Source: Deuterostichococcus epilithicus (taxonomy: Eukaryota; Chlorophyta; Trebouxiophyceae; Prasiolales; Stichococcaceae). From it: 64,000 nt of DNA. The notes under the pieces were generated by a model. It was not told where the DNA came from, searched no databases, and saw only the letters and a list, made by a program, of their open reading frames with translations. The DNA lies in the NCBI GenBank assembly GCA_033439295.1, contig JAVTLE010000005.1:3646501-3710500 (forward strand), given 5' to 3'. A program made the translations under genes and the position numbers. Shown piece after piece: positions 1 through 64,000 of the stretch. Within the stretch, counting starts at the first letter, position 1. The number at the start of each line of letters is the position of its first letter.

Positions 1-25
1 CTGATGATAATTAATTGGCCTTCAG

Positions 26-291
26 GCGGCGGCGGTCAGCCAGCGGCAGCCGCGCCCGACAGCAGGCAGGCGCTGGTCAGCCGGCAGCAGGAAGCGGAAA
101 AGCTGCGTTCCAGGGTAGTGCACCTGCAGCAGATGGCGGCGCGGCACTCGCGGGACAAGGTCTTGGCGCCCCAGATCGCGCGGAAACTGGAAACGGCTCG
201 TGTGGCGCTGGCCGCCATTGAGGGGCAGCACCACTCCGCGCTCGCGTCGATCCAGGCAGCCGAGAAGCAGAAGCGGTGGACCAAGTTTTGA
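26..291 (+). CDS. 3' exon of an unrecognised gene (partial)
   Basis: Terminal exon of a plus-strand gene whose upstream part lies outside the window. A pyrimidine-rich acceptor (ttggccttcag) ends at base 25 and the frame stays open to TGA at 289-291. The roughly 88-residue tail starts with Gly/Ala/Pro-rich sequence. It continues as a charged helix with heptad-like spacing (RQQEAEKLRSRVVHLQQMAA, then KLETARVALAAIE), which suggests a C-terminal coiled coil ending in KRWTKF. I do not recognise the family. That it is coding rests on the clean acceptor, the open frame and the composition; function is unknown. Confidence 0.55.
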
Positions 292-753
292 AAGGCAATG
301 GTTTGTGCAGTTTTTTTGGCAGACGTTGCAAACATTTGTCGTGGGGATTCTGCTGGAGCACTTGTGCCAGCTCACCATGAAATTCGTCAACAGGCTTCGC
401 GCATGGTGTCATTGCAAACATATTGGATGCATTTGCAGCCACCGCTGTGCCACCAACCGCTGCGCAAATAGATATTCAGCTGGTAGAAGCACAAGCAGCG
501 TCCTCTTCTTATCCCAAAAACACTAGTGGTAGCATTGTACGTTGCACCAGCACTGGCCGAGAAAGGTCTAGCTGACCGTCGTTGGAAAGAGGCTGCACCA
601 TTCCTGGGGTGTCTCTCACATTGGACACCCACAAGCTGTCGCCAGGCTGCTCGCCGCCGCAGCAACGGCCGCGTGAGACTGTGCACTCTGCCCTGTCCGA
701 GGGCAGTCCTCTAGCGCCGCCCTGCGGCAGCGCCGCCCTGCCGCGGCGCCGCA
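292..753. other. Intergenic interval between convergent genes
   Basis: About 460 bp between the stop of the first plus-strand gene and the stop of the minus-strand TPR gene. It should hold both 3' untranslated regions. I see no further gene or structured element. Confidence 0.5.
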
Positions 754-3700
754 TCAGCCTCCCCCACCCTGCAGCAGCTGCTGGAACCACGGCTCGTCCC
801 GCACCCCCGCAAAGTCCGCGTCCCCGGCCAAGTCCTCTGCGCTGACGTGCCCGAGTGCCAGCAGCCGCCGCAGCGCCGCCGCGGCATCGCCGCCGCGCCC
901 GCACCCCGCCGCGGCGCACGCAAAGTTGTAGCGCACATCGCAGCGCTCGGCAAACAGCCCCAGCGGCTTGGGCTGCGCGGCAGACGGCATCCTGTTCTGC
1001 CACACCAATGCCAAGCCAGTGCCGCAGGGTGTGTGCGCGCTTGTTCGACAGTATGCCCGCGCAACTTCTGTCCTGCCCCTCATGCTTTGGACTTGAAGCA
1101 ACTGCTGCAGTGCTGCCGCCGCCTACCTGCCGCCGCCGCCGCTGCATCAATTGCCGGCTGCAGGCAACACGCTGGCTCGCCCCCGGTCCCGTGACACGCC
1201 CACGCACCATGTGGGGCTGGAACCGCGCTGCACCAGGCCCGGCAGCTGGCAAGGGCACAGGGAGCTGGAGGAGCACCCTCACCTGCGACAGCGCCGCGGC
1301 GTAGGCGTCCGCTGAGGCGCAGAAGTGCTGCACTACTGCGTCTAAAGCGCCGCCGGCGGCGCGCGCCACACCACCCAGGTGAGCGTGCGCCTCTGCAGTG
1401 CCCACCTGCGGATCAGTTACAAAGCAAGTTTCCAGATGGTTCCGGCGAAGTCCCGCCAAGGTGGCCAGGCATCTGTGTCCCACGCATGGCGTTAGTGTTG
1501 TGTCTCCGCCAGCGAATCCAGAGGCGCAGCTTCACGGTTTCGGTGAGGAGCACGGACCACGAGGTTACGGAACAAAAGGAGGAGTGAAGCTCACCAGTGC
1601 GTCAGAGTTGCCGGCGTGTATGGCCAGTGCCGCCGAGAAGCCTTCCGTCAGCGCAGCCCGTGCGGCAGCGGCCGCCGTCGCAGGATCGCCTGCTCGCTCC
1701 GCCTGGTATGGAAGAAGCAGTTCATGGAGCAGGCTCAAAATGGAACGCCTGATATTTACAGCGCCAAGCAGGCACTGCGGTGCGGCCAGGGGGCCGTGAC
1801 AGCCACTGGTGCAGCCTGCTGCCAAGTAAAGCGTTTCCAGCAGCTGCATCCCGCAAGGTCATCTCCGGGCGCCACTGCGCCATGCTAAAGCCTGCCAGCC
1901 TCCCGCTCCGAGAAGACACCAGATCAGCCTCCGCACGGTGACGAGGAGCTGCAGGGCCCTGGGGCAGTCCTAGGTTAGGGCAGTCCTGCAGCAAGATGCC
2001 GCATGCGATGCAGCAGAACCCTAAACCCTACATACCTGCGCCATGCGGACGTCGCCAAGGGCGTTGAGCGGCGCGGGGTCGGCACGGCTGAAGGCCGCGG
2101 ATGCCGCCAGCCGCTGCGCCGCCTGCTCCAGGGCCGCGTGTGCGGCGCCGGCGTCAAGCGAGTGCGTGCCGAGCGAGTGCAGCCCCACGCCCCAGTTGTG
2201 CAGCAGGCCTGTGGGGGGTGGCAGCTGCAGTCAGATCGTGGCTTTCAAAGTCTTCTGAGCGTGAGGCACCAACTGCCAGTCTTGCATCGGGGTGTGTGCT
2301 TCCACACTCCATCCCATGCCATGTGATGCTACGCTACACTTAGCGTTTGGGTGCCAGTTGTCTATCGGCATCACAGAGCTGCATTGCTTAGCTGGCACGC
2401 GCCTGGCAGGTCATCGCCCTGTTCTGACGACGACAGCGCGCAGGAAGCTTCGTACTCCACCATCGCCCGGCGGTACAGGGCAGCCCCCGCCTCGACGCTG
2501 TTGGAGTCACAAAGCCGCTCGGCGTGCGCCACCTGTCCAACCAGCATGCATCGGATTCAGTAACAATGCCATGACTGCTGTTCATTTGAACTGCGCCATC
2601 CTGGCGAAAGAGCACCGCCCACATCGCGGCAATGTTGGGAACACCACAGCCCCTCAGCGTGGGCGACCTGTCCTATCAGGCTGCACACCATCGATGCAGG
2701 TGCATCTCGTGCAGTTACACCATCGGCCACGCGGCATCACAGCGCCTCTTGGCGTGTGTCTGATGGCTAACCAACTTGAGCTTTCGAGTTCAGCTCTAGC
2801 TCGAGAACTCGAGATGGCCAAAGTTGGTTAGAGCTAGAGCTGAACTCGAAAGCTCAACCCGGATTCAAATCGTCTCAGACCTCATCAGTTCACCCACCAG
2901 CGCATCGGCTAGGTTGCTGTGCGTCATGGCATCCTCCTCCGCAGCCAGCGCCGCCTCGTAGGCGCCGCAGGCCGCGGCCAGCAGCGGCGCAGCGCCGCGG
3001 TCGCTGCCGTGCCGCAGGTACGCCGCGGCGCACAGCGCGTTGCCGGTTGCAACCGCCGCGTCCGCCCGCGACGTGCCGTCCGGCTCGCGCACCTGTGGGT
3101 TCGGGGCCACGAGGCGTCGCCGCCTGACGTGACATGACAAGCAACGTAGCCAGGCCTTGCTGGCCAGGCCTTATTGGGTGGCTGCCTCGTCATGTCCCCT
3201 TCAGTCAAGCGGCTGGGCACGTCGAGACGCAGGCCGCACGATCGGCGCCCCCCGACAAGGGTGGCCCGGAGCCTTGCGAGTTAGACTGCATGCCCTGATC
3301 TCGAGGCGGTTGCAGCCGCTGTCTGTAGGCCGTACTGTCGGCTCATCACGCCGCGGGCGCGCTTGCCGATCAGGTTGGGCGGCACACGCGCATCAGCGTC
3401 ATGCCCCCTACCTGCTGGAAGGCCTGCACCGCTCGCTCCAGCAGAGCGTTCGCATCGGCCTTTGCTGCCTGCTCGTGGGCGCGCTGCTCGTCGGGCAGCG
3501 CGGCTGCGGCTTCCATGATCGCGTCCGCCCGGCCCTGGAGCGATTCGCCAAGGCCAAATGCCGCCCGCGCCGCTGCGTCGGCGTCCGCCGCCGGTCCTGC
3601 CGCGGCGCACGCGCAGGCCGCCTCGAATTTGCCCTGTGGCATTGCATAATAGTTCTAGCATGCGAATGGTTACAAAGAGGGTTTGGCTGCATGGGTTTGA

Positions 3701-3983
3701 CCGCGAGGGCTGCATTTCAGCGAGCACTGAGCATCTGCCAGCGTCGCACCGCTGCCTGCTCGTACAGCGCCATGGCTGCGGATGGATCGCTCTGCTTCCT
3801 CTCTGCCCGCTGCTGCAGCGCCTCGGCGTCTGCGCAGCAGATACCCAGCCATGTTGCAGGTGAGCGCAACCGCCTGACATGCATGGCCTCAGGAAATGCG
3901 TGCGCGTTGCACCGTCCGCCCGTCACACCTCGAAGCAGCCCTGCTATCCCTTTCGAGCTTGCCTTCATCTGCCGCGGAGCCAT
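754..3983 (-). CDS. Tetratricopeptide-repeat protein, nine or so exons
   Basis: Exons read from high to low: 3929-3983 (ATG at 3983), 3750-3829, 3412-3633, 2898-3092, about 2440-2532, 2036-2208, 1595-1702, 1283-1405 and 754 to about 975 (stop 754-756). Most junctions are GT-AG and keep frame. The predicted protein is Ala-rich and helical, with repeated TPR-like pairs such as DPSAAMALYEQAA, NSVEAGAALYRRAMVEYEA and ALDAVVQHFCASADAYAAAL. It closes with a TPR-type capping stretch (YNFACAAAGCGRGGDAAAAL, then DEPWFQQLL). TPR proteins are protein-interaction scaffolds; the partner cannot be told from sequence. No transit peptide is obvious. The donor of the exon near 2440 is unclear. The intron before the 2532 exon holds two echoes of that exon and a long hairpin. 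Confidence 0.7.
2635..2760 (-). repeat. Two decayed echoes of a TPR-gene exon start
   Basis: The real exon starts at 2532 (minus strand) with GGACAG then GTGGCGCACGCC. A copy with its own acceptor starts at 2667: GGACAG then GTCGCCCACGCT, with GAGGGGC matching GAGCGGC further in. A weaker copy lies about 95 bp beyond (plus-strand ggcgtgtgtc at 2751, against ggcgtgcgcc at 2521). The three are spaced 135 and 95 bp apart. The copies do not keep an open frame through the exon and look non-functional. Confidence 0.7.
2768..2857. repeat. Perfect 27-bp inverted repeat (intronic hairpin)
   Basis: Bases 2776-2802 are the exact reverse complement of 2831-2857, with a 28-bp spacer. Inside this, 2768-2777 (taaccaactt) also complements 2821-2830 (aagttggtta), so two alternative foldings are possible. 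The spacer contains two CTCGAG palindromes. It lies in an intron of the TPR gene. It could be a short foldback or MITE-like element or an RNA hairpin; no coding capacity and no clear target-site duplication are visible. Confidence 0.85.
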
Positions 3984-4308
3984 GTTCACATCGTCACAGC
4001 AACTCAACACGGATCGGCAGTCGAGATCATATTTCAACCTTCCAAGTGCAAGCAGGGTCAGCGACACGTCTTTTCCAAAAAAAAATACAGAATCGTTTCG
4101 GATACGCAGGGACTGCAAACGCGGCGTGCCACTCATTCAGAGTTGCAGCAGTTGTGTGAACACTCTATATTTGACGAAAATGAAACTATTATTATTTAAT
4201 TTTTGTCCATCCCAGCTGTCGCCCATGTGTTCAGGCCCATCTGCTCAGGCCGAACCACAGGTGGAAAGCAACGCAGCAAGACATTGTCCTAATTCAGGCT
4301 CCACACTC
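3984..4308. other. Gap between two minus-strand genes
   Basis: About 325 bp holding the TPR gene's upstream region and the 3' UTR of the AAA ATPase gene. It is more A/T-rich than its surroundings near 4070-4200 (runs such as aaaaaaaa and attattattt). No gene seen. Confidence 0.5.
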
Positions 4309-7300
4309 TCAAACGCCCCAGCCATCGTCCTCTTCGTCCTCCCGCATCGCGTCGCCGCCGCCCAGCGCCGCGTACTTTGCGCCGTGGCGGGCGTCGTATG
4401 CCTCGTAGCGCGCCACCTCGTGCGGTTCCACTGTCGCCTTCACCGCCCGCGTGGCCGTCTGCAGCGCAGCAGCCAGTGCATAAGTACAAGGTAATCGAGG
4501 GCGCTGGGCAGGTCGCCTGATTGTTGCAGCGCCACCTCGTGCGGATCCACAGTCGCCCTGCCCGCCCGCATATCTGTCTGCAGCAGCAGTGAGGCACCCA
4601 ATGTGGGAGCCATGTCAGGTCTCGGCTTTGTGGTAAGGCTGCTTGCCCTTCACGCGCCGCCGCGGCAGGGCTGGCTTGACTGCAGATGAGTCGGCAGCGA
4701 TCAAGAAGAACCGATATGCCGCTGCTATCAGACAGGTGCCACCAACTGACTCGTTCCCTGAACAGAAAGAAAAGGATTGGCCCACGATCATTGGATCGTG
4801 CCGCTCAAGCCTCAGTCGCACATCCCTCGGCGCTGGTGCGCCTCCGCCTGCGATTGCGACTCTGCGGCGCAACGCCAGGTGCTTTCCGAGACACGCCACG
4901 CCTCTGAGGCCGGAAGGAGATCCGGCGAGGACAGGCAGGGAGCTTCAGCAACAATCCTCAAGGAGCCCGCGACGCCCCGGACCTGCTGTGGACCCGCCAA
5001 AATCCCGCACCCACCTTGAAGTCACGAAGCACCACAGGGCGCAGGTCCTCCGGTTTCAGGTCGGCGAATGCGGCGCCGGCGGCCGCGCGGGCGGCATCCC
5101 GCAGCGGCCCCGCGCACGCCTCCTGCAGCAGGTCCCGCATGTCCGAGCCGGAGTAGCCGGCCGTGCGCTCCACCACCTGAGGCAGAAGGTGGAAGGAGCA
5201 AGGGCGGCGTTGCCACCGGCGGCAGACTGCAAGAAATTCGGTGGATTCCGTCGGCTGTGCACCCCTCCGTTGCAGTGGGTCCCGTATGTCCGAGCTGGAG
5301 CAGCCTGCCGCTCGTTCCACCACCTGTGGCTGGCGAAATCGGGGTACGTGAAGAGAAAAAAGTGTGAAAATGGTGGGGCTGAAGGAATGGGAGGGGTACA
5401 GCATCGCCGCACAAATGACTCGGCGGCTGGCAGCGCAGTCGAACTCAAGGTGGGAGCTTTCGCCTCTTGTGGTGTGTTGAGTCTGAGTTGAGTCTGCTCA
5501 ACACGGAAATACTGCCTTGCATGCACATTCTTGCTGACGGGTGCCGGGCGGTTTCGATGACTTATGACAAGTCATCTGCATAGCGGCCCGCATCCTGCAG
5601 ATAGATGTCAGACGCCTCTAGCTGTGAGGCAGCAGGGAGCGCACCTTGTCACGCTCGGCGTCGCCGAGGTCCACCGCAATGTCGCCCTTGCCTGCAGCAG
5701 GCACGGGAGCGGGCTGTGCTCAGCTCAGACCCGCGGCGGCTCCGCACCTTAACCGTCACACCTGTTCACGATGAGAGGAAGCAGCGATGCCCTGGAGACC
5801 TGTGCACTGACGGGCGTCTGCTCACATTGCACGTGTCCTGGAGACAATGAGGAAGGTGCTGGTCTCTGGAGTGGCTGTCACCCTAAACCCATTTACCCAG
5901 GGCGCGATCTAGCATGAGGCGGCGCGCCGCGGCGCAGGGCAGCGGGATGTACAGCTGCTTCGGCAGCCGCCGCCGCGCGGCCTCGTCCAGCTCCTGCATT
6001 GGAATAGGCGCGATTCGATGAGCGAATGTGAGGCGACATGCTCAGCTGCAGCAGTGAATGGCGGCTGGCTGCAAGGCTGCCCGAGCAGCTCCCGTGCAGG
6101 TGTGGCGGCCGCCCACTGCAGCATGAAAGGGCAGAACGTTGTACGCCCTGCACCGGGCATCCTGCGCCGTGAAATCTGACGTCACGAACAGCCGCTTCAC
6201 GGCCCTCAGCTGGCAGCAAGCCCTGGTGGGGCATGGAAGGCAGCGTGCCTCGGGCCGGTTGGTGGCGGCGACCAGCAGGATGCGGCGGTCGGCGGTGGCC
6301 GCGTCCACACCCTCCATCTGCGTCAAGATCTCCGTCTTGAGGCGCCGGCTGGCCTCGTGCTCGCCTGCAGCGTCAACAAACACAGAAGTCTTGACCCCGC
6401 CTCTGATGCTCGGGACCCGGCACCGGGGCAGCCGCGGCGGCGCTGCTGCCCGTGTGAGGGTGTTTAAGGAATGAAAGGGCCTCGTCCTTGGTGTTGTCCG
6501 CTGCAGTCAGCGTGCCCGCCATGCCAGGGGGCTAGCACTGTCCCCATCCCTCGTGGATGGGACTGCTGTCCTTAGGCAATGCGTGCCTGCGCCCTTTTTA
6601 TGGGGAGAGAGGGACTTAGCAACAGAGCGAATTCTGGTGTCTGGCACCCCTGTCAACATTGCGCCTATATTCAGCAAAGCCTGTCAGCACCAGCGATATC
6701 AACCTCTCGTCTGCCAGCTGAGCGAGAACATGAGGGACGCCTGTCATCCGTTGACTGTTGGGCACAGCACACCGCACCTTCGGCCTTGCGGGCGGACAGT
6801 ATGGAGTCGATCTCGTCGATGAAGATGACCGCAGGCTGCAGGCACTCTGCAACCGTGAACAGCGCTCGAACCATCTTCTCGCCCTCCCCGATCCTGCGGC
6901 AGAGCCAATAAAAAACCGATCTGCAACGAACCCTGTGTGCATAAGAGAACTCACGCCGGCTTGGGGCGTGCGAAGGCGCTGCGGCAGGCGGGAAGCGCAG
7001 CTGTGCCCCTGCAGTGCGGCTCCGGCTTTGCTCATGCAGGCTCACGGGTTTGCAGCCCGCCATGAAAGTAGCTGTCTCGACCCCATCGGCGCCGCCGCCC
7101 CTGTCGCCGGGTGGATCGAATGCTGTTGAATTACTGTTCGGATATATAAGAGGCTGCTCACCACTTGGAGGTCAGGGAGGAGGCGGAAATGGAGAAGAAG
7201 GTGGCGCGGATGTTGGAAGCAATCGCGCGCCCGATGAGCGTCTTGCCCGTGCCTGGCGGCCCGAACAGGAGCAGCCCCCGCGCTGGGGCGCGCGCCCCCT

Positions 7301-10300
7301 GCAACAGGGGTCCAAACATCGTGGCGCCCTGATCCCGGTGTTGTACCTGATTGCATGCAATCCTTGCGGCGGCGGCTACCGAATTGCCGAGGGAGCAGCT
7401 CCCGGATGGCTGCCAGTGAGGCTGCAGCCGAGACTGGGCAGCATGCAAGCATGGGAGGCTGGGTTCAGCCCGAGACTCTGAACCCTGATGTGGGTGAGGG
7501 ATCCCACCGTGCATAGCGCCGGATTGAGCATGGGCCACACTACCAGCTCCTGCAGCAGATCCTTCGCAGCCTGCGGGCCGAGCAGACATGATCATGGGGG
7601 TTATCCCCGTGCACGGCTTCCGAATGACGAGTATGGCACTTCTCGACAGCTTCTGTTAAGCCGGTCCGCAACCAGGTGCGTCGCCTGCCATGGGCGCAGC
7701 GACCGCCTTCTGCCGTGAGCGCGCGACGGCGAAGTCGCGAAGGGGCCTCAGACTGTGTTCTAGCGGACCTCCCCCACCATACCTTCCTCATGGCGTTCTG
7801 CATCGGGCTGCATGCAGCCAGCGGCGCAGCACGAAAAGGGTTGGTTTGTGTGGGACCCCGAGGGGTGGCCTGCGGCTCAGAGCATGTCAGGAAGGGCGTG
7901 CCTGCTGGCCGGCGACGTCGTCCCAGGAGGTGGGCCGCCCGGCGCCGGCGGCCACAACGCCATTGCACACCTGATCCACCAGCGCCGGGTCGCCCAGTTT
8001 AGCGATCGCCTCCGGTACCTGCCCCTCGGGGCCTGCACACGAGCGGACGATCTCGAGCTGCGAGGGTGATGTGTCCGGGCTGCCTTGCCGACGTCTGACG
8101 ATTGCTGGTCCTCCAGAACTTGGCGCACCGGCACCAGGTTCATCTTGCAGATACGTTCTACAGGTACTGGGGAACTTTCAAGACGGTTAGACTTTCATCC
8201 AGCTTCTCCAGGGTGTGTGCCGCTCGACAGGGATCTGCAAGACGACAGGTTGCCAACCAGGCACTACAGGGTGGTGCTGCTTGCCAGGACTGGTTCGTGT
8301 CACCTGCGTCCTGCGCACCTGCCAGCAGCTGCAGCGTGTTGGCGCTGTAGGGGCTCTCGGCGTCGCCGCCATCCTCACCAGCTGTGCCGCCACCCACGCC
8401 GCCGCCGCCGCCACCGGCGCCTTGCACCCGGGGCGGCTTGAAGCCGCCCCGTGCTGTGCCTGTACGCGTGGTGGCAGATCTGCTTGACAACACCCTATCA
8501 ATGTTGCGGGTGTGAAAGGTGGATGGTGCCACGCTTGCAACAACACTCTGCAAATTCCACAGAGCCGCTACATGCAGATCTTTTGAGCAGACAGCCAATG
8601 GAGGCCGGGAGATGTAATGAGCAAGTCGAATAGGTCACCATTGGCGCCGCCGCCGCGGCCAGCCAGCACCGCCCGCGTCGCTAGCCGCGCGACGCCAGTA
8701 GGGCCCTGGCCGCCGCCGGCGNCAGCGGCCCTCACAGGCGGCTCTGCGCCTGGCGGCGGCCGCGGGGGTACGTAGTGCTGCCCCTTGGCCCGCAGCTCGG
8801 CCGCCAGCTTGGCGCGCGCCGTCTGGAAACCGCCCCCGGGCTCTGACGCCTGTGGTGGCGGCAAGCCCGCAGTCGCAGCGGGGCCTAGATGACTGCCGCA
8901 GGTCCGCTCGGCCAGGGGGGAGGAGATGCATGCAGCACACATGCACCCGTCCTCAGCTGCCGACCATGGCCGCCGCTCGCAGACTGGGGCAGGAGGCATC
9001 GGACTGAGGCCGGCGCAGCCTCCTCCATGAGCGATCGGACTCGGTCTCCCAATCGCTGACTCGCATGTCACTCGGATGCAGATCAGCCGGCGAGCAGGAG
9101 AAGCGTACCGGTGCAGCATCCTCGACATCCATAGCCTCCCCACCGTCCGTGTCCCGAGCGGCCTTGCCCGCCCACCGCTCATGCGCCGCGCCTGCAGCGC
9201 AGGTGCTGCTTTCCAGCCATGCAAGACATCCGAGACTGCAATACCTTTGCACGGGGGGTTCACTCAAGCATGGCACGTCGTTCGCAAGGGTGCATTCGCC
9301 AACGTGCCCGAGCCTGTTTGCGCCCCCGCCTCATGATCATCTCAAAATTATTCCAGCAGCCGAGGACCCCCCTTCAGCTTGCATTGGGCAGCCGAAGGTT
9401 ACCATTCTCGCACCCATGTTCTTGAGCTTGCCCTGGGCGTCCCGCTTCCGCTCGTGCGACTCTTGAAGCCCAAGATCCGCTGTTGGTGCCGCTGCTGTCG
9501 GGACCGGCGGCGGCGGCGGCGGCGGCGGCTTCATCACCGGCGCAAACGCGATGTGCTGCTGCCGCATCCGCCCTGCGCTGTGCCTGCCGCCCGTTGCCTG
9601 GCCGCTGTCCGCTTCTTGCTGCCACTCGTCCTGCTGCCAGCCTGCACCGCCGCCCGAGTGACTGCGCGTGCCGCCGCCGGTCTCCATAGCAGAGTACAGG
9701 CCAGGGCTGGGCGCCCTGAGTCCGATGCTTGCCGCTGCCATTGGCTCCGTGGCCGCTTCCACAAAGCGTGCAGGCGCAGCTGCGCAGCTGTTTCGGCGCT
9801 CACCCATTGCCGCCTGCAGGGCCGTGTGCGTCAGGTGAGTCGGCCGCGGCGGCGGCAGCAGCGGCGGCTGCGGCTGTTGTGCCGGCTGCTGCGCCACTGC
9901 CGGCTGTGCTGTCGCATTCTCGTAGGCCAGCAGCTCCCGCAGCGGCCCTGAAGTCTTGCGTGCTGCCTCGAGCATAATTGGACAGCCAGGACTGACATCA
10001 AAGATGAAATCACGGCCGGCGCCTGCTGCCTCAAGCAGATCTGCCGTCTGGTCCTCCCTGCATCAAGCATGACTAAAGTAACCAATGTTTCCAGGGCTCA
10101 AGCTCAACAGTGTTCATACCCTGGTCACATTCACCGCAGCAACTGAAACTGCAATAAGATCAGCACCTTGCGTGCAGGCAACCCTGCATGCAAGCACAAT
10201 CCTACACACAGCTTCGACGTACTACTGCCTCGTGCACAATGCCAGCTCCTGGCGCTGGCAATCACCTTGATAAAGACAATAGTCGTGGCCCTGAACCCTG

Positions 10301-10822
10301 GAACCCATGGCGCACCTCGCAAGCTCGGGGCGGGAAAGCAAGCTCGTGAGGTGGCGGCCGCAGGTCTGCAGCAGCGGCGCCGCGTGTGCGCGGGTGGCGT
10401 CCTCCGCCAGCGCCTCCGCCGCCAGGAAGCACCGCAGCTCAAGCCAGAGCACCTGTCGGCCCACGCAACAGCCTCAGCGAGCACTCCTCAGTCCTGATCA
10501 GTCGTTGTGCACGCAGCGCGCAGACACGCAGCTGGCGATGGCGAGCTATTTTCAGTCGCATGGCGTGCATGCGGCGGTGTGCTGTGCACGTCGTGGACAT
10601 TTGCATAGAGCCGGATCAGTGCATGCTGCTGTGCATATGGCATCCAGGCTGACGTGTGCACGCATGCAACGCTCGTCGATCAACGATCAAACCAACCTGC
10701 GCCTGCTGCAGCTGGCCAACAGCCTCGGCTTGCTCCGCGCCGAACAGCAGGCGCTGCAGCCGTGTGCCTTTGTTCATGTTTTCGTCAGAGAGCACCATTG
10801 CAGGTGCCGTGACGTCCGCCAT
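4309..10822 (-). CDS. FIGL1: Fidgetin-like 1 AAA ATPase
   Basis: Fourteen exons, high to low: 10697-10822, 10316-10452, about 9412-10057, 8639-8849, 8319-8459, 7902-8032, 7508-7570, 7162-7298, 6778-6893, 6249-6364, 5897-5993, 5645-5691, 5015-5176, 4309-4458. About 760 residues. Visible: the FQTARAKL motif typical of FIGL1 linkers, [17 protein letters not shown], Walker [24 protein letters not shown], Walker [47 protein letters not shown] and [15 protein letters not shown]1 proteins remodel RAD51/DMC1 filaments and limit meiotic crossovers. The tail is unusual: after the usual final helix it adds an acidic end (DEEDDGWGV). Two introns, starting at 7901 and 6248, have GC donors. Base 8722 is unresolved. 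The extent of the 9412-10057 exon is the least certain. Confidence 0.92.
4527..4577 (-). repeat. Echo of the last FIGL1 exon start
   Basis: The last exon begins at 4458 after CTGCAG. A copy begins at 4577 after CTGCAG, 119 bp upstream. By hand count about 40 of the first 49 bases match, including CCGCACGAGGTGGCGC. The copy then diverges. Confidence 0.85.
5230..5323 (-). repeat. Echo of the penultimate FIGL1 exon
   Basis: The real exon starts at 5176 and encodes [19 protein letters not shown] copy with its own CAG starts at 5323 and reads [18 protein letters not shown] before losing similarity; spacing is 147 bp. It even keeps the real exon's frame for a while, so it could be confused with an alternative exon. 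Confidence 0.9.
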
Positions 10823-11852
10823 GCGGGTTCACTGGCCTTGTGCAGCGAGCGCCACTGCCAGCTGTCTGCTAATTGATCAAGCAGACAGTATATCCGCTAA
10901 GATGATATGTTCAAACTGAGACTGCAAAGCGCTCCAAAGGTCTTCCACGCTCGACAAGCACGTGCTTAATGCGCTCAAATCTGTGCCAACTGTAGCTCCA
11001 CCTTGAGTCTGATCGTCGGTCGCGTCGATCGGACTGTCTGAAGAATCTAGCTCAGCTTAAGATCGTCAGGGCGATGGCATCTGACCGTGTCCTGTGCTTT
11101 GCAAAGCATGCTCAGCAGGCGAGTGCAGACTGTCCCGCTAAAGTTCACGGCTGTGTCTCAGACGCGTGTGGAAAGCCAACAGCGACAGTTGCGACGATCT
11201 CAAAGGAGAAGCTGACGGGCAACAAAGCTAAACAAGAGCGAATGGTGGGCGATTCGGCAAGTGCACTTCAAACATTCGATTTGCCAGCCGGCCCTGTAGC
11301 ATGCAAGCCATCACACGGTCACAGGTTCTGCAACCAACTCCAGCAAGTAGTCAGGCCCACAGCCGTCTGCGTGTTCAGCTGGCTGCAGCTTTCAAAGCTC
11401 TGCAGGCAAGGTCGATTCATATAGCTCAGTGGTTCTGCTCGCAAATTTTTCTGCCCAACGTTGCCGTTGTTGTACCCGCAGCGATGGAAACGGGTTCCAA
11501 AGCGCGAGCGGGCGGGATGCGCTCAAGCGGGATTGGTCAAGCGTGCAACACAGACGGAGGAGGCACCTGATCTGAGGAGCTGTCCAGCCGGGAGGGCGGT
11601 TACTTCACCAGCGCCAAACTCAAGTCCCCACCGCTCGCGAGCCTCTCGCATGCGCTCAAAGCATTCTGTGAGCTGCTACAGCTGACGTTGTCGTGGATAG
11701 TACCATTGCCAACCCGGCAGTGGCATGACAGGCTGAGTGTTCACACGGCAGAGCCCTGGTGAGACAGTACGAAGTCAGAGCCCCGCTCAATCCAGGAGCG
11801 CCAGGCCTAGAGTCCTCATCCAAGTCGCCCGAGGACCACCCGAGCGCAGCGC
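10823..11852. other. Intergenic region, FIGL1 promoter side
   Basis: About 1 kb between the FIGL1 start and the stop of the sulfate-transporter gene, both on the minus strand. Expected to hold the FIGL1 promoter and the other gene's 3' UTR. Open frames here have no family features. A tRNA A-box-like string at 11422 has no matching T-arm. Confidence 0.5.
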
Positions 11853-13311
11853 TCAATCCAGCAGCGGCGTTGAGTCCACCTCCTCCGGCGAAAACGCCAT
11901 GAAGGCGTCTGCCGGCACAAGGATGTAGACCCTGGAATCCACTTCCAGGTCGTACTTCTCCTCGTCCTCATCCACCGGCACATGCAGCTCCACCTCCTGC
12001 AGCGCCAACCCGATTTCAGGGTTTGGCGGATCTGCATGCAGGCCCGTTGAACGTGCGTATGCGCAGTTCTGCTGGAAATCCCGGGTATGCAGCCTTGTTG
12101 TCTGTTTAAACTGAACAAAAGAGCAGGAAGTACGCTGGCTGTCGCGCACCGCGCCGTCGTCAAACTGCAGGCGGTACTTGATCATGTAGCCCACATCCAG
12201 GCGGTCGACGACGGTGACGGGGGACGAGGTTGCGGGCCCAGTCTGCGTCGGCGGCCGCTTGGAGACGGCCATGTCGCCGCGCGGCCGGAACATGACCAGC
12301 GGCTTGGGGCTGAAGAAGCCCATGCGCCGCACGAACTGCGTAGGCAGCAGGTGCAGAGCCGTCAGGATGCACCTCCTTCGTGCTAATGTTGACCCCGACC
12401 GAGGAGAGGTTGGCGGTTGGGCTGGACATTGCACGGAGCAGCCTGCCTCGTGCCTGCCGCCTGGCCCCCGGAGCCCGCCGGTGGTGCGGCTATGAGAAGT
12501 CTTTGACAGGTTGAGCCCTACCCCGTTCATGGCGCTTGGCTCGCAACACATGATCACATACGCAACAGTCCGCAGTCCAGCCATGCGCACCGGGTGGCGT
12601 GTGGGCAAGCTGTTGGTGTCGGACACGAACTGCATCACGAACGGCGACTGAGGCGTCTCCTGCAGCTCCTCCGGTGTGCCCTGCTGCTCCACGATGCCGC
12701 GGTTGAAGACGACCACCTGGTCCGCAATGTCAAACGCCTCCTCCTACAGGGTGGAATGAGCGGCGTCATTGATCAGCATTGCAGTCGGTGTATCTATCAA
12801 GATCTCGGTTGGGCACTGTGAGGAAATACAGATGCAAGTGGTCTGCAGTGTCGAGCCTCCACTCCACAGCACAGGGCAGGCTGAGTGGGCATCACAGGGT
12901 CGGCGGCAGGGCGCGTCACTCATTGGCACAAGCAGCAAGACTCACACCTTGCACTGGGCGACAGAGGAGGGCGGCAGGGACAGAGACGGGACGGGAGGCC
13001 TCTGTCACTGCTGCTTTCGGAGGGTGCAACCGGGGAGCACTCGCCTGGTCGTGCGTGACGAAGATGGCGGTGATGCCGATGCGGTCGATGATGTCGCGCA
13101 GGCCCTGCCGCAGCGACTTTCGCACCTGAGGGTCCAGCGCCCCGAATGGCTCGTCCAGGAGCAGCAGCCTGCAAGGGAGGAGCGACCAGGCTGGACCGCC
13201 GGCTTCTGGGGCTCGCAACTGAGGTGGTGCGCAAACGCAAAGGCGATGCCAACCGTCGTCTTGTGCAGTGCACCGGCTGCGGGTGCATGTCCAGTGGTGA
13301 AGCACGCAGCT

Positions 13312-13343
<32 letters not shown>

Positions 13344-15511
13344 CTGTGATATGCCAGTGGCGCGGCAGCAGCTCAGGCCGGCGCGTGATGGGACCAAGTC
13401 AAGGAGATTGGAAGGGGGCCGGAGGGGGTGCTGTAGCGGTAAGCGGGCGCCCCGGCCATGCGCAACAGCGCAACATCTGGCAGCACGACAGCTGGCGCTC
13501 GAATCCTGGCTGCGACACCGCCAAGCTGAGCTCGGCGCGGAGGGGTTGGCGTGGCCTAAACCGTAGACACACGTGCTCCCGCCGCACCTGGGATTTGACG
13601 CCAGGGCGCGAGCGACGGCCACGCGCTGCATCTGGCCGCCTGACAGCTGGCGCGGGTACCGGTCCCCGAGGTCGTCCAGCTCGATCAATTTGAGCAGTTC
13701 CCGCACCCTGCGGTCGGCGACAAGCATTGAATTGGCAACGTCCCAGCACATGCGCACGTGTTTGATGCGGCAGGCCGGCGGCAGCAACCGTGTCTGGACG
13801 GGTCGCGAAGCGCTTTTCGATGCGGCGCATTGCGGCGGGTGCTTGCCCCTTGATCTGGTGCAGTTCAAGCCCCCTTTCGCACTCCAGCAAGTCGCGCAAT
13901 TCCGCACACGGTCATGGGCGCAGATGCACAGCCGAGTGGGAGGACACCACCATGTTGGAGGGTGCAATATCTTTGAGAGCCAGGGAGCTGCACCTGGCCT
14001 TGCTGTCAATGGGCAGCTTCCTAATGCGGATGCCAAAAGCGATGTTGTCCGCCACCGTCATGTGGTTGAAGAGCGCATACGACTGGAAGACGAAGCCGAT
14101 GCGCCGCTCCTGCACCGTCGCCCGCGTCACATCCTGGCCTGCGCCGGAACAGGGAGTATGTTTGCATTTGGATTCGCACCGAAGTGTCATTTGTCCCCGA
14201 AGTTTGTGGAACAAGCTTTAAACACATATGTGGTGTGAAGTGAGGCGGAGCAATCGACTGTGGAGTATCTGGAATGCAGTTGAGAGGTGCAAGACTCACT
14301 GCCAAAGAGCACACTGCCAGCATTACTCTCCTCGAGCCCTGCGATTAGCCGCAGCAGCGTCGTCTTGCCTGCGACCACCAATGGACGGATTCAGCAGACG
14401 GCGACAGCAGAGCCACCCTTTGCGCCCCTTATCCCGTGGCGTCACCAACTTGACTGTGGGGGTCGTGACCAAAGCCCGCCAGCCTGTGTGCTGTCGATGC
14501 AGCCGTTTTGGCGCCCTTGGAAGATAGAGACTTGTCCTTTGTTATTGCAAGACCACCCGAGTCAGACCAGCAGGGCATCAGAGCAGATCCAGGGGCGCGT
14601 GCGGCAGACCTGATCCTGACGGCCCCAACAGCGCTGTGATGGAGTTGGCGGGGACGTCCAAGCTCACATCGTTCACTGCCAGGAAGGGCCGCCCGCTCCG
14701 AGTCTTATACTCCTTCGTCATGCTGCGCACCTAGAGCAAGGGTGTCACGACATGTGAACCAGCTGTTTCTTTCCTTCGCTGCGCAGCCTGACCAGATGTA
14801 TAGTGGAAAGACGAGCATGACAACAGGTGCAGCGCCTCGTGTTGTTCCGGAGGTCTCACACAAGTAGGCGGTGCTACTGCCTGGGAGTTTGTGCATGTTT
14901 TTGCTATGCCTTGGCGCTGTCTTTCAGCAACCGCAAATGAGCCTTTGCCACTGATACGCGTTCATGGCAGGACGTGACGAGACTAAGAAGGTGGTCGGCG
15001 CCTCACCGAGACACCAACGCCATGCTTCTCCTGCTGCATCGGGTCACTTCCCCGCGATTGCTGCCGTTGGAGCTGCGCACCGTTCGAGCTGCTGGCTGCT
15101 GGCTGCTGCGTGCTCTCCCGTTCCTGCGGTTTGGGCCGGATCAGAGCACAGTCAAAACGGCAGTCGAACAACATTCCTCACCTTTGCAAATGGAAGCAGC
15201 CCGAGGCAGCACACAGGACACAGCCTTCGCGCAGGCACTCCCGCCGAAGGCAGAGCCCTGTATACGCATGGGTTTGGCATCCGGCCGGCACGGCGCCTCA
15301 CCAGAAGCAGCTCTTCGGGCTGATCTTTCTGCAGTGTGCCAGGCGTGGCCGGCTGAGGTTCACTGGGCCGCCTGTATGTCGCCGCCGTGCACACCCGCCG
15401 CTGGGACCCTGCAGCTGCTGGCCTTCTGTGCTGCCGCACTGTCGGGAGCACCGCCACTGCCGGCAATGCAGGCCCAAGCTGCAGCTGCGGCTGCTGCGCC
15501 GGCAGTCGCAT
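11853..15511 (-). CDS. SABC: Chloroplast sulfate ABC transporter ATP-binding subunit
   Basis: Nine exons, high to low: 15302-15511, 14610-14730, 14300-14368, 13994-14138, 13588-13707, 13045-13168, 12601-12743, about 12155-12335, 11853-11996. Exon 1 gives a 70-residue basic, Ser/Thr/Ala-containing leader from ATG 15511, a likely plastid transit peptide. Then come a Walker A split by an intron (LLGPSGSG / [13 protein letters not shown]), Q-loop [20 protein letters not shown], signature [16 protein letters not shown], Walker [15 protein letters not shown]-loop IFVTHDQ and a CysA-like C-terminal domain ([25 protein letters not shown]). This fits the CysA/SABC subunit that powers sulfate import across the plastid envelope with SulP-type permeases. 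The intron starting at 13044 has a GC donor. A generic CysA-like ABC ATPase is the alternative. Confidence 0.9.
13281..13343 (-). repeat. Echo of the Walker-B exon start with CTG expansion
   Basis: The real exon starts at 13168 (CAG then GCTGCTGCTCCTGGACGAGC). A copy starts at 13343 (CAG then GCTGCTGCTG...), where the leucine codons have grown into a run of CTG triplets before CTGGACGAGC reappears. Further on, CACTGGAC echoes GCGCTGGAC. Spacing is 175 bp, of which about 20 bp is triplet expansion. Confidence 0.8.
13845..13907 (-). repeat. Echo of the ABC-signature exon start
   Basis: The real exon begins at 13707 and reads [14 protein letters not shown] copy around 13907 reads [13 protein letters not shown], preceded by a similar GACCG string. 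Spacing is about 201 bp. Its acceptor dinucleotide is not clearly kept, so it is more decayed than the others. Confidence 0.65.
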
Positions 15512-16044
15512 GGCTTATATGGCAAGTTGCTAGGGCTGCAGACTTCTGGATGGGAAACCGCCGGCTGAGCAATCAGCTGTGCATGCTCATGGCGGCATCA
15601 GCGGCACGCTGCCGGGCTGTTGCAGGGTCTCGGCTGCAGGAGGCCGCAATTGGGCGATGATGACGTCTGCAGCACACTGTGGCTTTCGCACTGCCAGAAG
15701 AAAGGTAGGACACTGCCCAGCTTGTCACAGGTCAGCCGGCCGAAGTGGCAACGTAAGTAGACTGACAGGAAAGCTGACAGGGCGGCCAGGACAGATCCGG
15801 AAGACTGCGCAAGCGTAGAGACAGTGGTTTGCACGCCTGCAAGCCGCCGATGGGGCGTCGCGTCCACTGCGGTGCCCTGTTGACACTGCACGTGCGAACA
15901 CGGGATTAGGGTTTACCGTTTATGACGCCAGCCGTCCCTAGAGTCCCTGATACCGCAAGCTCTCGGCAGCACCTTACAAACAGACGCGGAAGCTTCCTAC
16001 GCGTTGCATTTTACAGCAGGTGTGGGCCTGGTGTCTCTGTGTGC
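15512..16044. promoter_or_regulatory. Divergent promoter region
   Basis: About 530 bp separate the start of the minus-strand sulfate-transporter gene from the start of the plus-strand membrane-protein gene, so both promoters must lie here. I cannot point to a specific TATA box or operator. A telomere-like ttagggttta lies at about 15906. Confidence 0.45.
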
Positions 16045-18187
16045 ATGAGCTTTGCATTCGCAATGCAGCTGCACGTCGCGGCACAGCCTGTTGCGAGCTG
16101 CTCCCCGAGGTGCGAAGGGATACGGCCCGGCGGGTCATCGCACAGCGGCGACACGTTCAGGTTGCGGCAGCGGCAGCAGCGGCCCAGATGGGCACCGGTG
16201 CGGGCGCAGACGGACCTGCAGGATATAGCAACGGAGAACTCGACCCGCCGCTCGAAAGATGTCTGGGCCGACGCGGGCCTGCGACTACAAAACCTGCTGT
16301 CTGGCGTCGGGTGAGCTGACATCAGCACTTTGTTGGTCTCAGGAAGCCTCGCCGGGGAGCGGTCTGTCTGAGGTGTCTGCGACATGCCTCCCCTCGAGGG
16401 CTGTGCAACCCTGGAAACTGCCGGCGCCGCTGGAGTGCTGTCCTGACTGTCAGTGTCACGCTGTCCGTTCGCATCAATGCAGCGACGGCGAGATGGAGAT
16501 GGTCAATGAGGCGCTGGAGAACGAGCCGGGCCCCACGAAGCTGGCCTTTGCCGCGGCGGCGGGCAGCATCATTTTGCTGGGCGCCTCCGCCATCTGCTGG
16601 CTATGCGGCACGGACCCCTTGGGCGGCGCCTCGCTGTCGCCACACAGCCTGAAGGCAGCCGAGGTGAGGAATCCCGCATCTGTGGGCGGCAACAACCAGC
16701 GCGGCGCGTGTGTGGCGGGGCCCCCTGCCTGGCTGCAGCTCCGGCATCGCCGCGATTTCAGGGCTAGCATCAGGCTGCAACATCGCTATGGGGCCTGGGC
16801 CTGGCAAAACCCACTGAACCTTCCAAGCTCAGCATCCTTTGCAGCACACCTGGTGGATGTGGAGTGTGCCAACCCCATCCCTACCGCTCACCACGCACTA
16901 TGTGTGCGCAACTCATCCGTTGACCACTGCGCCACTGTGCAGGTCGGCCTGCTAGCAGCAACGCCGCTGGTGGCGGCGAAGGCGTGGTCCTGGACAGAGG
17001 GCGCCCACGAGCGTTTCCCGGCTCTGGAGCAGCTGCAGCGAGACCGCATGGAGCAGCTGGAGCCGCTGCTCACCCGCATGACGCTGCCGCAGGTGGGGCG
17101 GCGCCCCAGCCGCAGAGCAGGCTGCTAAACTGAACACCTGCGCCTGCGCTGTCATGCGACAGACGCCCAGTGTCCTGGACCAGCGGCTGTGGGGGGCACT
17201 GGCAGGCTGTGGAGGGCGGCGGCCGCGCGGGCGGCAAGCAGCAGCCGATCTCGAATTTGGCCGCGCCATGACGCTGTGCCATCACCCGACAACCCGCTTC
17301 GCAAGCACAAGGCAGCCTTTGCTTCCCGAAACGAAACCTGCCACTCCTGTCCTCGCAGGCCGGCGTGGCGATGCTGTTCGACACGCTACCGACGCTCGTC
17401 CTGGGGCTGCCGGCGACGCTCGGGGCGCTGTCCACTGCCTTTGGCTCCGTCTTGCGGGAGCTGATGCGGCACTCGGGGGCGCCGCTGCCGGAGTCGCTGC
17501 CCTTTGCGCTAGCGCTCATGGTGGCGGCCTCCCTGGCGGCCGCCTCCGGCTCGGCGCTCAGCGCCGACCCCAGCCGCTCCGAAGAGGACGTAAGACCACC
17601 TTCTGCCTCCAGTCTTCCCCGGTCCCCTGCGTGGTTGCGACACTGTCAGCTCCTGCGACGGCTGCCGCCCTGAAGGGCTGAAGACTGCTGAGCGGGAACT
17701 GCCCTGTCCCCCACAAACCTGTGAACCCTGTGCCCCACAGGAGGTGGTGTCCACTGCGCTGGTGAACGCCGACCGCTACTACCGTGTCATGGCGCCAGAG
17801 GCGCCAGAGGAGGCGGCGCGTGCGTTCAAGAACGTGGCAGCGGCGTGGCTCGACCAGCGGCGATCTGGCGGCGAGCTCTCAGGCTTCCTGATGGCGGGCC
17901 AGGTGCGGCAAACCGTGGAAAATTCTGTCTCCCTTTCCTCCTGCAGCCATCTGCATCGTGCGTTGCTGCCAAGGACCACCTACCACTGTGATACAGGCGG
18001 CTACTGCGACAGGCGGCGGTTGCCTGACGCGTGTCATTGTACCTCGCTGCAGATCGTGTTCCTGGGGCTGCTGTGGAAGCTGACAGGGGACCTCTCGGCG
18101 CCGGCTGCCGCGGCGGTGTCTGGCGCGGCAGTGGACACCTGGCACATGCACAGCCGCCTCAATCGCCGGGCGGACCGCGCCCAGTGA
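16045..18187 (+). CDS. Plastid-type multi-helix membrane protein, CPBP/CAAX-protease-like
   Basis: Six exons: 16045-16310, 16483-16663, 16943-17092, 17359-17589, 17741-17902, 18053-18187; about 370 residues. The first exon is a Met-Ser/Ala/Arg-rich leader (MSFAFAMQLHVAAQPVA then basic stretches), consistent with a chloroplast transit peptide; an in-frame ATG at 15922 would lengthen it. Later exons hold hydrophobic helices (FAAAAGSIILLGASAICWL, LPTLVLGLPATLGALSTAF, FALALMVAASLAAASGSAL, IVFLGLLWKLTGDLSAPAA). The layout recalls plant plastid CAAX-protease (CPBP) family relatives, but I do not see the glutamate-pair/arginine catalytic motif, so a non-catalytic relative or an unrelated membrane protein is equally possible. 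Splice sites and phases are good, so the gene model is firmer than the name. Confidence 0.6.
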
Positions 18188-19818
18188 CGCTGCCGCATTG
18201 CTAGCGAGCCACGCAGGTGGCTTGCTTGCTTCGGCAGTGGCATCTAGGCGCCATATGCCGCTTGAATTTGGGTCGGAGCGCTGGCGCAAGGAGCGTCAGC
18301 CGCATGGGTGCTGAAATCAGGCTTTGACTTGTAGGGTCTCTGGTGCGCTGGGTGGGCGCAGCAGCTGCCAACATTACTGAGATCTGGCACCGCCCCAAAC
18401 ATTGTACGAATACAAACTGCCTTGCGAGCAATTGGGGGTGTCTTGTTACTCAATTTGAGCACTGCGCTGCCATTCTCTTCGTGGTTACGAGTGTGGCAAG
18501 GCCGCTGGGGGCTGCCAACAATCTTGATGTCAAATTTCTGAGAGACTGCCATCCAATCAGAACCTGGTTTGTAGAGGCCTGTGTGGCACGGACATGGGAT
18601 CGTGGAAACTCTATGTTAAGCTCGTGGCGGAATGCCCTTACTATCTGTTTGAAGCCAGAAAAACATTGCTCCAGAGCAGTAGGTAGGTATCCAACACAGT
18701 GCTCGAGAGAATTGCCTTGCTGCAGCCGCCGTTACTGCACAATATCTACCTGCATTGTCCTGTCACTCGGCTCGTCGCCATACATCAGTCCAGAGATACA
18801 TGCTCTTCTCTCCGCATTGGTCTGGGTGTGGCCGCTGCATGTGCATGAGGACATGCCCCTGCTGAGCAGACGACAAGTTTTCTGCATTCTAGAGGAAGCC
18901 CACCGACGGGCAATTCCCGCAGTGTTGCGCCAGCACTACCCACCATCGTGCAATGCAGTGTCGAGGTGCCGAAGCTGCGCCATGCGGTCGAGGCTTGCCG
19001 GCAGCATGCCGGACAGCCCCAATTGCTTCCCTTAGACATTCGAGACGATGCAGCGGGTCCGACACCTCCACGACATAGTCGAGAAAGGTGTGATCAACGC
19101 ACAAATCCTCCAGCGCACATATCCGCTTGCGCCAACAACCACATGTGGAGGCTCACCTGCCCGAAGCGATGCTCAGCGCCGCGACGTCGCCTTGGGTCGC
19201 AGCACAAGTGCAGCGTCAGGATGGTCAGGCCGCAAGGGCGGTGATGTGCGGTGACATGGTGCGGCCCGTGATACAGAGCTGTGCCGGCGCCATTGCCGCG
19301 GTATTGATGTTACCATACGCTACATGCGCCTGCGGTATGTCAGCTTTGTGCGGGCCCGCATGGATGCCGGCCAGATGGCAGTGCTGCTGCATATCCAGCG
19401 AGAGCGCCCGTATCACATGTGGCGCTGGATGTCGATACGCAGACTGAACATGGACTGAGGCGCATACAATTCAAGGAGCTGTTGAGGACCTATCAATAAG
19501 TGTGCCTCCCGTTAGAAAAACGCTGAGCTCCTGCTGTGGATTTGTTCCTGGTAAGGCTGCGACAGCAACTCGGTAGTTTTAATCAGCTTGATGAGATAGG
19601 GACAATCTCTCATGCATCATACTTATGCGCGAGTCATGATCTGACAAATGGGTCTGCCAACTCCGCTACTACCTAGCTGGTAATGCAACGCTGCCGCCAA
19701 CGTACTGGCCTCAACTTTCTGCTCGCCACTTATCTGCTCGCACAACAGGCCTGTATGCTGGCCCCTTTTCTCCGTGGATGGGCGGCCTCTCGCACGCATG
19801 ACCGTTCGAACTGACGCG
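18188..19818. other. Gene-poor interval, 1.6 kb
   Basis: Lies between the stops of a plus-strand and a minus-strand gene. No intact exon chain is visible on either strand. It contains only the leucine-rich-repeat-like relic described separately and otherwise unremarkable sequence that is less GC-rich than the genes. Confidence 0.5.
18880..19250 (-). pseudogene. Leucine-rich-repeat gene relic
   Basis: On the minus strand, short stretches in different frames read like plant LRR units: LGLSGMLPASLDRMAQLRHL (about 18960-19030), ALEDLCVDHTFLDYVVEV (about 19060-19115) and LTILTLHLCCDP (about 19200-19240). No single frame joins them, and clear splice signals are lacking. I read it as a decayed fragment of an LRR protein gene; unrecognised exons of a live gene are the alternative. 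Confidence 0.35.
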
Positions 19819-22800
19819 TCACCGCTGGTGTGCTGATGCCAGGATGCGCTGCGCCTCGGATGTGTCAGCGCCCTCTGGCGCTGCAGCACTGCCGGATCCG
19901 GCTGCTGCGTCTGCCTGAGCGGCCACGGCTGCTGCCGCCGCCGAGCGCTGCTCCAGCTGATCTTGCGTCAGCCGCTCCAGGGTGGCCAGCAGCTCGAAGG
20001 GTGCCACCTGCATGTCAGGAAGGATCACGGCCCCTCAACCGCGCCGCTGGCAGTGGCAGCGTATCCGTGCGGCTGAGCCTGCGAGGCTGCCTGACAGGGA
20101 GCTCGCATCTGCTGTGCCCCAGCCCGGTGTGGGAATTACCATGACAACATGTGGCCAACCCGCTCATGGTGAGGAGTCAGCGCCGCTCGCAGGCGCTGCC
20201 ACGCTTGACTAGGAAGAAAGTGTCGAAGGAGGCTTCCAGTGGTTTTTTTTTAATGAAAGCGCACTTGGTTGAAGCCATCCTCCCACAGGATCTGCACCGC
20301 GTAGTTGCCGCAAGGGGAGATGGATGCGGGCCGGACGTCATCCGCCACCGCGGGGCTCAGCCGCTCGCCCTGCGCGCAGAGAAATCACGGGCAATCACGA
20401 AAAAATTCACGAAAACCAAGAGAAATCACGATCGTGGCGGGGCGCCGCGAGGCAGCAGCCACGCTCGCACATCGACAGGAGAGTTTGCGGGGTGAGGGGC
20501 GATGCACTGTGGAGCTGTGCAGGTGTTAAAGTACTTCGCGTGGTACTGCACTTTGGGCACGTCGGATATGCAGGGAGACATTTTGGGCTGGGAGGGCCAG
20601 TGGGTTGCAGAGGGAAGGCGGCAGGCGGTGGCGTGCCACGGGCGAGGGACGCCGTGCAGAGCAAGCCCAGATCAACAAGTAGCTCACCGTCCACTCGTCG
20701 ATAGCGGCCGCAGAGGTGTCATTGCGCCGCACGACCGCGGGGTTGAGGTAAAACTCCCGCCGCCCTGCTGCCGGCGGCCGGTCCGCCGCTGCGGCGTCGC
20801 CGCCAGCCACCAAGCCTGCAGCCGAGGGGTAGCCCGCCGCCGCCGCCGCCTGCTGACCCGCTGGGGTTGTTGCGGCTGCAGCAGACTCCTCCAGCGGGCG
20901 CGGCTCACCGGGGGCGGCGCCGCCGGCCGGCAGGCTGACGGCAAGCGCCGCCACGCTCTCGTCGAACCTGGCGGCGCCAGCACAACCCTGGTTTGGACTC
21001 GGCGCACAGCCAGCAGCCATGTGCCGTTCGGCGGGCTGTGTCGACAGCCTCAAGAGGAGTCCCGGGCTGCTTTTGATGCCACTCCCCGTCAAGCACGCCT
21101 GCCAGCAGTGTCATGACACAACGGTGCAGTGCCTGAAAGTATTCAACTCCTCCAAGCTTCGGCCACCTCTTGTGCTGCTGTCAACCCCTAAACCCTAAAT
21201 CTTCATCCTTGGCCCCATCTAAACCCTAAATCCAGTCACTAACTCTCACCTGACGGCGTTGCGGGGCACCGCCTCTAGCTTAGCCACCTCCCGCACCACA
21301 GCTGCACCCAGCTCCATGAACGCGCCGGCGGTGTCGCAGCTGGGGTCCTCGATGACCAGCGGCCGACCGCCTATTGTGATAATGAGAGTTTTATCAGTTC
21401 CATTCATTACAGTCCCCCTATGGGCCTGGCGAGCTTCCTGGGCGCTCCCTGCCAGCGGGGCAGGCAGTGCCAACCGAGGTGTGAGTGCAGGGCGGGCAGA
21501 TGCGCTGCGACAGCGACTGGCGGCGCGTCTGAAAGCATAAGGCTGAGATCCAAGCATCCAGGTATGCCGTGTCAAACCCCAGGCCAGCAAGCCTGGAATG
21601 CGAGCTTCCACTCGGAAGCAGGAGCCAATCATATAACGTGACATCAGCGCATCCACTCTGACCATGAAACAACAGAAGGCACAAGCCTAAACTTGCCTCC
21701 CCATACACTGTTTTGCTGGCGCACCGTCGCCGGCTTGGGAGATGTCCTCCGCGATGGGGAAGCGCACGATGTGTGGCAGCCCGAACTCCCGCTGTATGCG
21801 GTCGCCAGAGCCGGCACCAAAAGGCGTGTAGCGTGTGCCGTCAACCCCATCGAAGTATGACATGTTCTCCACCACCGCCACGCACGGCACCTGCATGCAG
21901 GGTTGAGGGTTTGGCTAGGAGCACCATGGGTTTGTCGCTGCGATGTTCAGACACAGTCAGCTCGAAAGCTGCCTGTGCTGCAGTGAGGTCCGCCTCTGTC
22001 TGCAGAGTGTGCCAAGTCGTCGGCAGTCGGCAGAGGCGGACCAGCAGGCCATGGCGCATATGCCACCCATCGACCTGCTGTGGCATCGGCAGTCAGCGCC
22101 AGCAGCACCGTCGACAGAGCTTTTCACCTGTAGCCGCGCGAACATGCGGATGCCCTTGACCACATCCACGTATGCCAGCTTCTGCGGCGTCGTCACAATC
22201 ACCGCTGCCGAGAAGGACACCGTCTGGCACCTGGGCAGGACAAGGTCAGGCCACCTTTGACTGCTTGGCGGCAATGCTTCGCGGCGGCAATGCTTCACGG
22301 CAGGCATAACTACCCAAGCTGTGCAGAGACACAAGAGTAGCAGCAACTGACAGCAGCTTGGCGCTGGTGGAGACACCATGCATCTCTGACCACCGCGATC
22401 ATGCAGGCACACACAGAACACAAGCCGTGCACTTCAGGGGCTGGCACTTGGATGCAGCAGGAAGTATTCAGAGGAAAGGCGCACAGGGTAAGCTGGATGT
22501 CGCCGGTGCCGGGCGGGAAGTCGACGACCAGGTAGTCGAGGTCGCCCCACTCAGCGCTCGTCAGCAGCTGCTGGATCAGGCCTGCGGCAGCGGCCAAACG
22601 TGAATGGGGTCAGGAGGCCAACAGCAGTATTTTTGCAGGGTAGTGCAGCCAAGGACTCCCACAGTGCAGAGCAAGGGCTTCCCGTGACACGCGCACGGAA
22701 CCGGGCACGGGTTCCGGAGTTGCGAGGCTGCCCACACATCACACGCCTGCATCGTTGCTTAGAGCTCACACAGCAGCACCGCCCTCACCTGACACCATGG

Positions 22801-24712
22801 CGCCGCGCATGATGGCGGAGCCCTGCCCGGCAAAGCCGAAGGACACGCCCTTGACTCCCTCGAACTCCACTGGCTTGAGCGCCTGGAGGAATAGCAGCAT
22901 GACAGCGTCAGGCGGCACTGTTGTTGATGATAGCATTGCGCTCAGCCACCCGGACTGGTCGCCACCAGCGCTGCCCCCGTTATAGTTTTGAATATGCGCC
23001 TGCAGCTGCTGCGCTTGCTATAGCTGGCGGTGGAACCCACTGCTCTTGGGGCTGCTCACTGCTGGGACACCACAGCAGCCGCCAGTACGTACACAGCAGG
23101 CCGCAGACGTCATCGCACCCGGGTGGCAGGGTCCATGATCATGACGCGGGGGTCGGGGCTGATCATAGTCGGCAGGCTGGGCCCGTGCACGTCCGCGTCC
23201 AATATGCCCACCTTGCCGCCCATCTGCACAGGAGACCAGGCGTCGCAGGGTGTTTGCGGGAGTGGGCACAAGGGTTTCGGCTTGGTGGTGGTCGGGCAGG
23301 CAGCCGGTCTGCCAGGCTGTGCTGTGCAAGGCAGGGAGCCTGGGGGGAGATGTGCTCGGGATCCGGTCGTTGCAGGCATCGACGCGGGCGCTGCGGCAGA
23401 CAGGCGGTTGCCCGCGGCCAGCATGCTGGGCGACAGGTCGCAGCGCCTCGAGGCTCTTCACAGCCACGATCCGGTTCGCAGTGGACGCAGGAAAGCCCCA
23501 AACCCTTGCCTGCAGCAGGGTGTAGGCCAGGTTGACGGCCGTGGTAGACTTGCCGACGCCGCCCTTGCAGCTGGACACGGCGATGACGTGCTTCACACGC
23601 GCCAGGCCCCCCGGCCGGTCGGCGCTCGGCTGCAGCGCCCTCAGCGGGTCGGCGTCCATTTTGAGGGCCACGTCCCGCACCCAGGGCAGCTCGCCCACGT
23701 ACTGCCGCGCCTGCCGGGGCACCAAAGAGGCCAGGCTTTAGGGATTTACCTTACAAAACCCTGCCCATCCGGTGCCACGCGTGTGAAATTTGCCCGTCCG
23801 ATGCGGCTGGGCGGCTCAGCTCGGGCGGTGCATTGTAGCACCACATGCGCATGTTTGCAGGCGCGCAGTTGCATCAGCGGAGCCAAACCACCTCCCGGGG
23901 TTTAAGCAGGCGATGCCATGGCTGCCACGCCGGCACACCTCTGCAGCACACACACGGGCTCGCACGTATCCATGTCGCGCCGATTGCCTCTCGCACACCT
24001 GGCGCTCGAACTCCGCCTTGACGGGGCATGCGGGCGTCGTGAGCTGCAGCCGGAAGCGCACGGAGCCGCTGCCACGATCCGCGGCCAGGTCCCGCACGAA
24101 GCCGCACGTCACAATGTCCTGGCCGAAGTCGGGGTCGATGATGCGCGACAGCGCCGCCAGGACTTCGCCCTCCGCTGATGCCGTGGCCTGCGCGACATGG
24201 CACGGCGGGCCCTCCAGTTCTCGCCGACCTCTGATGTTTGCATTGCCTGACTGCAACCACTGTCCGTTCAGCCCCGCTAGTATCCACATCCGCATTGTCA
24301 GCCGTGTGAACCAGGCAGCGGCTCCTCGACAGGTGTGCTGCACCAGGCGGAGGCAGATGGGCCAGGCAGAGCAGCACTGCATGCCCGACCTGTGTGTGCA
24401 GGATGCGCAACAGCCGAGCGAGGGGATGGCACAGATCGGTACCTGAGCATCAGCTGCTTCTACGGCAGCGCAGACGGTTGCACGCCTGCGACTGCGATGT
24501 GTGGCGATTGGGCGCCTGCTGTCTGCTGTATTGGGCGATGCTCTGCTGCCGCATGCTCTACTGACTTGTCCATTGAGGGTGCTGCTGCCGCTGCTGGCGC
24601 GAGTGGCAGGGCGGCTGCTTCCCAGGACTGCTGATGCGACATTTGTTGCGCGAGCTGGAGTCATCGCCCCCGGCGGCCGGCATGTGCACGGGCTGTGCAT
24701 GATGCCGGACAT
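19819..24712 (-). CDS. HCF101: HCF101, plastid Fe-S cluster scaffold/transfer protein
   Basis: Twelve exons, high to low: 24443-24712, 23999-24187, 23510-23710, 23119-23223, 22789-22882, 22485-22581, 22128-22230, 21725-21890, 21250-21370, 20688-20967, 20265-20369, 19819-20007. A Ser/Ala/Arg-rich leader (starts at 24712 or 24700) suggests plastid import. Domains in order: MIP18/DUF59 ([19 protein letters not shown]); Mrp/ParA P-loop with deviant Walker [54 protein letters not shown] and [10 protein letters not shown]; then the plant HCF101 C-terminal region ([20 protein letters not shown]) and a DUF971 domain ([19 protein letters not shown]). In plants HCF101 assembles 4Fe-4S clusters for photosystem I. 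The intron starting at 23509 has a GC donor (CAG/GCAAGG). Exon 10 carries a long Ala/Gly insertion. Confidence 0.95.
20379..20432. repeat. Short A-rich tandem repeat beside a splice acceptor
   Basis: Four imperfect copies of a unit like aatcacga/attcacga occur in about 54 bp, directly upstream (minus strand) of the HCF101 exon starting at 20369. The composition is sharply A-rich on the plus strand, so T-rich on the transcript. It may act as an extended polypyrimidine tract. Confidence 0.6.
21186..21230. repeat. Interstitial telomere-type repeats
   Basis: Two clusters of the plant-type telomere unit, cccctaaaccctaaat and ctaaaccctaaat, lie about 20 bp apart in an HCF101 intron. Isolated units also occur near 2018, 5880 and 43026. 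Short internal runs like these may come from double-strand-break repair. Confidence 0.75.
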
Positions 24713-25370
24713 GCGCAGTTCCGCTGCCGGTGCAGGCCGGATCTGCTGCCGCTGCACGCCTTCCCGCTGCTGTGCAAGGTGACGCCAGACGTGCACCTGG
24801 TTTGCCACAAACGTCTGTCAAGTCAGGAGGCAGGCAACGTGAGCCATGTGCTGCACAGAGTGGACGCCGGTTCTCGATAAGGTGTCGTTTGCTGCAGGAG
24901 AGTGGCCGCAGCCTCACACACAGCCGTCAAGCCTGTTGCACCATGAGGAGGTTGCAGCGTTGCGCAGTTGAGCAAGTTGTATTGTACGTCAAGTCGTCAA
25001 GATTGCATGCTGGCCGGATCAAATGCGCCAAGCCCTTCTACTTTATTGCCAGGATTTCTTGTGCGGCGGGCCATTGCTTGGTCTGAGTTCCAGTGTTGCA
25101 ATCACACTACAATATCACTCGTCCTGAGGCCAGCGCGTCGGGGCAAGGTGGTGGCGCAGACATCGGTGTCGGAGTTGCCCGCCTTTGCGACAGCCAAGCC
25201 ATTAATCTGCAGCTCTCCGTTCAGTGACTGCGGCTTTGGATCACAAGCCCTGTAGGTTCAGGTGCAGCCAGACCGGGAGTTTTCATAGAGTTCGAAGCTT
25301 CACATCCGCCAGGCACAACCGGCAGCTTTTGTGAGGGCCCAGCGCCGGAGTCTGCGAATATCTTGCCAAG
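24713..25370. promoter_or_regulatory. Divergent promoter region
   Basis: About 660 bp between the start of HCF101 (minus) and the start of the zinc-finger gene (plus). Both promoters should lie here. No gene or clear core element recognised. Confidence 0.45.
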
Positions 25371-27636
25371 ATGATGACCGCAGAGCCCATCCTGGACGTG
25401 CTGCGCGGCATCAGCACGGTGAGTGTCCATTTCTGGGACCGCTTGCGCGTGTCAGAGGTGCAAGGCGCAGCCCATGTGCTTTGCCCCTCACAGCGGCTGC
25501 TGCATGAGCCCAGCAGTCTGCCCAGCCGAGTGCATTTGCCACCGCCCTCCAGTTGCTACGTCCTCTGCTGCGCTGCCTGCTCCGCTGCGCTGCCTGCGCT
25601 TCACAAGTGTCGCGACACTGCTATCCACAATCTGCAGGTGGCCTCCTTCTCGATTGCCCTCAACCAGGTCAAGTCCGTGTGGACGGAGGTCTTCACGGGC
25701 ACCTGCGACCACTGCCACGGCGCCGGCAGCGTCATCTGCCCGCGCTGCAGCGGCACAAAGGACCGGCGCTCGCGGCCGGCGGCCATCAGTGTCACCGCGA
25801 TGGGCTTCGTTGATGGGCTCAACTCCCAGTGAGTGCCCCTTTCCTGCACTCGCAACGTCGGTAGCTAGTTTCTTGAAAATGGGACATCGTGCAATTCTCG
25901 TTGGTGCAATGCGATGTCCCACTCTCCCAGACTGCCATACTGCTTCCAGTCACCAGCCTGCAGTCCTGTTCGTGCTGAAGAAGTGCCAGTCATGTGGTGG
26001 CACTTATGTTGTCGCCACCAGCCCATTGGGATTGCTCGCATGGTGGCCAGGCGGGGGCAGTGCCTGGCTGCGTGGCATGCGCTCCTGCCTCTGCGGCCGC
26101 GCCCTGATCGTGAGCACCTGTTCCATTCGCGCTGCTGCGCAGCCACCCGTGCCTGTGGTGCGGCCCTAACGGGCCCAACGACTTTGAGGAGGACGTGACA
26201 GACGACGAGGAGCGCGCCTGGGCGGTGCGAGACGACCTGATGCTGGCCATGGTCAACCGGTGAGCAACAACTTTCTCATTCCTGATGGTCGTGAAGGTTG
26301 CCCTCAACCTCTTTGCTCGCTCACCATCCCGATGCGGGCGGTGCAGGACGACCTGCAGTTCAACTGGAGGGTTGAGATGAACAAAGGCCAATGGAACCTC
26401 GAACCTTGCTCGGAGCATTGCGCTTTTCACTCCGGCCTCGAACACGCCCCGAGTGCAGCCGAGTCACCAAACTCAGGCATTGCTAGAAGGCGTACAGCTG
26501 GATTCAGTCGATATGTGAGAACAAGCATAGCATTGTAGGCCGTCAAGACAAGTGCGACTAGCACGGAAGAGTCAGACCGAGAGCCAGGCTGCATGGTATC
26601 ATCAAGGTCATCGGCGATCAGGTCACAGCGCAAACCATTCGGACTGCAAGCGGCGGGTGTTCGGGAGTTCCTGGCTGGCGCACCTTTGTCTGCACACATT
26701 GTGACTCGCGCATTCTCCTGCCGCAGGCCTCGCAAGTCGAAGATTCAGGTTCTGGCCGGCACGGTGCCGTGCCCCGAGTGCAAGGGTGCCGGGCAGTATA
26801 AGCGGCACACGCCCAACTTCACGCGCTTCTTCGGGTTGCAGGAGCCCTGGCACTTCGAGGTGCGACTGCACGTCGTCCAGTGCAGGCATATGACCCGCCT
26901 GTTTCGCCTGCAGACGACACTGTCCGCTTGATGAACCGAAGCATGCGCACTTGTAAGCTGCATGCGCTGCGACTCTGTGCAAGCAGTCGCTCTGCGGCTG
27001 CTCCTTTAAAGTGAGCCTGCCTCAGTATCAACCTGGAACCCACTTCGTGCACAGGTCGCGGAGCGGCTCAGCGAGATGTACGTGGGGGCAGAGAACCGGC
27101 CGAAGACGCGGCGGCGACAGATGCTCGAATACCCCGGGGCGCCGCCGCCCAAGCCAGCGCGCTTCAGCGACAGTACGCCTTTTCAGCAGTCCCTTCGTTT
27201 CAGACTCACATGGGCTGACACATGCCGGAGGATGCACAAGGGCCGACGCTCTGCCCATCGCTCCCGCTGTCTGTTCTCCGAATCTGGGAGTCCCTGGCAG
27301 CTGCACACGGAGGCTTCATGCCGTGTTCCTCATGGACTGCCATGGCATTGGTGGTTGGTGGTCAAAGCCTCAGGCCTGCAGCCGGCATGCGCGTGCCTCT
27401 GAGCATGCGCGTTAGCTTCAGTAATGCACCTGCAAGATATTGCTAGACGGAAGGCGGAGCGTGAACGATCGCCTGACGGTCTGCCTTTGCTCGGCCATGC
27501 AGTGCCGCAGCAGCCGGCGGAGGAGCAGCCGCAGGCGGCACTCAGCGAGGTCATGACGGGGCGGGACCAGCTGACGGCGGACGACTACATCCTGCCCTAC
27601 ATAGACGACAGCGACTCAGAGCAGGAGGAGCCGTAG
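25371..27636 (+). CDS. DnaJ-type cysteine-rich zinc-finger protein
   Basis: Exons 25371-25418, 25638-25828, 26143-26259, 26727-26859, 27055 to about 27171, and a last exon ending at 27636; phases agree for the first five. The protein has CxxCxGxG-like pairs: CDHCHGAGSVICPRCSG, PCLWCGPNGPND and CPECKGAGQYKRH. It also has an acidic helix (FEEDVTDDEERAWAVRDD) and a Pro-rich, acidic C-terminus (DDYILPYIDDSDSEQEEP). The cysteine pattern resembles the zinc-binding region of DnaJ and plant DnaJ-related proteins, but there is no J domain (no HPD). A role as a plastid or cytosolic folding or assembly factor is inference. No clear transit peptide. The start at MMTAEPILDV follows short sequence rich in stops. 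The junction into the last exon is uncertain. Confidence 0.65.
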
Positions 27637-28206
27637 TGGCAGGCTTGCGTTCCAGATGTGGCGACTTGGATGTATGTCTTGCGTCAGGACCTTCAATCTG
27701 GAACCATGTGGCTGGCCAGGCCAGGTCATGCCATTACGATTGTGGGCACGCTTTGAACAGGTTTTCGCTGGGTCAACAACACGTCCTGTCCTGTGACCAC
27801 ATCGACTTGCGCATGGGGCCGCTAGGTGCATAGCATACTGCTGCGCTGAGTGCGACTCGCTGTACCCTCGCCTGTCGGCAGTGTCATTCCGCAGGCGCCG
27901 CCAACCATGCATCGGAAAGGCGGCAGCCCTTCCAGTCAGCCTGGCTTCTCAGATCAAGCGCTTTCGCTGATTTTATGCATGCCAGACCAAGCTCGTCTCA
28001 GTGCAGTTCCACCCGCCTGCGCTTTGGAGTTCGACCCCAACATCCGGGGATAGCACTGAGGAACCGCGCGGGATTGACTGGCGGTCAAGGTTTTTATACC
28101 CCATGCTGGCGGTGTCAGAACACCCACCCTGCAGCGCACAGCAGGGAGGTAGCAAGCTAGCACTCCATTGCTTCGCATATCACAGACAAGTCGCAAAGTG
28201 CCCGAA
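27637..28206. other. Intergenic interval between two plus-strand genes
   Basis: About 570 bp for the 3' UTR of the zinc-finger gene and the promoter of DCC1. No gene or structured element seen. Confidence 0.5.
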
Positions 28207-31200
28207 ATGATCGGACCGCTACAGCTGGTGCTTGGACAGGAAACGCGCCTTCAGTATGGCTCCGCCGTCCGTCAAGATTTGAAACTGATGGAGGTGGACG
28301 AGGACGTGCTGAAGGAGCTGCAGACGCTCGGGTGTGCCATCTCCACCTTCTTGTTGAGTTATCAGTGTATCTCCATGGCGTCCGATCAGGTTTGCAAGCT
28401 GATCCGATCTCAAACAAATCTATGGTTTCGCGGCCGCAAATCTGAAATATGTACGTCCTTGCCGATTACACGTCTTTGCTGAACATTTCCAGGAAACACT
28501 TGATTCCCACGAAAACGAAAAGCCGATGCATCGGACATGTCCAGACTCTCCTGTCAGTTCAGCGGGCTCGCTATGCGTTGGCATGCTGTGGTGGTCATGC
28601 AGGCAGCGCCAATCAGGGGCGTGGTTTGCCTGACCACTGAGGCGCTGGTTGCCTTCGCATGGATCCGCAGAAGCGCCTATCAGGAGATAACCGGCAGCAA
28701 AATCTCGCATATGCATATGGGCAGCATGTTGCTGGCGCAGGGGGTGCATCAAGGGCGATTCATCATCTGGCGAGGCGGTTCTGTGCACAGAAGCGCGCAC
28801 CTATGCGCTCAAGCACGTGGGGACGACGAACACGATGCTGCTGATGCCGCAGCCGCAGGTGCGGCTGCCTCCTACAAGCAGTGGCAGCGCCTTGCCACAG
28901 TTGGACCCCTGCCGCATGCATGGCAGCCGGCCATTGTCTACGGCGCTGCAGCTTGACACGCAGCTGAAAATCTGCTGCTTCCTGCGTTTTGCATGTACTT
29001 TGCCGCGCATGTTCGCTGCTCTGGTACGCGTCTTGTTCAAATTGCTTGCTCCCTGCCGCGCAGAGCGGCACCAGCGGTCCGGCAGCTGTTGGCGGGGCGG
29101 CAGCAGTGGGCGTGGCGGCTGAGGCCAATTTCCACATGGAAACCGCACGGGCAGCGCCGCGGCTCAGCACCCTGGATAGCCTCCTGCCGGTGCCCGCATT
29201 TTCTGCAGTGCTTCCCTCTCCTTGGCTTCGTGGTGCTGTGCCCTGGCACTGCAATGCAGGGCCTCAATCTGCGTGTGGACCCCCGCGGGGATGGCTCCCG
29301 CGCTGTCTCGGCCACGCGGCCATGATTATATCGTCAAGCGTCTTGGTGAAAACCTGGCGGCTTGCTGTGGCTGCTCTGCCAACCGGCCGTGGCAGCGATC
29401 CCGAGAAGCTTGGTGAATCTGTCTGCAGCGCCATCACAGATGCAGCTGCACCCCCTGCTCGCGAGCCCATGCGCACTGTGCATCAACTCTGCATCGTCAC
29501 ATGTGTGCAGCTGTTTGACGGTGAGGAAGATGGCGACGGCGGGGCCGCCTCAGGCGGCGACTCACCCCGGGCGGCGTCGACCAACGGCGCTGCCGCGGGC
29601 CCGCTGACCTTCGACGAATTGCTCGCGTATGTGCAGGCGAGTTTGTCACCGCCTCTGCACCTGGCCGCCCCGCACTGCATTCCAAGGCTGAAGCCCTGTG
29701 TGTGTGCGACGCACGGCGTCAGTCCCCTGGTTGCACTTGTGCCCATTGGCACTGCGTGCACCACCACAGTCAAGTCTGCAGGAATTCTGGACCCGCAGGC
29801 AAGTGCGGCGGAGCTGCGAGCAGCTCTGCGGGAGCGGGGGGCGCTCGAACTGGACGGCACGTGGCGCCGGCTGGACCCAGAGTTCCTGGTGCGGCCCCTT
29901 GGCGCAGAAGCGCAGTGTCTGGCCACGCATGCTTGCAGGGACCGGCACGCTTGCTCGTGGGCAACCGTTGCTGGGCTCAGTATCAGCTGCCAGTCAGGGA
30001 GGGCGGAGCTGGGCAGGCGGCGCTGCACTCGAACGACAGGTGTTGGAGGATATGTTGCTGCAAGCTTGCATGGCGCAGCCTTGGCACAACTGCCACAGTT
30101 GTGCACCAGCACACCTGACCAGTACCGGCTGACGACCCTATGCAGCAGCAATCACGACGTCCAGATACCTGATTTGTCATCTCCCAAACAGGGCACGCTT
30201 CTGGAGCTGCTCCTACTGAGCGTGACGCAGCACGGCTGGGCACGGGAGGCGATCGACGGTGACGCGGCGGCAGCAGCATTGCAGGAGGATGGCTTCGACC
30301 CGCGGTGCGGACCATGCAGATCTGATGTACTGCTTGTTCATATCCTCTCCATTCCACATATTCTGCCTGCCATCAAGTCGCTTTGTCGGCCTGCACCCGG
30401 CTCGTGTTCTTGCCATGGATCTTTTGAGTGGCATGATCTGAATGCAAAGCAGCACACGGCAGTATGTACTTGGCACTGATCGCTCAGAGAAGGAATACCA
30501 GATCCAAGCTAAAATTATCATTCCCTGCTCATAACATGCCCGCCTTTGCTGACGCAGAGTGGTGCGGCACTGCCTGAGCCTATTCTGCAGCCTGGCCGGC
30601 AGCGGCGGCGACTCAGGCGGCAGCGGCACTGCCGGCGGGGCGGCCGGCCACTGGAAGCTCGAAGACGACCAGGTGAGGACCCACACACCGGACCAGTGGT
30701 TTGCAGAATCTACAGCATTCCAAGTCGGTTGAGCGTGAGTGAGCTGTTGCAGCTGCGGCGTCTTTGAATAGTTGAAGTGGCCCTGTCGGTGCATCCGCTG
30801 CGGCGGCGGCGGTCCAATTGTGTGTGCGTGCATTGGACGACAGCAGGCTGACGGCAGACAGCAGGGGCTGCAGCCGTCTGCAGGATGGCAGCTGGCACGG
30901 AAACGGGACGGGCTCTTGCAGCTGAACCCTGTGCAAGCCAGGCGCCTGGACCCCTGAAGTGCTGCTGAAGCCTGCGAACCCGGTGGTGCTGGTTTAGGGT
31001 TTTGGCTGTGCGCCGCAGGTGGCGCGCCACTTCGCCTGCAAGCTGCTGCGGCAGCGGCCGGTCTGGGAGCGACGTGAGTTCCTGGCAGCCTGGCAGGACG
31101 CACTGCCCGAGGTGCAGCCATCTTCATCTCGGACGTTGATGATTGAGACCGCTCACATTGAGTCCATCGTCATGCAACCGTCATGCAATCGTCTTGCAAT

Positions 31201-31984
31201 CGTCACGTTGCAATACACGGACAGCGGCATCACAGGGTGGCTGTTGACCAGTGGAAGAGCATCGTGCTGGAAGCGTACTGCTTGACGACTGACATCAGGA
31301 CCGGCCGCTGCAGCCTCCTGAACTGTCGGGAAAGCGGCACACTGCGGCAGGTCTCGCTGCAGGGCAGTCCAGTGCGCTGCGGAGCGCGGCGCTCACAGAG
31401 TCGGACGGCCAAGCGCACAGCTCCAGTGGTTTCGGGATGTCACAGTGGAGCTGCCAACAATTCAGGTCCGTCCCTGCAGGGCATCCAGCCGGACGAGGGC
31501 GTGCTGATCGGCGAGGCGCTGGCCGAAGCGGACGAGAAGCTGCGGGCCTTCCCGAAGGCCGAGCTGCCGCCGCAGCCGGCGGCGCGCTTCGCCGCGCTGT
31601 TTGCAGCACGCCGGCACTGGGCCGCGGCAGACATCGTGCCGTACCTCCAGGGCGTGCAGGCGAGTCTGGTTCTGATCCTGCAATGGCCGAGCGGCGAGAG
31701 GCAGTGGCGCCTGTCTCTCGCTACGCCGGCAGGCCAGGCCTGCCTGCGACGCCGATGCTGCGCTGCATGGAAGGTCCGCAGCAGCGCAGGCGCATGCGCC
31801 GTCATGGTGTGCCGCCCTCGAATGGGGGCTCTGCTGCCATGTGTGCGGATCGGTTTGAAACCCGAATGTGCAGCTGCCTGCTGCTGCGCAGGCGCCGGGG
31901 CAGTCTGTCGAGGCGCTGCTGCTGCGGCACGCGCGCGCCAGCCAGCCGTCGCCGTCTGAGCCACCAATCTACAGCGCGCGATGA
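28207..31984 (+). CDS. DCC1: Sister-chromatid cohesion protein DCC1
   Basis: Exons: from ATG 28207 (about 28207-28331), 28754-28858, 29064-29189, 29511-29636, 29799-29888, 30192-30304, 30560-30672, 31019-31111, 31480-31659, 31892-31984. Family features in order: GEAVLCTEARTYALKHVGTT followed by NTMLLMPQ; AEANFHMETARAAPRLSTL; ELDGTWRRLDPEFL; REFLAAWQDALPE; HWAAADIVPYLQGV; and the end SVEALLLRHARASQ with PPIYSAR. DCC1 with CTF8 and CTF18 forms the alternative clamp loader used for cohesion and fork stability in the nucleus. The join between the first two exons is not resolved, and a small exon may be missing there. Introns starting at 29637 and 31660 have GC donors (CAG/GCGAGT). At 29637 the same CAGGC(A/G)AGT string also sits at the acceptor, so the intron is bounded by a direct repeat. 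Confidence 0.9.
31168..31214 (+). repeat. 11-bp tandem repeat in a DCC1 intron
   Basis: Four imperfect units: cgtcatgcaac, cgtcatgcaat, cgtcttgcaat, cgtcacgttgcaat. A short minisatellite with no evident function. Confidence 0.8.
31345..31385 (+). repeat. Echo of a DCC1 exon start
   Basis: The real exon starts at 31480 after aggtccgtccctgcag and reads ggcatccagccg. A copy starts at 31363 after aggtctcgctgcag and reads ggcagtccagtgcg. Both the end of the intron and the first exon bases are copied; spacing is 117 bp. Confidence 0.75.
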
Positions 31985-33008
31985 CACAGCGGCATGGAGA
32001 AGCAGTTTCTATTGTGGAACAATGCTACATGAGACATGTATCCATCATATCGGGGCACGGGCAGATCAACTGGGGCGGCGGGCAAGTCATCATCGGCCGG
32101 TGCTTTGATCCATTGCAAATGGTGTTGAAGAGAGCACCTCTTTCTTTACAGCAAGAAACCGGCACCTGCTGCAGAGAGATGCTCATCGCATTGCAGCAAC
32201 CTAAGGCGCCAGAAAGAGCGTCTTCACATATTGTGTGGTCAGGCTTGAAAGGATACTTGTTTGGGTCGTGACTCTGTTGTTTAGAATGACAAGCACCGGC
32301 GACCCCTGTTACAGAAGTCGGGAGAACGTCGAACTCACTTCTCAAAGCAGGTAGACCACGGGCAGAAGAACCTGCCTTATATCATCACAAAACCTGTCCG
32401 TCCGTGCAATTGAACATGTCTGCCGGCCTGCCGGGGGCAGCGTATTTGGCTGTCCGACATGCCCCCTGTGGCTTTTCCTCCCCCCTCCGTTCTCTGCCTG
32501 CCCACCTGCACACCAATCACCAAACACCGCGCCTCCTGCGCCTGCGCGGGTGCAATAAGACCCTGTGTTACGACCATGTGCCTGGATGCCTGACCGCTGC
32601 CGGCGCGAGCATTGCTGCAGTCCTAGTCGCCGCCGCCGCCGCCGCAGGCACACCCCACTGGGACACCCCATTGGCAATAGCCCTGGCCGCCGCCGCCGCG
32701 GCCCTAGGCACCGCTGTCGCGGGCGCCGCCGCTGCCTTCGGACACATTCGCCGGCATGAGGCAGCTTACGTCTGCCTGCAGGTGCAGGTATCACAAAACC
32801 GTGAGTGAACTGCGAGGAAGATTTGCCCTGCACAGAGCTGATCCCTAGGAGTTCATTTGTGAGTCTCTGGCAACAGGCTGCAGGCGCTTGTCAGATCCAG
32901 CGGCAGAGAAGCAGGGAGCGCTTGCAAGGTTTCAAGTGTGCACAAGCCGGGCGTACACAGTATATTTGGGAGCAGCTGTCATCACAGGTTTGGGACCGTT
33001 CAGGTGAC
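31985..33008. other. Intergenic interval between convergent genes
   Basis: About 1 kb between the DCC1 stop and the stop of a minus-strand gene. A plus-strand frame at about 32404-32808 codes for Ala-rich hydrophobic stretches, but these come from GCC triplet runs (about 32627-32650 and 32689-32705). I do not call it a gene. Confidence 0.45.
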
Positions 33009-35097
33009 TCACAGCTTGGAGTCCAGGCATGCAACCGCCCAGGGCTGCTGGCCTGCCGCCTTGTAGCTCGCCGGCTTTGGCGGAACCGGCTGCCCCAGAA
33101 ATCGTCGCAGCAGGGGAAGGTCAGGATGATCCGTTGCCGAGTTGAGATGCTGGCGCAGCAAGTCCAGGTGGCTCCGGGTAAAAACCTGCTGTGCAAAGAC
33201 CGTGCCGGTCTGCTTGAGAGCATGGGGCTTTCGCATCAACAGTGCAGATGTACGGACTGTACTGCTGTAGCTATATGGGTCATGCTGTACGGCTGCCCTC
33301 AAATGCATTTGTTTGTGCGGGTGCTAGTCCAGAACCTGTCAGTAAAGATACGGTTCCTGGGCAACCCTGGGAGAAATAGGTGGCAGCTGGTTGCACGAGC
33401 TAGCAGGGATCTCTCACTCCAGAGCTTGGTAGTTCTTGGCCTGGCGCACCTTGCTGCGGAACAGGTGGTCTTTGTGCGCCCGGAGTATGGACAGGCCCGA
33501 ACCTTAGAACCAGCTGACACCGTAGTCGTAAGCCTCCACGACCTATACAGCAAAAGCCCACCACTGCTGCACTACGACTGCGCCATCTTCAATCCTTGAG
33601 GGTTGCTGCACATCACCGACAAACCGTGGTCATGCAATGCTATGTGGCTGCGTCTACCAGCAGATGGATGGCAGCACTCTTAAAAGACCTCTTACTTCAA
33701 GAGACCAGCTTTGCCTACTGACCCCGAGTTAGGGCGTCTGGGAGCGGAAAACTGCCACGCAAGAGTACCCCGCTAATGCCCCCCCACCACCCTCCCCCCC
33801 GCGCGGCGCACGGGCGCACCGACGTGGGGGCATGCGCCTCCAATTGGCACTTAAGTGGACAGGTGCAGCGGCAGCCCAGCCTCGGCCTGAGTGTGCTCAC
33901 CTTGTGCAGCTCCTTGATGTCGGGTAGTGGATTGCAGTAGCAGTAGTACGGGGCAGCACGTTCTACTGCGTCCGTCAGCACCGCCAGATGGTCCTCTTCC
34001 TGAACTCAGTACATATGCAGACCATCTTAGTGGTGGTCTCTGCCTCGCTTGCAGCCTTAACGGTATGTTCTGAATTGATATTGATCATCTGGTGTGCCCT
34101 CAAGGGGACAAGATTTGGTCTGCATTGGTGCTGCCGCCATGTCCGATGCCTAGGCATGCTGAACGAGACGTTGGCGCCAACAGTCTGCAAGTCCAATGTA
34201 CTGGTCTGGAAGCAGTTGGCACTGGAGTGCTCAGGCTCACACGGCTGCACAGCGGAAGCGGGTGGAGGTGAACGGTATACAGCGCGTCGTAGTTGCAAGA
34301 GATGCCCTGCGCCGTGTCAGGTTCCAGTGACTGAACGTTTGGCAATAGGAGCCATCTGCCATCCACTTTCAGGGTGCAACACAGTGCCTTAGCAGTCACG
34401 AGTTACGCATGTGCTTGGGGAATGCATGCAGCACCAGTCAAACTGGCAATGCTCAAGAATGCACCTGTGCTTGACTCCAGAGTCATGCATGCCAGAAGGC
34501 GATTGTGCATTTTTAAATGCCAGCAATTCCATACCTTCAAATCAGCCGGCAAAGGCTTGATGAACTCCCGTTGTGCCTTGTAGTAGCCAGGGGTCGGCTC
34601 CTCCGCCTCCTCAATTATTCTCAGCACAGTTTCTAGAACCAAAAGCTGGAGGCAACACTAGACCGAGCAGTCGTAATCAGCATTGGCTATACGAATGTAT
34701 CTACTGCAAGGCCATGCTTCACAAGCGATTGGTTGTGTTCCACCGCAGGACACGCCTCTCTCCAGCCGGAATGGATGTGTCCACAATGGTTGTATGGTGA
34801 ACGCTGCGCAATTCTTATGCATTTGTCCGTGGCTTTGAATTTACGCCGTGGAGATGGAGCGAGCACGGGAATGAGACCTTCTGGAGGCAGAGGACCCTCG
34901 AGGTGTTGCTTGAGGATGCTTCAGCCGTGCTGCCGGCCATATGTTTCTGCGGTTAAGTTCTGATTTGAACCATGTAATACTTCCAGATTCTTCAAGCCTG
35001 CAGTAAGACCCGGATCAGTGAAGAAATCAACTGTGCAGTAATTCGCCCTGCTTGGCCGGTGACGGCGTAAGCGGGTGATGCACCGAGGACGCCGCAT
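33009..35097 (-). CDS. Unrecognised minus-strand gene
   Basis: Likely exons, high to low: 34981-35097 (ATG 35097), 34535-34632, possibly a small one near 34280-34302, 33901-33999, 33009-33185 (TGA at 33009-33011). The last two join in frame with good GT-AG signals: 33 codons, then 58 codons and the stop. Readable segments: VDFFTDPGLTAGLKNLE; VLRIIEEAEEPTPGYYKAQR followed by EFIKPLPADL; EEDHLAVLTDAVERAAPYYC followed by YCNPLPDIKELHK; VFTRSHLDLLRQHLNSATDH followed by PDLPLLRRFLGQPVPP. These look like normal mixed helical protein, not random frames. I know no matching family. The first two exons do not join in phase as drawn, so an exon is missing or misplaced. A long plus-strand frame overlaps the last exon. 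Confidence 0.5.
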
Positions 35098-35755
35098 GAC
35101 ACTGCAAAGCCTGGCAGTTGCCACCTCCTCACCTCCAGTGTCGACTCTCCAGACGGGCTGATTCCTGGACCAGACAGGACTCCTGCATAAACTACAAGTC
35201 GTGTGCCAGCGTTTCACATACAAGTCATCATTGTATTCGAAATGCGGTCATCGCACGCATTGGAAGTAGCAAGAGAGGCGTTACTTGGAAGAGAAGCGCA
35301 GGTGCTAGAAACGTACCCGTGAAGCGAGGACACTCGCGTCGTCGCTTGGGACGCAATACGGCGCCTGCCAACGACGCAGGCGGCTGAACCCGGTCTACGG
35401 ACGGTGCTGCAGTGCATCGGACAGCCTCGTGAAGCTATGTGGCGGATGTTGTGACACACAGCGTACGTCCTACTGCCGTCAGAGCTGGAATGCTCGCATG
35501 CATGTCTAGCGAGGTGGCTCCGGAACTCGAACAATTTGGCACCGGCCGAACAAGGGAAATAAAAGTTGCGCAGAAACTGCAGGAGGACTCGCACCGCCAG
35601 AACCGCGTCCCCGATCGCCAGAGAACGGATTGAGCGCAGTCAGTTGTGATCGATCAAATGTCCACACTGCACAGCGATAGCGGAATCTACCGGCAATCCT
35701 GAACGAAGGAGGAACTGGCATGAAGCAACAAGATCGTGCTTGATCGACGCACACC
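35098..35755. promoter_or_regulatory. Divergent promoter region ahead of chlD
   Basis: About 660 bp between the start of the minus-strand unknown gene and the chlD start codon, so it should carry both promoters. No specific element recognised. Confidence 0.4.
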
Positions 35756-38700
35756 ATGCAGAGTTTTTCAGGCGGTGCATTGCTGCACACATTCGCTGGA
35801 CATGTTGCAGCCATGCCTTGCCTGCGCTGCAGCCCCACAGCCAACAGCAGCAGGCCCGAGACAGAGTCCCGTGCACAGAGCGGCTTACTTCAGCGACGGT
35901 GCAGCAACTTCATCAGCGGGGCGCAGCTCAGGCCCAGCAGGTCGAGCCAGCATCGCGGCAGAGCTGCTGCATTGCGACGACTACAGTGCAGAGCGGCGGC
36001 TACGATAGAAAAGGAGGAACTGTCGGATGGTGAGATTTCGTCGGCCTAGGCCGCATGCGGTATGCAGCCGCAGCATGCCTCCCGCCCTCGCCGGTCGGCA
36101 CGGCAGGACATGCCGCAGACATGACACCGGATTCAGCATGCACGCACGATATGACATTTCGAACATGACTTGACGCAGCCAGACACTGGCGCTTTGACAC
36201 TTGCTCGCAAAGGACCTGTGTGCTGGCATCGCGGACTGCCCCCACTGGCCGTCAGGCGGGGATCAAACCTGGCTCAGGGCGCCGTTATGATGCTGGCACG
36301 ACGTGCTAAGCCCCCATGCAGGCGACGTGCCAAACGCACTGCGTGGATCATCGACCAAAAATGGCACCGCCATCTGAGATGAACGCTACTGCTAATGTGT
36401 CATGCAGCGGAGAAGCGTGCGGCGGCGGCGCAGGCGGCCGAAGCCGAGGTGGGCTTTGCGGGCGACAAGGTGGCGGTGCAGCTGCAGCGCAGCTTTCCGC
36501 TCGCGTCGGTCGTCGGCATGGACGACATCAAACAGGCGCTGCTGCTCGGCGCGGTGAGTGACAATGACGGTTGTGCCGTTGTTGGTCGATCATCATGACC
36601 AGACGCGGCGTGTTCATGCAAGGCCCAGTGCCTTGTGACAGCGGCCGCCGGACATCGCCCACGGCGCAGCATTCCATCTGACCTCTCACATGCCCTGATT
36701 TTTTCGGAGCCATCGCCGACAGGGCAAGACACCGGTTCCGTCACAACACGCCTCGGCGCCGCGGCCACCATCTGCATCCGTTGCGCACTCCGCCATGTCT
36801 ACCAGCAGTGCCTACCTGCCGCCCAACTCCTCTCTCCACCCCGCAGGTGGACAACCAGCTGGGCGGCGTCGCCATAATGGGGCGGCGCGGCACTGCGAAG
36901 AGCGTCATGGCCCGCGGCATCCACGCGCTGCTGCCGCCCATCGAGGTGGTGTCCAGCTCCTGGTGCAACGCCGACCCAGAGGAGCCGCGCGCCTGGGAGG
37001 TGCGCTGCGCAGGGCCTCTCAACCCTCGATAGCACCCACTCAGCAGTGAGGCTTCAGGGATGTATGCAATGCCGACGCATCCATCTAGCACGGGCGCGGC
37101 CTGGCAACCCAGATGCTCTGGTGCCCTGCAGCGCGGCAGTCTCACATGCGCGGCGTCCGCAACAGCTTCGTCGCAACGCGGCACCGGACTATGGGCCTAG
37201 AATGTATCGAAGCGGCTACTGTAGCGTGACTGCATGCCCTTCTACATCTGGCTTCGTAACTGCCACCGCAGGACGGGCTGAAGGAGCGGCTGGGGGCTCA
37301 GGCAGCGGACCCGCCGCGGCGGGTGCGCAGCGCGCCCTTCGTGCAGATCCCGCTGGGCGTGACAGAGGACCGCCTCGTCGGCACCGTCGACATCGAGGCC
37401 TCCATGAAGGTGCGGAAAGGTGCACAACGGTGCACCAAGCGAGGGAATAAGCTGCGGCGTTTGCACTCCCACACGGGCGGGCCAGGCGGCGCCCAGCCCG
37501 CAGCAACTCGCCACGGCGCTGCATTCTCGCGCTAGGCGCGGCCATTGCCTCTTGCACGAGACCCACCGGCCGCATTGCCCCAACCACAGGAGGCCTTACA
37601 GTGTCCCAGTGCGGGGCATTCCAGCCGGGGCTGCCTGCGGAGGCGCATCAGGGCAAGCTGTGCGTCCATGAGCTCTGCTTAGCCGTACAAACGTTTCGAT
37701 CATCCTTGTTTCAAACTGCCCTCGACAGGAGGGCAAGACCGTGTTCCAGCCGGGCCTGCTGGCGGAGGCGCACCGGGGGGTGCTGTACGTGGACGAGATC
37801 AACCTGCTGGACGAGGGCGTGGCCAACCTGCTGCTGTCCATCCTCTCCGACGGTCGCAACGTCGTGGAGCGGGAAGGCATCTCCATCAGCCATCCGTGAG
37901 TTGGATCTTGTGCCATAACACCCCTGAGGTGGCTCATCTCACATTGGGTGTCACCAGGGCTGCTGCTGGCCGTCCCGCGGCTCGCTGCGCATGCTGCAGG
38001 GTGCTCTCCGTTGCCTGTTTCAAAACAAGACCTCGCACCTCGCACACCTGCCAGGTGCAAGCGCTGCTGATCTCGACATTCGACCCGCATGAGGGATTTT
38101 GCAGGAGCACCTGCTGGTGTACCATTGGTGCCGCTGTCGACTAGCTGTTGTCAGCCCTAATGTTGCTGTGGCAATCATCAATGCAGGTGCAAGCCGCTGC
38201 TGATCGCAACGTACAACCCGGAGGAGGGGCCCCTGCGGGAGCACCTGCTGGACCGCATCGCGATCGCGCTCAGCGCGGACGTGCCGCCCACCTTCGACGA
38301 CCGCGTCGCCGCCGTCATGGCTGCTTCGCGCTTTCAGGACGAGTATGTTGAGATGCTGGCGGAGGCGAAGGAGACCACCGACGACCTGCGCAGCCAGGCA
38401 AGACAGAGCTTGCAGCATGTTCTCAGGGCTGTTGGTAGAGGTATGCATGGTCCTGTGTGCCGCGCATGTGAGTGGTGCAGGCGGTCTGTCAGGTGCTGCG
38501 CTGCCGCCGGGGGGGCGGATCGGGGGGCAGGCTGCATGGCGGGGGGCTGTGCTGTGCCCGTGGCCAGCCGGAACGCCTGGCGCCTGTTCACCTGGGTGCA
38601 GCGGGGCGGCGTCCGCCTGCGGTCGGCGGCCAGGCCGATGCTGAGCAACAGACGGACGTGGAATCGCAGCCGAGGCACCAGCCAGGTCGGCATGGGGCAG

Positions 38701-41700
38701 CACTCTGCACCTCGCAGTGCAGCGCAGCAGCAGGAGTGGCGCTAACGTGAGTCCTCACGCCACGCAGGTCATCTTCTCGCGCGAGTTCCTCAAGGAGGTC
38801 AAGATCGGCGACAAGCAGGTGCTGCTCACCTCTCCCCTTCTTGCTGTGGTGCAAGCATGTGGTGCAAGGGTTGTTTGCACACGGTTGCACGCCGCTGCTT
38901 CAGCTAGCTGGGTGCCTGCGCAGCGCACAGCCCAGGGCGACCCGCGACCCGCACCATACCGGCGCCGCATTGCTGCCGAAACATTCTCGCTGTGCGTGCA
39001 GGTCAAGTACATCGTGGAGATAGTGGAGCTGTGACCCGCAATCCGCACTCTGCACCGCTGCCAAAGTGTTCCTGCTGTGCGCGCAGGTCAAGTACATCGT
39101 GGAGACGGCGCGCCGCGGCCGGGTGCAGGGCCACCGCGCGGAGTTGTTTGCGGTGCGCGCCGCCAAGGCGGCCGCGGCGCTGGAGGGCCGCGGCGACGTG
39201 TCGCCAGAGGACGTGCAGAAGGCCATCCGCCTGGTCATCATCCCGCGCGCCGACCTGGACGCCATGAACAGCCAGGTGCCGTCCGCGCCCGGGGAGGGGG
39301 GGCTCTTAGGCGGGGAGCAGGCAGGCCGGTCAAGGGTCCAGCAATGCAGCACCTGAAAGCGCCCTGTACGGGCAGCTCGACTGTGGCAGCCTTGCAGAGA
39401 CCTGTAGCGGGAGAGTGAGCGTGAATGCCGCTGGTCCTCGCATCTTCCCCTAGAACGCTGATGGGGGGTCCAGCAGTTGTTGGGGCACAGCAAATGCAGC
39501 CTTTGCACTCGCCTCGTGGTCAACTCTGTCCAGGAGCAGCAGCAGGAGCCACCCCTGCCGCGTCGGGCTCCTGCATTGCGAGCCACACCATGAATCGAAC
39601 TTCCAGCAAGCTTTTCTATTCCAGGAGCAGCAGCAGGAGGAGGAGTCGCCGCCGCCGCTGCCGCTGACAACTATTCTATGATGCGAGCCAACTAAAACTC
39701 CTAATATAATGAGTCCGTCCCCTTTTGTATCCAGGAGCAGCAGCAGGAGGAGGAACCGCCTCCTCCGCCGCCGCCGCCGCCGCCGCCAGAGGACCAGCAG
39801 CAGGAGGAGGACAAAGAGAAGGAGGAAGAGGAGGAGGAGGAAGAAGACGAGGACGAGGTAATTTGTCGGCTCCCTGAGCCTGGATGCCCATTTCTTTCAT
39901 ATGATAACCCCGGCAGGCAGGTACATGAGCGAAGCCCAGTGTGTGGCGCTGCCGCCCGCCGCCCACATTTGCGGTGGCCGCGTGATGGGTCGCCGCATTC
40001 ATGGCGGCTAGTTTGAGCTGCGTTGGAGACAATGCAGCATACGCAGGGTGCTGAAGGAAGAGGGATGCTCCCTTGACGCCGGGCAGCGGAGCTTAGAGAT
40101 GGCCGGCAGGCAAGGGGTCTGGCAGCATGAAGCATATCCTGTGGCCGAGGAGTTTCTGCTCGCCTCAATGGCGTTGCGCGGATCACAAACAACTCGCTCC
40201 CAGTCCAATCGAAAACATCCGTTTTCTGGTAGTCCCTCCATCTCGCAAGGAAGCCGAGATTCCTGCATCCGCAGGACGAGGACGACGACCAGCAGCCGGA
40301 CCAGGTGCCCGAGGAGTTCGTGTTCGACAGCGAGGGCGTCGTCCTAGACCCCTCGGTCCTCATGTTCGCGCAGCAGCAGCAGCGGGCGCAGGGCCGCTCC
40401 GGCCGCGCCAAGACCGTCATCTTCTCGGAGGACCGCGGCCGCTACATCAAGCCCATGCTGCCCAAGGGTGGGGGCTCCTCCGCTGTGGACCCGCCAGCTC
40501 AGATCCTGCCGGCTTGCACGGTGGTAGCCATGATTGGTGTGTGTAGTGCACCAGCGCTGCTGGAATCAGGGGCGCATGTTGTGGCGACGGCGCCAAAACT
40601 GTCGACGATGCCAGAGTCAGCTGGCAGCGCGAGCCAAGCTGGGGCGAGCGACGCGGCACAAGCCGCCGCCTATGTGTCGCAGCATCACGAGAGGTCTGCA
40701 CCGCTTCTTCCTGCGCAGTCGCACATGCAGGAAGGCCGTCAAGCGGCTTGCAATCAACGCCACACTACAAGTGGCTGGCCCCTGCCCATCGGGTGTTCCG
40801 CCAACAACAAACCTATCAGCAATCACGCCCGCCGCCACTCCTCCTGCCTTAGAACCTTGGCGAACCTGGCACAGGCGGCAAGGTGAAGCGGCTCGCGGTG
40901 GACGCCACGCTGCGACAGGCGGCGCCCTACCAGCGCTCGCGGCGGACGCGCGCTGAGGCTGCCGAGGCGGCCGGCACCGGCAAGACGCGCAAGGTGTACG
41001 TCGAGAAGGTGAGGCTACCTAGGAGCTTACAAGGAAGGCAAGCCTGAGGGCTCGCAATGGCATTGAGACGACCTTTTGTGGTATTTTCTCCCGGCCGGGC
41101 CGCGGCGCCAGCGCTCCCTCGCTCCATGATCCCTACTTTTGGGCTAAAGATGCTCAAGTGCACACCAGTGCACAGTGGCGAGTATTCGGGACATGTAGAC
41201 AGCAGTAGCGGTTTCAATGCGCCGGCAAGTTCGACAGCTTCTGCGCTGCCAATGCGAGTTGCTGACAGGGGGTGCCGGTGTCCGACCCAGGTGGACATGC
41301 GCTCCAAGCGCATGGCGCGCAAGGCGGGCGCGCTGGTCATCTTCGTGGTGGACGCCTCCGGCTCCATGGCCCTCAACCGCATGGCCTCCGCCAAGGTGCC
41401 CGCCTGCTCACTCTTTCGAACGCAAAACCTCACTCGAAAGTGCGAAACCTCACGCTGCCCCTGTTGTGGCACCCAGTCCGGCTTTCATTCTGCGTAGCTC
41501 CCTCCCGCCTGCTGCCATGCGCCACCATTGTTGCACCCACCTCGGGCTGCGCCGCCGCTGTGCGCCGCTGCTGCGCGTCACGACGGCACTTCTGCACGCC
41601 CTCAGCAACCTGGAAGGGCGAGAAGTCGAGGGCGTATCTGAATGCCTGCCCTCTTTATAGGCCTGTGCATGTGCACGGTGGACTGCTTGGTACCGTGGTG

Positions 41701-43935
41701 GGGAACAGCTCTTTGAAAGATTCCAGCTCCAATTTTCTCAATTATGGGCAGTCATATGCACAGCTTTAAATACCTAACCGTTGTGCTGCTGCAATTCGTA
41801 CAGGGCGCGGCGATGCGGCTGCTGGCAGAGAGCTACACCAGCCGTGACCAGGTGACTGCCGTGCGGCTGTTCCGCTTCCTCTTTTCCGTGTGGCGCCTGC
41901 CAGACGGAACCGTGCATCAGGCTGAGCCGGCCGCCATTCACCGCATCAGGCTCATCAGGTTTGCAACCCTCGTCCGTGCTTGCTACAGCCTCATCAAGCA
42001 CAGCTGAGCAGGACGCAAGTTGACACACTAATCAAAACCTAAATACAAATACAAAGATCATCTCTGCACTCTTCCCCGCAGGTGTCGCTGATCCCCTTCT
42101 ACGGCGACCAGGCGGAGGTGCTGCTCCCGCCTTCCAAGTCCATCTCCATGGCGCGGCGGCGGCTGGATTCGCTGCCCTGCGGCGGCGGCTCGCCCCTGGC
42201 GCACGGCCTCGCCACCGCCGTCCGCACCGGCCTGCAGGCGCAGAGCTCGGTGAGTTGGCTTTAAGTGCATACCCTCCCTTCCGCCAACCAGAGCGTGCGG
42301 CGCCGGGCCTTGCCACCGCCGTCCCCACCGGACTGCAGGCGCAGAGCTCGGCGGGTCGCCTTGTGAGCCTGCTGGATGCAGCTTTTACACGTCAGCATTC
42401 TGAGGGGCACCGGGCTGCAGGCGCAGAGACTGGTGCCGCGCCATGCCAAGGCTTTGCTACCTGTTTCCGGAATTCACACTGAGAGCGGACTTCCAGCAGG
42501 ATTGCGTTTGTTCAGGACCACACTGACAGAGCAACGGAAGGCCCTGACAGACGTGACACTCCCCCTGCTGGCTCGCCCACACAGGGAACGTACGATTCTG
42601 GCATTTCTGTCAAATCACAGTCCATTCACCACGCGCACCCTGCTGCCGCAGGGCGACTGCGGACGTGTGATGGTGGTGCTGCTGACGGACGGCCGCGCCA
42701 ACGTCAGCCTGGCTAAGAGCAACCGCGACCCGGACGCCATCGCCGAGGACGCCCCAAAACCCTCCACGGTGCGCTGCCTCGAATCCTCCCTTGCTGCAGA
42801 AAGATGCGGAGTCAATATGTTGCTCGCCATCGCTTGCACTTACTTCGAGCATGCACTGCCTGAGCAGCAATCTGCTGTCACTGCCCCTGTGTGCGAGAGC
42901 AACCGCCGCATGCTGACGAAGGTCTGCTGGTGCATCACATGGCGGCAACTTGAAAGGCTGCAGACAGTTGTGAAGCGTGACCTTGATGGAGCCAGGTCAG
43001 AGACGCTTAAACGGTTCTGCATCCCAAACCCTAAAATCTAAAGTCTGGTGCCTGCAGGAGGATCTCAAGGAGGAGGTCATGAGCATGGCCAAGAAGATCG
43101 GCGTTGCAGGTGACCCGCAGATGCAAAATCTTAACGTGATCCAATGATTTGCAGAACAAGAATAAGCATTCGTCGCCAAGGGCGTGCGGCCACCTGAATG
43201 CTTTGTTGCTGTGCGGGGGCTTTCACCATGTTGGATCATGCAGTCATGCTGTGGTTCCTCACCGATTTGTCTTGCTGCCCATCACAGGCTTTAACCTGCT
43301 GGTCATCGACACAGAGAACAAGGTGCATTTCAGCACAGCGACCTGTTCCCTGCAACCTGCTATTGCAACCTGCGCCCTGCTTCAGCCTGTTGTTGTTGCA
43401 GCGTGTCAGCCGAGCCTGGCGGCATACAATGATGCGGTGTCTCTTTCGGGTGTGCAGTTCGTCAGCACAGGCTTTGCCGAGGAAATTGCAAAGGTGCGCT
43501 GCGCTCCGCATCGTGATTCACAACCAGCCGCTATGTCGCAGGCTTGCCATTGTGCTCATGTGACGCATGCCTTGGACCTTTGCGGCATAATTCCCATCAT
43601 ACTTATGCTGTCTGATGTTCCTTTTGGTGTGGTGTCCACCCAGGGCGCCCAAGGGCGGTATTACTACCTGCCAAACGTGAGTCCTGGGAACCCTGCCGCA
43701 CCATGCATTGTCCCCGCCCTTCAATGTGTGCACTGCAGCCATTGAGCTGCAGTTTGGATCAACACTGCACCCATTGCATTTCTTTTCTGTGACGTACGAG
43801 CCTCTGTATTCAATATATGAATGAGATCATTGTGACTTTTGAGCTGAGCGCCGCTCTCTTGCTTCTGTGCAGGCCAGCGACCAGGCAATCGCCATGGCGG
43901 CGTCTTCAGCGATGGCAGAGGCAAAGGCGATGTGA
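35756..43935 (+). CDS. CHLD: Magnesium-chelatase subunit D
   Basis: Twenty exons: 35756-36028, 36408-36553, 36847-36999, 37272-37409, 37729-37895, 38187-38397, 38768-38818, 39087-39275, 39735-39857, 40274-40467, 40875-41008, 41291-41395, 41804-41850, 42082-42249, 42652-42768, 43058-43109, 43288-43322, 43458-43493, 43644-43676, 43873-43935; about 810 residues. A Ser/Arg-rich leader is followed by a AAA-like domain with the degenerate P-loop expected of ChlD ([17 protein letters not shown]), [18 protein letters not shown] and [18 protein letters not shown]. Next come a Pro run and a Glu/Asp linker, then an integrin-I domain with MIDAS motif [14 protein letters not shown] and [11 protein letters not shown]. 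With ChlI and ChlH it inserts Mg into protoporphyrin IX in the chloroplast, the first committed step to chlorophyll. The intron at 38398 has a GC donor. Five introns hold echoes of neighbouring exon edges. Confidence 0.97.
37578..37682 (+). repeat. Echo of chlD exon 5
   Basis: Real exon 5 starts at 37729 after a CAG. A copy starts at 37590 after ccacag. It shares ttccagccggg.ctgc.tgcggaggcgca and fades through gtgcgtccatgagctctgctta, the decayed match of gtacgtggacgagatcaacctg. Spacing is 139 bp. Confidence 0.9.
38043..38130 (+). repeat. Echo of chlD exon 6
   Basis: Real exon 6 starts at 38187 (gtgcaagccgctgctgatcg). A copy starts at 38055 after ctgccag (gtgcaagcgctgctgatctc). It continues through gacccgcatgagg (real: aacccggaggagg) and gagcacctgctgg. 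Spacing is 132 bp. Confidence 0.92.
38925..39034 (+). repeat. 85-bp tandem duplication across the exon 8 acceptor of chlD
   Basis: gctgtgcgtgcag plus gtcaagtacatcgtggaga ends the first copy. The second, real copy is gctgtgcgcgcag plus the identical 19 bases. Similarity continues leftward into the intron (gacccgcgacccgca against gacccgcaatccgca), so the unit is an 85-bp direct tandem repeat. The first copy runs into a TGA shortly after. Confidence 0.93.
39531..39734 (+). repeat. Two upstream echoes of the chlD exon 9 acceptor
   Basis: ccaggagcagcagcaggag occurs three times, with the G of CAG ending at 39533, 39624 and 39734; only the third opens the real exon encoding the Pro/Glu linker. Units are about 91 and 110 bp long and share a downstream gcgagcca string, so whole units were copied. 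All three acceptors look usable. Confidence 0.93.
42262..42440 (+). repeat. Donor-side echoes of chlD exon 14
   Basis: The end of exon 14 (gcctcgccaccgccgtccgc, then accggcctgcaggcgcagag and ctcg) is repeated downstream in the intron at about 42307-42352 with a few changes. It recurs as a shorter copy (caccgggctgcaggcgcaga) at about 42408. Here the copied edge is the donor side, not the acceptor side. Confidence 0.9.
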
Positions 43936-44444
43936 GGCCCGCCGCACACTGATGCGAGGCAACTCGAGCCCCAGCAACTGGTCATATCGATACCTGTAGA
44001 AGCTGAGTCACAGAGCCACAGCGTGCAAGCTCCAGACCGGACCGGATGCATCAGACAGACTGACCAGATACCGCAGCCCTGAGGGGCGCCGCGGAGGACA
44101 CAGTTCCAGCTACTTCTAGCATGCGCTAGATTGCAACCACGGATTTAGATTGCAAAGGCGCAGCTCTCGGAGGGGCAGGCTCATTCAAGTACCGAACCTC
44201 AGTGCAAGCGGTGACAAACGTTTCAACAGATCGAGTAAACTCTCGAGAGAAACTCAATAGAGTGTAAAATGCGCACGAAGTCCATGGTACGGTGCACACG
44301 AGGTCCATTACACCTACGGCTACACTGCAACTGGTTGATGCCCCCGAACTCTCCAGGCCAGGTCACTGGGTCTGTCGTTTGCTTTGAAACCCCGCCACGT
44401 TGCTGCTGCCGCCAGCCACTTATACCCCTTGAGCCAACACGCCT
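43936..44444. other. Intergenic interval between convergent genes
   Basis: About 500 bp between the stops of chlD and the allantoin-synthase gene. Only 3' UTR sequence expected; nothing else seen. Confidence 0.5.
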
Positions 44445-47406
44445 TCAGCTGCCGCGATACGTGCTGTAGCCGAAGGGGTTCCATGTCAGCGGGATGTGGA
44501 AGTGCTGGTGCACCTGCGCATCGGCAGCAGATGGTGCGTTTATTGCAGCGTGTCTGCAGACCAAGACCTCAGGAAGCACGCACACATGCCGGGCACTGCA
44601 GCAGGGTCAGTCGCGTTCGCTCATAGGCTGCGGCCCCAGCCGGAGCAGTGAACACATATTGCCTCCGTAACTTCTGCAACTTGCCACCAGCGCCGCTGGG
44701 TCTGTGCAGGGAGCGGTAGCTGGTTTCGCTTTTGAATCCTTGCCTGGTCGGGCGCAACATTGAAGACGACGCTGACGGTGGGGTAAAAGGGTTGTGCCGG
44801 CCAGATGCGCGGGTGCGCCACGCAGCAGCCCGCCATGTACGCCTCGGTGCCAAACACCACCCTGTAGCGCCCTGCGGTCACCACGACAGGCCAGCAGGTT
44901 GGTACTGTAGTAAGGTGAGTCCAGTGTGGACCATGCTTGCATAGCCGCAAGGCCACGCGGCAGCCCGCCGCGCACGCCTCTGTGCCAGACAACATCCTGT
45001 CGCGCCCTGCATTGCCCGCAACAAGCGAGGCTGGTGATACTTGAAAACATCGGAGCTTGTGCCGATTCAATCGCAGCACGCTGCGGCAGCACCGTGCAGC
45101 AGTCAGCCTCACGCCGATCCCTCTCACAGCAGTCACGCAATACCTTCCCTGTGTGGGCGCATGAATAATGCAAGCACGCTGCGCCGCAGGGTCTTGTCCC
45201 TGGCAGTCTGCAGATTCGCCTCAAGCCATGCCTTACAGCCTCGTGATGATGCTCTGTCGGGTCCCAGCAGCGTGCAACAGATCAGCTGCAATTCGAGTTT
45301 CCAACTTGCTGGACTGGACCTGGAACTCTTTGACACCAGATTCTGCGGTCGACTTGCTGGAAACCCACCTGGCGCGATGTAGCTGCCCGGCGGCAGCAGC
45401 CCGGGCACCCGCCCGTCCGTATTGGTCTGCGCCTCCGCCAGCGTGTCCCAGGCGGCGTCGCCGCCGGCGCCCGGCGCGCAGCGCTGCAGCGTGATGGCCA
45501 CGCCCGCCGCCGGGCGCCCGAGGGAGGTGTCCAGCACATGGCTGGTGACCGGGGACACCCCGGCTGCAGCGCGGGTCGCACGGTTAGCGATGCTGGTGCG
45601 ACACGCAGGCGAGGAGTCAAGGGGTTAGAGCTGTGGCGCCGGACGCCGGAGTCCCGCGCGCGGCTGCCGGTGCTGGGGTGACAGCATCCTCCAGCAAGGC
45701 CGCAGCGGAGGTGCCCTCTCCTGAGAAAGCGACAGCTCTCGGCCCTGCAAAAGCGGCGGGCATCAGCAGGGCGATGCAAAGCGGTTGCTGCCGCGCGCAG
45801 TTGCAGCGCCTTCCTGCACAGGGGCGGGCGTGTTCACCTGCGGCCGGCGGCGCAGCCGCGGCTGGCTGCGCGCCGAAGAGGCCCGCGAGACGGCGCTCCG
45901 TGATACGCATCTGTTCCGCCGCCGCCTGGACCAGCTCCTCATGCGGCGCCTTTTCGTACCTGCGCGGGTACGAAAGGCACGGAGGAGGCGGTGGTTGACG
46001 GTATTGGTGCAGTTGCCAGGACATCGATTCCAGTTGGTGCCGCCCGCACCAGCCTGCCGTGCGGCGACCTGTCTGCGCATCCGGATGGTGGCTGGCCTAG
46101 GGGGAAGGTCAGCGCCACTGCCACAAACGACATGCCGGCGGTTGGCTGCCGCCCAGCGCATATACCTCGATTCCATGTGCGCAACACATGGTGTGCCACA
46201 ACGCCGTCCGCCGGGACGAACATGTGCTTGATGGCGGAAACTGGGCAGCGGCCTGGGTGCTGCAGCTCGCTGCACAGGACACGGCAGTGCATGAGCACTT
46301 GAGATGTGTCCGGGGGGCTCACCGGCGCTTGACCGCGGCCAACACCTCTCCGGCGCTCTTGCCGGCGGCAAAGATGAGGAACACGTGCCCAAACTTGGCC
46401 TCGTACCGCCTGTTCCAGTCTGCCAGCTCCTGTCATTACGATGCAGGCTGGCATTCAGGGGTGCAAGCCCTTTGCGTGGGCGGGACACTGACGGCTGCAT
46501 TGCCGGCGCCAGCTGCACAGGCGGGTAGGAATTGCAGCACTGCTGCCATGACACACACGTGGCTGCGGCACGCAAGCATGACCACCTGCGCACGCCCTCA
46601 CAACAGCCATGCAGAGGTGCGGCGACGCCAGGGGCGCCAGCATGCGGCTGCTCCCCTGCTATGCGGCCTATGAGGTGCTGGCGGCAGGCGCCTGCTCGTC
46701 GCAACTCACACCGGCAGAGCCTTTGCCGAACGCTTGATCCACGTTCTCAGAGGCATGCCGAAGGGTGGGGACCACAACTCGCCTGGTAGACGGCGTCGGG
46801 GGCGCCGGAAGCAGACGCCTGCTCATGGCGGCTCATGTCGGCGAACCCGCCGAGCTTGGCCTTGAGGCCTGCGGCGTCGCCGATGCGTGGGTGCGCGCCG
46901 AACGCCTCCAGCCAGCCCGCCACGCTCGTCTGCATGCATGCGGCGCAGCTATTGTGTGGCGCAGCTGTTTATGTGGCCTGTTACGCTGGCATCGCAGGCG
47001 GAGGCCTGCCCAGTGCATTGTCGAGGTACTGTGCCGCACGGCCCAAACCACGAGTGAAACACACTCTCGGCATGAGGAAGTAAGCCACTCGCGCAGACTG
47101 GGTTGCAGGCATGCCGGCAACAATTGCGTCACCTCCGTCTGATGCGTGCGCTGTTTATAGTACCTGCCGCCATTGCTACAGCAGAACCGCTGCATACACA
47201 TGCAGAACTCCAGCTAGTGATCGTACGACGTGTGCGTAGGAGGAAAGGCCCACCTGGTGCCACCAGATGTCGCGACAGATGTCCACCAGAGCATCGAGGC
47301 TGCCGCCCGCCGCGGCATCTGCCGCCAGGCGTTCGGCAACCTTTGCGGCAAACGCGCGGCAGGCGCAGCAGTCGAAGATCTGCGCATTGGTGACCGCCCC
47401 AGCCAT
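44445..47406 (-). CDS. TTL: Allantoin synthase: OHCU decarboxylase fused to HIU hydrolase
   Basis: Exons, high to low: 47254-47406, 46783-46929, 46323-46429, 45838-45959, 45369-45563, 44744-44872, 44445-44513. The N-terminal half is 2-oxo-4-hydroxy-4-carboxy-5-ureidoimidazoline decarboxylase: GAHPRIGDAAGLKAKLGGFA, HEQASASG, ELADWNRRYEAKFGHVFLIF and RITERRLAGL. An Ala/Pro linker leads to the transthyretin-like 5-hydroxyisourate hydrolase: SPVTSHVLDTSLGRPAAGVA, TNTDGRV, AQPFYPTVSVVFNVA and the signature end HFHIPLTWNPFGYSTYRGS. The two activities turn the product of urate oxidase into S-allantoin, as in the plant fusion enzyme. I see no PTS1 and no clear PTS2, so peroxisomal targeting is not supported. 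Introns starting at 46782 and 44743 have GC donors. The upstream choice GTG (47415) was rejected in favour of ATG 47406. Confidence 0.93.
44935..45006 (-). repeat. Echo of the HIU-hydrolase exon
   Basis: The real exon starts at 44872 after CAG. A copy starts at 45006 after CAG, 134 bp upstream. By hand count about 46 of the first 55 bases match (for example GGCACAGAGGCG against GGCACCGAGGCG, and GCGGGCTGC in both). The copy then diverges. Confidence 0.93.
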
Positions 47407-48419
47407 GCTCGGCACTGCGAGTCACAAAATTGCGCAGCTCAGGTGCCGACCGTGAAAGGCAGAGTGGTTGCGCATGCGATAGGGTCCGAGTACAACCCGC
47501 GTGCAAACGGACCCTGACACAGCATCTCATTGGTGTGGCAACCTGCGCTGATGTAGCGACAACGTGAAATCCGGGACGATATTGCCGAACAGCTTCTGCT
47601 GGACAGCTGCAGGGACTGCGCACGACGCTGTACAGCAGCGGTGCTGGGTGCCAACCAAATTATGGACGAATTACCTCCCAATAACGGATAATCGTGATCA
47701 AACACAAGTCTCTGAAGCGTCTCTGACGCCCTCAAGCTCAAGACAAGACGCTAGGGCTTGCACGATCGAAAGCCTGATGCCAGCGAAATCGAATTTAGAC
47801 CGCGCTCTGCAGGCGTGGCGAACCTCAAGTACAGAGGAAGCATGCAGCTGTGACGAAGACTGCTGCTTGCGGAAATTGTGAACAGGAGCAGGTACCCAAT
47901 CGGAAGCCAAGGGGAACAAGGAAGACGTGCACTGCCGGAACAAACATGTCGACATGCGCCAACAGCATATCAAATGGGAACCCCGCACGCCGGTCGACAA
48001 GGTAAGATGCTACCTTGCTCTTGCTCTTGAGAGAGAGATCACTGTATGCAGTGCAGCGCTGATATACATAGAAGGAGTACCGGCGGTCGACGATAGTCTC
48101 ATCATCAACGATTCCATTACGAGTCGCATGTCGCTCGCACTTGCAGGAGGGCAGGAGACGGAACCGCATCCACTGGATATCGAGGCATGCCTTTGGATTC
48201 CGGCTACGCCGATGAGTCTACGTGTGGCGCATTACGCACCAAAATCCCCACCACACACATTGCAGGCTGCGTGCGCCAAAGCCCCTCCACGATGACCTCC
48301 CTTGTTGCATGCGATCTGTACGGCATGGCATTGGAAGCTGAAGGGTTTCTCATCGTTGCTATGAGCAGGCCGATCAGGAGGCTACCAGTGCAAAAAGCAA
48401 GGCGTTGGAGAGCACCCCG
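47407..48419. promoter_or_regulatory. Divergent intergenic region
   Basis: About 1 kb between the start of the allantoin-synthase gene (minus) and a small plus-strand gene. Overlapping frames of 114-122 codons on both strands (about 47825-48295) lack family features and splice support. I see no gene. Confidence 0.4.
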
Positions 48420-50476
48420 ATGCCGTCAGCTGCGGACAAGGTGTAAGCTAACGAATGGCAGCTTGACTGCGGTCAGACAACCTGCTGCACGCCAAAGTAT
48501 GTGGCAGAGCCTGCGGGCTGCCAGAAGCATGAGAGCTATGGTGAGGTAGGCTGCGCTTGCTTTGCGCCGCAGGCGGCGGAGGCGGCAGAGGCGGCGCACC
48601 CAGCCGCCAGGATCCCGCATGAACTGCTCGTCCATGTGCTGAGCCGCAACCTGGTCAAGGCATCGGATCGCGACAAGGTGCGTGCGTTTTTGTGCGAGTC
48701 CTCAAGGCGCTCTTTCCAGGTCAGTCTCTCGCTTCCCGCTGACACAGGCACACTGCCTGTGAACCATGCACGATCATCAGTGCGCTGATAGAGCATGTCA
48801 GGCTGTAAGAACTGCTAATAGCGAGAGGTGCCAACGCGTGTCGGCGTCCCTCTCATGCTGACACGCTGTGTGTGAAAGTGCCCCTGTAGCGGGGTCGAAT
48901 CTTTGCAAGGCTCTACTCAGCCGCACAGCTCGAGTCACGTCACGCGCACAGCCATGATCCATGGTTGCAGGCGACTGCGATCTGCCTTGTCGCACATGCC
49001 ACAAGGGTGTTGCTATGAGCTTTCACATCTCTCTCCAGGGGTTTGCAGGTTGTGGCGGCTTACGGCCATGTAGGCTTCTGGGTTGTGGAATGGCGCGCAC
49101 AGATCCTGCAGGGGCACGCACGCCAAGGTCACTACACGGCACCGGAGGTGCCTGGTGAATTTCGCCATGATCGTCCACATCTTCTGTTGTGCGTCTGCAG
49201 GTGGTGGCGGCTTACGGCCATGGCCTCCACTGGGTGGTCGTTTGGGACTCACATCTCGTACAGGCGCGCGCGGACGGGCACTATGCATCACCAGTGAGGC
49301 GTCTTGTGACTCTTGTCCCATGGGCTGTCAATGCTGCTTCCGTCAGCGTCGCTCGCACAACGTCTCTGTTCACCAAGGCGTGATGTCTTCTGAGACATTA
49401 ATAGAGTAGACTTCATCAGGCTGCATGGACAACATAGCCGTGTGAACCGGAGCAAAGGCCCGCCGCAACTTGCGGCAACCCCATGCCGCCATTGCCGCCT
49501 GGCACACGGTTGTTGGCCATTGTGCCACGACTCACATGGTGCGTGCATGCAATGTCTGTGGTATCCGAACGAAGTTTGCGTCCCATCTAATTCCATGTTT
49601 AGCGTGCAGCATGGCTACCGAGCAGGCGGAAGATCATAGCGTCTGCAGCATATGGAACAGTGCAGCCCTGGTGAAGTTGTCGTGTGGCCGCCCCACAGGG
49701 CATCTTCATGGAGGCGGACCTAGCGGAGCTGGAGCAGCTGAGCGGGCGAGTACTTGGTGGAACGCACCCTCGAGTACCTGCGTTGGCTTTACTTGGGCAG
49801 CCCATCCCGCCCGCGCCACATGGCTTCGTGCATTCGGAAGGCGCATCGTGGGCATGCGCTTGCCTCGAGTCAGAGTGCGTGATTCCGCATGGGGTCCGTC
49901 CATGGCTTGTGACGAGCAGCACGGCAGGCGGACTCTTGTGTGGCCTGGTGGTTCAAGCTCCGGAAGCACGGCTGGCGCTAGCAGGAAGCTGCAGGCTAGG
50001 AGTGGTGCAGGCGATTCTCATATGTCAATCGACTATGTTGCAGCAAATGCAGGGTGAAGGCCAGCCGACATGGCCTTCTTGGGGTCTCTGTAAGGCATGC
50101 CTCGATGTGTCAGATCGGGAACAGCTGATGCCGTTAATGGCCGCGGCACAGGTTCTGAGGAATGCGCCTCTCAGCGGCACAGTACGCCATGGCAGCAGCT
50201 GCGCAGCTGGCGCAGCCTGCAGCCCAGAATGAGCACGTGCAGCTGCTCACCAGCTCCGCAGCGGACGTCTTGGTGCCAGCGCAGCCGCCGCCTGCTCACA
50301 ACCTCAGCTTGGATGCCCAAGCCGGCTTGACTGTTCATGAGGCTCAGCTGGCCAGCGTAAAGGGCCGGCTCTTCAAGGGGCCGCCGCCGTGCTTGCTGGG
50401 CCTGACCACCCTGTGGGGTGTGGTCGCATACCAGTACGCCGCCATGCACCTTCCACCAGCCCGCCGTGGGCGCTGA
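48420..50476 (+). CDS. Small unrecognised protein with one predicted membrane segment
   Basis: Proposed exons 48420-48440, 48573-48677, 49201-49293, 49699-49749, 50183-50476; all junctions are phase 0 with GT-AG signals, giving about 187 residues. It starts MPSAADKAAEAAEAAHPAA. Then come RIPHELLVHVLSRNLVKASD, VVAAYGHGLHWVVVWDSHLV, FMEADLAELEQLSG, a Gln/Ala/Pro stretch, and a C-terminal hydrophobic segment (CLLGLTTLWGVVAYQYAAMH) before a basic end. The name is open. Exon 3 is supported as real coding sequence by the presence of its decayed echo 152 bp upstream, which lacks its codon pattern. The acceptor chosen for the last exon was set by phase. Confidence 0.5.
49032..49165 (+). repeat. Full-length echo of exon 3 of the small gene
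   Basis: The copy starts at 49049 after gtttgcag (gttgtggcggcttacggcca) and the real exon at 49201 after gtctgcag (gtggtggcggcttacggcca). Similarity runs on through the exon: tgggttgtggaatgg against tgggtggtcgtttgg, and ggtcactacac against gggcactatgc. Spacing is 152 bp. This is one of the clearest cases, because the whole exon is recognisable in the copy. Confidence 0.95.
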
Positions 50477-51890
50477 GCTACCACACCTTCCATGGCGAGC
50501 GCTGCCTGGACGCCGCGGTCGGCCTTTCCAAGCGGCGAGTCTGCTGGACTGCTACCGTAATGTTCGAGCACCAGCGGTCGAGGCTACTAGTTACACATTG
50601 ACATCGTGCTCATGCTCCAAGACGCGCCGCCTGTCGCTGAAGCGTGGGGACGACAGGGCTGCCTTACTGTGCAAGGGCGGGGACATGGACCAGAAGCGCA
50701 TGGCATGAGGCGGCGGCGATCTGCATGCTTGGCTGCTGGAGATGCTTGACTGGTTCGTCTGCGCGGCCGCATGCCGCGCGGCGCTAGCTAGCAAACACAT
50801 TGGCCACCGTTCATATGCTGTAGGCGCTGACAGGTCTGCGGCTGAGACATCGCCTTGGCGTGGCCATTCATAGGTAGTGGGCCCTGCCTTCTGGCATTGC
50901 TGCTATGCCATGCATTCTTTAAGATCCTGTAGGGGACAGCAATCTGCTGCAATCAGCAAGTCCTATCGTACGACGACCTTAAAACCTGACGTCCGTCATG
51001 TGCATCTGCTCCCTGTTCACGATCCTGCAGTGCAGCCCAAAGTTGCAAAGGTTATTCCCTGACGCTTCAAAGCGTCGAACGAGCGTAGAAGACAGTGAAG
51101 GAAAGCTGGACTGCGAGCGCGTAGTCGAGGTGAAATCCTCCTCCGTTAGGTAGCAGCCTGCCGATGATACGGCAGTGAGTAGCTTCAAAACACAAGGGCC
51201 ACGGGAGGCCGAGTCCTCATCTTGGCTCTCTGAACAACACGCGATCCGCAAAGCCGTGCTTGGCTGGGCTTCTTCCACTAAAGTGTAGGAGCTCACGGCG
51301 TGTGTTTATACTCTCGTTGCCGATTGAGGTGCAACAGGGCAGCGCGCTTGCGTAAGATTGTGGGGTCACTGCAAAGGGCCTGCATATCGTCTGCTATTGT
51401 ACTCTTTGCCGACGCTGGGGTTGCTGGGTTCCCACCAGCGAGCTCGTTCCGATGCCGACTCAACATCAGCCAGGACCGCAGATGGCGCCTGGCTGGGGTT
51501 GCTGCTATCGCTTTGCGCGCTGCAGTATTGATTGCACAAAAAAATGCAAGTTATTGCATAGCGTGACTCTGACCCCCATCGTATGGGTCTATCATCCAGC
51601 AGTGACAAATCTGTCGTCAGCAGGTCCTGCGAGTGCAGGTGCAGCTGCCGTTGATGAGGCACTCGCCGTCCACAGTGTGTTCTTTGCATTCAAGAGAACT
51701 TCAACGACTCTCAGGCTGCATCTGCACGTCTTGGCGTCGTGCAGACCGCAAAAACAGTAACCGGTCCGGTTTTGCTGATGCTGTGCAACATTTGACATGT
51801 CCTTTCTGCCAGTGGGACACTCGCGTGTCTTTCTGACAGGCGTTGCAGCTTCAGTTCACGACTAAAGATGCATCTGCAGGGCCGAGTGCC
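50477..51890. other. Intergenic interval, 1.4 kb
   Basis: Lies between two plus-strand genes. A minus-strand frame of 105 codons at 50979-51296 has no recognisable features. I see no gene, RNA or repeat. Confidence 0.45.
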
Positions 51891-53383
51891 ATGACGCGCC
51901 TCTCACGAAGCTGCTGCCGAATGGCCATGGCGGCGGTGTTGCTTGCCATGGTCGGCTTGCACGCCGGCTGCGCAGCCGCCGCCTCCGACACGCCCGGTGA
52001 GTCTTTGGAACAATCCTGCCCCTTAAGCATTCCTGCCGCTCGCGTCATCTCGTCAGGCCCGCCCCATTGCACGCCCTGGAACCGTCTTTGCGGCGAGTCA
52101 CTCTGCGCCAAACTTTGCATGTTATTGTTACTGGCTTTCGGGCTGACGGTCGGCCTCGCCGTTTTTATGGCCGTGCTAAGGCGTTTGAACTCACACAAAC
52201 TCCATGAAAGCTGTACGGCCGTCTTGCAGCTGCGTCTCAGCGCACACCTGCGGCGCTGCTGGCGTGCCGTCGGAATCGCGGCGGACGGCAATGCACGGCG
52301 TGCTCGGCGGCGGCTGGCTGCACACGCGTGGCAGACTCGTCCCGCTTCACCCTGCTGAACGGCCGTGCAGGCAAGCAAAATGCAGTTTTGGCTGTGCTGC
52401 GTTGCCCGTGGCTAAGCCTTCTATCTTGCCGTGCAAGACACTGACACGGTGCACAGCTGCAAGCCAACAACGGCAACTGCCCTGTGAGACATCCCACAAC
52501 TGTGCGCACCACAGCCACTGTCGTGAACAGCACAGCAGCAGCAGGCCGATTCTGAGTTATGAGAGGACAAGTTTCCAGTTGTCATTGCAATGCCTGCAGT
52601 GCCCAAGGCAGGATACGAGCTGACAGGCGGGCCAAAGGGCGCACGCAAGTGCCAGCCGGGCTATTCGAAGTCCAGCGCGGGGCTGTACAGATGCGGCCGG
52701 TGCGCATCGACGAAAGTGCAGCCGCGCTCGGGCCAGAAGTCGTGCTTCACGTGCACGGGCGGCCGCGCTGCAAACACCGCCCGCACCAGCTGCATTGGTA
52801 TGTCCTGGCCCCTCTGCTTTGCTATTGTGGTGCAGGCTGCCATAAGTCTCAGATGCTGCTGGCGATTCTGAGCCGGCCAGTCTCCTGCACTAATTTCAGC
52901 GCCACGCGAATTCATGGAACCCACCATGCCTGCTTCAGCCAGAGCCTGCAGCACTGGCGTTAGGGGCTGCATCTTTCGAGTGCCGCGCAGCCAAGTCAGG
53001 CACATCCGCCATGCCAGTGACGATCTGAGGTGGCTGCGCGTGTACCTCCCGTCTGCAGCCAAACCCACCAAACGGCCCACCGAACGTCCGGCGGTCAGCC
53101 CGCCGCCGCCACCACCTCCGCCCAGCCCGCCCCCTGTGGCCGCCGTAGTGCCGCTGGAGTCCCTGCCCTACAACACGCTGTCGCCCAGCGCCGCCGCCGG
53201 CGGCGCGGCGCTGACGTTCCAGGACTTTGCGGTGGAGGCGACTTCCGGGGACTACGCGGGGACGACCACCGATGCCAGCACCAGCAGGGTGAGTGCTCGT
53301 ACATGTCACTTTTTTACTTATCAATCATGCGCTGCATCGGCTCTGCCCGGAGGCCACAACTGGACGCACTTGGGCTCAGTCGC

Positions 53384-53437
<54 letters not shown>

Positions 53438-54989
53438 ACAACACAACATCGCTGACAACCCACGGCAGTGTGCACACAGGTGCTCACGAACCAGTTTGGT
53501 AACACGCCAACCATCGCCTCCGCCGACAATTCCCCTTTCGACCTGTTCTCCTTTCAAATCTCAGGGTGCGCACAGGCCATATTAGACTGCTCCTCTGGCT
53601 TTTGATTTGTCTCACGTTTTTCGAAGTGTAGTACCCGACCATGGTGGTGCTGTCAGCCACACGATGCTGCAACGGTTCCGTTGCCCACCCATCAGGCGGC
53701 TGCAAGACGGCCTGCAAACACGGACGCGCATGGGCATGCCATGCTGCTGTTCACACCGGTGCCCATGTGGTGGTGCTGATCGCAGGGTGGTGCGGTCTGC
53801 GGCGCTGAGGGTGACGCTGACTCCAGCGCCTGCCGGAGCCGACCAGGTCATTGACATCCCGGCGGACTCGCCGCCGGTCACCGTCACTGCCGCCTTCCGG
53901 CGCGTCACGTCCATCACCTTCACGCCGGCCGTCAATGCGACCGCCCCCGCCGGCGGCGGCCGCCGCCTCGCCAAAGTGGAGGCGTCGCCACTCCAGTTTG
54001 CGCTGTCAAATATTTTCGTGGCGGCCAGCCCTGTAGTTCCAGTGCTCGTGGACATCGAGTCTGCTCAATACAACACGCGGTCCCCTATGGCCGCTGTTGG
54101 CACCAAGCTGCTGAGCTTTGACGGCTTCCTGGTGGAGCCCGCCGCCGGGGATTTCGCCGGCACCGCCTCCAGCGCCAATGCCACAAGGGTGAATGCGCTT
54201 CTCAGCACGCCCGCCCTCCAACATCAAGCATGCCATCGTGGACGTGTGCAGTCCCAGGCAGTGGACCTCCCCTGAATCTCTCTGCAGGCCGATGGAGGTA
54301 TTCAGCAGCAAATTTTGGACTTGGAAGCGTGCCAGCTGCTACCGACGGCGCGGAGCGCTTGTTCAGCATGGCTATTGAATTCCCTCACAGGTGCTAACAA
54401 ATGACTTCGGTGACACAGTCAGCATCGTGTCGTCCTACTACGGCGTCACCTTCGATCTGTACTCCTTCTACATCAGCGGGTGAGCTCGCTGGCATGCCAC
54501 CCTGTCATCGCTCGGTCAAATACCTTGGTTCGCCAAGTCCAGGTGAGATCATGCTGCCAGGATGAGCGAGCAGATGCTTTGCAGCGGAACATCCGCTTCT
54601 GAGTTGCTTGCAACATTCAAGCTACTGACCTGAGACACTGCGAAGCCCGCGCGCGTTTTGAGTCTGCATGCGAGGCAGAGGACCTCGTCTGACGCTGATG
54701 CTCTGGCGGCCCCCTCGAAGCCCCGACGTGTGCCATCTGCCGCAGTGTGGTCCGCTCCAACGCGCTTTACGTCACACTGTCGGCGTCGGCGTCAGCAGCG
54801 CAGGCTGAGCAGGTCATCGAGATCCGGCCGGACGCCGCGCCGCAGCTTGTGACCACCTCCTTCCGCGGCGTCACCTCAGTCAAATTTACGCCGTCAGCCG
54901 CAGCAGCACCCGGGGCCGCCGGGCGGCGCCTCGCCGCGGCGGAGGCGTCGCCGCTCCAGTTCGCAGTGTCCGAGATCCTGGCTGCTTAG
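51891..54989 (+). CDS. Secreted Cys-rich protein with two tandem beta-type repeats
   Basis: Exons 51891-51996, 52600-52797, 53059-53288, 53480-53565, 53786-54188, 54391-54479, 54746-54989. An N-terminal signal peptide (MAMAAVLLAMVGLHAGCAAA) comes first. Next is a Cys-rich segment resembling ephrin-receptor-like GCC repeats (CQPGYSKSSAGLYRCGRC, CFTCTGG), then a Pro-rich hinge. Two copies of a roughly 150-residue repeat follow: YNTLSPSAAAGGAALTFQDF / VLTNQFGNTPTIASADNSPF / FDLFSFQISG, and YNTRSPMAAVGTKLLSFDGF / VLTNDFGDTVSIVSSYYGV / FDLYSFYISG. Each repeat spans three exons with matching splice positions and phases, so a cassette was duplicated. An extracellular or cell-wall role is inferred from the signal peptide. 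The repeat resembles beta-sandwich domains of bacterial surface proteins, a weak analogy. Confidence 0.78.
53385..53437 (+). repeat. Uninterrupted (TGC)n microsatellite, about 18 units
   Basis: A perfect 53-bp run of TGC triplets lies in the intron between exons 3 and 4 of the secreted-protein gene, about 43 bp before the acceptor. Likely polymorphic in length. Confidence 0.95.
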
Positions 54990-55784
54990 CTGCTGGCTGC
55001 CAATGAGGTAGGCGGCGAGCATGTTGGCAACCAGCTCGTTGGAGCCCAGCAGGCTTGTGGTTGGCAGCCTTTGGACCTGTTTTGGGACGGATCATTTGTG
55101 ATGAGGAATCTTGGCGCCTCTCCCACGTACCCTAGAGATTGACCGCACATATGCCACCTGCATGGAAGGTTCATTTCGAGGTCGACGGTAGACACGAGGT
55201 GCTGCGGTTAGTGCAAGGCATGCCGAGATGATGTAGGCGTGGATCGAGGCATGCCCATGCGCAGGGTTTCTCCCACTGGCCATTGCTGTGACCAATAAAT
55301 TTCAGGCAGCTCATCATACTTGTCAGCTTGAGACGACAGAAGGTGTTGCCATTCTCTTGTGTGGGTATGCGAATTTAAGCCATACGAGTATATACCTGAG
55401 CGGCTATGTTTCTAGTGGTGCACAAACTGCCATGAGCGGCCTGGAAATTCTAAGCTCAGCCACTTTCGCTGCAAGCTAGGTACATACTTGTCCTCTGGAG
55501 CAGGTGCCTCACAAGCACATGAAACGACTGGTAGACCTGTAAAATTGGTACACTCACACACAGGCGGGGCGTCTGTGCACCCGGTGTTGAAGTGCTGAAA
55601 AGCGGGGCCTTTGTATGTGTTTCTGCAACTCTGCCACTAAGTACCTAGCAGCATACTGCCGTCAGTCATGACGGTAGCCATGGCAATGCCCGTGCTGTCA
55701 TCCCTATTGTTCAACGGTCACATGCCATCAGCAGCGCCGCCAGCTGCCGGCATCCATGTCCGCAGCAGTGGTCATGCCGCGCCG
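54990..55784. other. Intergenic interval between convergent genes
   Basis: About 800 bp between two stop codons, less GC-rich than the flanks. Nothing recognised. Confidence 0.5.
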
Positions 55785-58700
55785 TCACATCGTGAAGCCA
55801 CCATTGAACGGCTGCTGCGGCGGCCGCGGCGGCTGCGCCATTGCCGACATGCCAAGATTCGCGAATGCCGGCGGCCCCTGGTTCATGCCGCCCATGCCGC
55901 CGCCGCCGGCCAGGGAGGCGGGCCCGCCCATCGGCATCGATACGCCGCCGCCGCCAAACACCGGCTGCGGCGGGATGGGCCCGGAGGAAAAGCCACCCGA
56001 CAACCCCGACGTGGCGGCGGCGCCATTGCTGCTGCCGGACTGGAAGAAGAGGTCCTGCGGCGGCATCACACAGCATCGGTGAGGTGCTGGAGCGTGAAAC
56101 GATACAAAGGAGCCCATGGGTTGTCTCCAAAGCTGACGGCACGCCGGCCGGGCTCACCTGTAGACGCCAATGCACCCTGAAGGGACTGCCGTGAACCGGC
56201 AGCCTTGGTGCAAACACCACAGAGAACAGACAGAGAGGATGGGATGCACGAAGCACCTGTGCGGGGCTGCCAGCGAACAGCGCATTGTGCGACTGCGAGT
56301 TGAAAAGCTTCAGGATGTCGTCCGGGCTCTTCTTCATCGCCAGCAGCTGCGCGCAGCGACATGCAAGCTCAGGGCGGTGGCCACGCCCGGCTCTGGCTTC
56401 CGGCTTTCAGGCCCCTGGTACCAGGGTGACAGATCCACACACGTCCCCACACAACGCAGATTTCTTGTATAACTGTTGCAGTTCCTATAGCAGGAGAGTG
56501 TTCGCACGTGCGACCTTACAGCAGGCCTGGAAACAGCACCGAGCCTCGAGTCCAGCAACGTGCTTGAGGCACCTTGGCCGGGGGCGTCGCTGCGAGGCGC
56601 GCCGCCGCCGACGCTGCTCCCAGCCCCACGTGCGGCCTCGGCGCAAAGGGGTCCTGCGCCGCAACCGTCACCGGCTGCTTTGCTGGCAACTCGTAGCCGT
56701 TGGTGGCCGGAGCGCTGCCGGCGCTGCCGCCGGATCCGCCGGGGCCCCTGACGGGCGCGAAGGGGTCGTCTGCAAACGCCATGGCGCCAGCGGCGGCGGT
56801 GGCCGTCTGCGGGCGGGGCTGCTGCCGGGGCGCCGGCAGTGGCGCGGCGCTGGGNGCCGCAGCGGCCGGGCCGGGGGCAGACAGCGACCTNGCGTGGCCG
56901 GGCCGCTGCTGCGGCAGCGGCGGCGGCGGCGCAAAGGGGTCGTCCGCCAGCTGTGCGAGGTACGAGCCTGCGGCACGGCCGCGGGCAGCGTCAAGGGTGA
57001 GGGGAGAAGCGTAGAGAGGACATGTGACGCTTCAGCTTCAAAACAGACCAGGAGGGACCTGCTAGGGGGACGCTGTTGAAATGGAAGACCAGAAAACAAC
57101 TCATGTCGCGCCTGCGGAGCCGGCAGTTGAGCGGGGCGACGGCTGCGCCGCGCCGCCCGACTGGAACTCTGCCCAGTCGCTGCCGCCGGCGGCTGCGCCC
57201 GGCACGCCGTCACGGCTGCCGCTGGCTGCCACGAAGGCCTCCCACTCGTCGCCATCCGAGCTGGGGCCTGCGCCGCGCAGGGAGAGATGTGTAAGAGGCG
57301 GCTCGGCAAACGAGCCGGATGGTAGCCTTTCTCGGTTCCCACTTGCTGCTAGAGCAGGCCTGTGAGCGGACGGCGCTTGCAGACAGCTGGGCACGCTGCT
57401 GGGCCTGTGGTGCCACATTCGAGGATCAGAGGACCGTCGCGCAGATAGGTTGCGATGCAGACCGCAGCGCGATGTATTGAGTCTCCAGATCAGTGGCGAG
57501 CAGAATGGCGGACCAGTCGTCGGCTCTTCGGTCCAGCCCCGCTGCAACGACGGCAGGCATCAACATGCATGACAGCAGGCGGTGACCCGGTGGCTGACCG
57601 ACTGCTGCGTTGCGTCCCAGCAATGCTTCGGCAGCACCAGAGCATGAGGCGATCCTTGTCTTGTGGCGAGCACACCAAACCCAGAGCCAAACCCAAGCAC
57701 CCCCAATATCAGCCTCTTGGCAGCAGAGGTGCCTGCTGAAGAAAAGAATAGCAGGCAGTGGCTCACCCGACGGCCTCGACACCGAGGCGGGGGCAGCCGC
57801 CGCGGAGGGTGCAGCAGACGCCGCTGGCTGCCCGTCCAGAGACATGAGGTCGAACAGCGCTGCTGGCGTCGGCCGCGCTGAGCGGTCCCCCTCTGATGCC
57901 GACTGCAGAAAACAACATGCGGTGAAACAGGGTTCACATGGATATGAGGTTACATTGCTACACGGGGCCCACGAGATGCCGGCCTTTCCACGCTCCGGAC
58001 CTGGACTTGATGGCAGTTCACCAGAAGCTGCTGTGCGGTGTGAGAGCACTGGCGCCAGGCACCAGCCTCACGGCGGTGCACATGACACAACTCGCGACTG
58101 CTGCCATCGTTTGACATGTGCAAAATGCCGGCATGCTGTGCAGGCGGGGCTAGGGGTTGGCTGACCTTGGGCAGTGTTGCCGGGGGCACGCGCGGCGCAG
58201 GCGGCGGCATGCGCTGCCAGTCCGGCGTCGCCGCCGCGGCCGCGGCCGCCGCCGCGCCGATGCCCGCCCGCACCGGCGGCCGCTGCCGCCGGTACCCGAC
58301 GGTCAGCGGCGGCAGCGGCGGCGACGTCGAGCGCGATCCCGGGCGTGACGCGCCGCGGCTGCCGCCTGTGGACGAGTCGCCGCCGGCGGAGGAGCCGCCG
58401 CCGGCGATCTCGTCGTCGAGCTCGCCCGCCTCCAGCGCCGCCAGGAAGGGGTGCACCTCGTACGTCTCGATGGTGGGCGCGCCCGGCCACCGGGTCATGA
58501 TGAACGCGCGGTCCTTGTACCTGTGGGCGACATGGGCAGCGCCTCAGCAACGAGCATGCGCACTCATAGTACCGCTGCGCATCAGGAACAGGGAGAGCAG
58601 CAGTTTAGGCGACACACAGACCGGAATACATGCCGTCCAGCAGAGCTGCCCAGGTGCCACTGCAACCCACTGTCTCTCTCAGAGGGTTCCACTTGGTTCC

Positions 58701-59542
58701 GCTGTGCAAGGGAGTGGCTGGAATAGTGCCGACAGAGAAGACACGACCAACAAACGGTCTCACTTCTGATTGATGAAGACGGACAGGGCGCGCATGTCGC
58801 CGTCGCGGGGGCGCTCAAAGCCGCCCGGCAGCCGCGCCTCCCAAAACACCGCGGCCCGCCCATTGCCCATGGCGGCAACAAAGGCCACCTGCTCCGGCAG
58901 CCATGTGTCCAGGTTGGCGGAGCGCACTTTGGACAGGTGTACGCCCATGGACCTGCGGCGGGCCGAGACAAAGATGTATCAGTGGCTGGCAATGCTTTCT
59001 GCCAACCTCAAAAAGGGGCGCCGATGTGCGGGGAAAGACGAGCAATTTTTGTGGATAGAAGTGCCCTATTGCCAGTTGAGCCAGGCATGCATGCAGATTG
59101 CGAATGTGCAACTATCAACAATCGATAGCCAGGCCGCACACGCTCTGCACGACATGGCCCAGTTCGTGCACTTGAGCACAAGCTTCATGTGGTGCGCAAC
59201 ACCAGGTTCACGAAGCGATAAGGCAAGGAGCTGGCAGTCTGCATAAGATGTAAGGTCTCCCAAATGCGTCATGCCGCATCGATGCAGAAGTGGGCTCAGA
59301 GTGCCCACTGACGAGCTGTAGTTCGAGACGAGGGGTCGGGTACGTGCAACAGCCATGGCCCACCTGTGGATGCCGGAGCAGTTGAGGCAAATGAAGACGC
59401 CAAGGTTCACGGAGGCCCATGTGGGCCCTCGCGCGTGGCAGTCGGCGCATCGCCGGTTGTCCTCCTGCTTCAAAAGGATGGACAACACGCGCTTGTGCTC
59501 CTCGCTCTGCGCCTTGCTGACGGCATTCTTGCTGTTGCTCAT
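55785..59542 (-). CDS. Arf GTPase-activating protein, AGD5-like
   Basis: Exons, high to low: 59364-59542 (ATG 59542), 58764-58952, 58166-58520, 57767-57902, about 57112-57267, 56573-56967, 56257-56346, 55785-56054. The ArfGAP zinc finger is complete: [20 protein letters not shown] then CLNCSGIHR with the arginine finger, followed by [20 protein letters not shown]. Next come YKDRAFI, Pro/Ala/Ser linkers, three DPFAP motifs (clathrin-adaptor binding), and a C-terminal helix ([16 protein letters not shown]) before a Gly/Pro/Met-rich tail. This matches plant AGD5/NEV and animal SMAP-type proteins that act on Arf at the trans-Golgi/endosome. The intron starting near 57111 appears to use a GC donor. 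Two unresolved bases (56855, 56891) fall in the 56573-56967 exon. Confidence 0.9.
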
Positions 59543-60426
59543 GGCTGTGGCTGGCGCGCCGAGTCTGCCCGAGGCCGCTGGCGACGGCTGCGATCGCCTG
59601 CGCGGCTTTGGCTGTGCTATTCAAGCTCTCGCAATAGCAGATGGCTCGCACAGGGTCGACAATTCCTGACGCGGCACCACCCGCCCGATCTAGTCTGCAG
59701 GGGCTAGCAAACTGTTACATGTGTTTACAATGCGCTGGACACTGACGTGCGAGTGAGACGCAGCGTCAGACGTCACGGATGACCGTCTGCGGAGCGCGTG
59801 GATCCAGCAGGCAATGCACGTCCAGCAGGCCACAAAAATTCTGACACACGACCAGAAGGCTGCGCTGATCAGTCGTCGCCTCGGAGGTTCTGCCGGGGAG
59901 AGCCCAGCCCTCGTGCTTGACCAGTCTTGCAAGGGTTTAGCCAGCACTTCACCGAATACTCGTCCTTCAGGCTGTCATGCTGCGCCCATGCTGCCCAGCA
60001 CGGCAGAACAGGTTTCCGCTTTGCAGCCCTGCGAGGGTCGGTCAAGACCTCTTGCTGTGATTGCACTTCAGTAGGCTGCATTAGCGCAGCTGGCTCTGAA
60101 TTATATGGGAAGGACCCGGGTTCGAAACTTGAACTAGAGCGCCTGCATGCAGATCTCATGACCAGCACCCAATGCAATCGAAATCAGCCCGGCAGACATG
60201 TTGAGCTAGCATCGCGCACATCTGATGCCCTCCCGTTTCGGAAAGCATTCGGGCCATCCTCACTGCCCATGGCCCGATGTCAGGGGGCTTGCCTGACGGT
60301 GACAGGCAATGCGCCGCGTTCAAAGCCCTGGTTTCGAAAGCCGCTGGTCAGTATTTCACATTACCGGGTGGAGTAAAGGCCCAGCAGCCGCATCAAGGGC
60401 TGCTGCCAGTCGCTGCCCCGCACACC
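59543..60426. promoter_or_regulatory. Divergent intergenic region with a tRNA-promoter-like string
   Basis: About 880 bp upstream of the Arf GAP gene. At 60081-60130 the plus strand has an A-box-like ttagcgcagctgg and, 37 bp on, a B-box-like gggttcgaaact. The part between is too short for a normal anticodon arm, so this is not a complete tRNA; it could be a tRNA-derived (SINE-like) fragment. No gene seen. Confidence 0.35.
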
Positions 60427-62384
60427 ATGCGGTCGCAGCAGTCGCAGCTGGATGTCTTGCTGGCTCAGCAGGCTTCCGGCGAGCATTACAGCCTCAATGA
60501 GCTCAAGAGGTTCTGGGCGAGCAAGAAGCAGGAGGGCGCCAAAGGCATCAACGCCGAGATCACCCGGGTCGAGAAACTGGCCAGGACTGTGGTGGCCGGC
60601 CATGATGCGCCGCTTCAGGCGCAGCTGGACAAGCTGCGCGCAGTAGAGCGGGCGATGCAGCGGGGCCAAATTTCCTGGGAGGAAATCACCAGCAGCCAGT
60701 CCCACACCTGGCTGAACAGGGTGCGTCGAACATTTCCGTTGCAGATGTCAGCGTTTGAGCTGCAACTCGCCTGCGGCAGGCCTGCATGTCCACCTGGCCC
60801 AACACCGCAATTCATGAGGTACATCTGCGCAGTTGATGCCTGAGATGCGCTGTTTCCATTGCGTCCCACATTGCGGCAATGTGCCTGGTGCGGTGCATGC
60901 AGGCGATGGGCAACCAACATGAGGCCGTGAACCACGGGAGCCAGGTGAGAGTGCACTGCCTGGCTGTGGGTGCTGCCTGTTGAAGCGTGCCGGAGTGTAC
61001 CAATTTGTGGTGCAACCGCTCTGAGATGACTGGTCCGCTTTGATGCAGCAGCCGCAGCCACCCTGGTTCACGTCTACCTCGCAGCAAACTCCTGCCCGGC
61101 CGGTACGGTGCATGCAGTGGACTGACCGACAAGCCTGCTGCTTTTTTCCAAGCTCCATAGCATCTGTGTCCCAGTAGCAGCAGAGTGGCGAAAGTGTGAT
61201 GTATAGACTTTCGGGTTGGCTGGCATGCAGGCTGCTGTGAACGGACCCAGCCTGAAGACGCAGCGGGGCAGGGCGCTTCAGCTGGAAGCCAAAACGCCCG
61301 GCAGCGCTTCGGGTGCGCTCTGACAGCCCTGCATACGATCGCCTGAAGTGGGCCTACACATGGCTGCCGGAGAGAAGCGTCCACAGCACCCTGTTGCTAT
61401 CGCTATGTTCAATGGCATTTTTGGGTGCCACCTAGCCCACTCGTCACCCAGCGTCCCCTGGTGTCATTCGCTCATTGCCCAGGAGACTTGTGTGCTCATC
61501 ATATGCAGGCGGCAGGCGGTTGGGTGCCCTGCAGGACGGTAAATTCTACAGCGGGCACCAAACTGTGCTGCAGACTGAGCACAGGTCCCCCTGGGAAGGT
61601 TAGTCGTCTGCGTGGTTGAGGTCGTAGTCTCCTGGTTGCTTGTTGCCAGTCGACCTTTGCAGCTGGCATGTCTCCTCAGGCAGTTTGGGCCCGCCTCGCA
61701 TGGAGGTGCAAATCTTGCTCGTTTTGCCGCTGCAGAGGCATTGGCGGCGCCCATGGCCAGAAGGTGATCCCTTTTGCCACTCGCAGCCCAACTGTTTGTC
61801 GACGGCTCAGCTTCGAATGTAGTCCATTCACTACTAGCAACATTTCTCTTGGCTCGAGCAGCTGACATTTGTCCTGTGCAGGCACCAGTGCAGCACATGC
61901 CACAAGCGCTTTCTTCGAGAGGACCTGCGCCAGAGCGAGGTATCTGTCGCTTATCGGTACCGGATGCTGATCCAAGCGAACATTCTGGTGTCGGCGGCGC
62001 AGCATGCATCAACAGGGCTGTAATGTTGCACGTGCTTCAGCACATTATCTCCAGCAAATCAGACCATGGCATGCTGCAACGGTGGCACTGTGTCTTTCGG
62101 ATGACCTGCCAAGCAGCCTGCTCGCACACATGGTTTTGGCGCTTGGCGAACGCCAGAGTCGCAACTGCACACAGGTGCTGGACGGAGACGCGGGCGACCT
62201 CACCTGTCGGACCTGCTGGGATACATTGATGGGAGGCATGCCCTGGCCCTCACCGGTGGGCGATGCTCTAAAAACCAAGTTGGTGCTGTGCCTCCGGATC
62301 CCCATCCATGCCATGGTGGAATGCCTCTTCAGCCCGCCGTCACCAGCGCAGCCGCGGAAGGAAGACAAATCCACTAGACAATAG
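60427..62384 (+). CDS. Uncertain gene: helical N-terminus and cysteine-rich exon candidates
   Basis: The best-supported part is 60427-60720: ATG, then MRSQQSQLDVLLAQQASGEH, YSLNELKRFWASKKQEGAKG, a long charged helix (AEITRVEKLARTVVAG), and WEEITSSQSHTWLNR before a GT donor. Further candidate exons: 61680-61763 (WRCKSCSFCRCRGIGGAHGQ), 61882-61939 (HQCSTCHKRFLREDL) and from about 62176 (LTCRTCWDTLMGG) to a stop at 62384. The cysteine spacing recalls a PHD-like zinc finger. However, 61680-61763 and 61882-61939 do not join in phase as drawn, so the chain is a hypothesis. It might also belong to the following SUMO-protease gene. Confidence 0.35.
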
Positions 62385-62472
62385 GTTGACACAGCAAACA
62401 AGTGGACGCAGCAAAGGATTGCAGGCGGCTGACAATGTCATATAGTCTTGCTTGTGCGTGCACAGCAGCAGG

Positions 62473-63769
62473 ACCGGCCCCGGGCGACCAATGGCCGGGC
62501 GGCCGCTGGCGGCGGCGGCGGCGGCGGCGGCGGCGGGCGGCGGTGGCCGCGGCCAGCGGACGATCACCGGCATGTCCCCGCTGCCGCGCCCGGCGCCCAG
62601 GGTGCGGAGGCCCAGCGGCGTCGGCGGCGCCGGCGCCGGCGCTGCTGGCCGCGCCCGTGGCCCGCGGCCGCGTCGCCAGCGACAGCGAGGCCGGCGGCAG
62701 CGATTGGGAGCCATCAGTTGCCGGGCGTCGCAAGGGGGCGGCGCCCAGGCGCGCCACCGGTGCGGCGCCGGCTGGCAAGCAGGTGGGCCCACACGTCATT
62801 CCGATGTCTGCTTGAGGGTCTTGATGAAGGGGGACCGTGCGGACACGAAAGGTCCTGGGGTCTCACAGTTTGTTGTTATGCTCTGCTTTTCACTCCAAAG
62901 GTCAGCCCCCTGCCAGCAGAACTGGTGCCCCCGCATCAAAATCTGTAGTGATACAGCCGCACACAAATGGCCTGCTTATTGGTCTTGTTCGTGAAAAAAC
63001 TCGCCAACACGGCTGCCTGCATGTGGGGATGCAGATGCCGCCGGGCAATGCCGACGAGCCGGTCACGCTGCTGAGCTCCGACGAGGACGAGCCGGCGGCG
63101 CTGCCGGCAGGCGGTGGCCGCAGCGGCGCAGGCGGCGCCGGCGCGGTCGCCGACCACGACTGGCCGGGCGGTGCCATCGCGGCGCCTCGGCGGTCCACGC
63201 GCGCTAACATGCACCGCTCCCCCAGCGAGCGCTTCAAGGTGTTTGTTATGCGTTCCTTGTGCTGTTGCTGGATGATCGCTTACAGCCGTCGGCTGCAGCT
63301 TGGCTGACTCTGGGTGACCGCGATCTCGGCGCCTGTGTCGGGTGTCAGTGAGGCACGGGCAGCACGTGCAGCGGCAGCTGCGACTCTGAGAACCGTCAGC
63401 CCCATCCCACGCTTTCTTGCGCTCCGCTGTCAGGCTGACGACACCAATGCTGTGCGTGAGGGAGCCATATCAGGCAGACGCAGCGATTACATCTTGCATG
63501 TGGTGCCGGCAATCCCACATCTGCCCCATTCCCCTTATAAAGGTCTTCGAGCTCGTTTTGACTATTGCCGCGAAGGATCACGAATGCTGCAGTCCTCGCA
63601 AGCTAGTACGAACACTCGATGCAACACACACAGATCCTAGACCACTGCAGGGCTGCGTGGCGGTGTACCCGCCGGGGCGGTCGGACGGTGTGGAGGTGCG
63701 CGGCTCAGACCTGTCGCGCCTGGAGCCCGACGAGTTCCTGAACGACACCGTCATCGACCTGTACATCCG
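62473..63769 (+). CDS. SUMO-specific protease of Ulp/SENP type (5' part only)
   Basis: Exons seen: about 62473-62782 (low complexity, ending SDSEAGGSDWEPSVAGRR and a basic stretch), 63035-63238, 63651-63769; the gene continues beyond the window. The last exon reads VAVYPPGRSDGVEVRGSDLS then RLEPDEFLNDTVIDLYIR, the conserved opening of the Ulp1/SENP C48 protease domain. The catalytic His, Asp and Cys lie outside the window. The 63035 exon holds PVTLLSSDEDEP, a classic hydrophobic-acidic SUMO-interacting motif, ahead of a basic patch (RRSTRANMHRSPSERFK). The order resembles Ulp2/SENP6-7-type proteases that trim SUMO chains in the nucleus. The start codon and the link between the first two listed exons are not established. 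Confidence 0.7.
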
Positions 63770-64000
63770 GTGAGGAACCCAATGACCTATGCATCCGGGG
63801 AGAGAGTGGAGGAGGGAATGGGGTTTGAACTCGGCATTCAGCTTGGGCGGGCGGCCGTCTGACTGCGTGCGCAGTTGCAGCGTCCGTGCCGGAGTGGGTG
63901 TGCAAGTCGGAGAACCCGTGGACGAGGTCACATGGCTGGCGCAACATCGTGCAGGCTTGCATGCAATTTGTAGCCATCGTTGGCAACTCTGACTGGGGGA

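Follow-up and report, generated by a model that had tools for sequence, protein, structure and literature searches.

Decayed copies of exon edges in the introns of Deuterostichococcus epilithicus, probable relics of old tandem duplications

About one in ten introns in the sampled parts of the Deuterostichococcus epilithicus genome carries a decayed copy of a nearby exon edge. The copy is most likely left over from an old duplication of about 100-150 bases. The existence of these exon echoes is confirmed. Probably they are what is left of tandem duplications some 90-160 bp long, a known class of mutation. A first-pass annotation of the window (the whole 64,000-nucleotide stretch of contig JAVTLE010000005.1, positions 3,646,501 to 3,710,500) had reported them as direct duplications that span a splice site and then lose one copy to decay, and that description is supported here.

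Exon edges match their own introns

We sampled 214 kb of the genome, with 396 modelled introns and 106 kb of intron sequence. Gene models were self-trained from the sequence without RNA support, and agreed with the exon edges of the first-pass annotation at 12 places, one of them differing by one base. Each exon edge was aligned with its own intron and, as control, with length-matched foreign introns (score at least 80). Edges matched their own introns far above the controls on both sides, in 20 of 388 acceptor-side cases (1.0 expected) and 17 of 384 donor-side cases (1.1 expected). Donor echoes were thus about as common as acceptor ones, contrary to the acceptor-heavy earlier list with its single donor case. 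At the same threshold no exon interior matched its own intron (0/213 and 0/206), and reverse complements of acceptor edges, donor edges and the two interiors gave 3, 0, 0 and 1 matches (1.25, 1.25, 0.5 and 0.4 expected).

The echoes had been proposed as a genome-wide habit. In the sampled stretches they are unevenly spread: 1 of 98 introns was affected in one 50-kb block vs 39 of 298 in the other two blocks. A 20-kb stretch added later, with 42 introns, contained three junctions scoring at least 85 (127, 109 and 90), against 1 of 800 control comparisons.

An exon-only scan at scores of at least 80 produced a catalogue of 41 echoes (23 acceptor, 18 donor). Their matched exon stretches differ by 6-39%, which makes an assembly artefact, named beforehand as a possible refutation, unlikely. 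None of the 41 exceeded 94% identity, young events being scarce. Mismatches were nearly even across codon positions (0.244, 0.228 and 0.297 at positions 1, 2 and 3), and the differences between copies show little sign of selection.

The median echo offset was 131 bp, and 22 of 33 echoes (score at least 85, no more than 20 nt from the junction) lay at offsets of 100-149 bp. Uniform simulated lengths would place 22% of detections in that range and differ from those observed (KS, P = 0.0003). The spacing cluster of 85-150 bp first suggested was correct in kind, most offsets falling near 90-160 bp. Introns with an echo were longer than those without (median 374.5 vs 237 bp, P = 6 × 10−10), a gap close to one unit, although longer introns also give more room for matches.

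Direct repeats are in excess near each other

In ungapped 40-bp windows at offsets of 40-999 bp, the window contained 16 direct repeats with at least 29 of 40 identities, 11 of them at offsets of 40-199, and both far-offset controls contained none. A gapped scan of the 214 kb (score at least 120) found 65 direct repeats, 28 of them at offsets of 100-149 bp, compared with a mean of 3.0 in four far-offset controls. Nearby inverted repeats numbered 14, fewer than the direct repeats yet above the far-offset figure. The excess is one of two nearby copies in the same orientation, as in short tandem duplication, and reverse-complement edge matches stay near expectation. Tandem Repeats Finder reported four arrays with a period of at least 35 in 234 kb.

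Class ratios at a score of at least 120, from 41 of the 65 repeats, were 5 intron-only and 1 intergenic to 31 at exon edges; these counts drop 10 repeats with offsets above 300, along with 14 whose alignment far exceeded the offset in length, including the strong echoes 4458, 37729, 78484 and 98690. With no length filter, there were 41 edge, 5 intron-only, 3 intergenic and 6 exonic repeats. The 49201 pair is one of these three intergenic repeats.

Echoes in the window

Features of the window are listed in Table 1. The 13 acceptor rows of the first-pass list were each compared with shuffles and with 600 draws from the whole intron set, which may include the pair's own intron; 11 reached or exceeded nearly all draws and eight exceeded all, the rows 4458, 5176 and 37729 being equalled by one or two. 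Two pairs were unconvincing, namely 13168/13343 (score 91 vs a best draw of 94, in a CAG-repeat stretch) and 13707/13907 (72 vs a best draw of 83 and a best shuffle of 81). The three copies at 39735, 39625 and 39534 are present, but in a low-complexity GAG/CAG stretch with 138 of 201 bases masked, and this largely masked locus was left out of the gapped-scan, edge-enrichment and 41-echo statistics. The donor case 42249 was strong, with 48 bp at 88% and a score of 239, for which no null was drawn; its intron sides gave no significant alignment. The 31480 echo was not recovered at 80 or above by the exon-only scan.

Echoes at the donors 13587 and 46782 and at the chlD exon start 40875 are absent from the earlier list. 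That list had placed its pairs in at least eight unrelated genes. The convincing ones are spread over four gene models, apart from 49201, which lies in none and whose exon edge rests on the first-pass call; the first model (711-14721) may be several genes fused. Four chlD homologues were compared: they are continuous across the junctions 37729, 38187 and 42249, and vary in length around 39735.

Table 1. Echoes and related features of the window (positions in the window; offsets in bp)
Feature	Position	Strand	Details
Acceptor-side echo, exon edge 2532	2449..2685	-	copies 2449-2550 and 2585-2685; 68% over 103 columns; offset 136
Acceptor-side echo, exon ending 4458	4392..4587	-	offset 119
Acceptor-side echo, exon ending 5176	5119..5332	-	copies 5119-5185 and 5264-5332; 81%
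Weaker donor-side echo, donor 13587	13441..13681	-	copies 13441-13527 and 13598-13681; scores 129, 113
Moderate acceptor-side echo, exon start 31480	31363..31540 (ends approximate)	+	copy at about 31363; score 104 vs best of 600 draws 86
chlD, magnesium-chelatase subunit D gene model	36395..43935	+	carries five of the first-pass junctions
Acceptor-side echo, chlD exon start 37729	37590..37801	+	offset 125-139
Acceptor-side echo, chlD exon start 38187	38055..38251	+	offset 132
Near-complete tandem duplication, chlD intron end and exon start	38939..39105	+	copies 38939-39020 and 39026-39105, 5 bp apart; 76%; real exon start 39087
Three low-complexity copies, chlD exon start 39735	39534..39762	+	copies at 39534, 39625 and 39735
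Acceptor-side echo, chlD exon start 40875	40719..40931	+	offset about 145; scores 130, 110
Donor-side echo, chlD exon ending 42249	42189..42369	+	core copies 42214-42261 and 42315-42362; 88%
Acceptor-side echo, exon ending 44871	44808..45029	-	offset 135
Donor-side echo, donor 46782	46674..46891	-	offset 127; scores 131, 105
Direct repeat 49049/49201	49024..49246	+	offset 152; outside gene models

Intron sequence within the duplicated units

Some units visibly contain intron sequence. In the C1 block, the copies 78371-78458 and 78467-78556 match at 84% over 90 columns, intron tail making up the first 16-18, and 98648-98746 and 98751-98837 match at 67% over 99 columns, about 56 of them intron (both pairs pre-cut at the offset). 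The intron parts of 79349-79655 also align (P = 0.004). An intron-only pair, 12933-13041 and 13045-13154, matches at 64%, again between stretches pre-cut at the offset. In some arrays there are three copies, with units that almost abut. Units in several arrays are 3-8 bp apart; for 31 of 33 echoes no match over the full offset could be seen.

For most echoes, intron homology was not seen. The intron halves failed to align significantly with their partners in 31 of the 33 testable echoes (combined P = 0.31), and in 28 echoes their similarity had a mean z of 0.06, where simulation at the age implied by exon identity gave 3.17. The 33- and 28-echo sets leave out of the 41 those with a score below 85, a match far from the junction or a short spacer or flank. 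At simulated older ages of 0.4, 0.5 and 0.6, only 16 of 125, 9 of 74 and 1 of 42 would align at P < 0.05. Greater age together with the picking of the best-looking echoes can explain the missing homology for the bulk. It does not account for 35968 in the C1 block or 42249 in the window, where the exon match is 94% and the intron halves give P = 0.68 and 0.21. It hardly accounts for 44871 in the window, 45458 in the C1 block and 5176 in the window either (exon identity 82-84%; intron-half P = 0.73, 0.88 and 0.10). At 98690 in the C1 block, non-alignment came from the second copy, and the nearer copy aligns. Homology profiles of 13 acceptor and 4 donor cases reached background level some 10 nt inside the intron.

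Alternative explanations

These profiles are what would be expected if break repair near a splice site had copied only a 40-80 bp block of exon edge, the spacer being new, unrelated DNA. The non-aligning intron halves, well-preserved echoes included, also favour this reading, as does the spacer of the 94% echo at 35968, a degenerate TTTAGGG stretch; C1 and C5 both begin with TTTAGGG arrays, and telomere-likeness over 36 spacers reached a combined P of 0.035. Telomere-like spacers are not general, however (5 of 36 at P < 0.05, median P = 0.52), the echo at 78484 in the C1 block has a related stretch within both units, and none of nine interstitial telomere repeats was convincingly flanked by a direct repeat, the one that beat its shuffles (L034) being low-complexity. 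Random short blocks with even ages of 0 to 0.5, the span of that simulation, predict an intron-only to edge ratio of 1.07, against 5 to 31 observed. We consider such short-block repair unlikely. Telomeric filler as a general mechanism, an idea prompted by two spacers, was dropped after the spacer and interstitial-repeat tests; 35968 alone fits it. A repair or RNA-linked process bound to the splice junction might instead copy the exon edge and its splice signal into the neighbouring intron while leaving out the intron beyond. Such copying predicts both a homology that stops sharply some 10 nt past the junction and well-preserved echoes lacking intron homology (35968, 42249), and appears distinctly improbable overall. 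Spacers do not seem to be a mobile-element family: among the matches listed from blastn of the 36 spacers against the 214 kb, there were short chance ones, and one spacer matched further copies at its own locus. With one protein query, no related intron-bearing contig was found among viral contigs.

The first-pass annotation suggested that echoes could act as decoy or recursive splice sites. Many retain AG or GT, and the gene finder itself called 39002-39022 an exon. Retention is nevertheless near that of neighbouring bases, in small numbers: among 13 of the 23 acceptor echoes AG is kept in 9 (6.5 expected), and among 7 of the 18 donor echoes the donor dinucleotide is kept in 4 (4.1 expected). 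Offsets show no preference for multiples of three (14/13/14 modulo three). The codon-position pattern argues against retained splice function, and also disfavours the echo as a translated or alternative exon, as do the homologues for one chlD echo, the residues of 39002 being missing in all four compared. We judge it very unlikely that the echoes persist as splice sites of a decoy, alternative or recursive kind. It is highly unlikely, too, that they are what remains of introns born by the AGGT model, in which a piece of exon is duplicated in tandem, although this is the same kind of mutation and part of one review (PMC3443670) covers many cases. That model expects the offset to equal intron length and the echo to abut the other splice site. 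Only one of 41 echoes, a weak one, lies within 10% of intron length, in line with the distinction drawn in the first-pass annotation, and intron sequence is visible inside some units. Chance similarity or low complexity would suit the two weak listed pairs and the repetitive one, but the far-offset, foreign-intron and draw controls count against it, the first two refuting it for the whole set, and we give it almost no weight.

Discussion

Old tandem duplication, the reading we favour, would begin with a pair of nicks roughly 100 bp from each other or with a staggered break, filled in and rejoined such that the stretch is doubled. Inside a coding exon, a duplication would usually break the protein and be lost. 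Across one splice site, the outer copy would be spliced out and the intron would gain one unit, the echo staying recognisable for long because the inner exon copy is conserved. Wholly intronic or intergenic duplications would fade about twice as fast, both copies drifting. Because most events are presumably old, the visible remnant would be mainly exon echoes. The splice machinery would not be required, and the echo would need no function.

Simulated random duplications of suitable age yield the edge excess with no splice-specific mechanism. At ages of 0.30-0.50 and 0.35-0.55 substitutions per site, a range picked after the data were seen, intron-only to edge ratios were 0.19 and 0.10, and intergenic to edge ratios 0.13 and 0.05. 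With ages even from zero, the model predicts 0.6 intron-only and 0.39 intergenic per edge repeat, which is too many. The class ratios thus fit placement independent of splice sites if events are mostly old, and misfit it if ages are uniform from zero. The special tie to splice edges first suggested is not supported, since random duplication, selection and decay can give the same ratios under mostly old ages.

Fill-in at staggered breaks has been demonstrated to produce small duplications in mouse and human cells (PMC8355091, in the part consulted). Like the echoes, those duplications are short and tandem, and arise with no need of repeats or homology; they came from induced breaks with overhangs of 43-50 bp, whereas the algal units are longer and known from sequence alone. 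The anatomy of the units has a precedent in a potato RdRp gene, where, according to part of the report (PMC4974935), a boundary-crossing tandem duplication likewise comprised an intron end and the following exon start. That was one case and created a new intron; the alga has dozens, decayed, and the existing intron was seemingly just enlarged. As described in part of the review cited above (PMC3443670), AGGT intron gain is similarly a tandem duplication within a gene rendered harmless by splicing. In the alga, by contrast, there is no new intron, the opposite splice site is not abutted and both edges are similarly affected.

Among titles and abstract openings, with few subscription journals, we found no description of introns that hold copies of exon edges across a whole genome, the single potato case aside. 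Patch-mediated tandem duplications in rice are likewise natural, short and explained by break repair. They are described as recent insertions, not as decayed intronic exon-edge copies like those of the alga.

If the reading is right, it carries a warning, in that repeats may seem tied to splice sites through conservation alone. By a rough estimate, duplicated units may account for about 12-18% of the sampled intron sequence (106 kb), taking 31 edge repeats, a detection rate of 0.37-0.53, about 0.8 intron-only events per edge event and about 125 bp each. If the tandem-duplication reading is true, exon edges would serve as preserved references that make long-decayed intron duplications countable, and would offer a way to measure intron growth without transposons.

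Sample and gene models

The genome that holds the window comprises 46.8 Mb in 21 contigs. Beyond the window, we sampled 150 kb, consisting of C1:500001-600000 (the C1 block) and C5:1000001-1050000 (the C5 block), and 20 kb adjoining the window were added later. Gene models (432 exons, 396 introns) were predicted from sequence by a hidden-Markov gene finder trained on the sampled sequences. Their splice consensus was GCAG/G at acceptors and GTGCG-like at donors; 48 of the 396 predicted introns (214 kb) started with GC rather than GT. The models that were checked agreed with Pfam domains (four proteins), one solved-structure match and homologues of chlD, the magnesium-chelatase subunit D gene. 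Among the best 120 of 7952 relatives, the modelled chlD protein was nearest to two proteins at 81%, followed by relatives from Chlorella, Micractinium and Trebouxia, a ranking that suggests a green alga of chlorellalean-like affinity. A single predicted gene at window 44445-47406 carries both an OHCU decarboxylase domain and a HIUase/transthyretin domain; OHCU decarboxylase and HIUase represent two late steps of urate breakdown.

Exon-edge echoes

Ungapped direct repeats in the window (offsets 40-999, 29/40 level) numbered 16, versus 0 at two far-offset sets. A gapped scan of 214 kb yielded 65 direct repeats scoring at least 120 against 3.0 expected, with an offset peak at 100-149 bp, and 14 nearby inverted repeats. 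Each exon edge was compared with its own intron, with foreign introns as the control, a check that the first-pass annotation had proposed. At a score of at least 80, own-intron matches were found for 20/388 acceptor edges (1.0 expected) and 17/384 donor edges (1.1 expected); raising the threshold to 100 left 17 and 10, respectively, where 0 were expected. Queries taken 60-120 nt inside the exon gave no matches (0/213 and 0/206), and reverse-complement queries gave 3, 0, 0 and 1 against 1.25, 1.25, 0.5 and 0.4 expected. The own-intron excess was present on both acceptor and donor sides, and exon-edge echoes, decayed direct copies of an exon edge inside the adjacent intron, are real. Eleven of the 13 acceptor pairs listed in the first-pass annotation (one of them low-complexity) held up, as did its donor case at 42249; the other two acceptor pairs were weak.

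With exon queries slightly longer than those of the edge test, we identified 41 echo junctions (23 acceptor, 18 donor) in 40/396 introns, at a median offset of 131 bp. Echo-bearing introns made up 1/98 in the C5 block, where introns are shorter (median 211 bp), versus 39/298 in the other two blocks (P = 1.5 × 10−4). Thus, the duplication process or its preservation is uneven across the genome sample.

Structure and decay of the units

Several loci hold tandem duplications whose units nearly abut and contain intron sequence, and some arrays have three copies. Echo offsets were more concentrated than expected from uniform unit lengths, and introns with an echo were longer by about one unit (median 374.5 vs 237 bp). 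The echoes have decayed with little sign of constraint, as mismatches were nearly even across codon positions 1, 2 and 3 (0.244, 0.228 and 0.297), alignments contained 44 gaps in 2267 columns, and splice dinucleotides were retained about as well as neighbouring bases. Elsewhere, the two halves of the predicted W_8 protein, from a gene model containing a longer repeat, were similar by eye.

Duplications, repeats and tandem arrays located in the sampled sequence
Feature	Stretch	Position	Period or offset	Matches
Near-abutting duplication including intron sequence	window	38939-39105		
Near-abutting duplication including intron sequence	C1 block	78371-78556		
Near-abutting duplication including intron sequence	C1 block	98648-98837		
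Near-abutting duplication including intron sequence	C1 block	79349-79655		
Repeat pair, entirely intronic		12933-13154		
Tandem array in or overlapping intron	C1 block	19387-19643	104 bp	79%
Tandem array in or overlapping intron	C1 block	87760-87892	57 bp	94%
Tandem array in or overlapping intron	C5 block	23766-23870	51 bp	96%
Repeat in gene model W_8	window	53473-53922 / 54384-54888	~910 bp	

Telomere-type repeats

Contigs C1 and C5 both start with TTTAGGG arrays. Genome-wide, TTTAGGGTTTAGGG occurred 318+301 times, counting overlapping matches, and its reversed control had 0 matches in the whole genome. The places listed included contig starts and scattered interstitial positions; no convincing flanking direct repeat was found at nine interstitial TTTAGGGTTTAGGG sites examined on C1.

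Age of the duplications

Simulated random tandem duplications with ages spread evenly over 0-0.5 gave intron-only/edge and intergenic/edge ratios of 0.6 and 0.39 (0.55 and 0.36 in another run). The observed ratios were 5/31 and 1/31; dropping the length filter changed them to 5/41 and 3/41. At simulated ages of 0.30-0.55 substitutions per site, a range picked post hoc, the ratios were 0.19-0.10 and 0.13-0.05; random duplication fits the observed class ratios if most events are of this age. The mean echo identity of 0.73 is consistent with these ages. No echo in the 41-junction list exceeded 94% identity and there were four tandem arrays with a period of at least 35 in 234 kb, a scarcity of young copies that agrees with the old age range.

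Significant alignment of the intron halves was absent in 31/33 tested echoes. Ages of 0.30-0.55 fit much of this missing homology, and the bulk of the failures can be explained by age. Two echoes, at C1 block 35968 and window 42249, match the exon at 94% yet lack the intron homology that was expected, and those at window 44871, C1 block 45458 and window 5176 (82-84% exon match) also show less than expected. Indels that arose next to the junction after the duplication may lie behind these cases; so may events in which break repair copied the exon edge, with unrelated filler between the copies.

Relation to known duplications

Tandem duplication within genes is a known source of new introns (PMC3443670), and a unit of exon start plus preceding intron end is described in potato (PMC4974935). 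In mouse and human cells, staggered-break fill-in has been demonstrated to yield small tandem duplications (PMC8355091). The literature searched yielded no description of a genome with such relics in about one tenth of its introns, those introns being about one unit longer. Relics at this frequency are a quantitative variant of a known duplication type. A whole-genome study is worthwhile, mainly because exon edges make old duplications countable.
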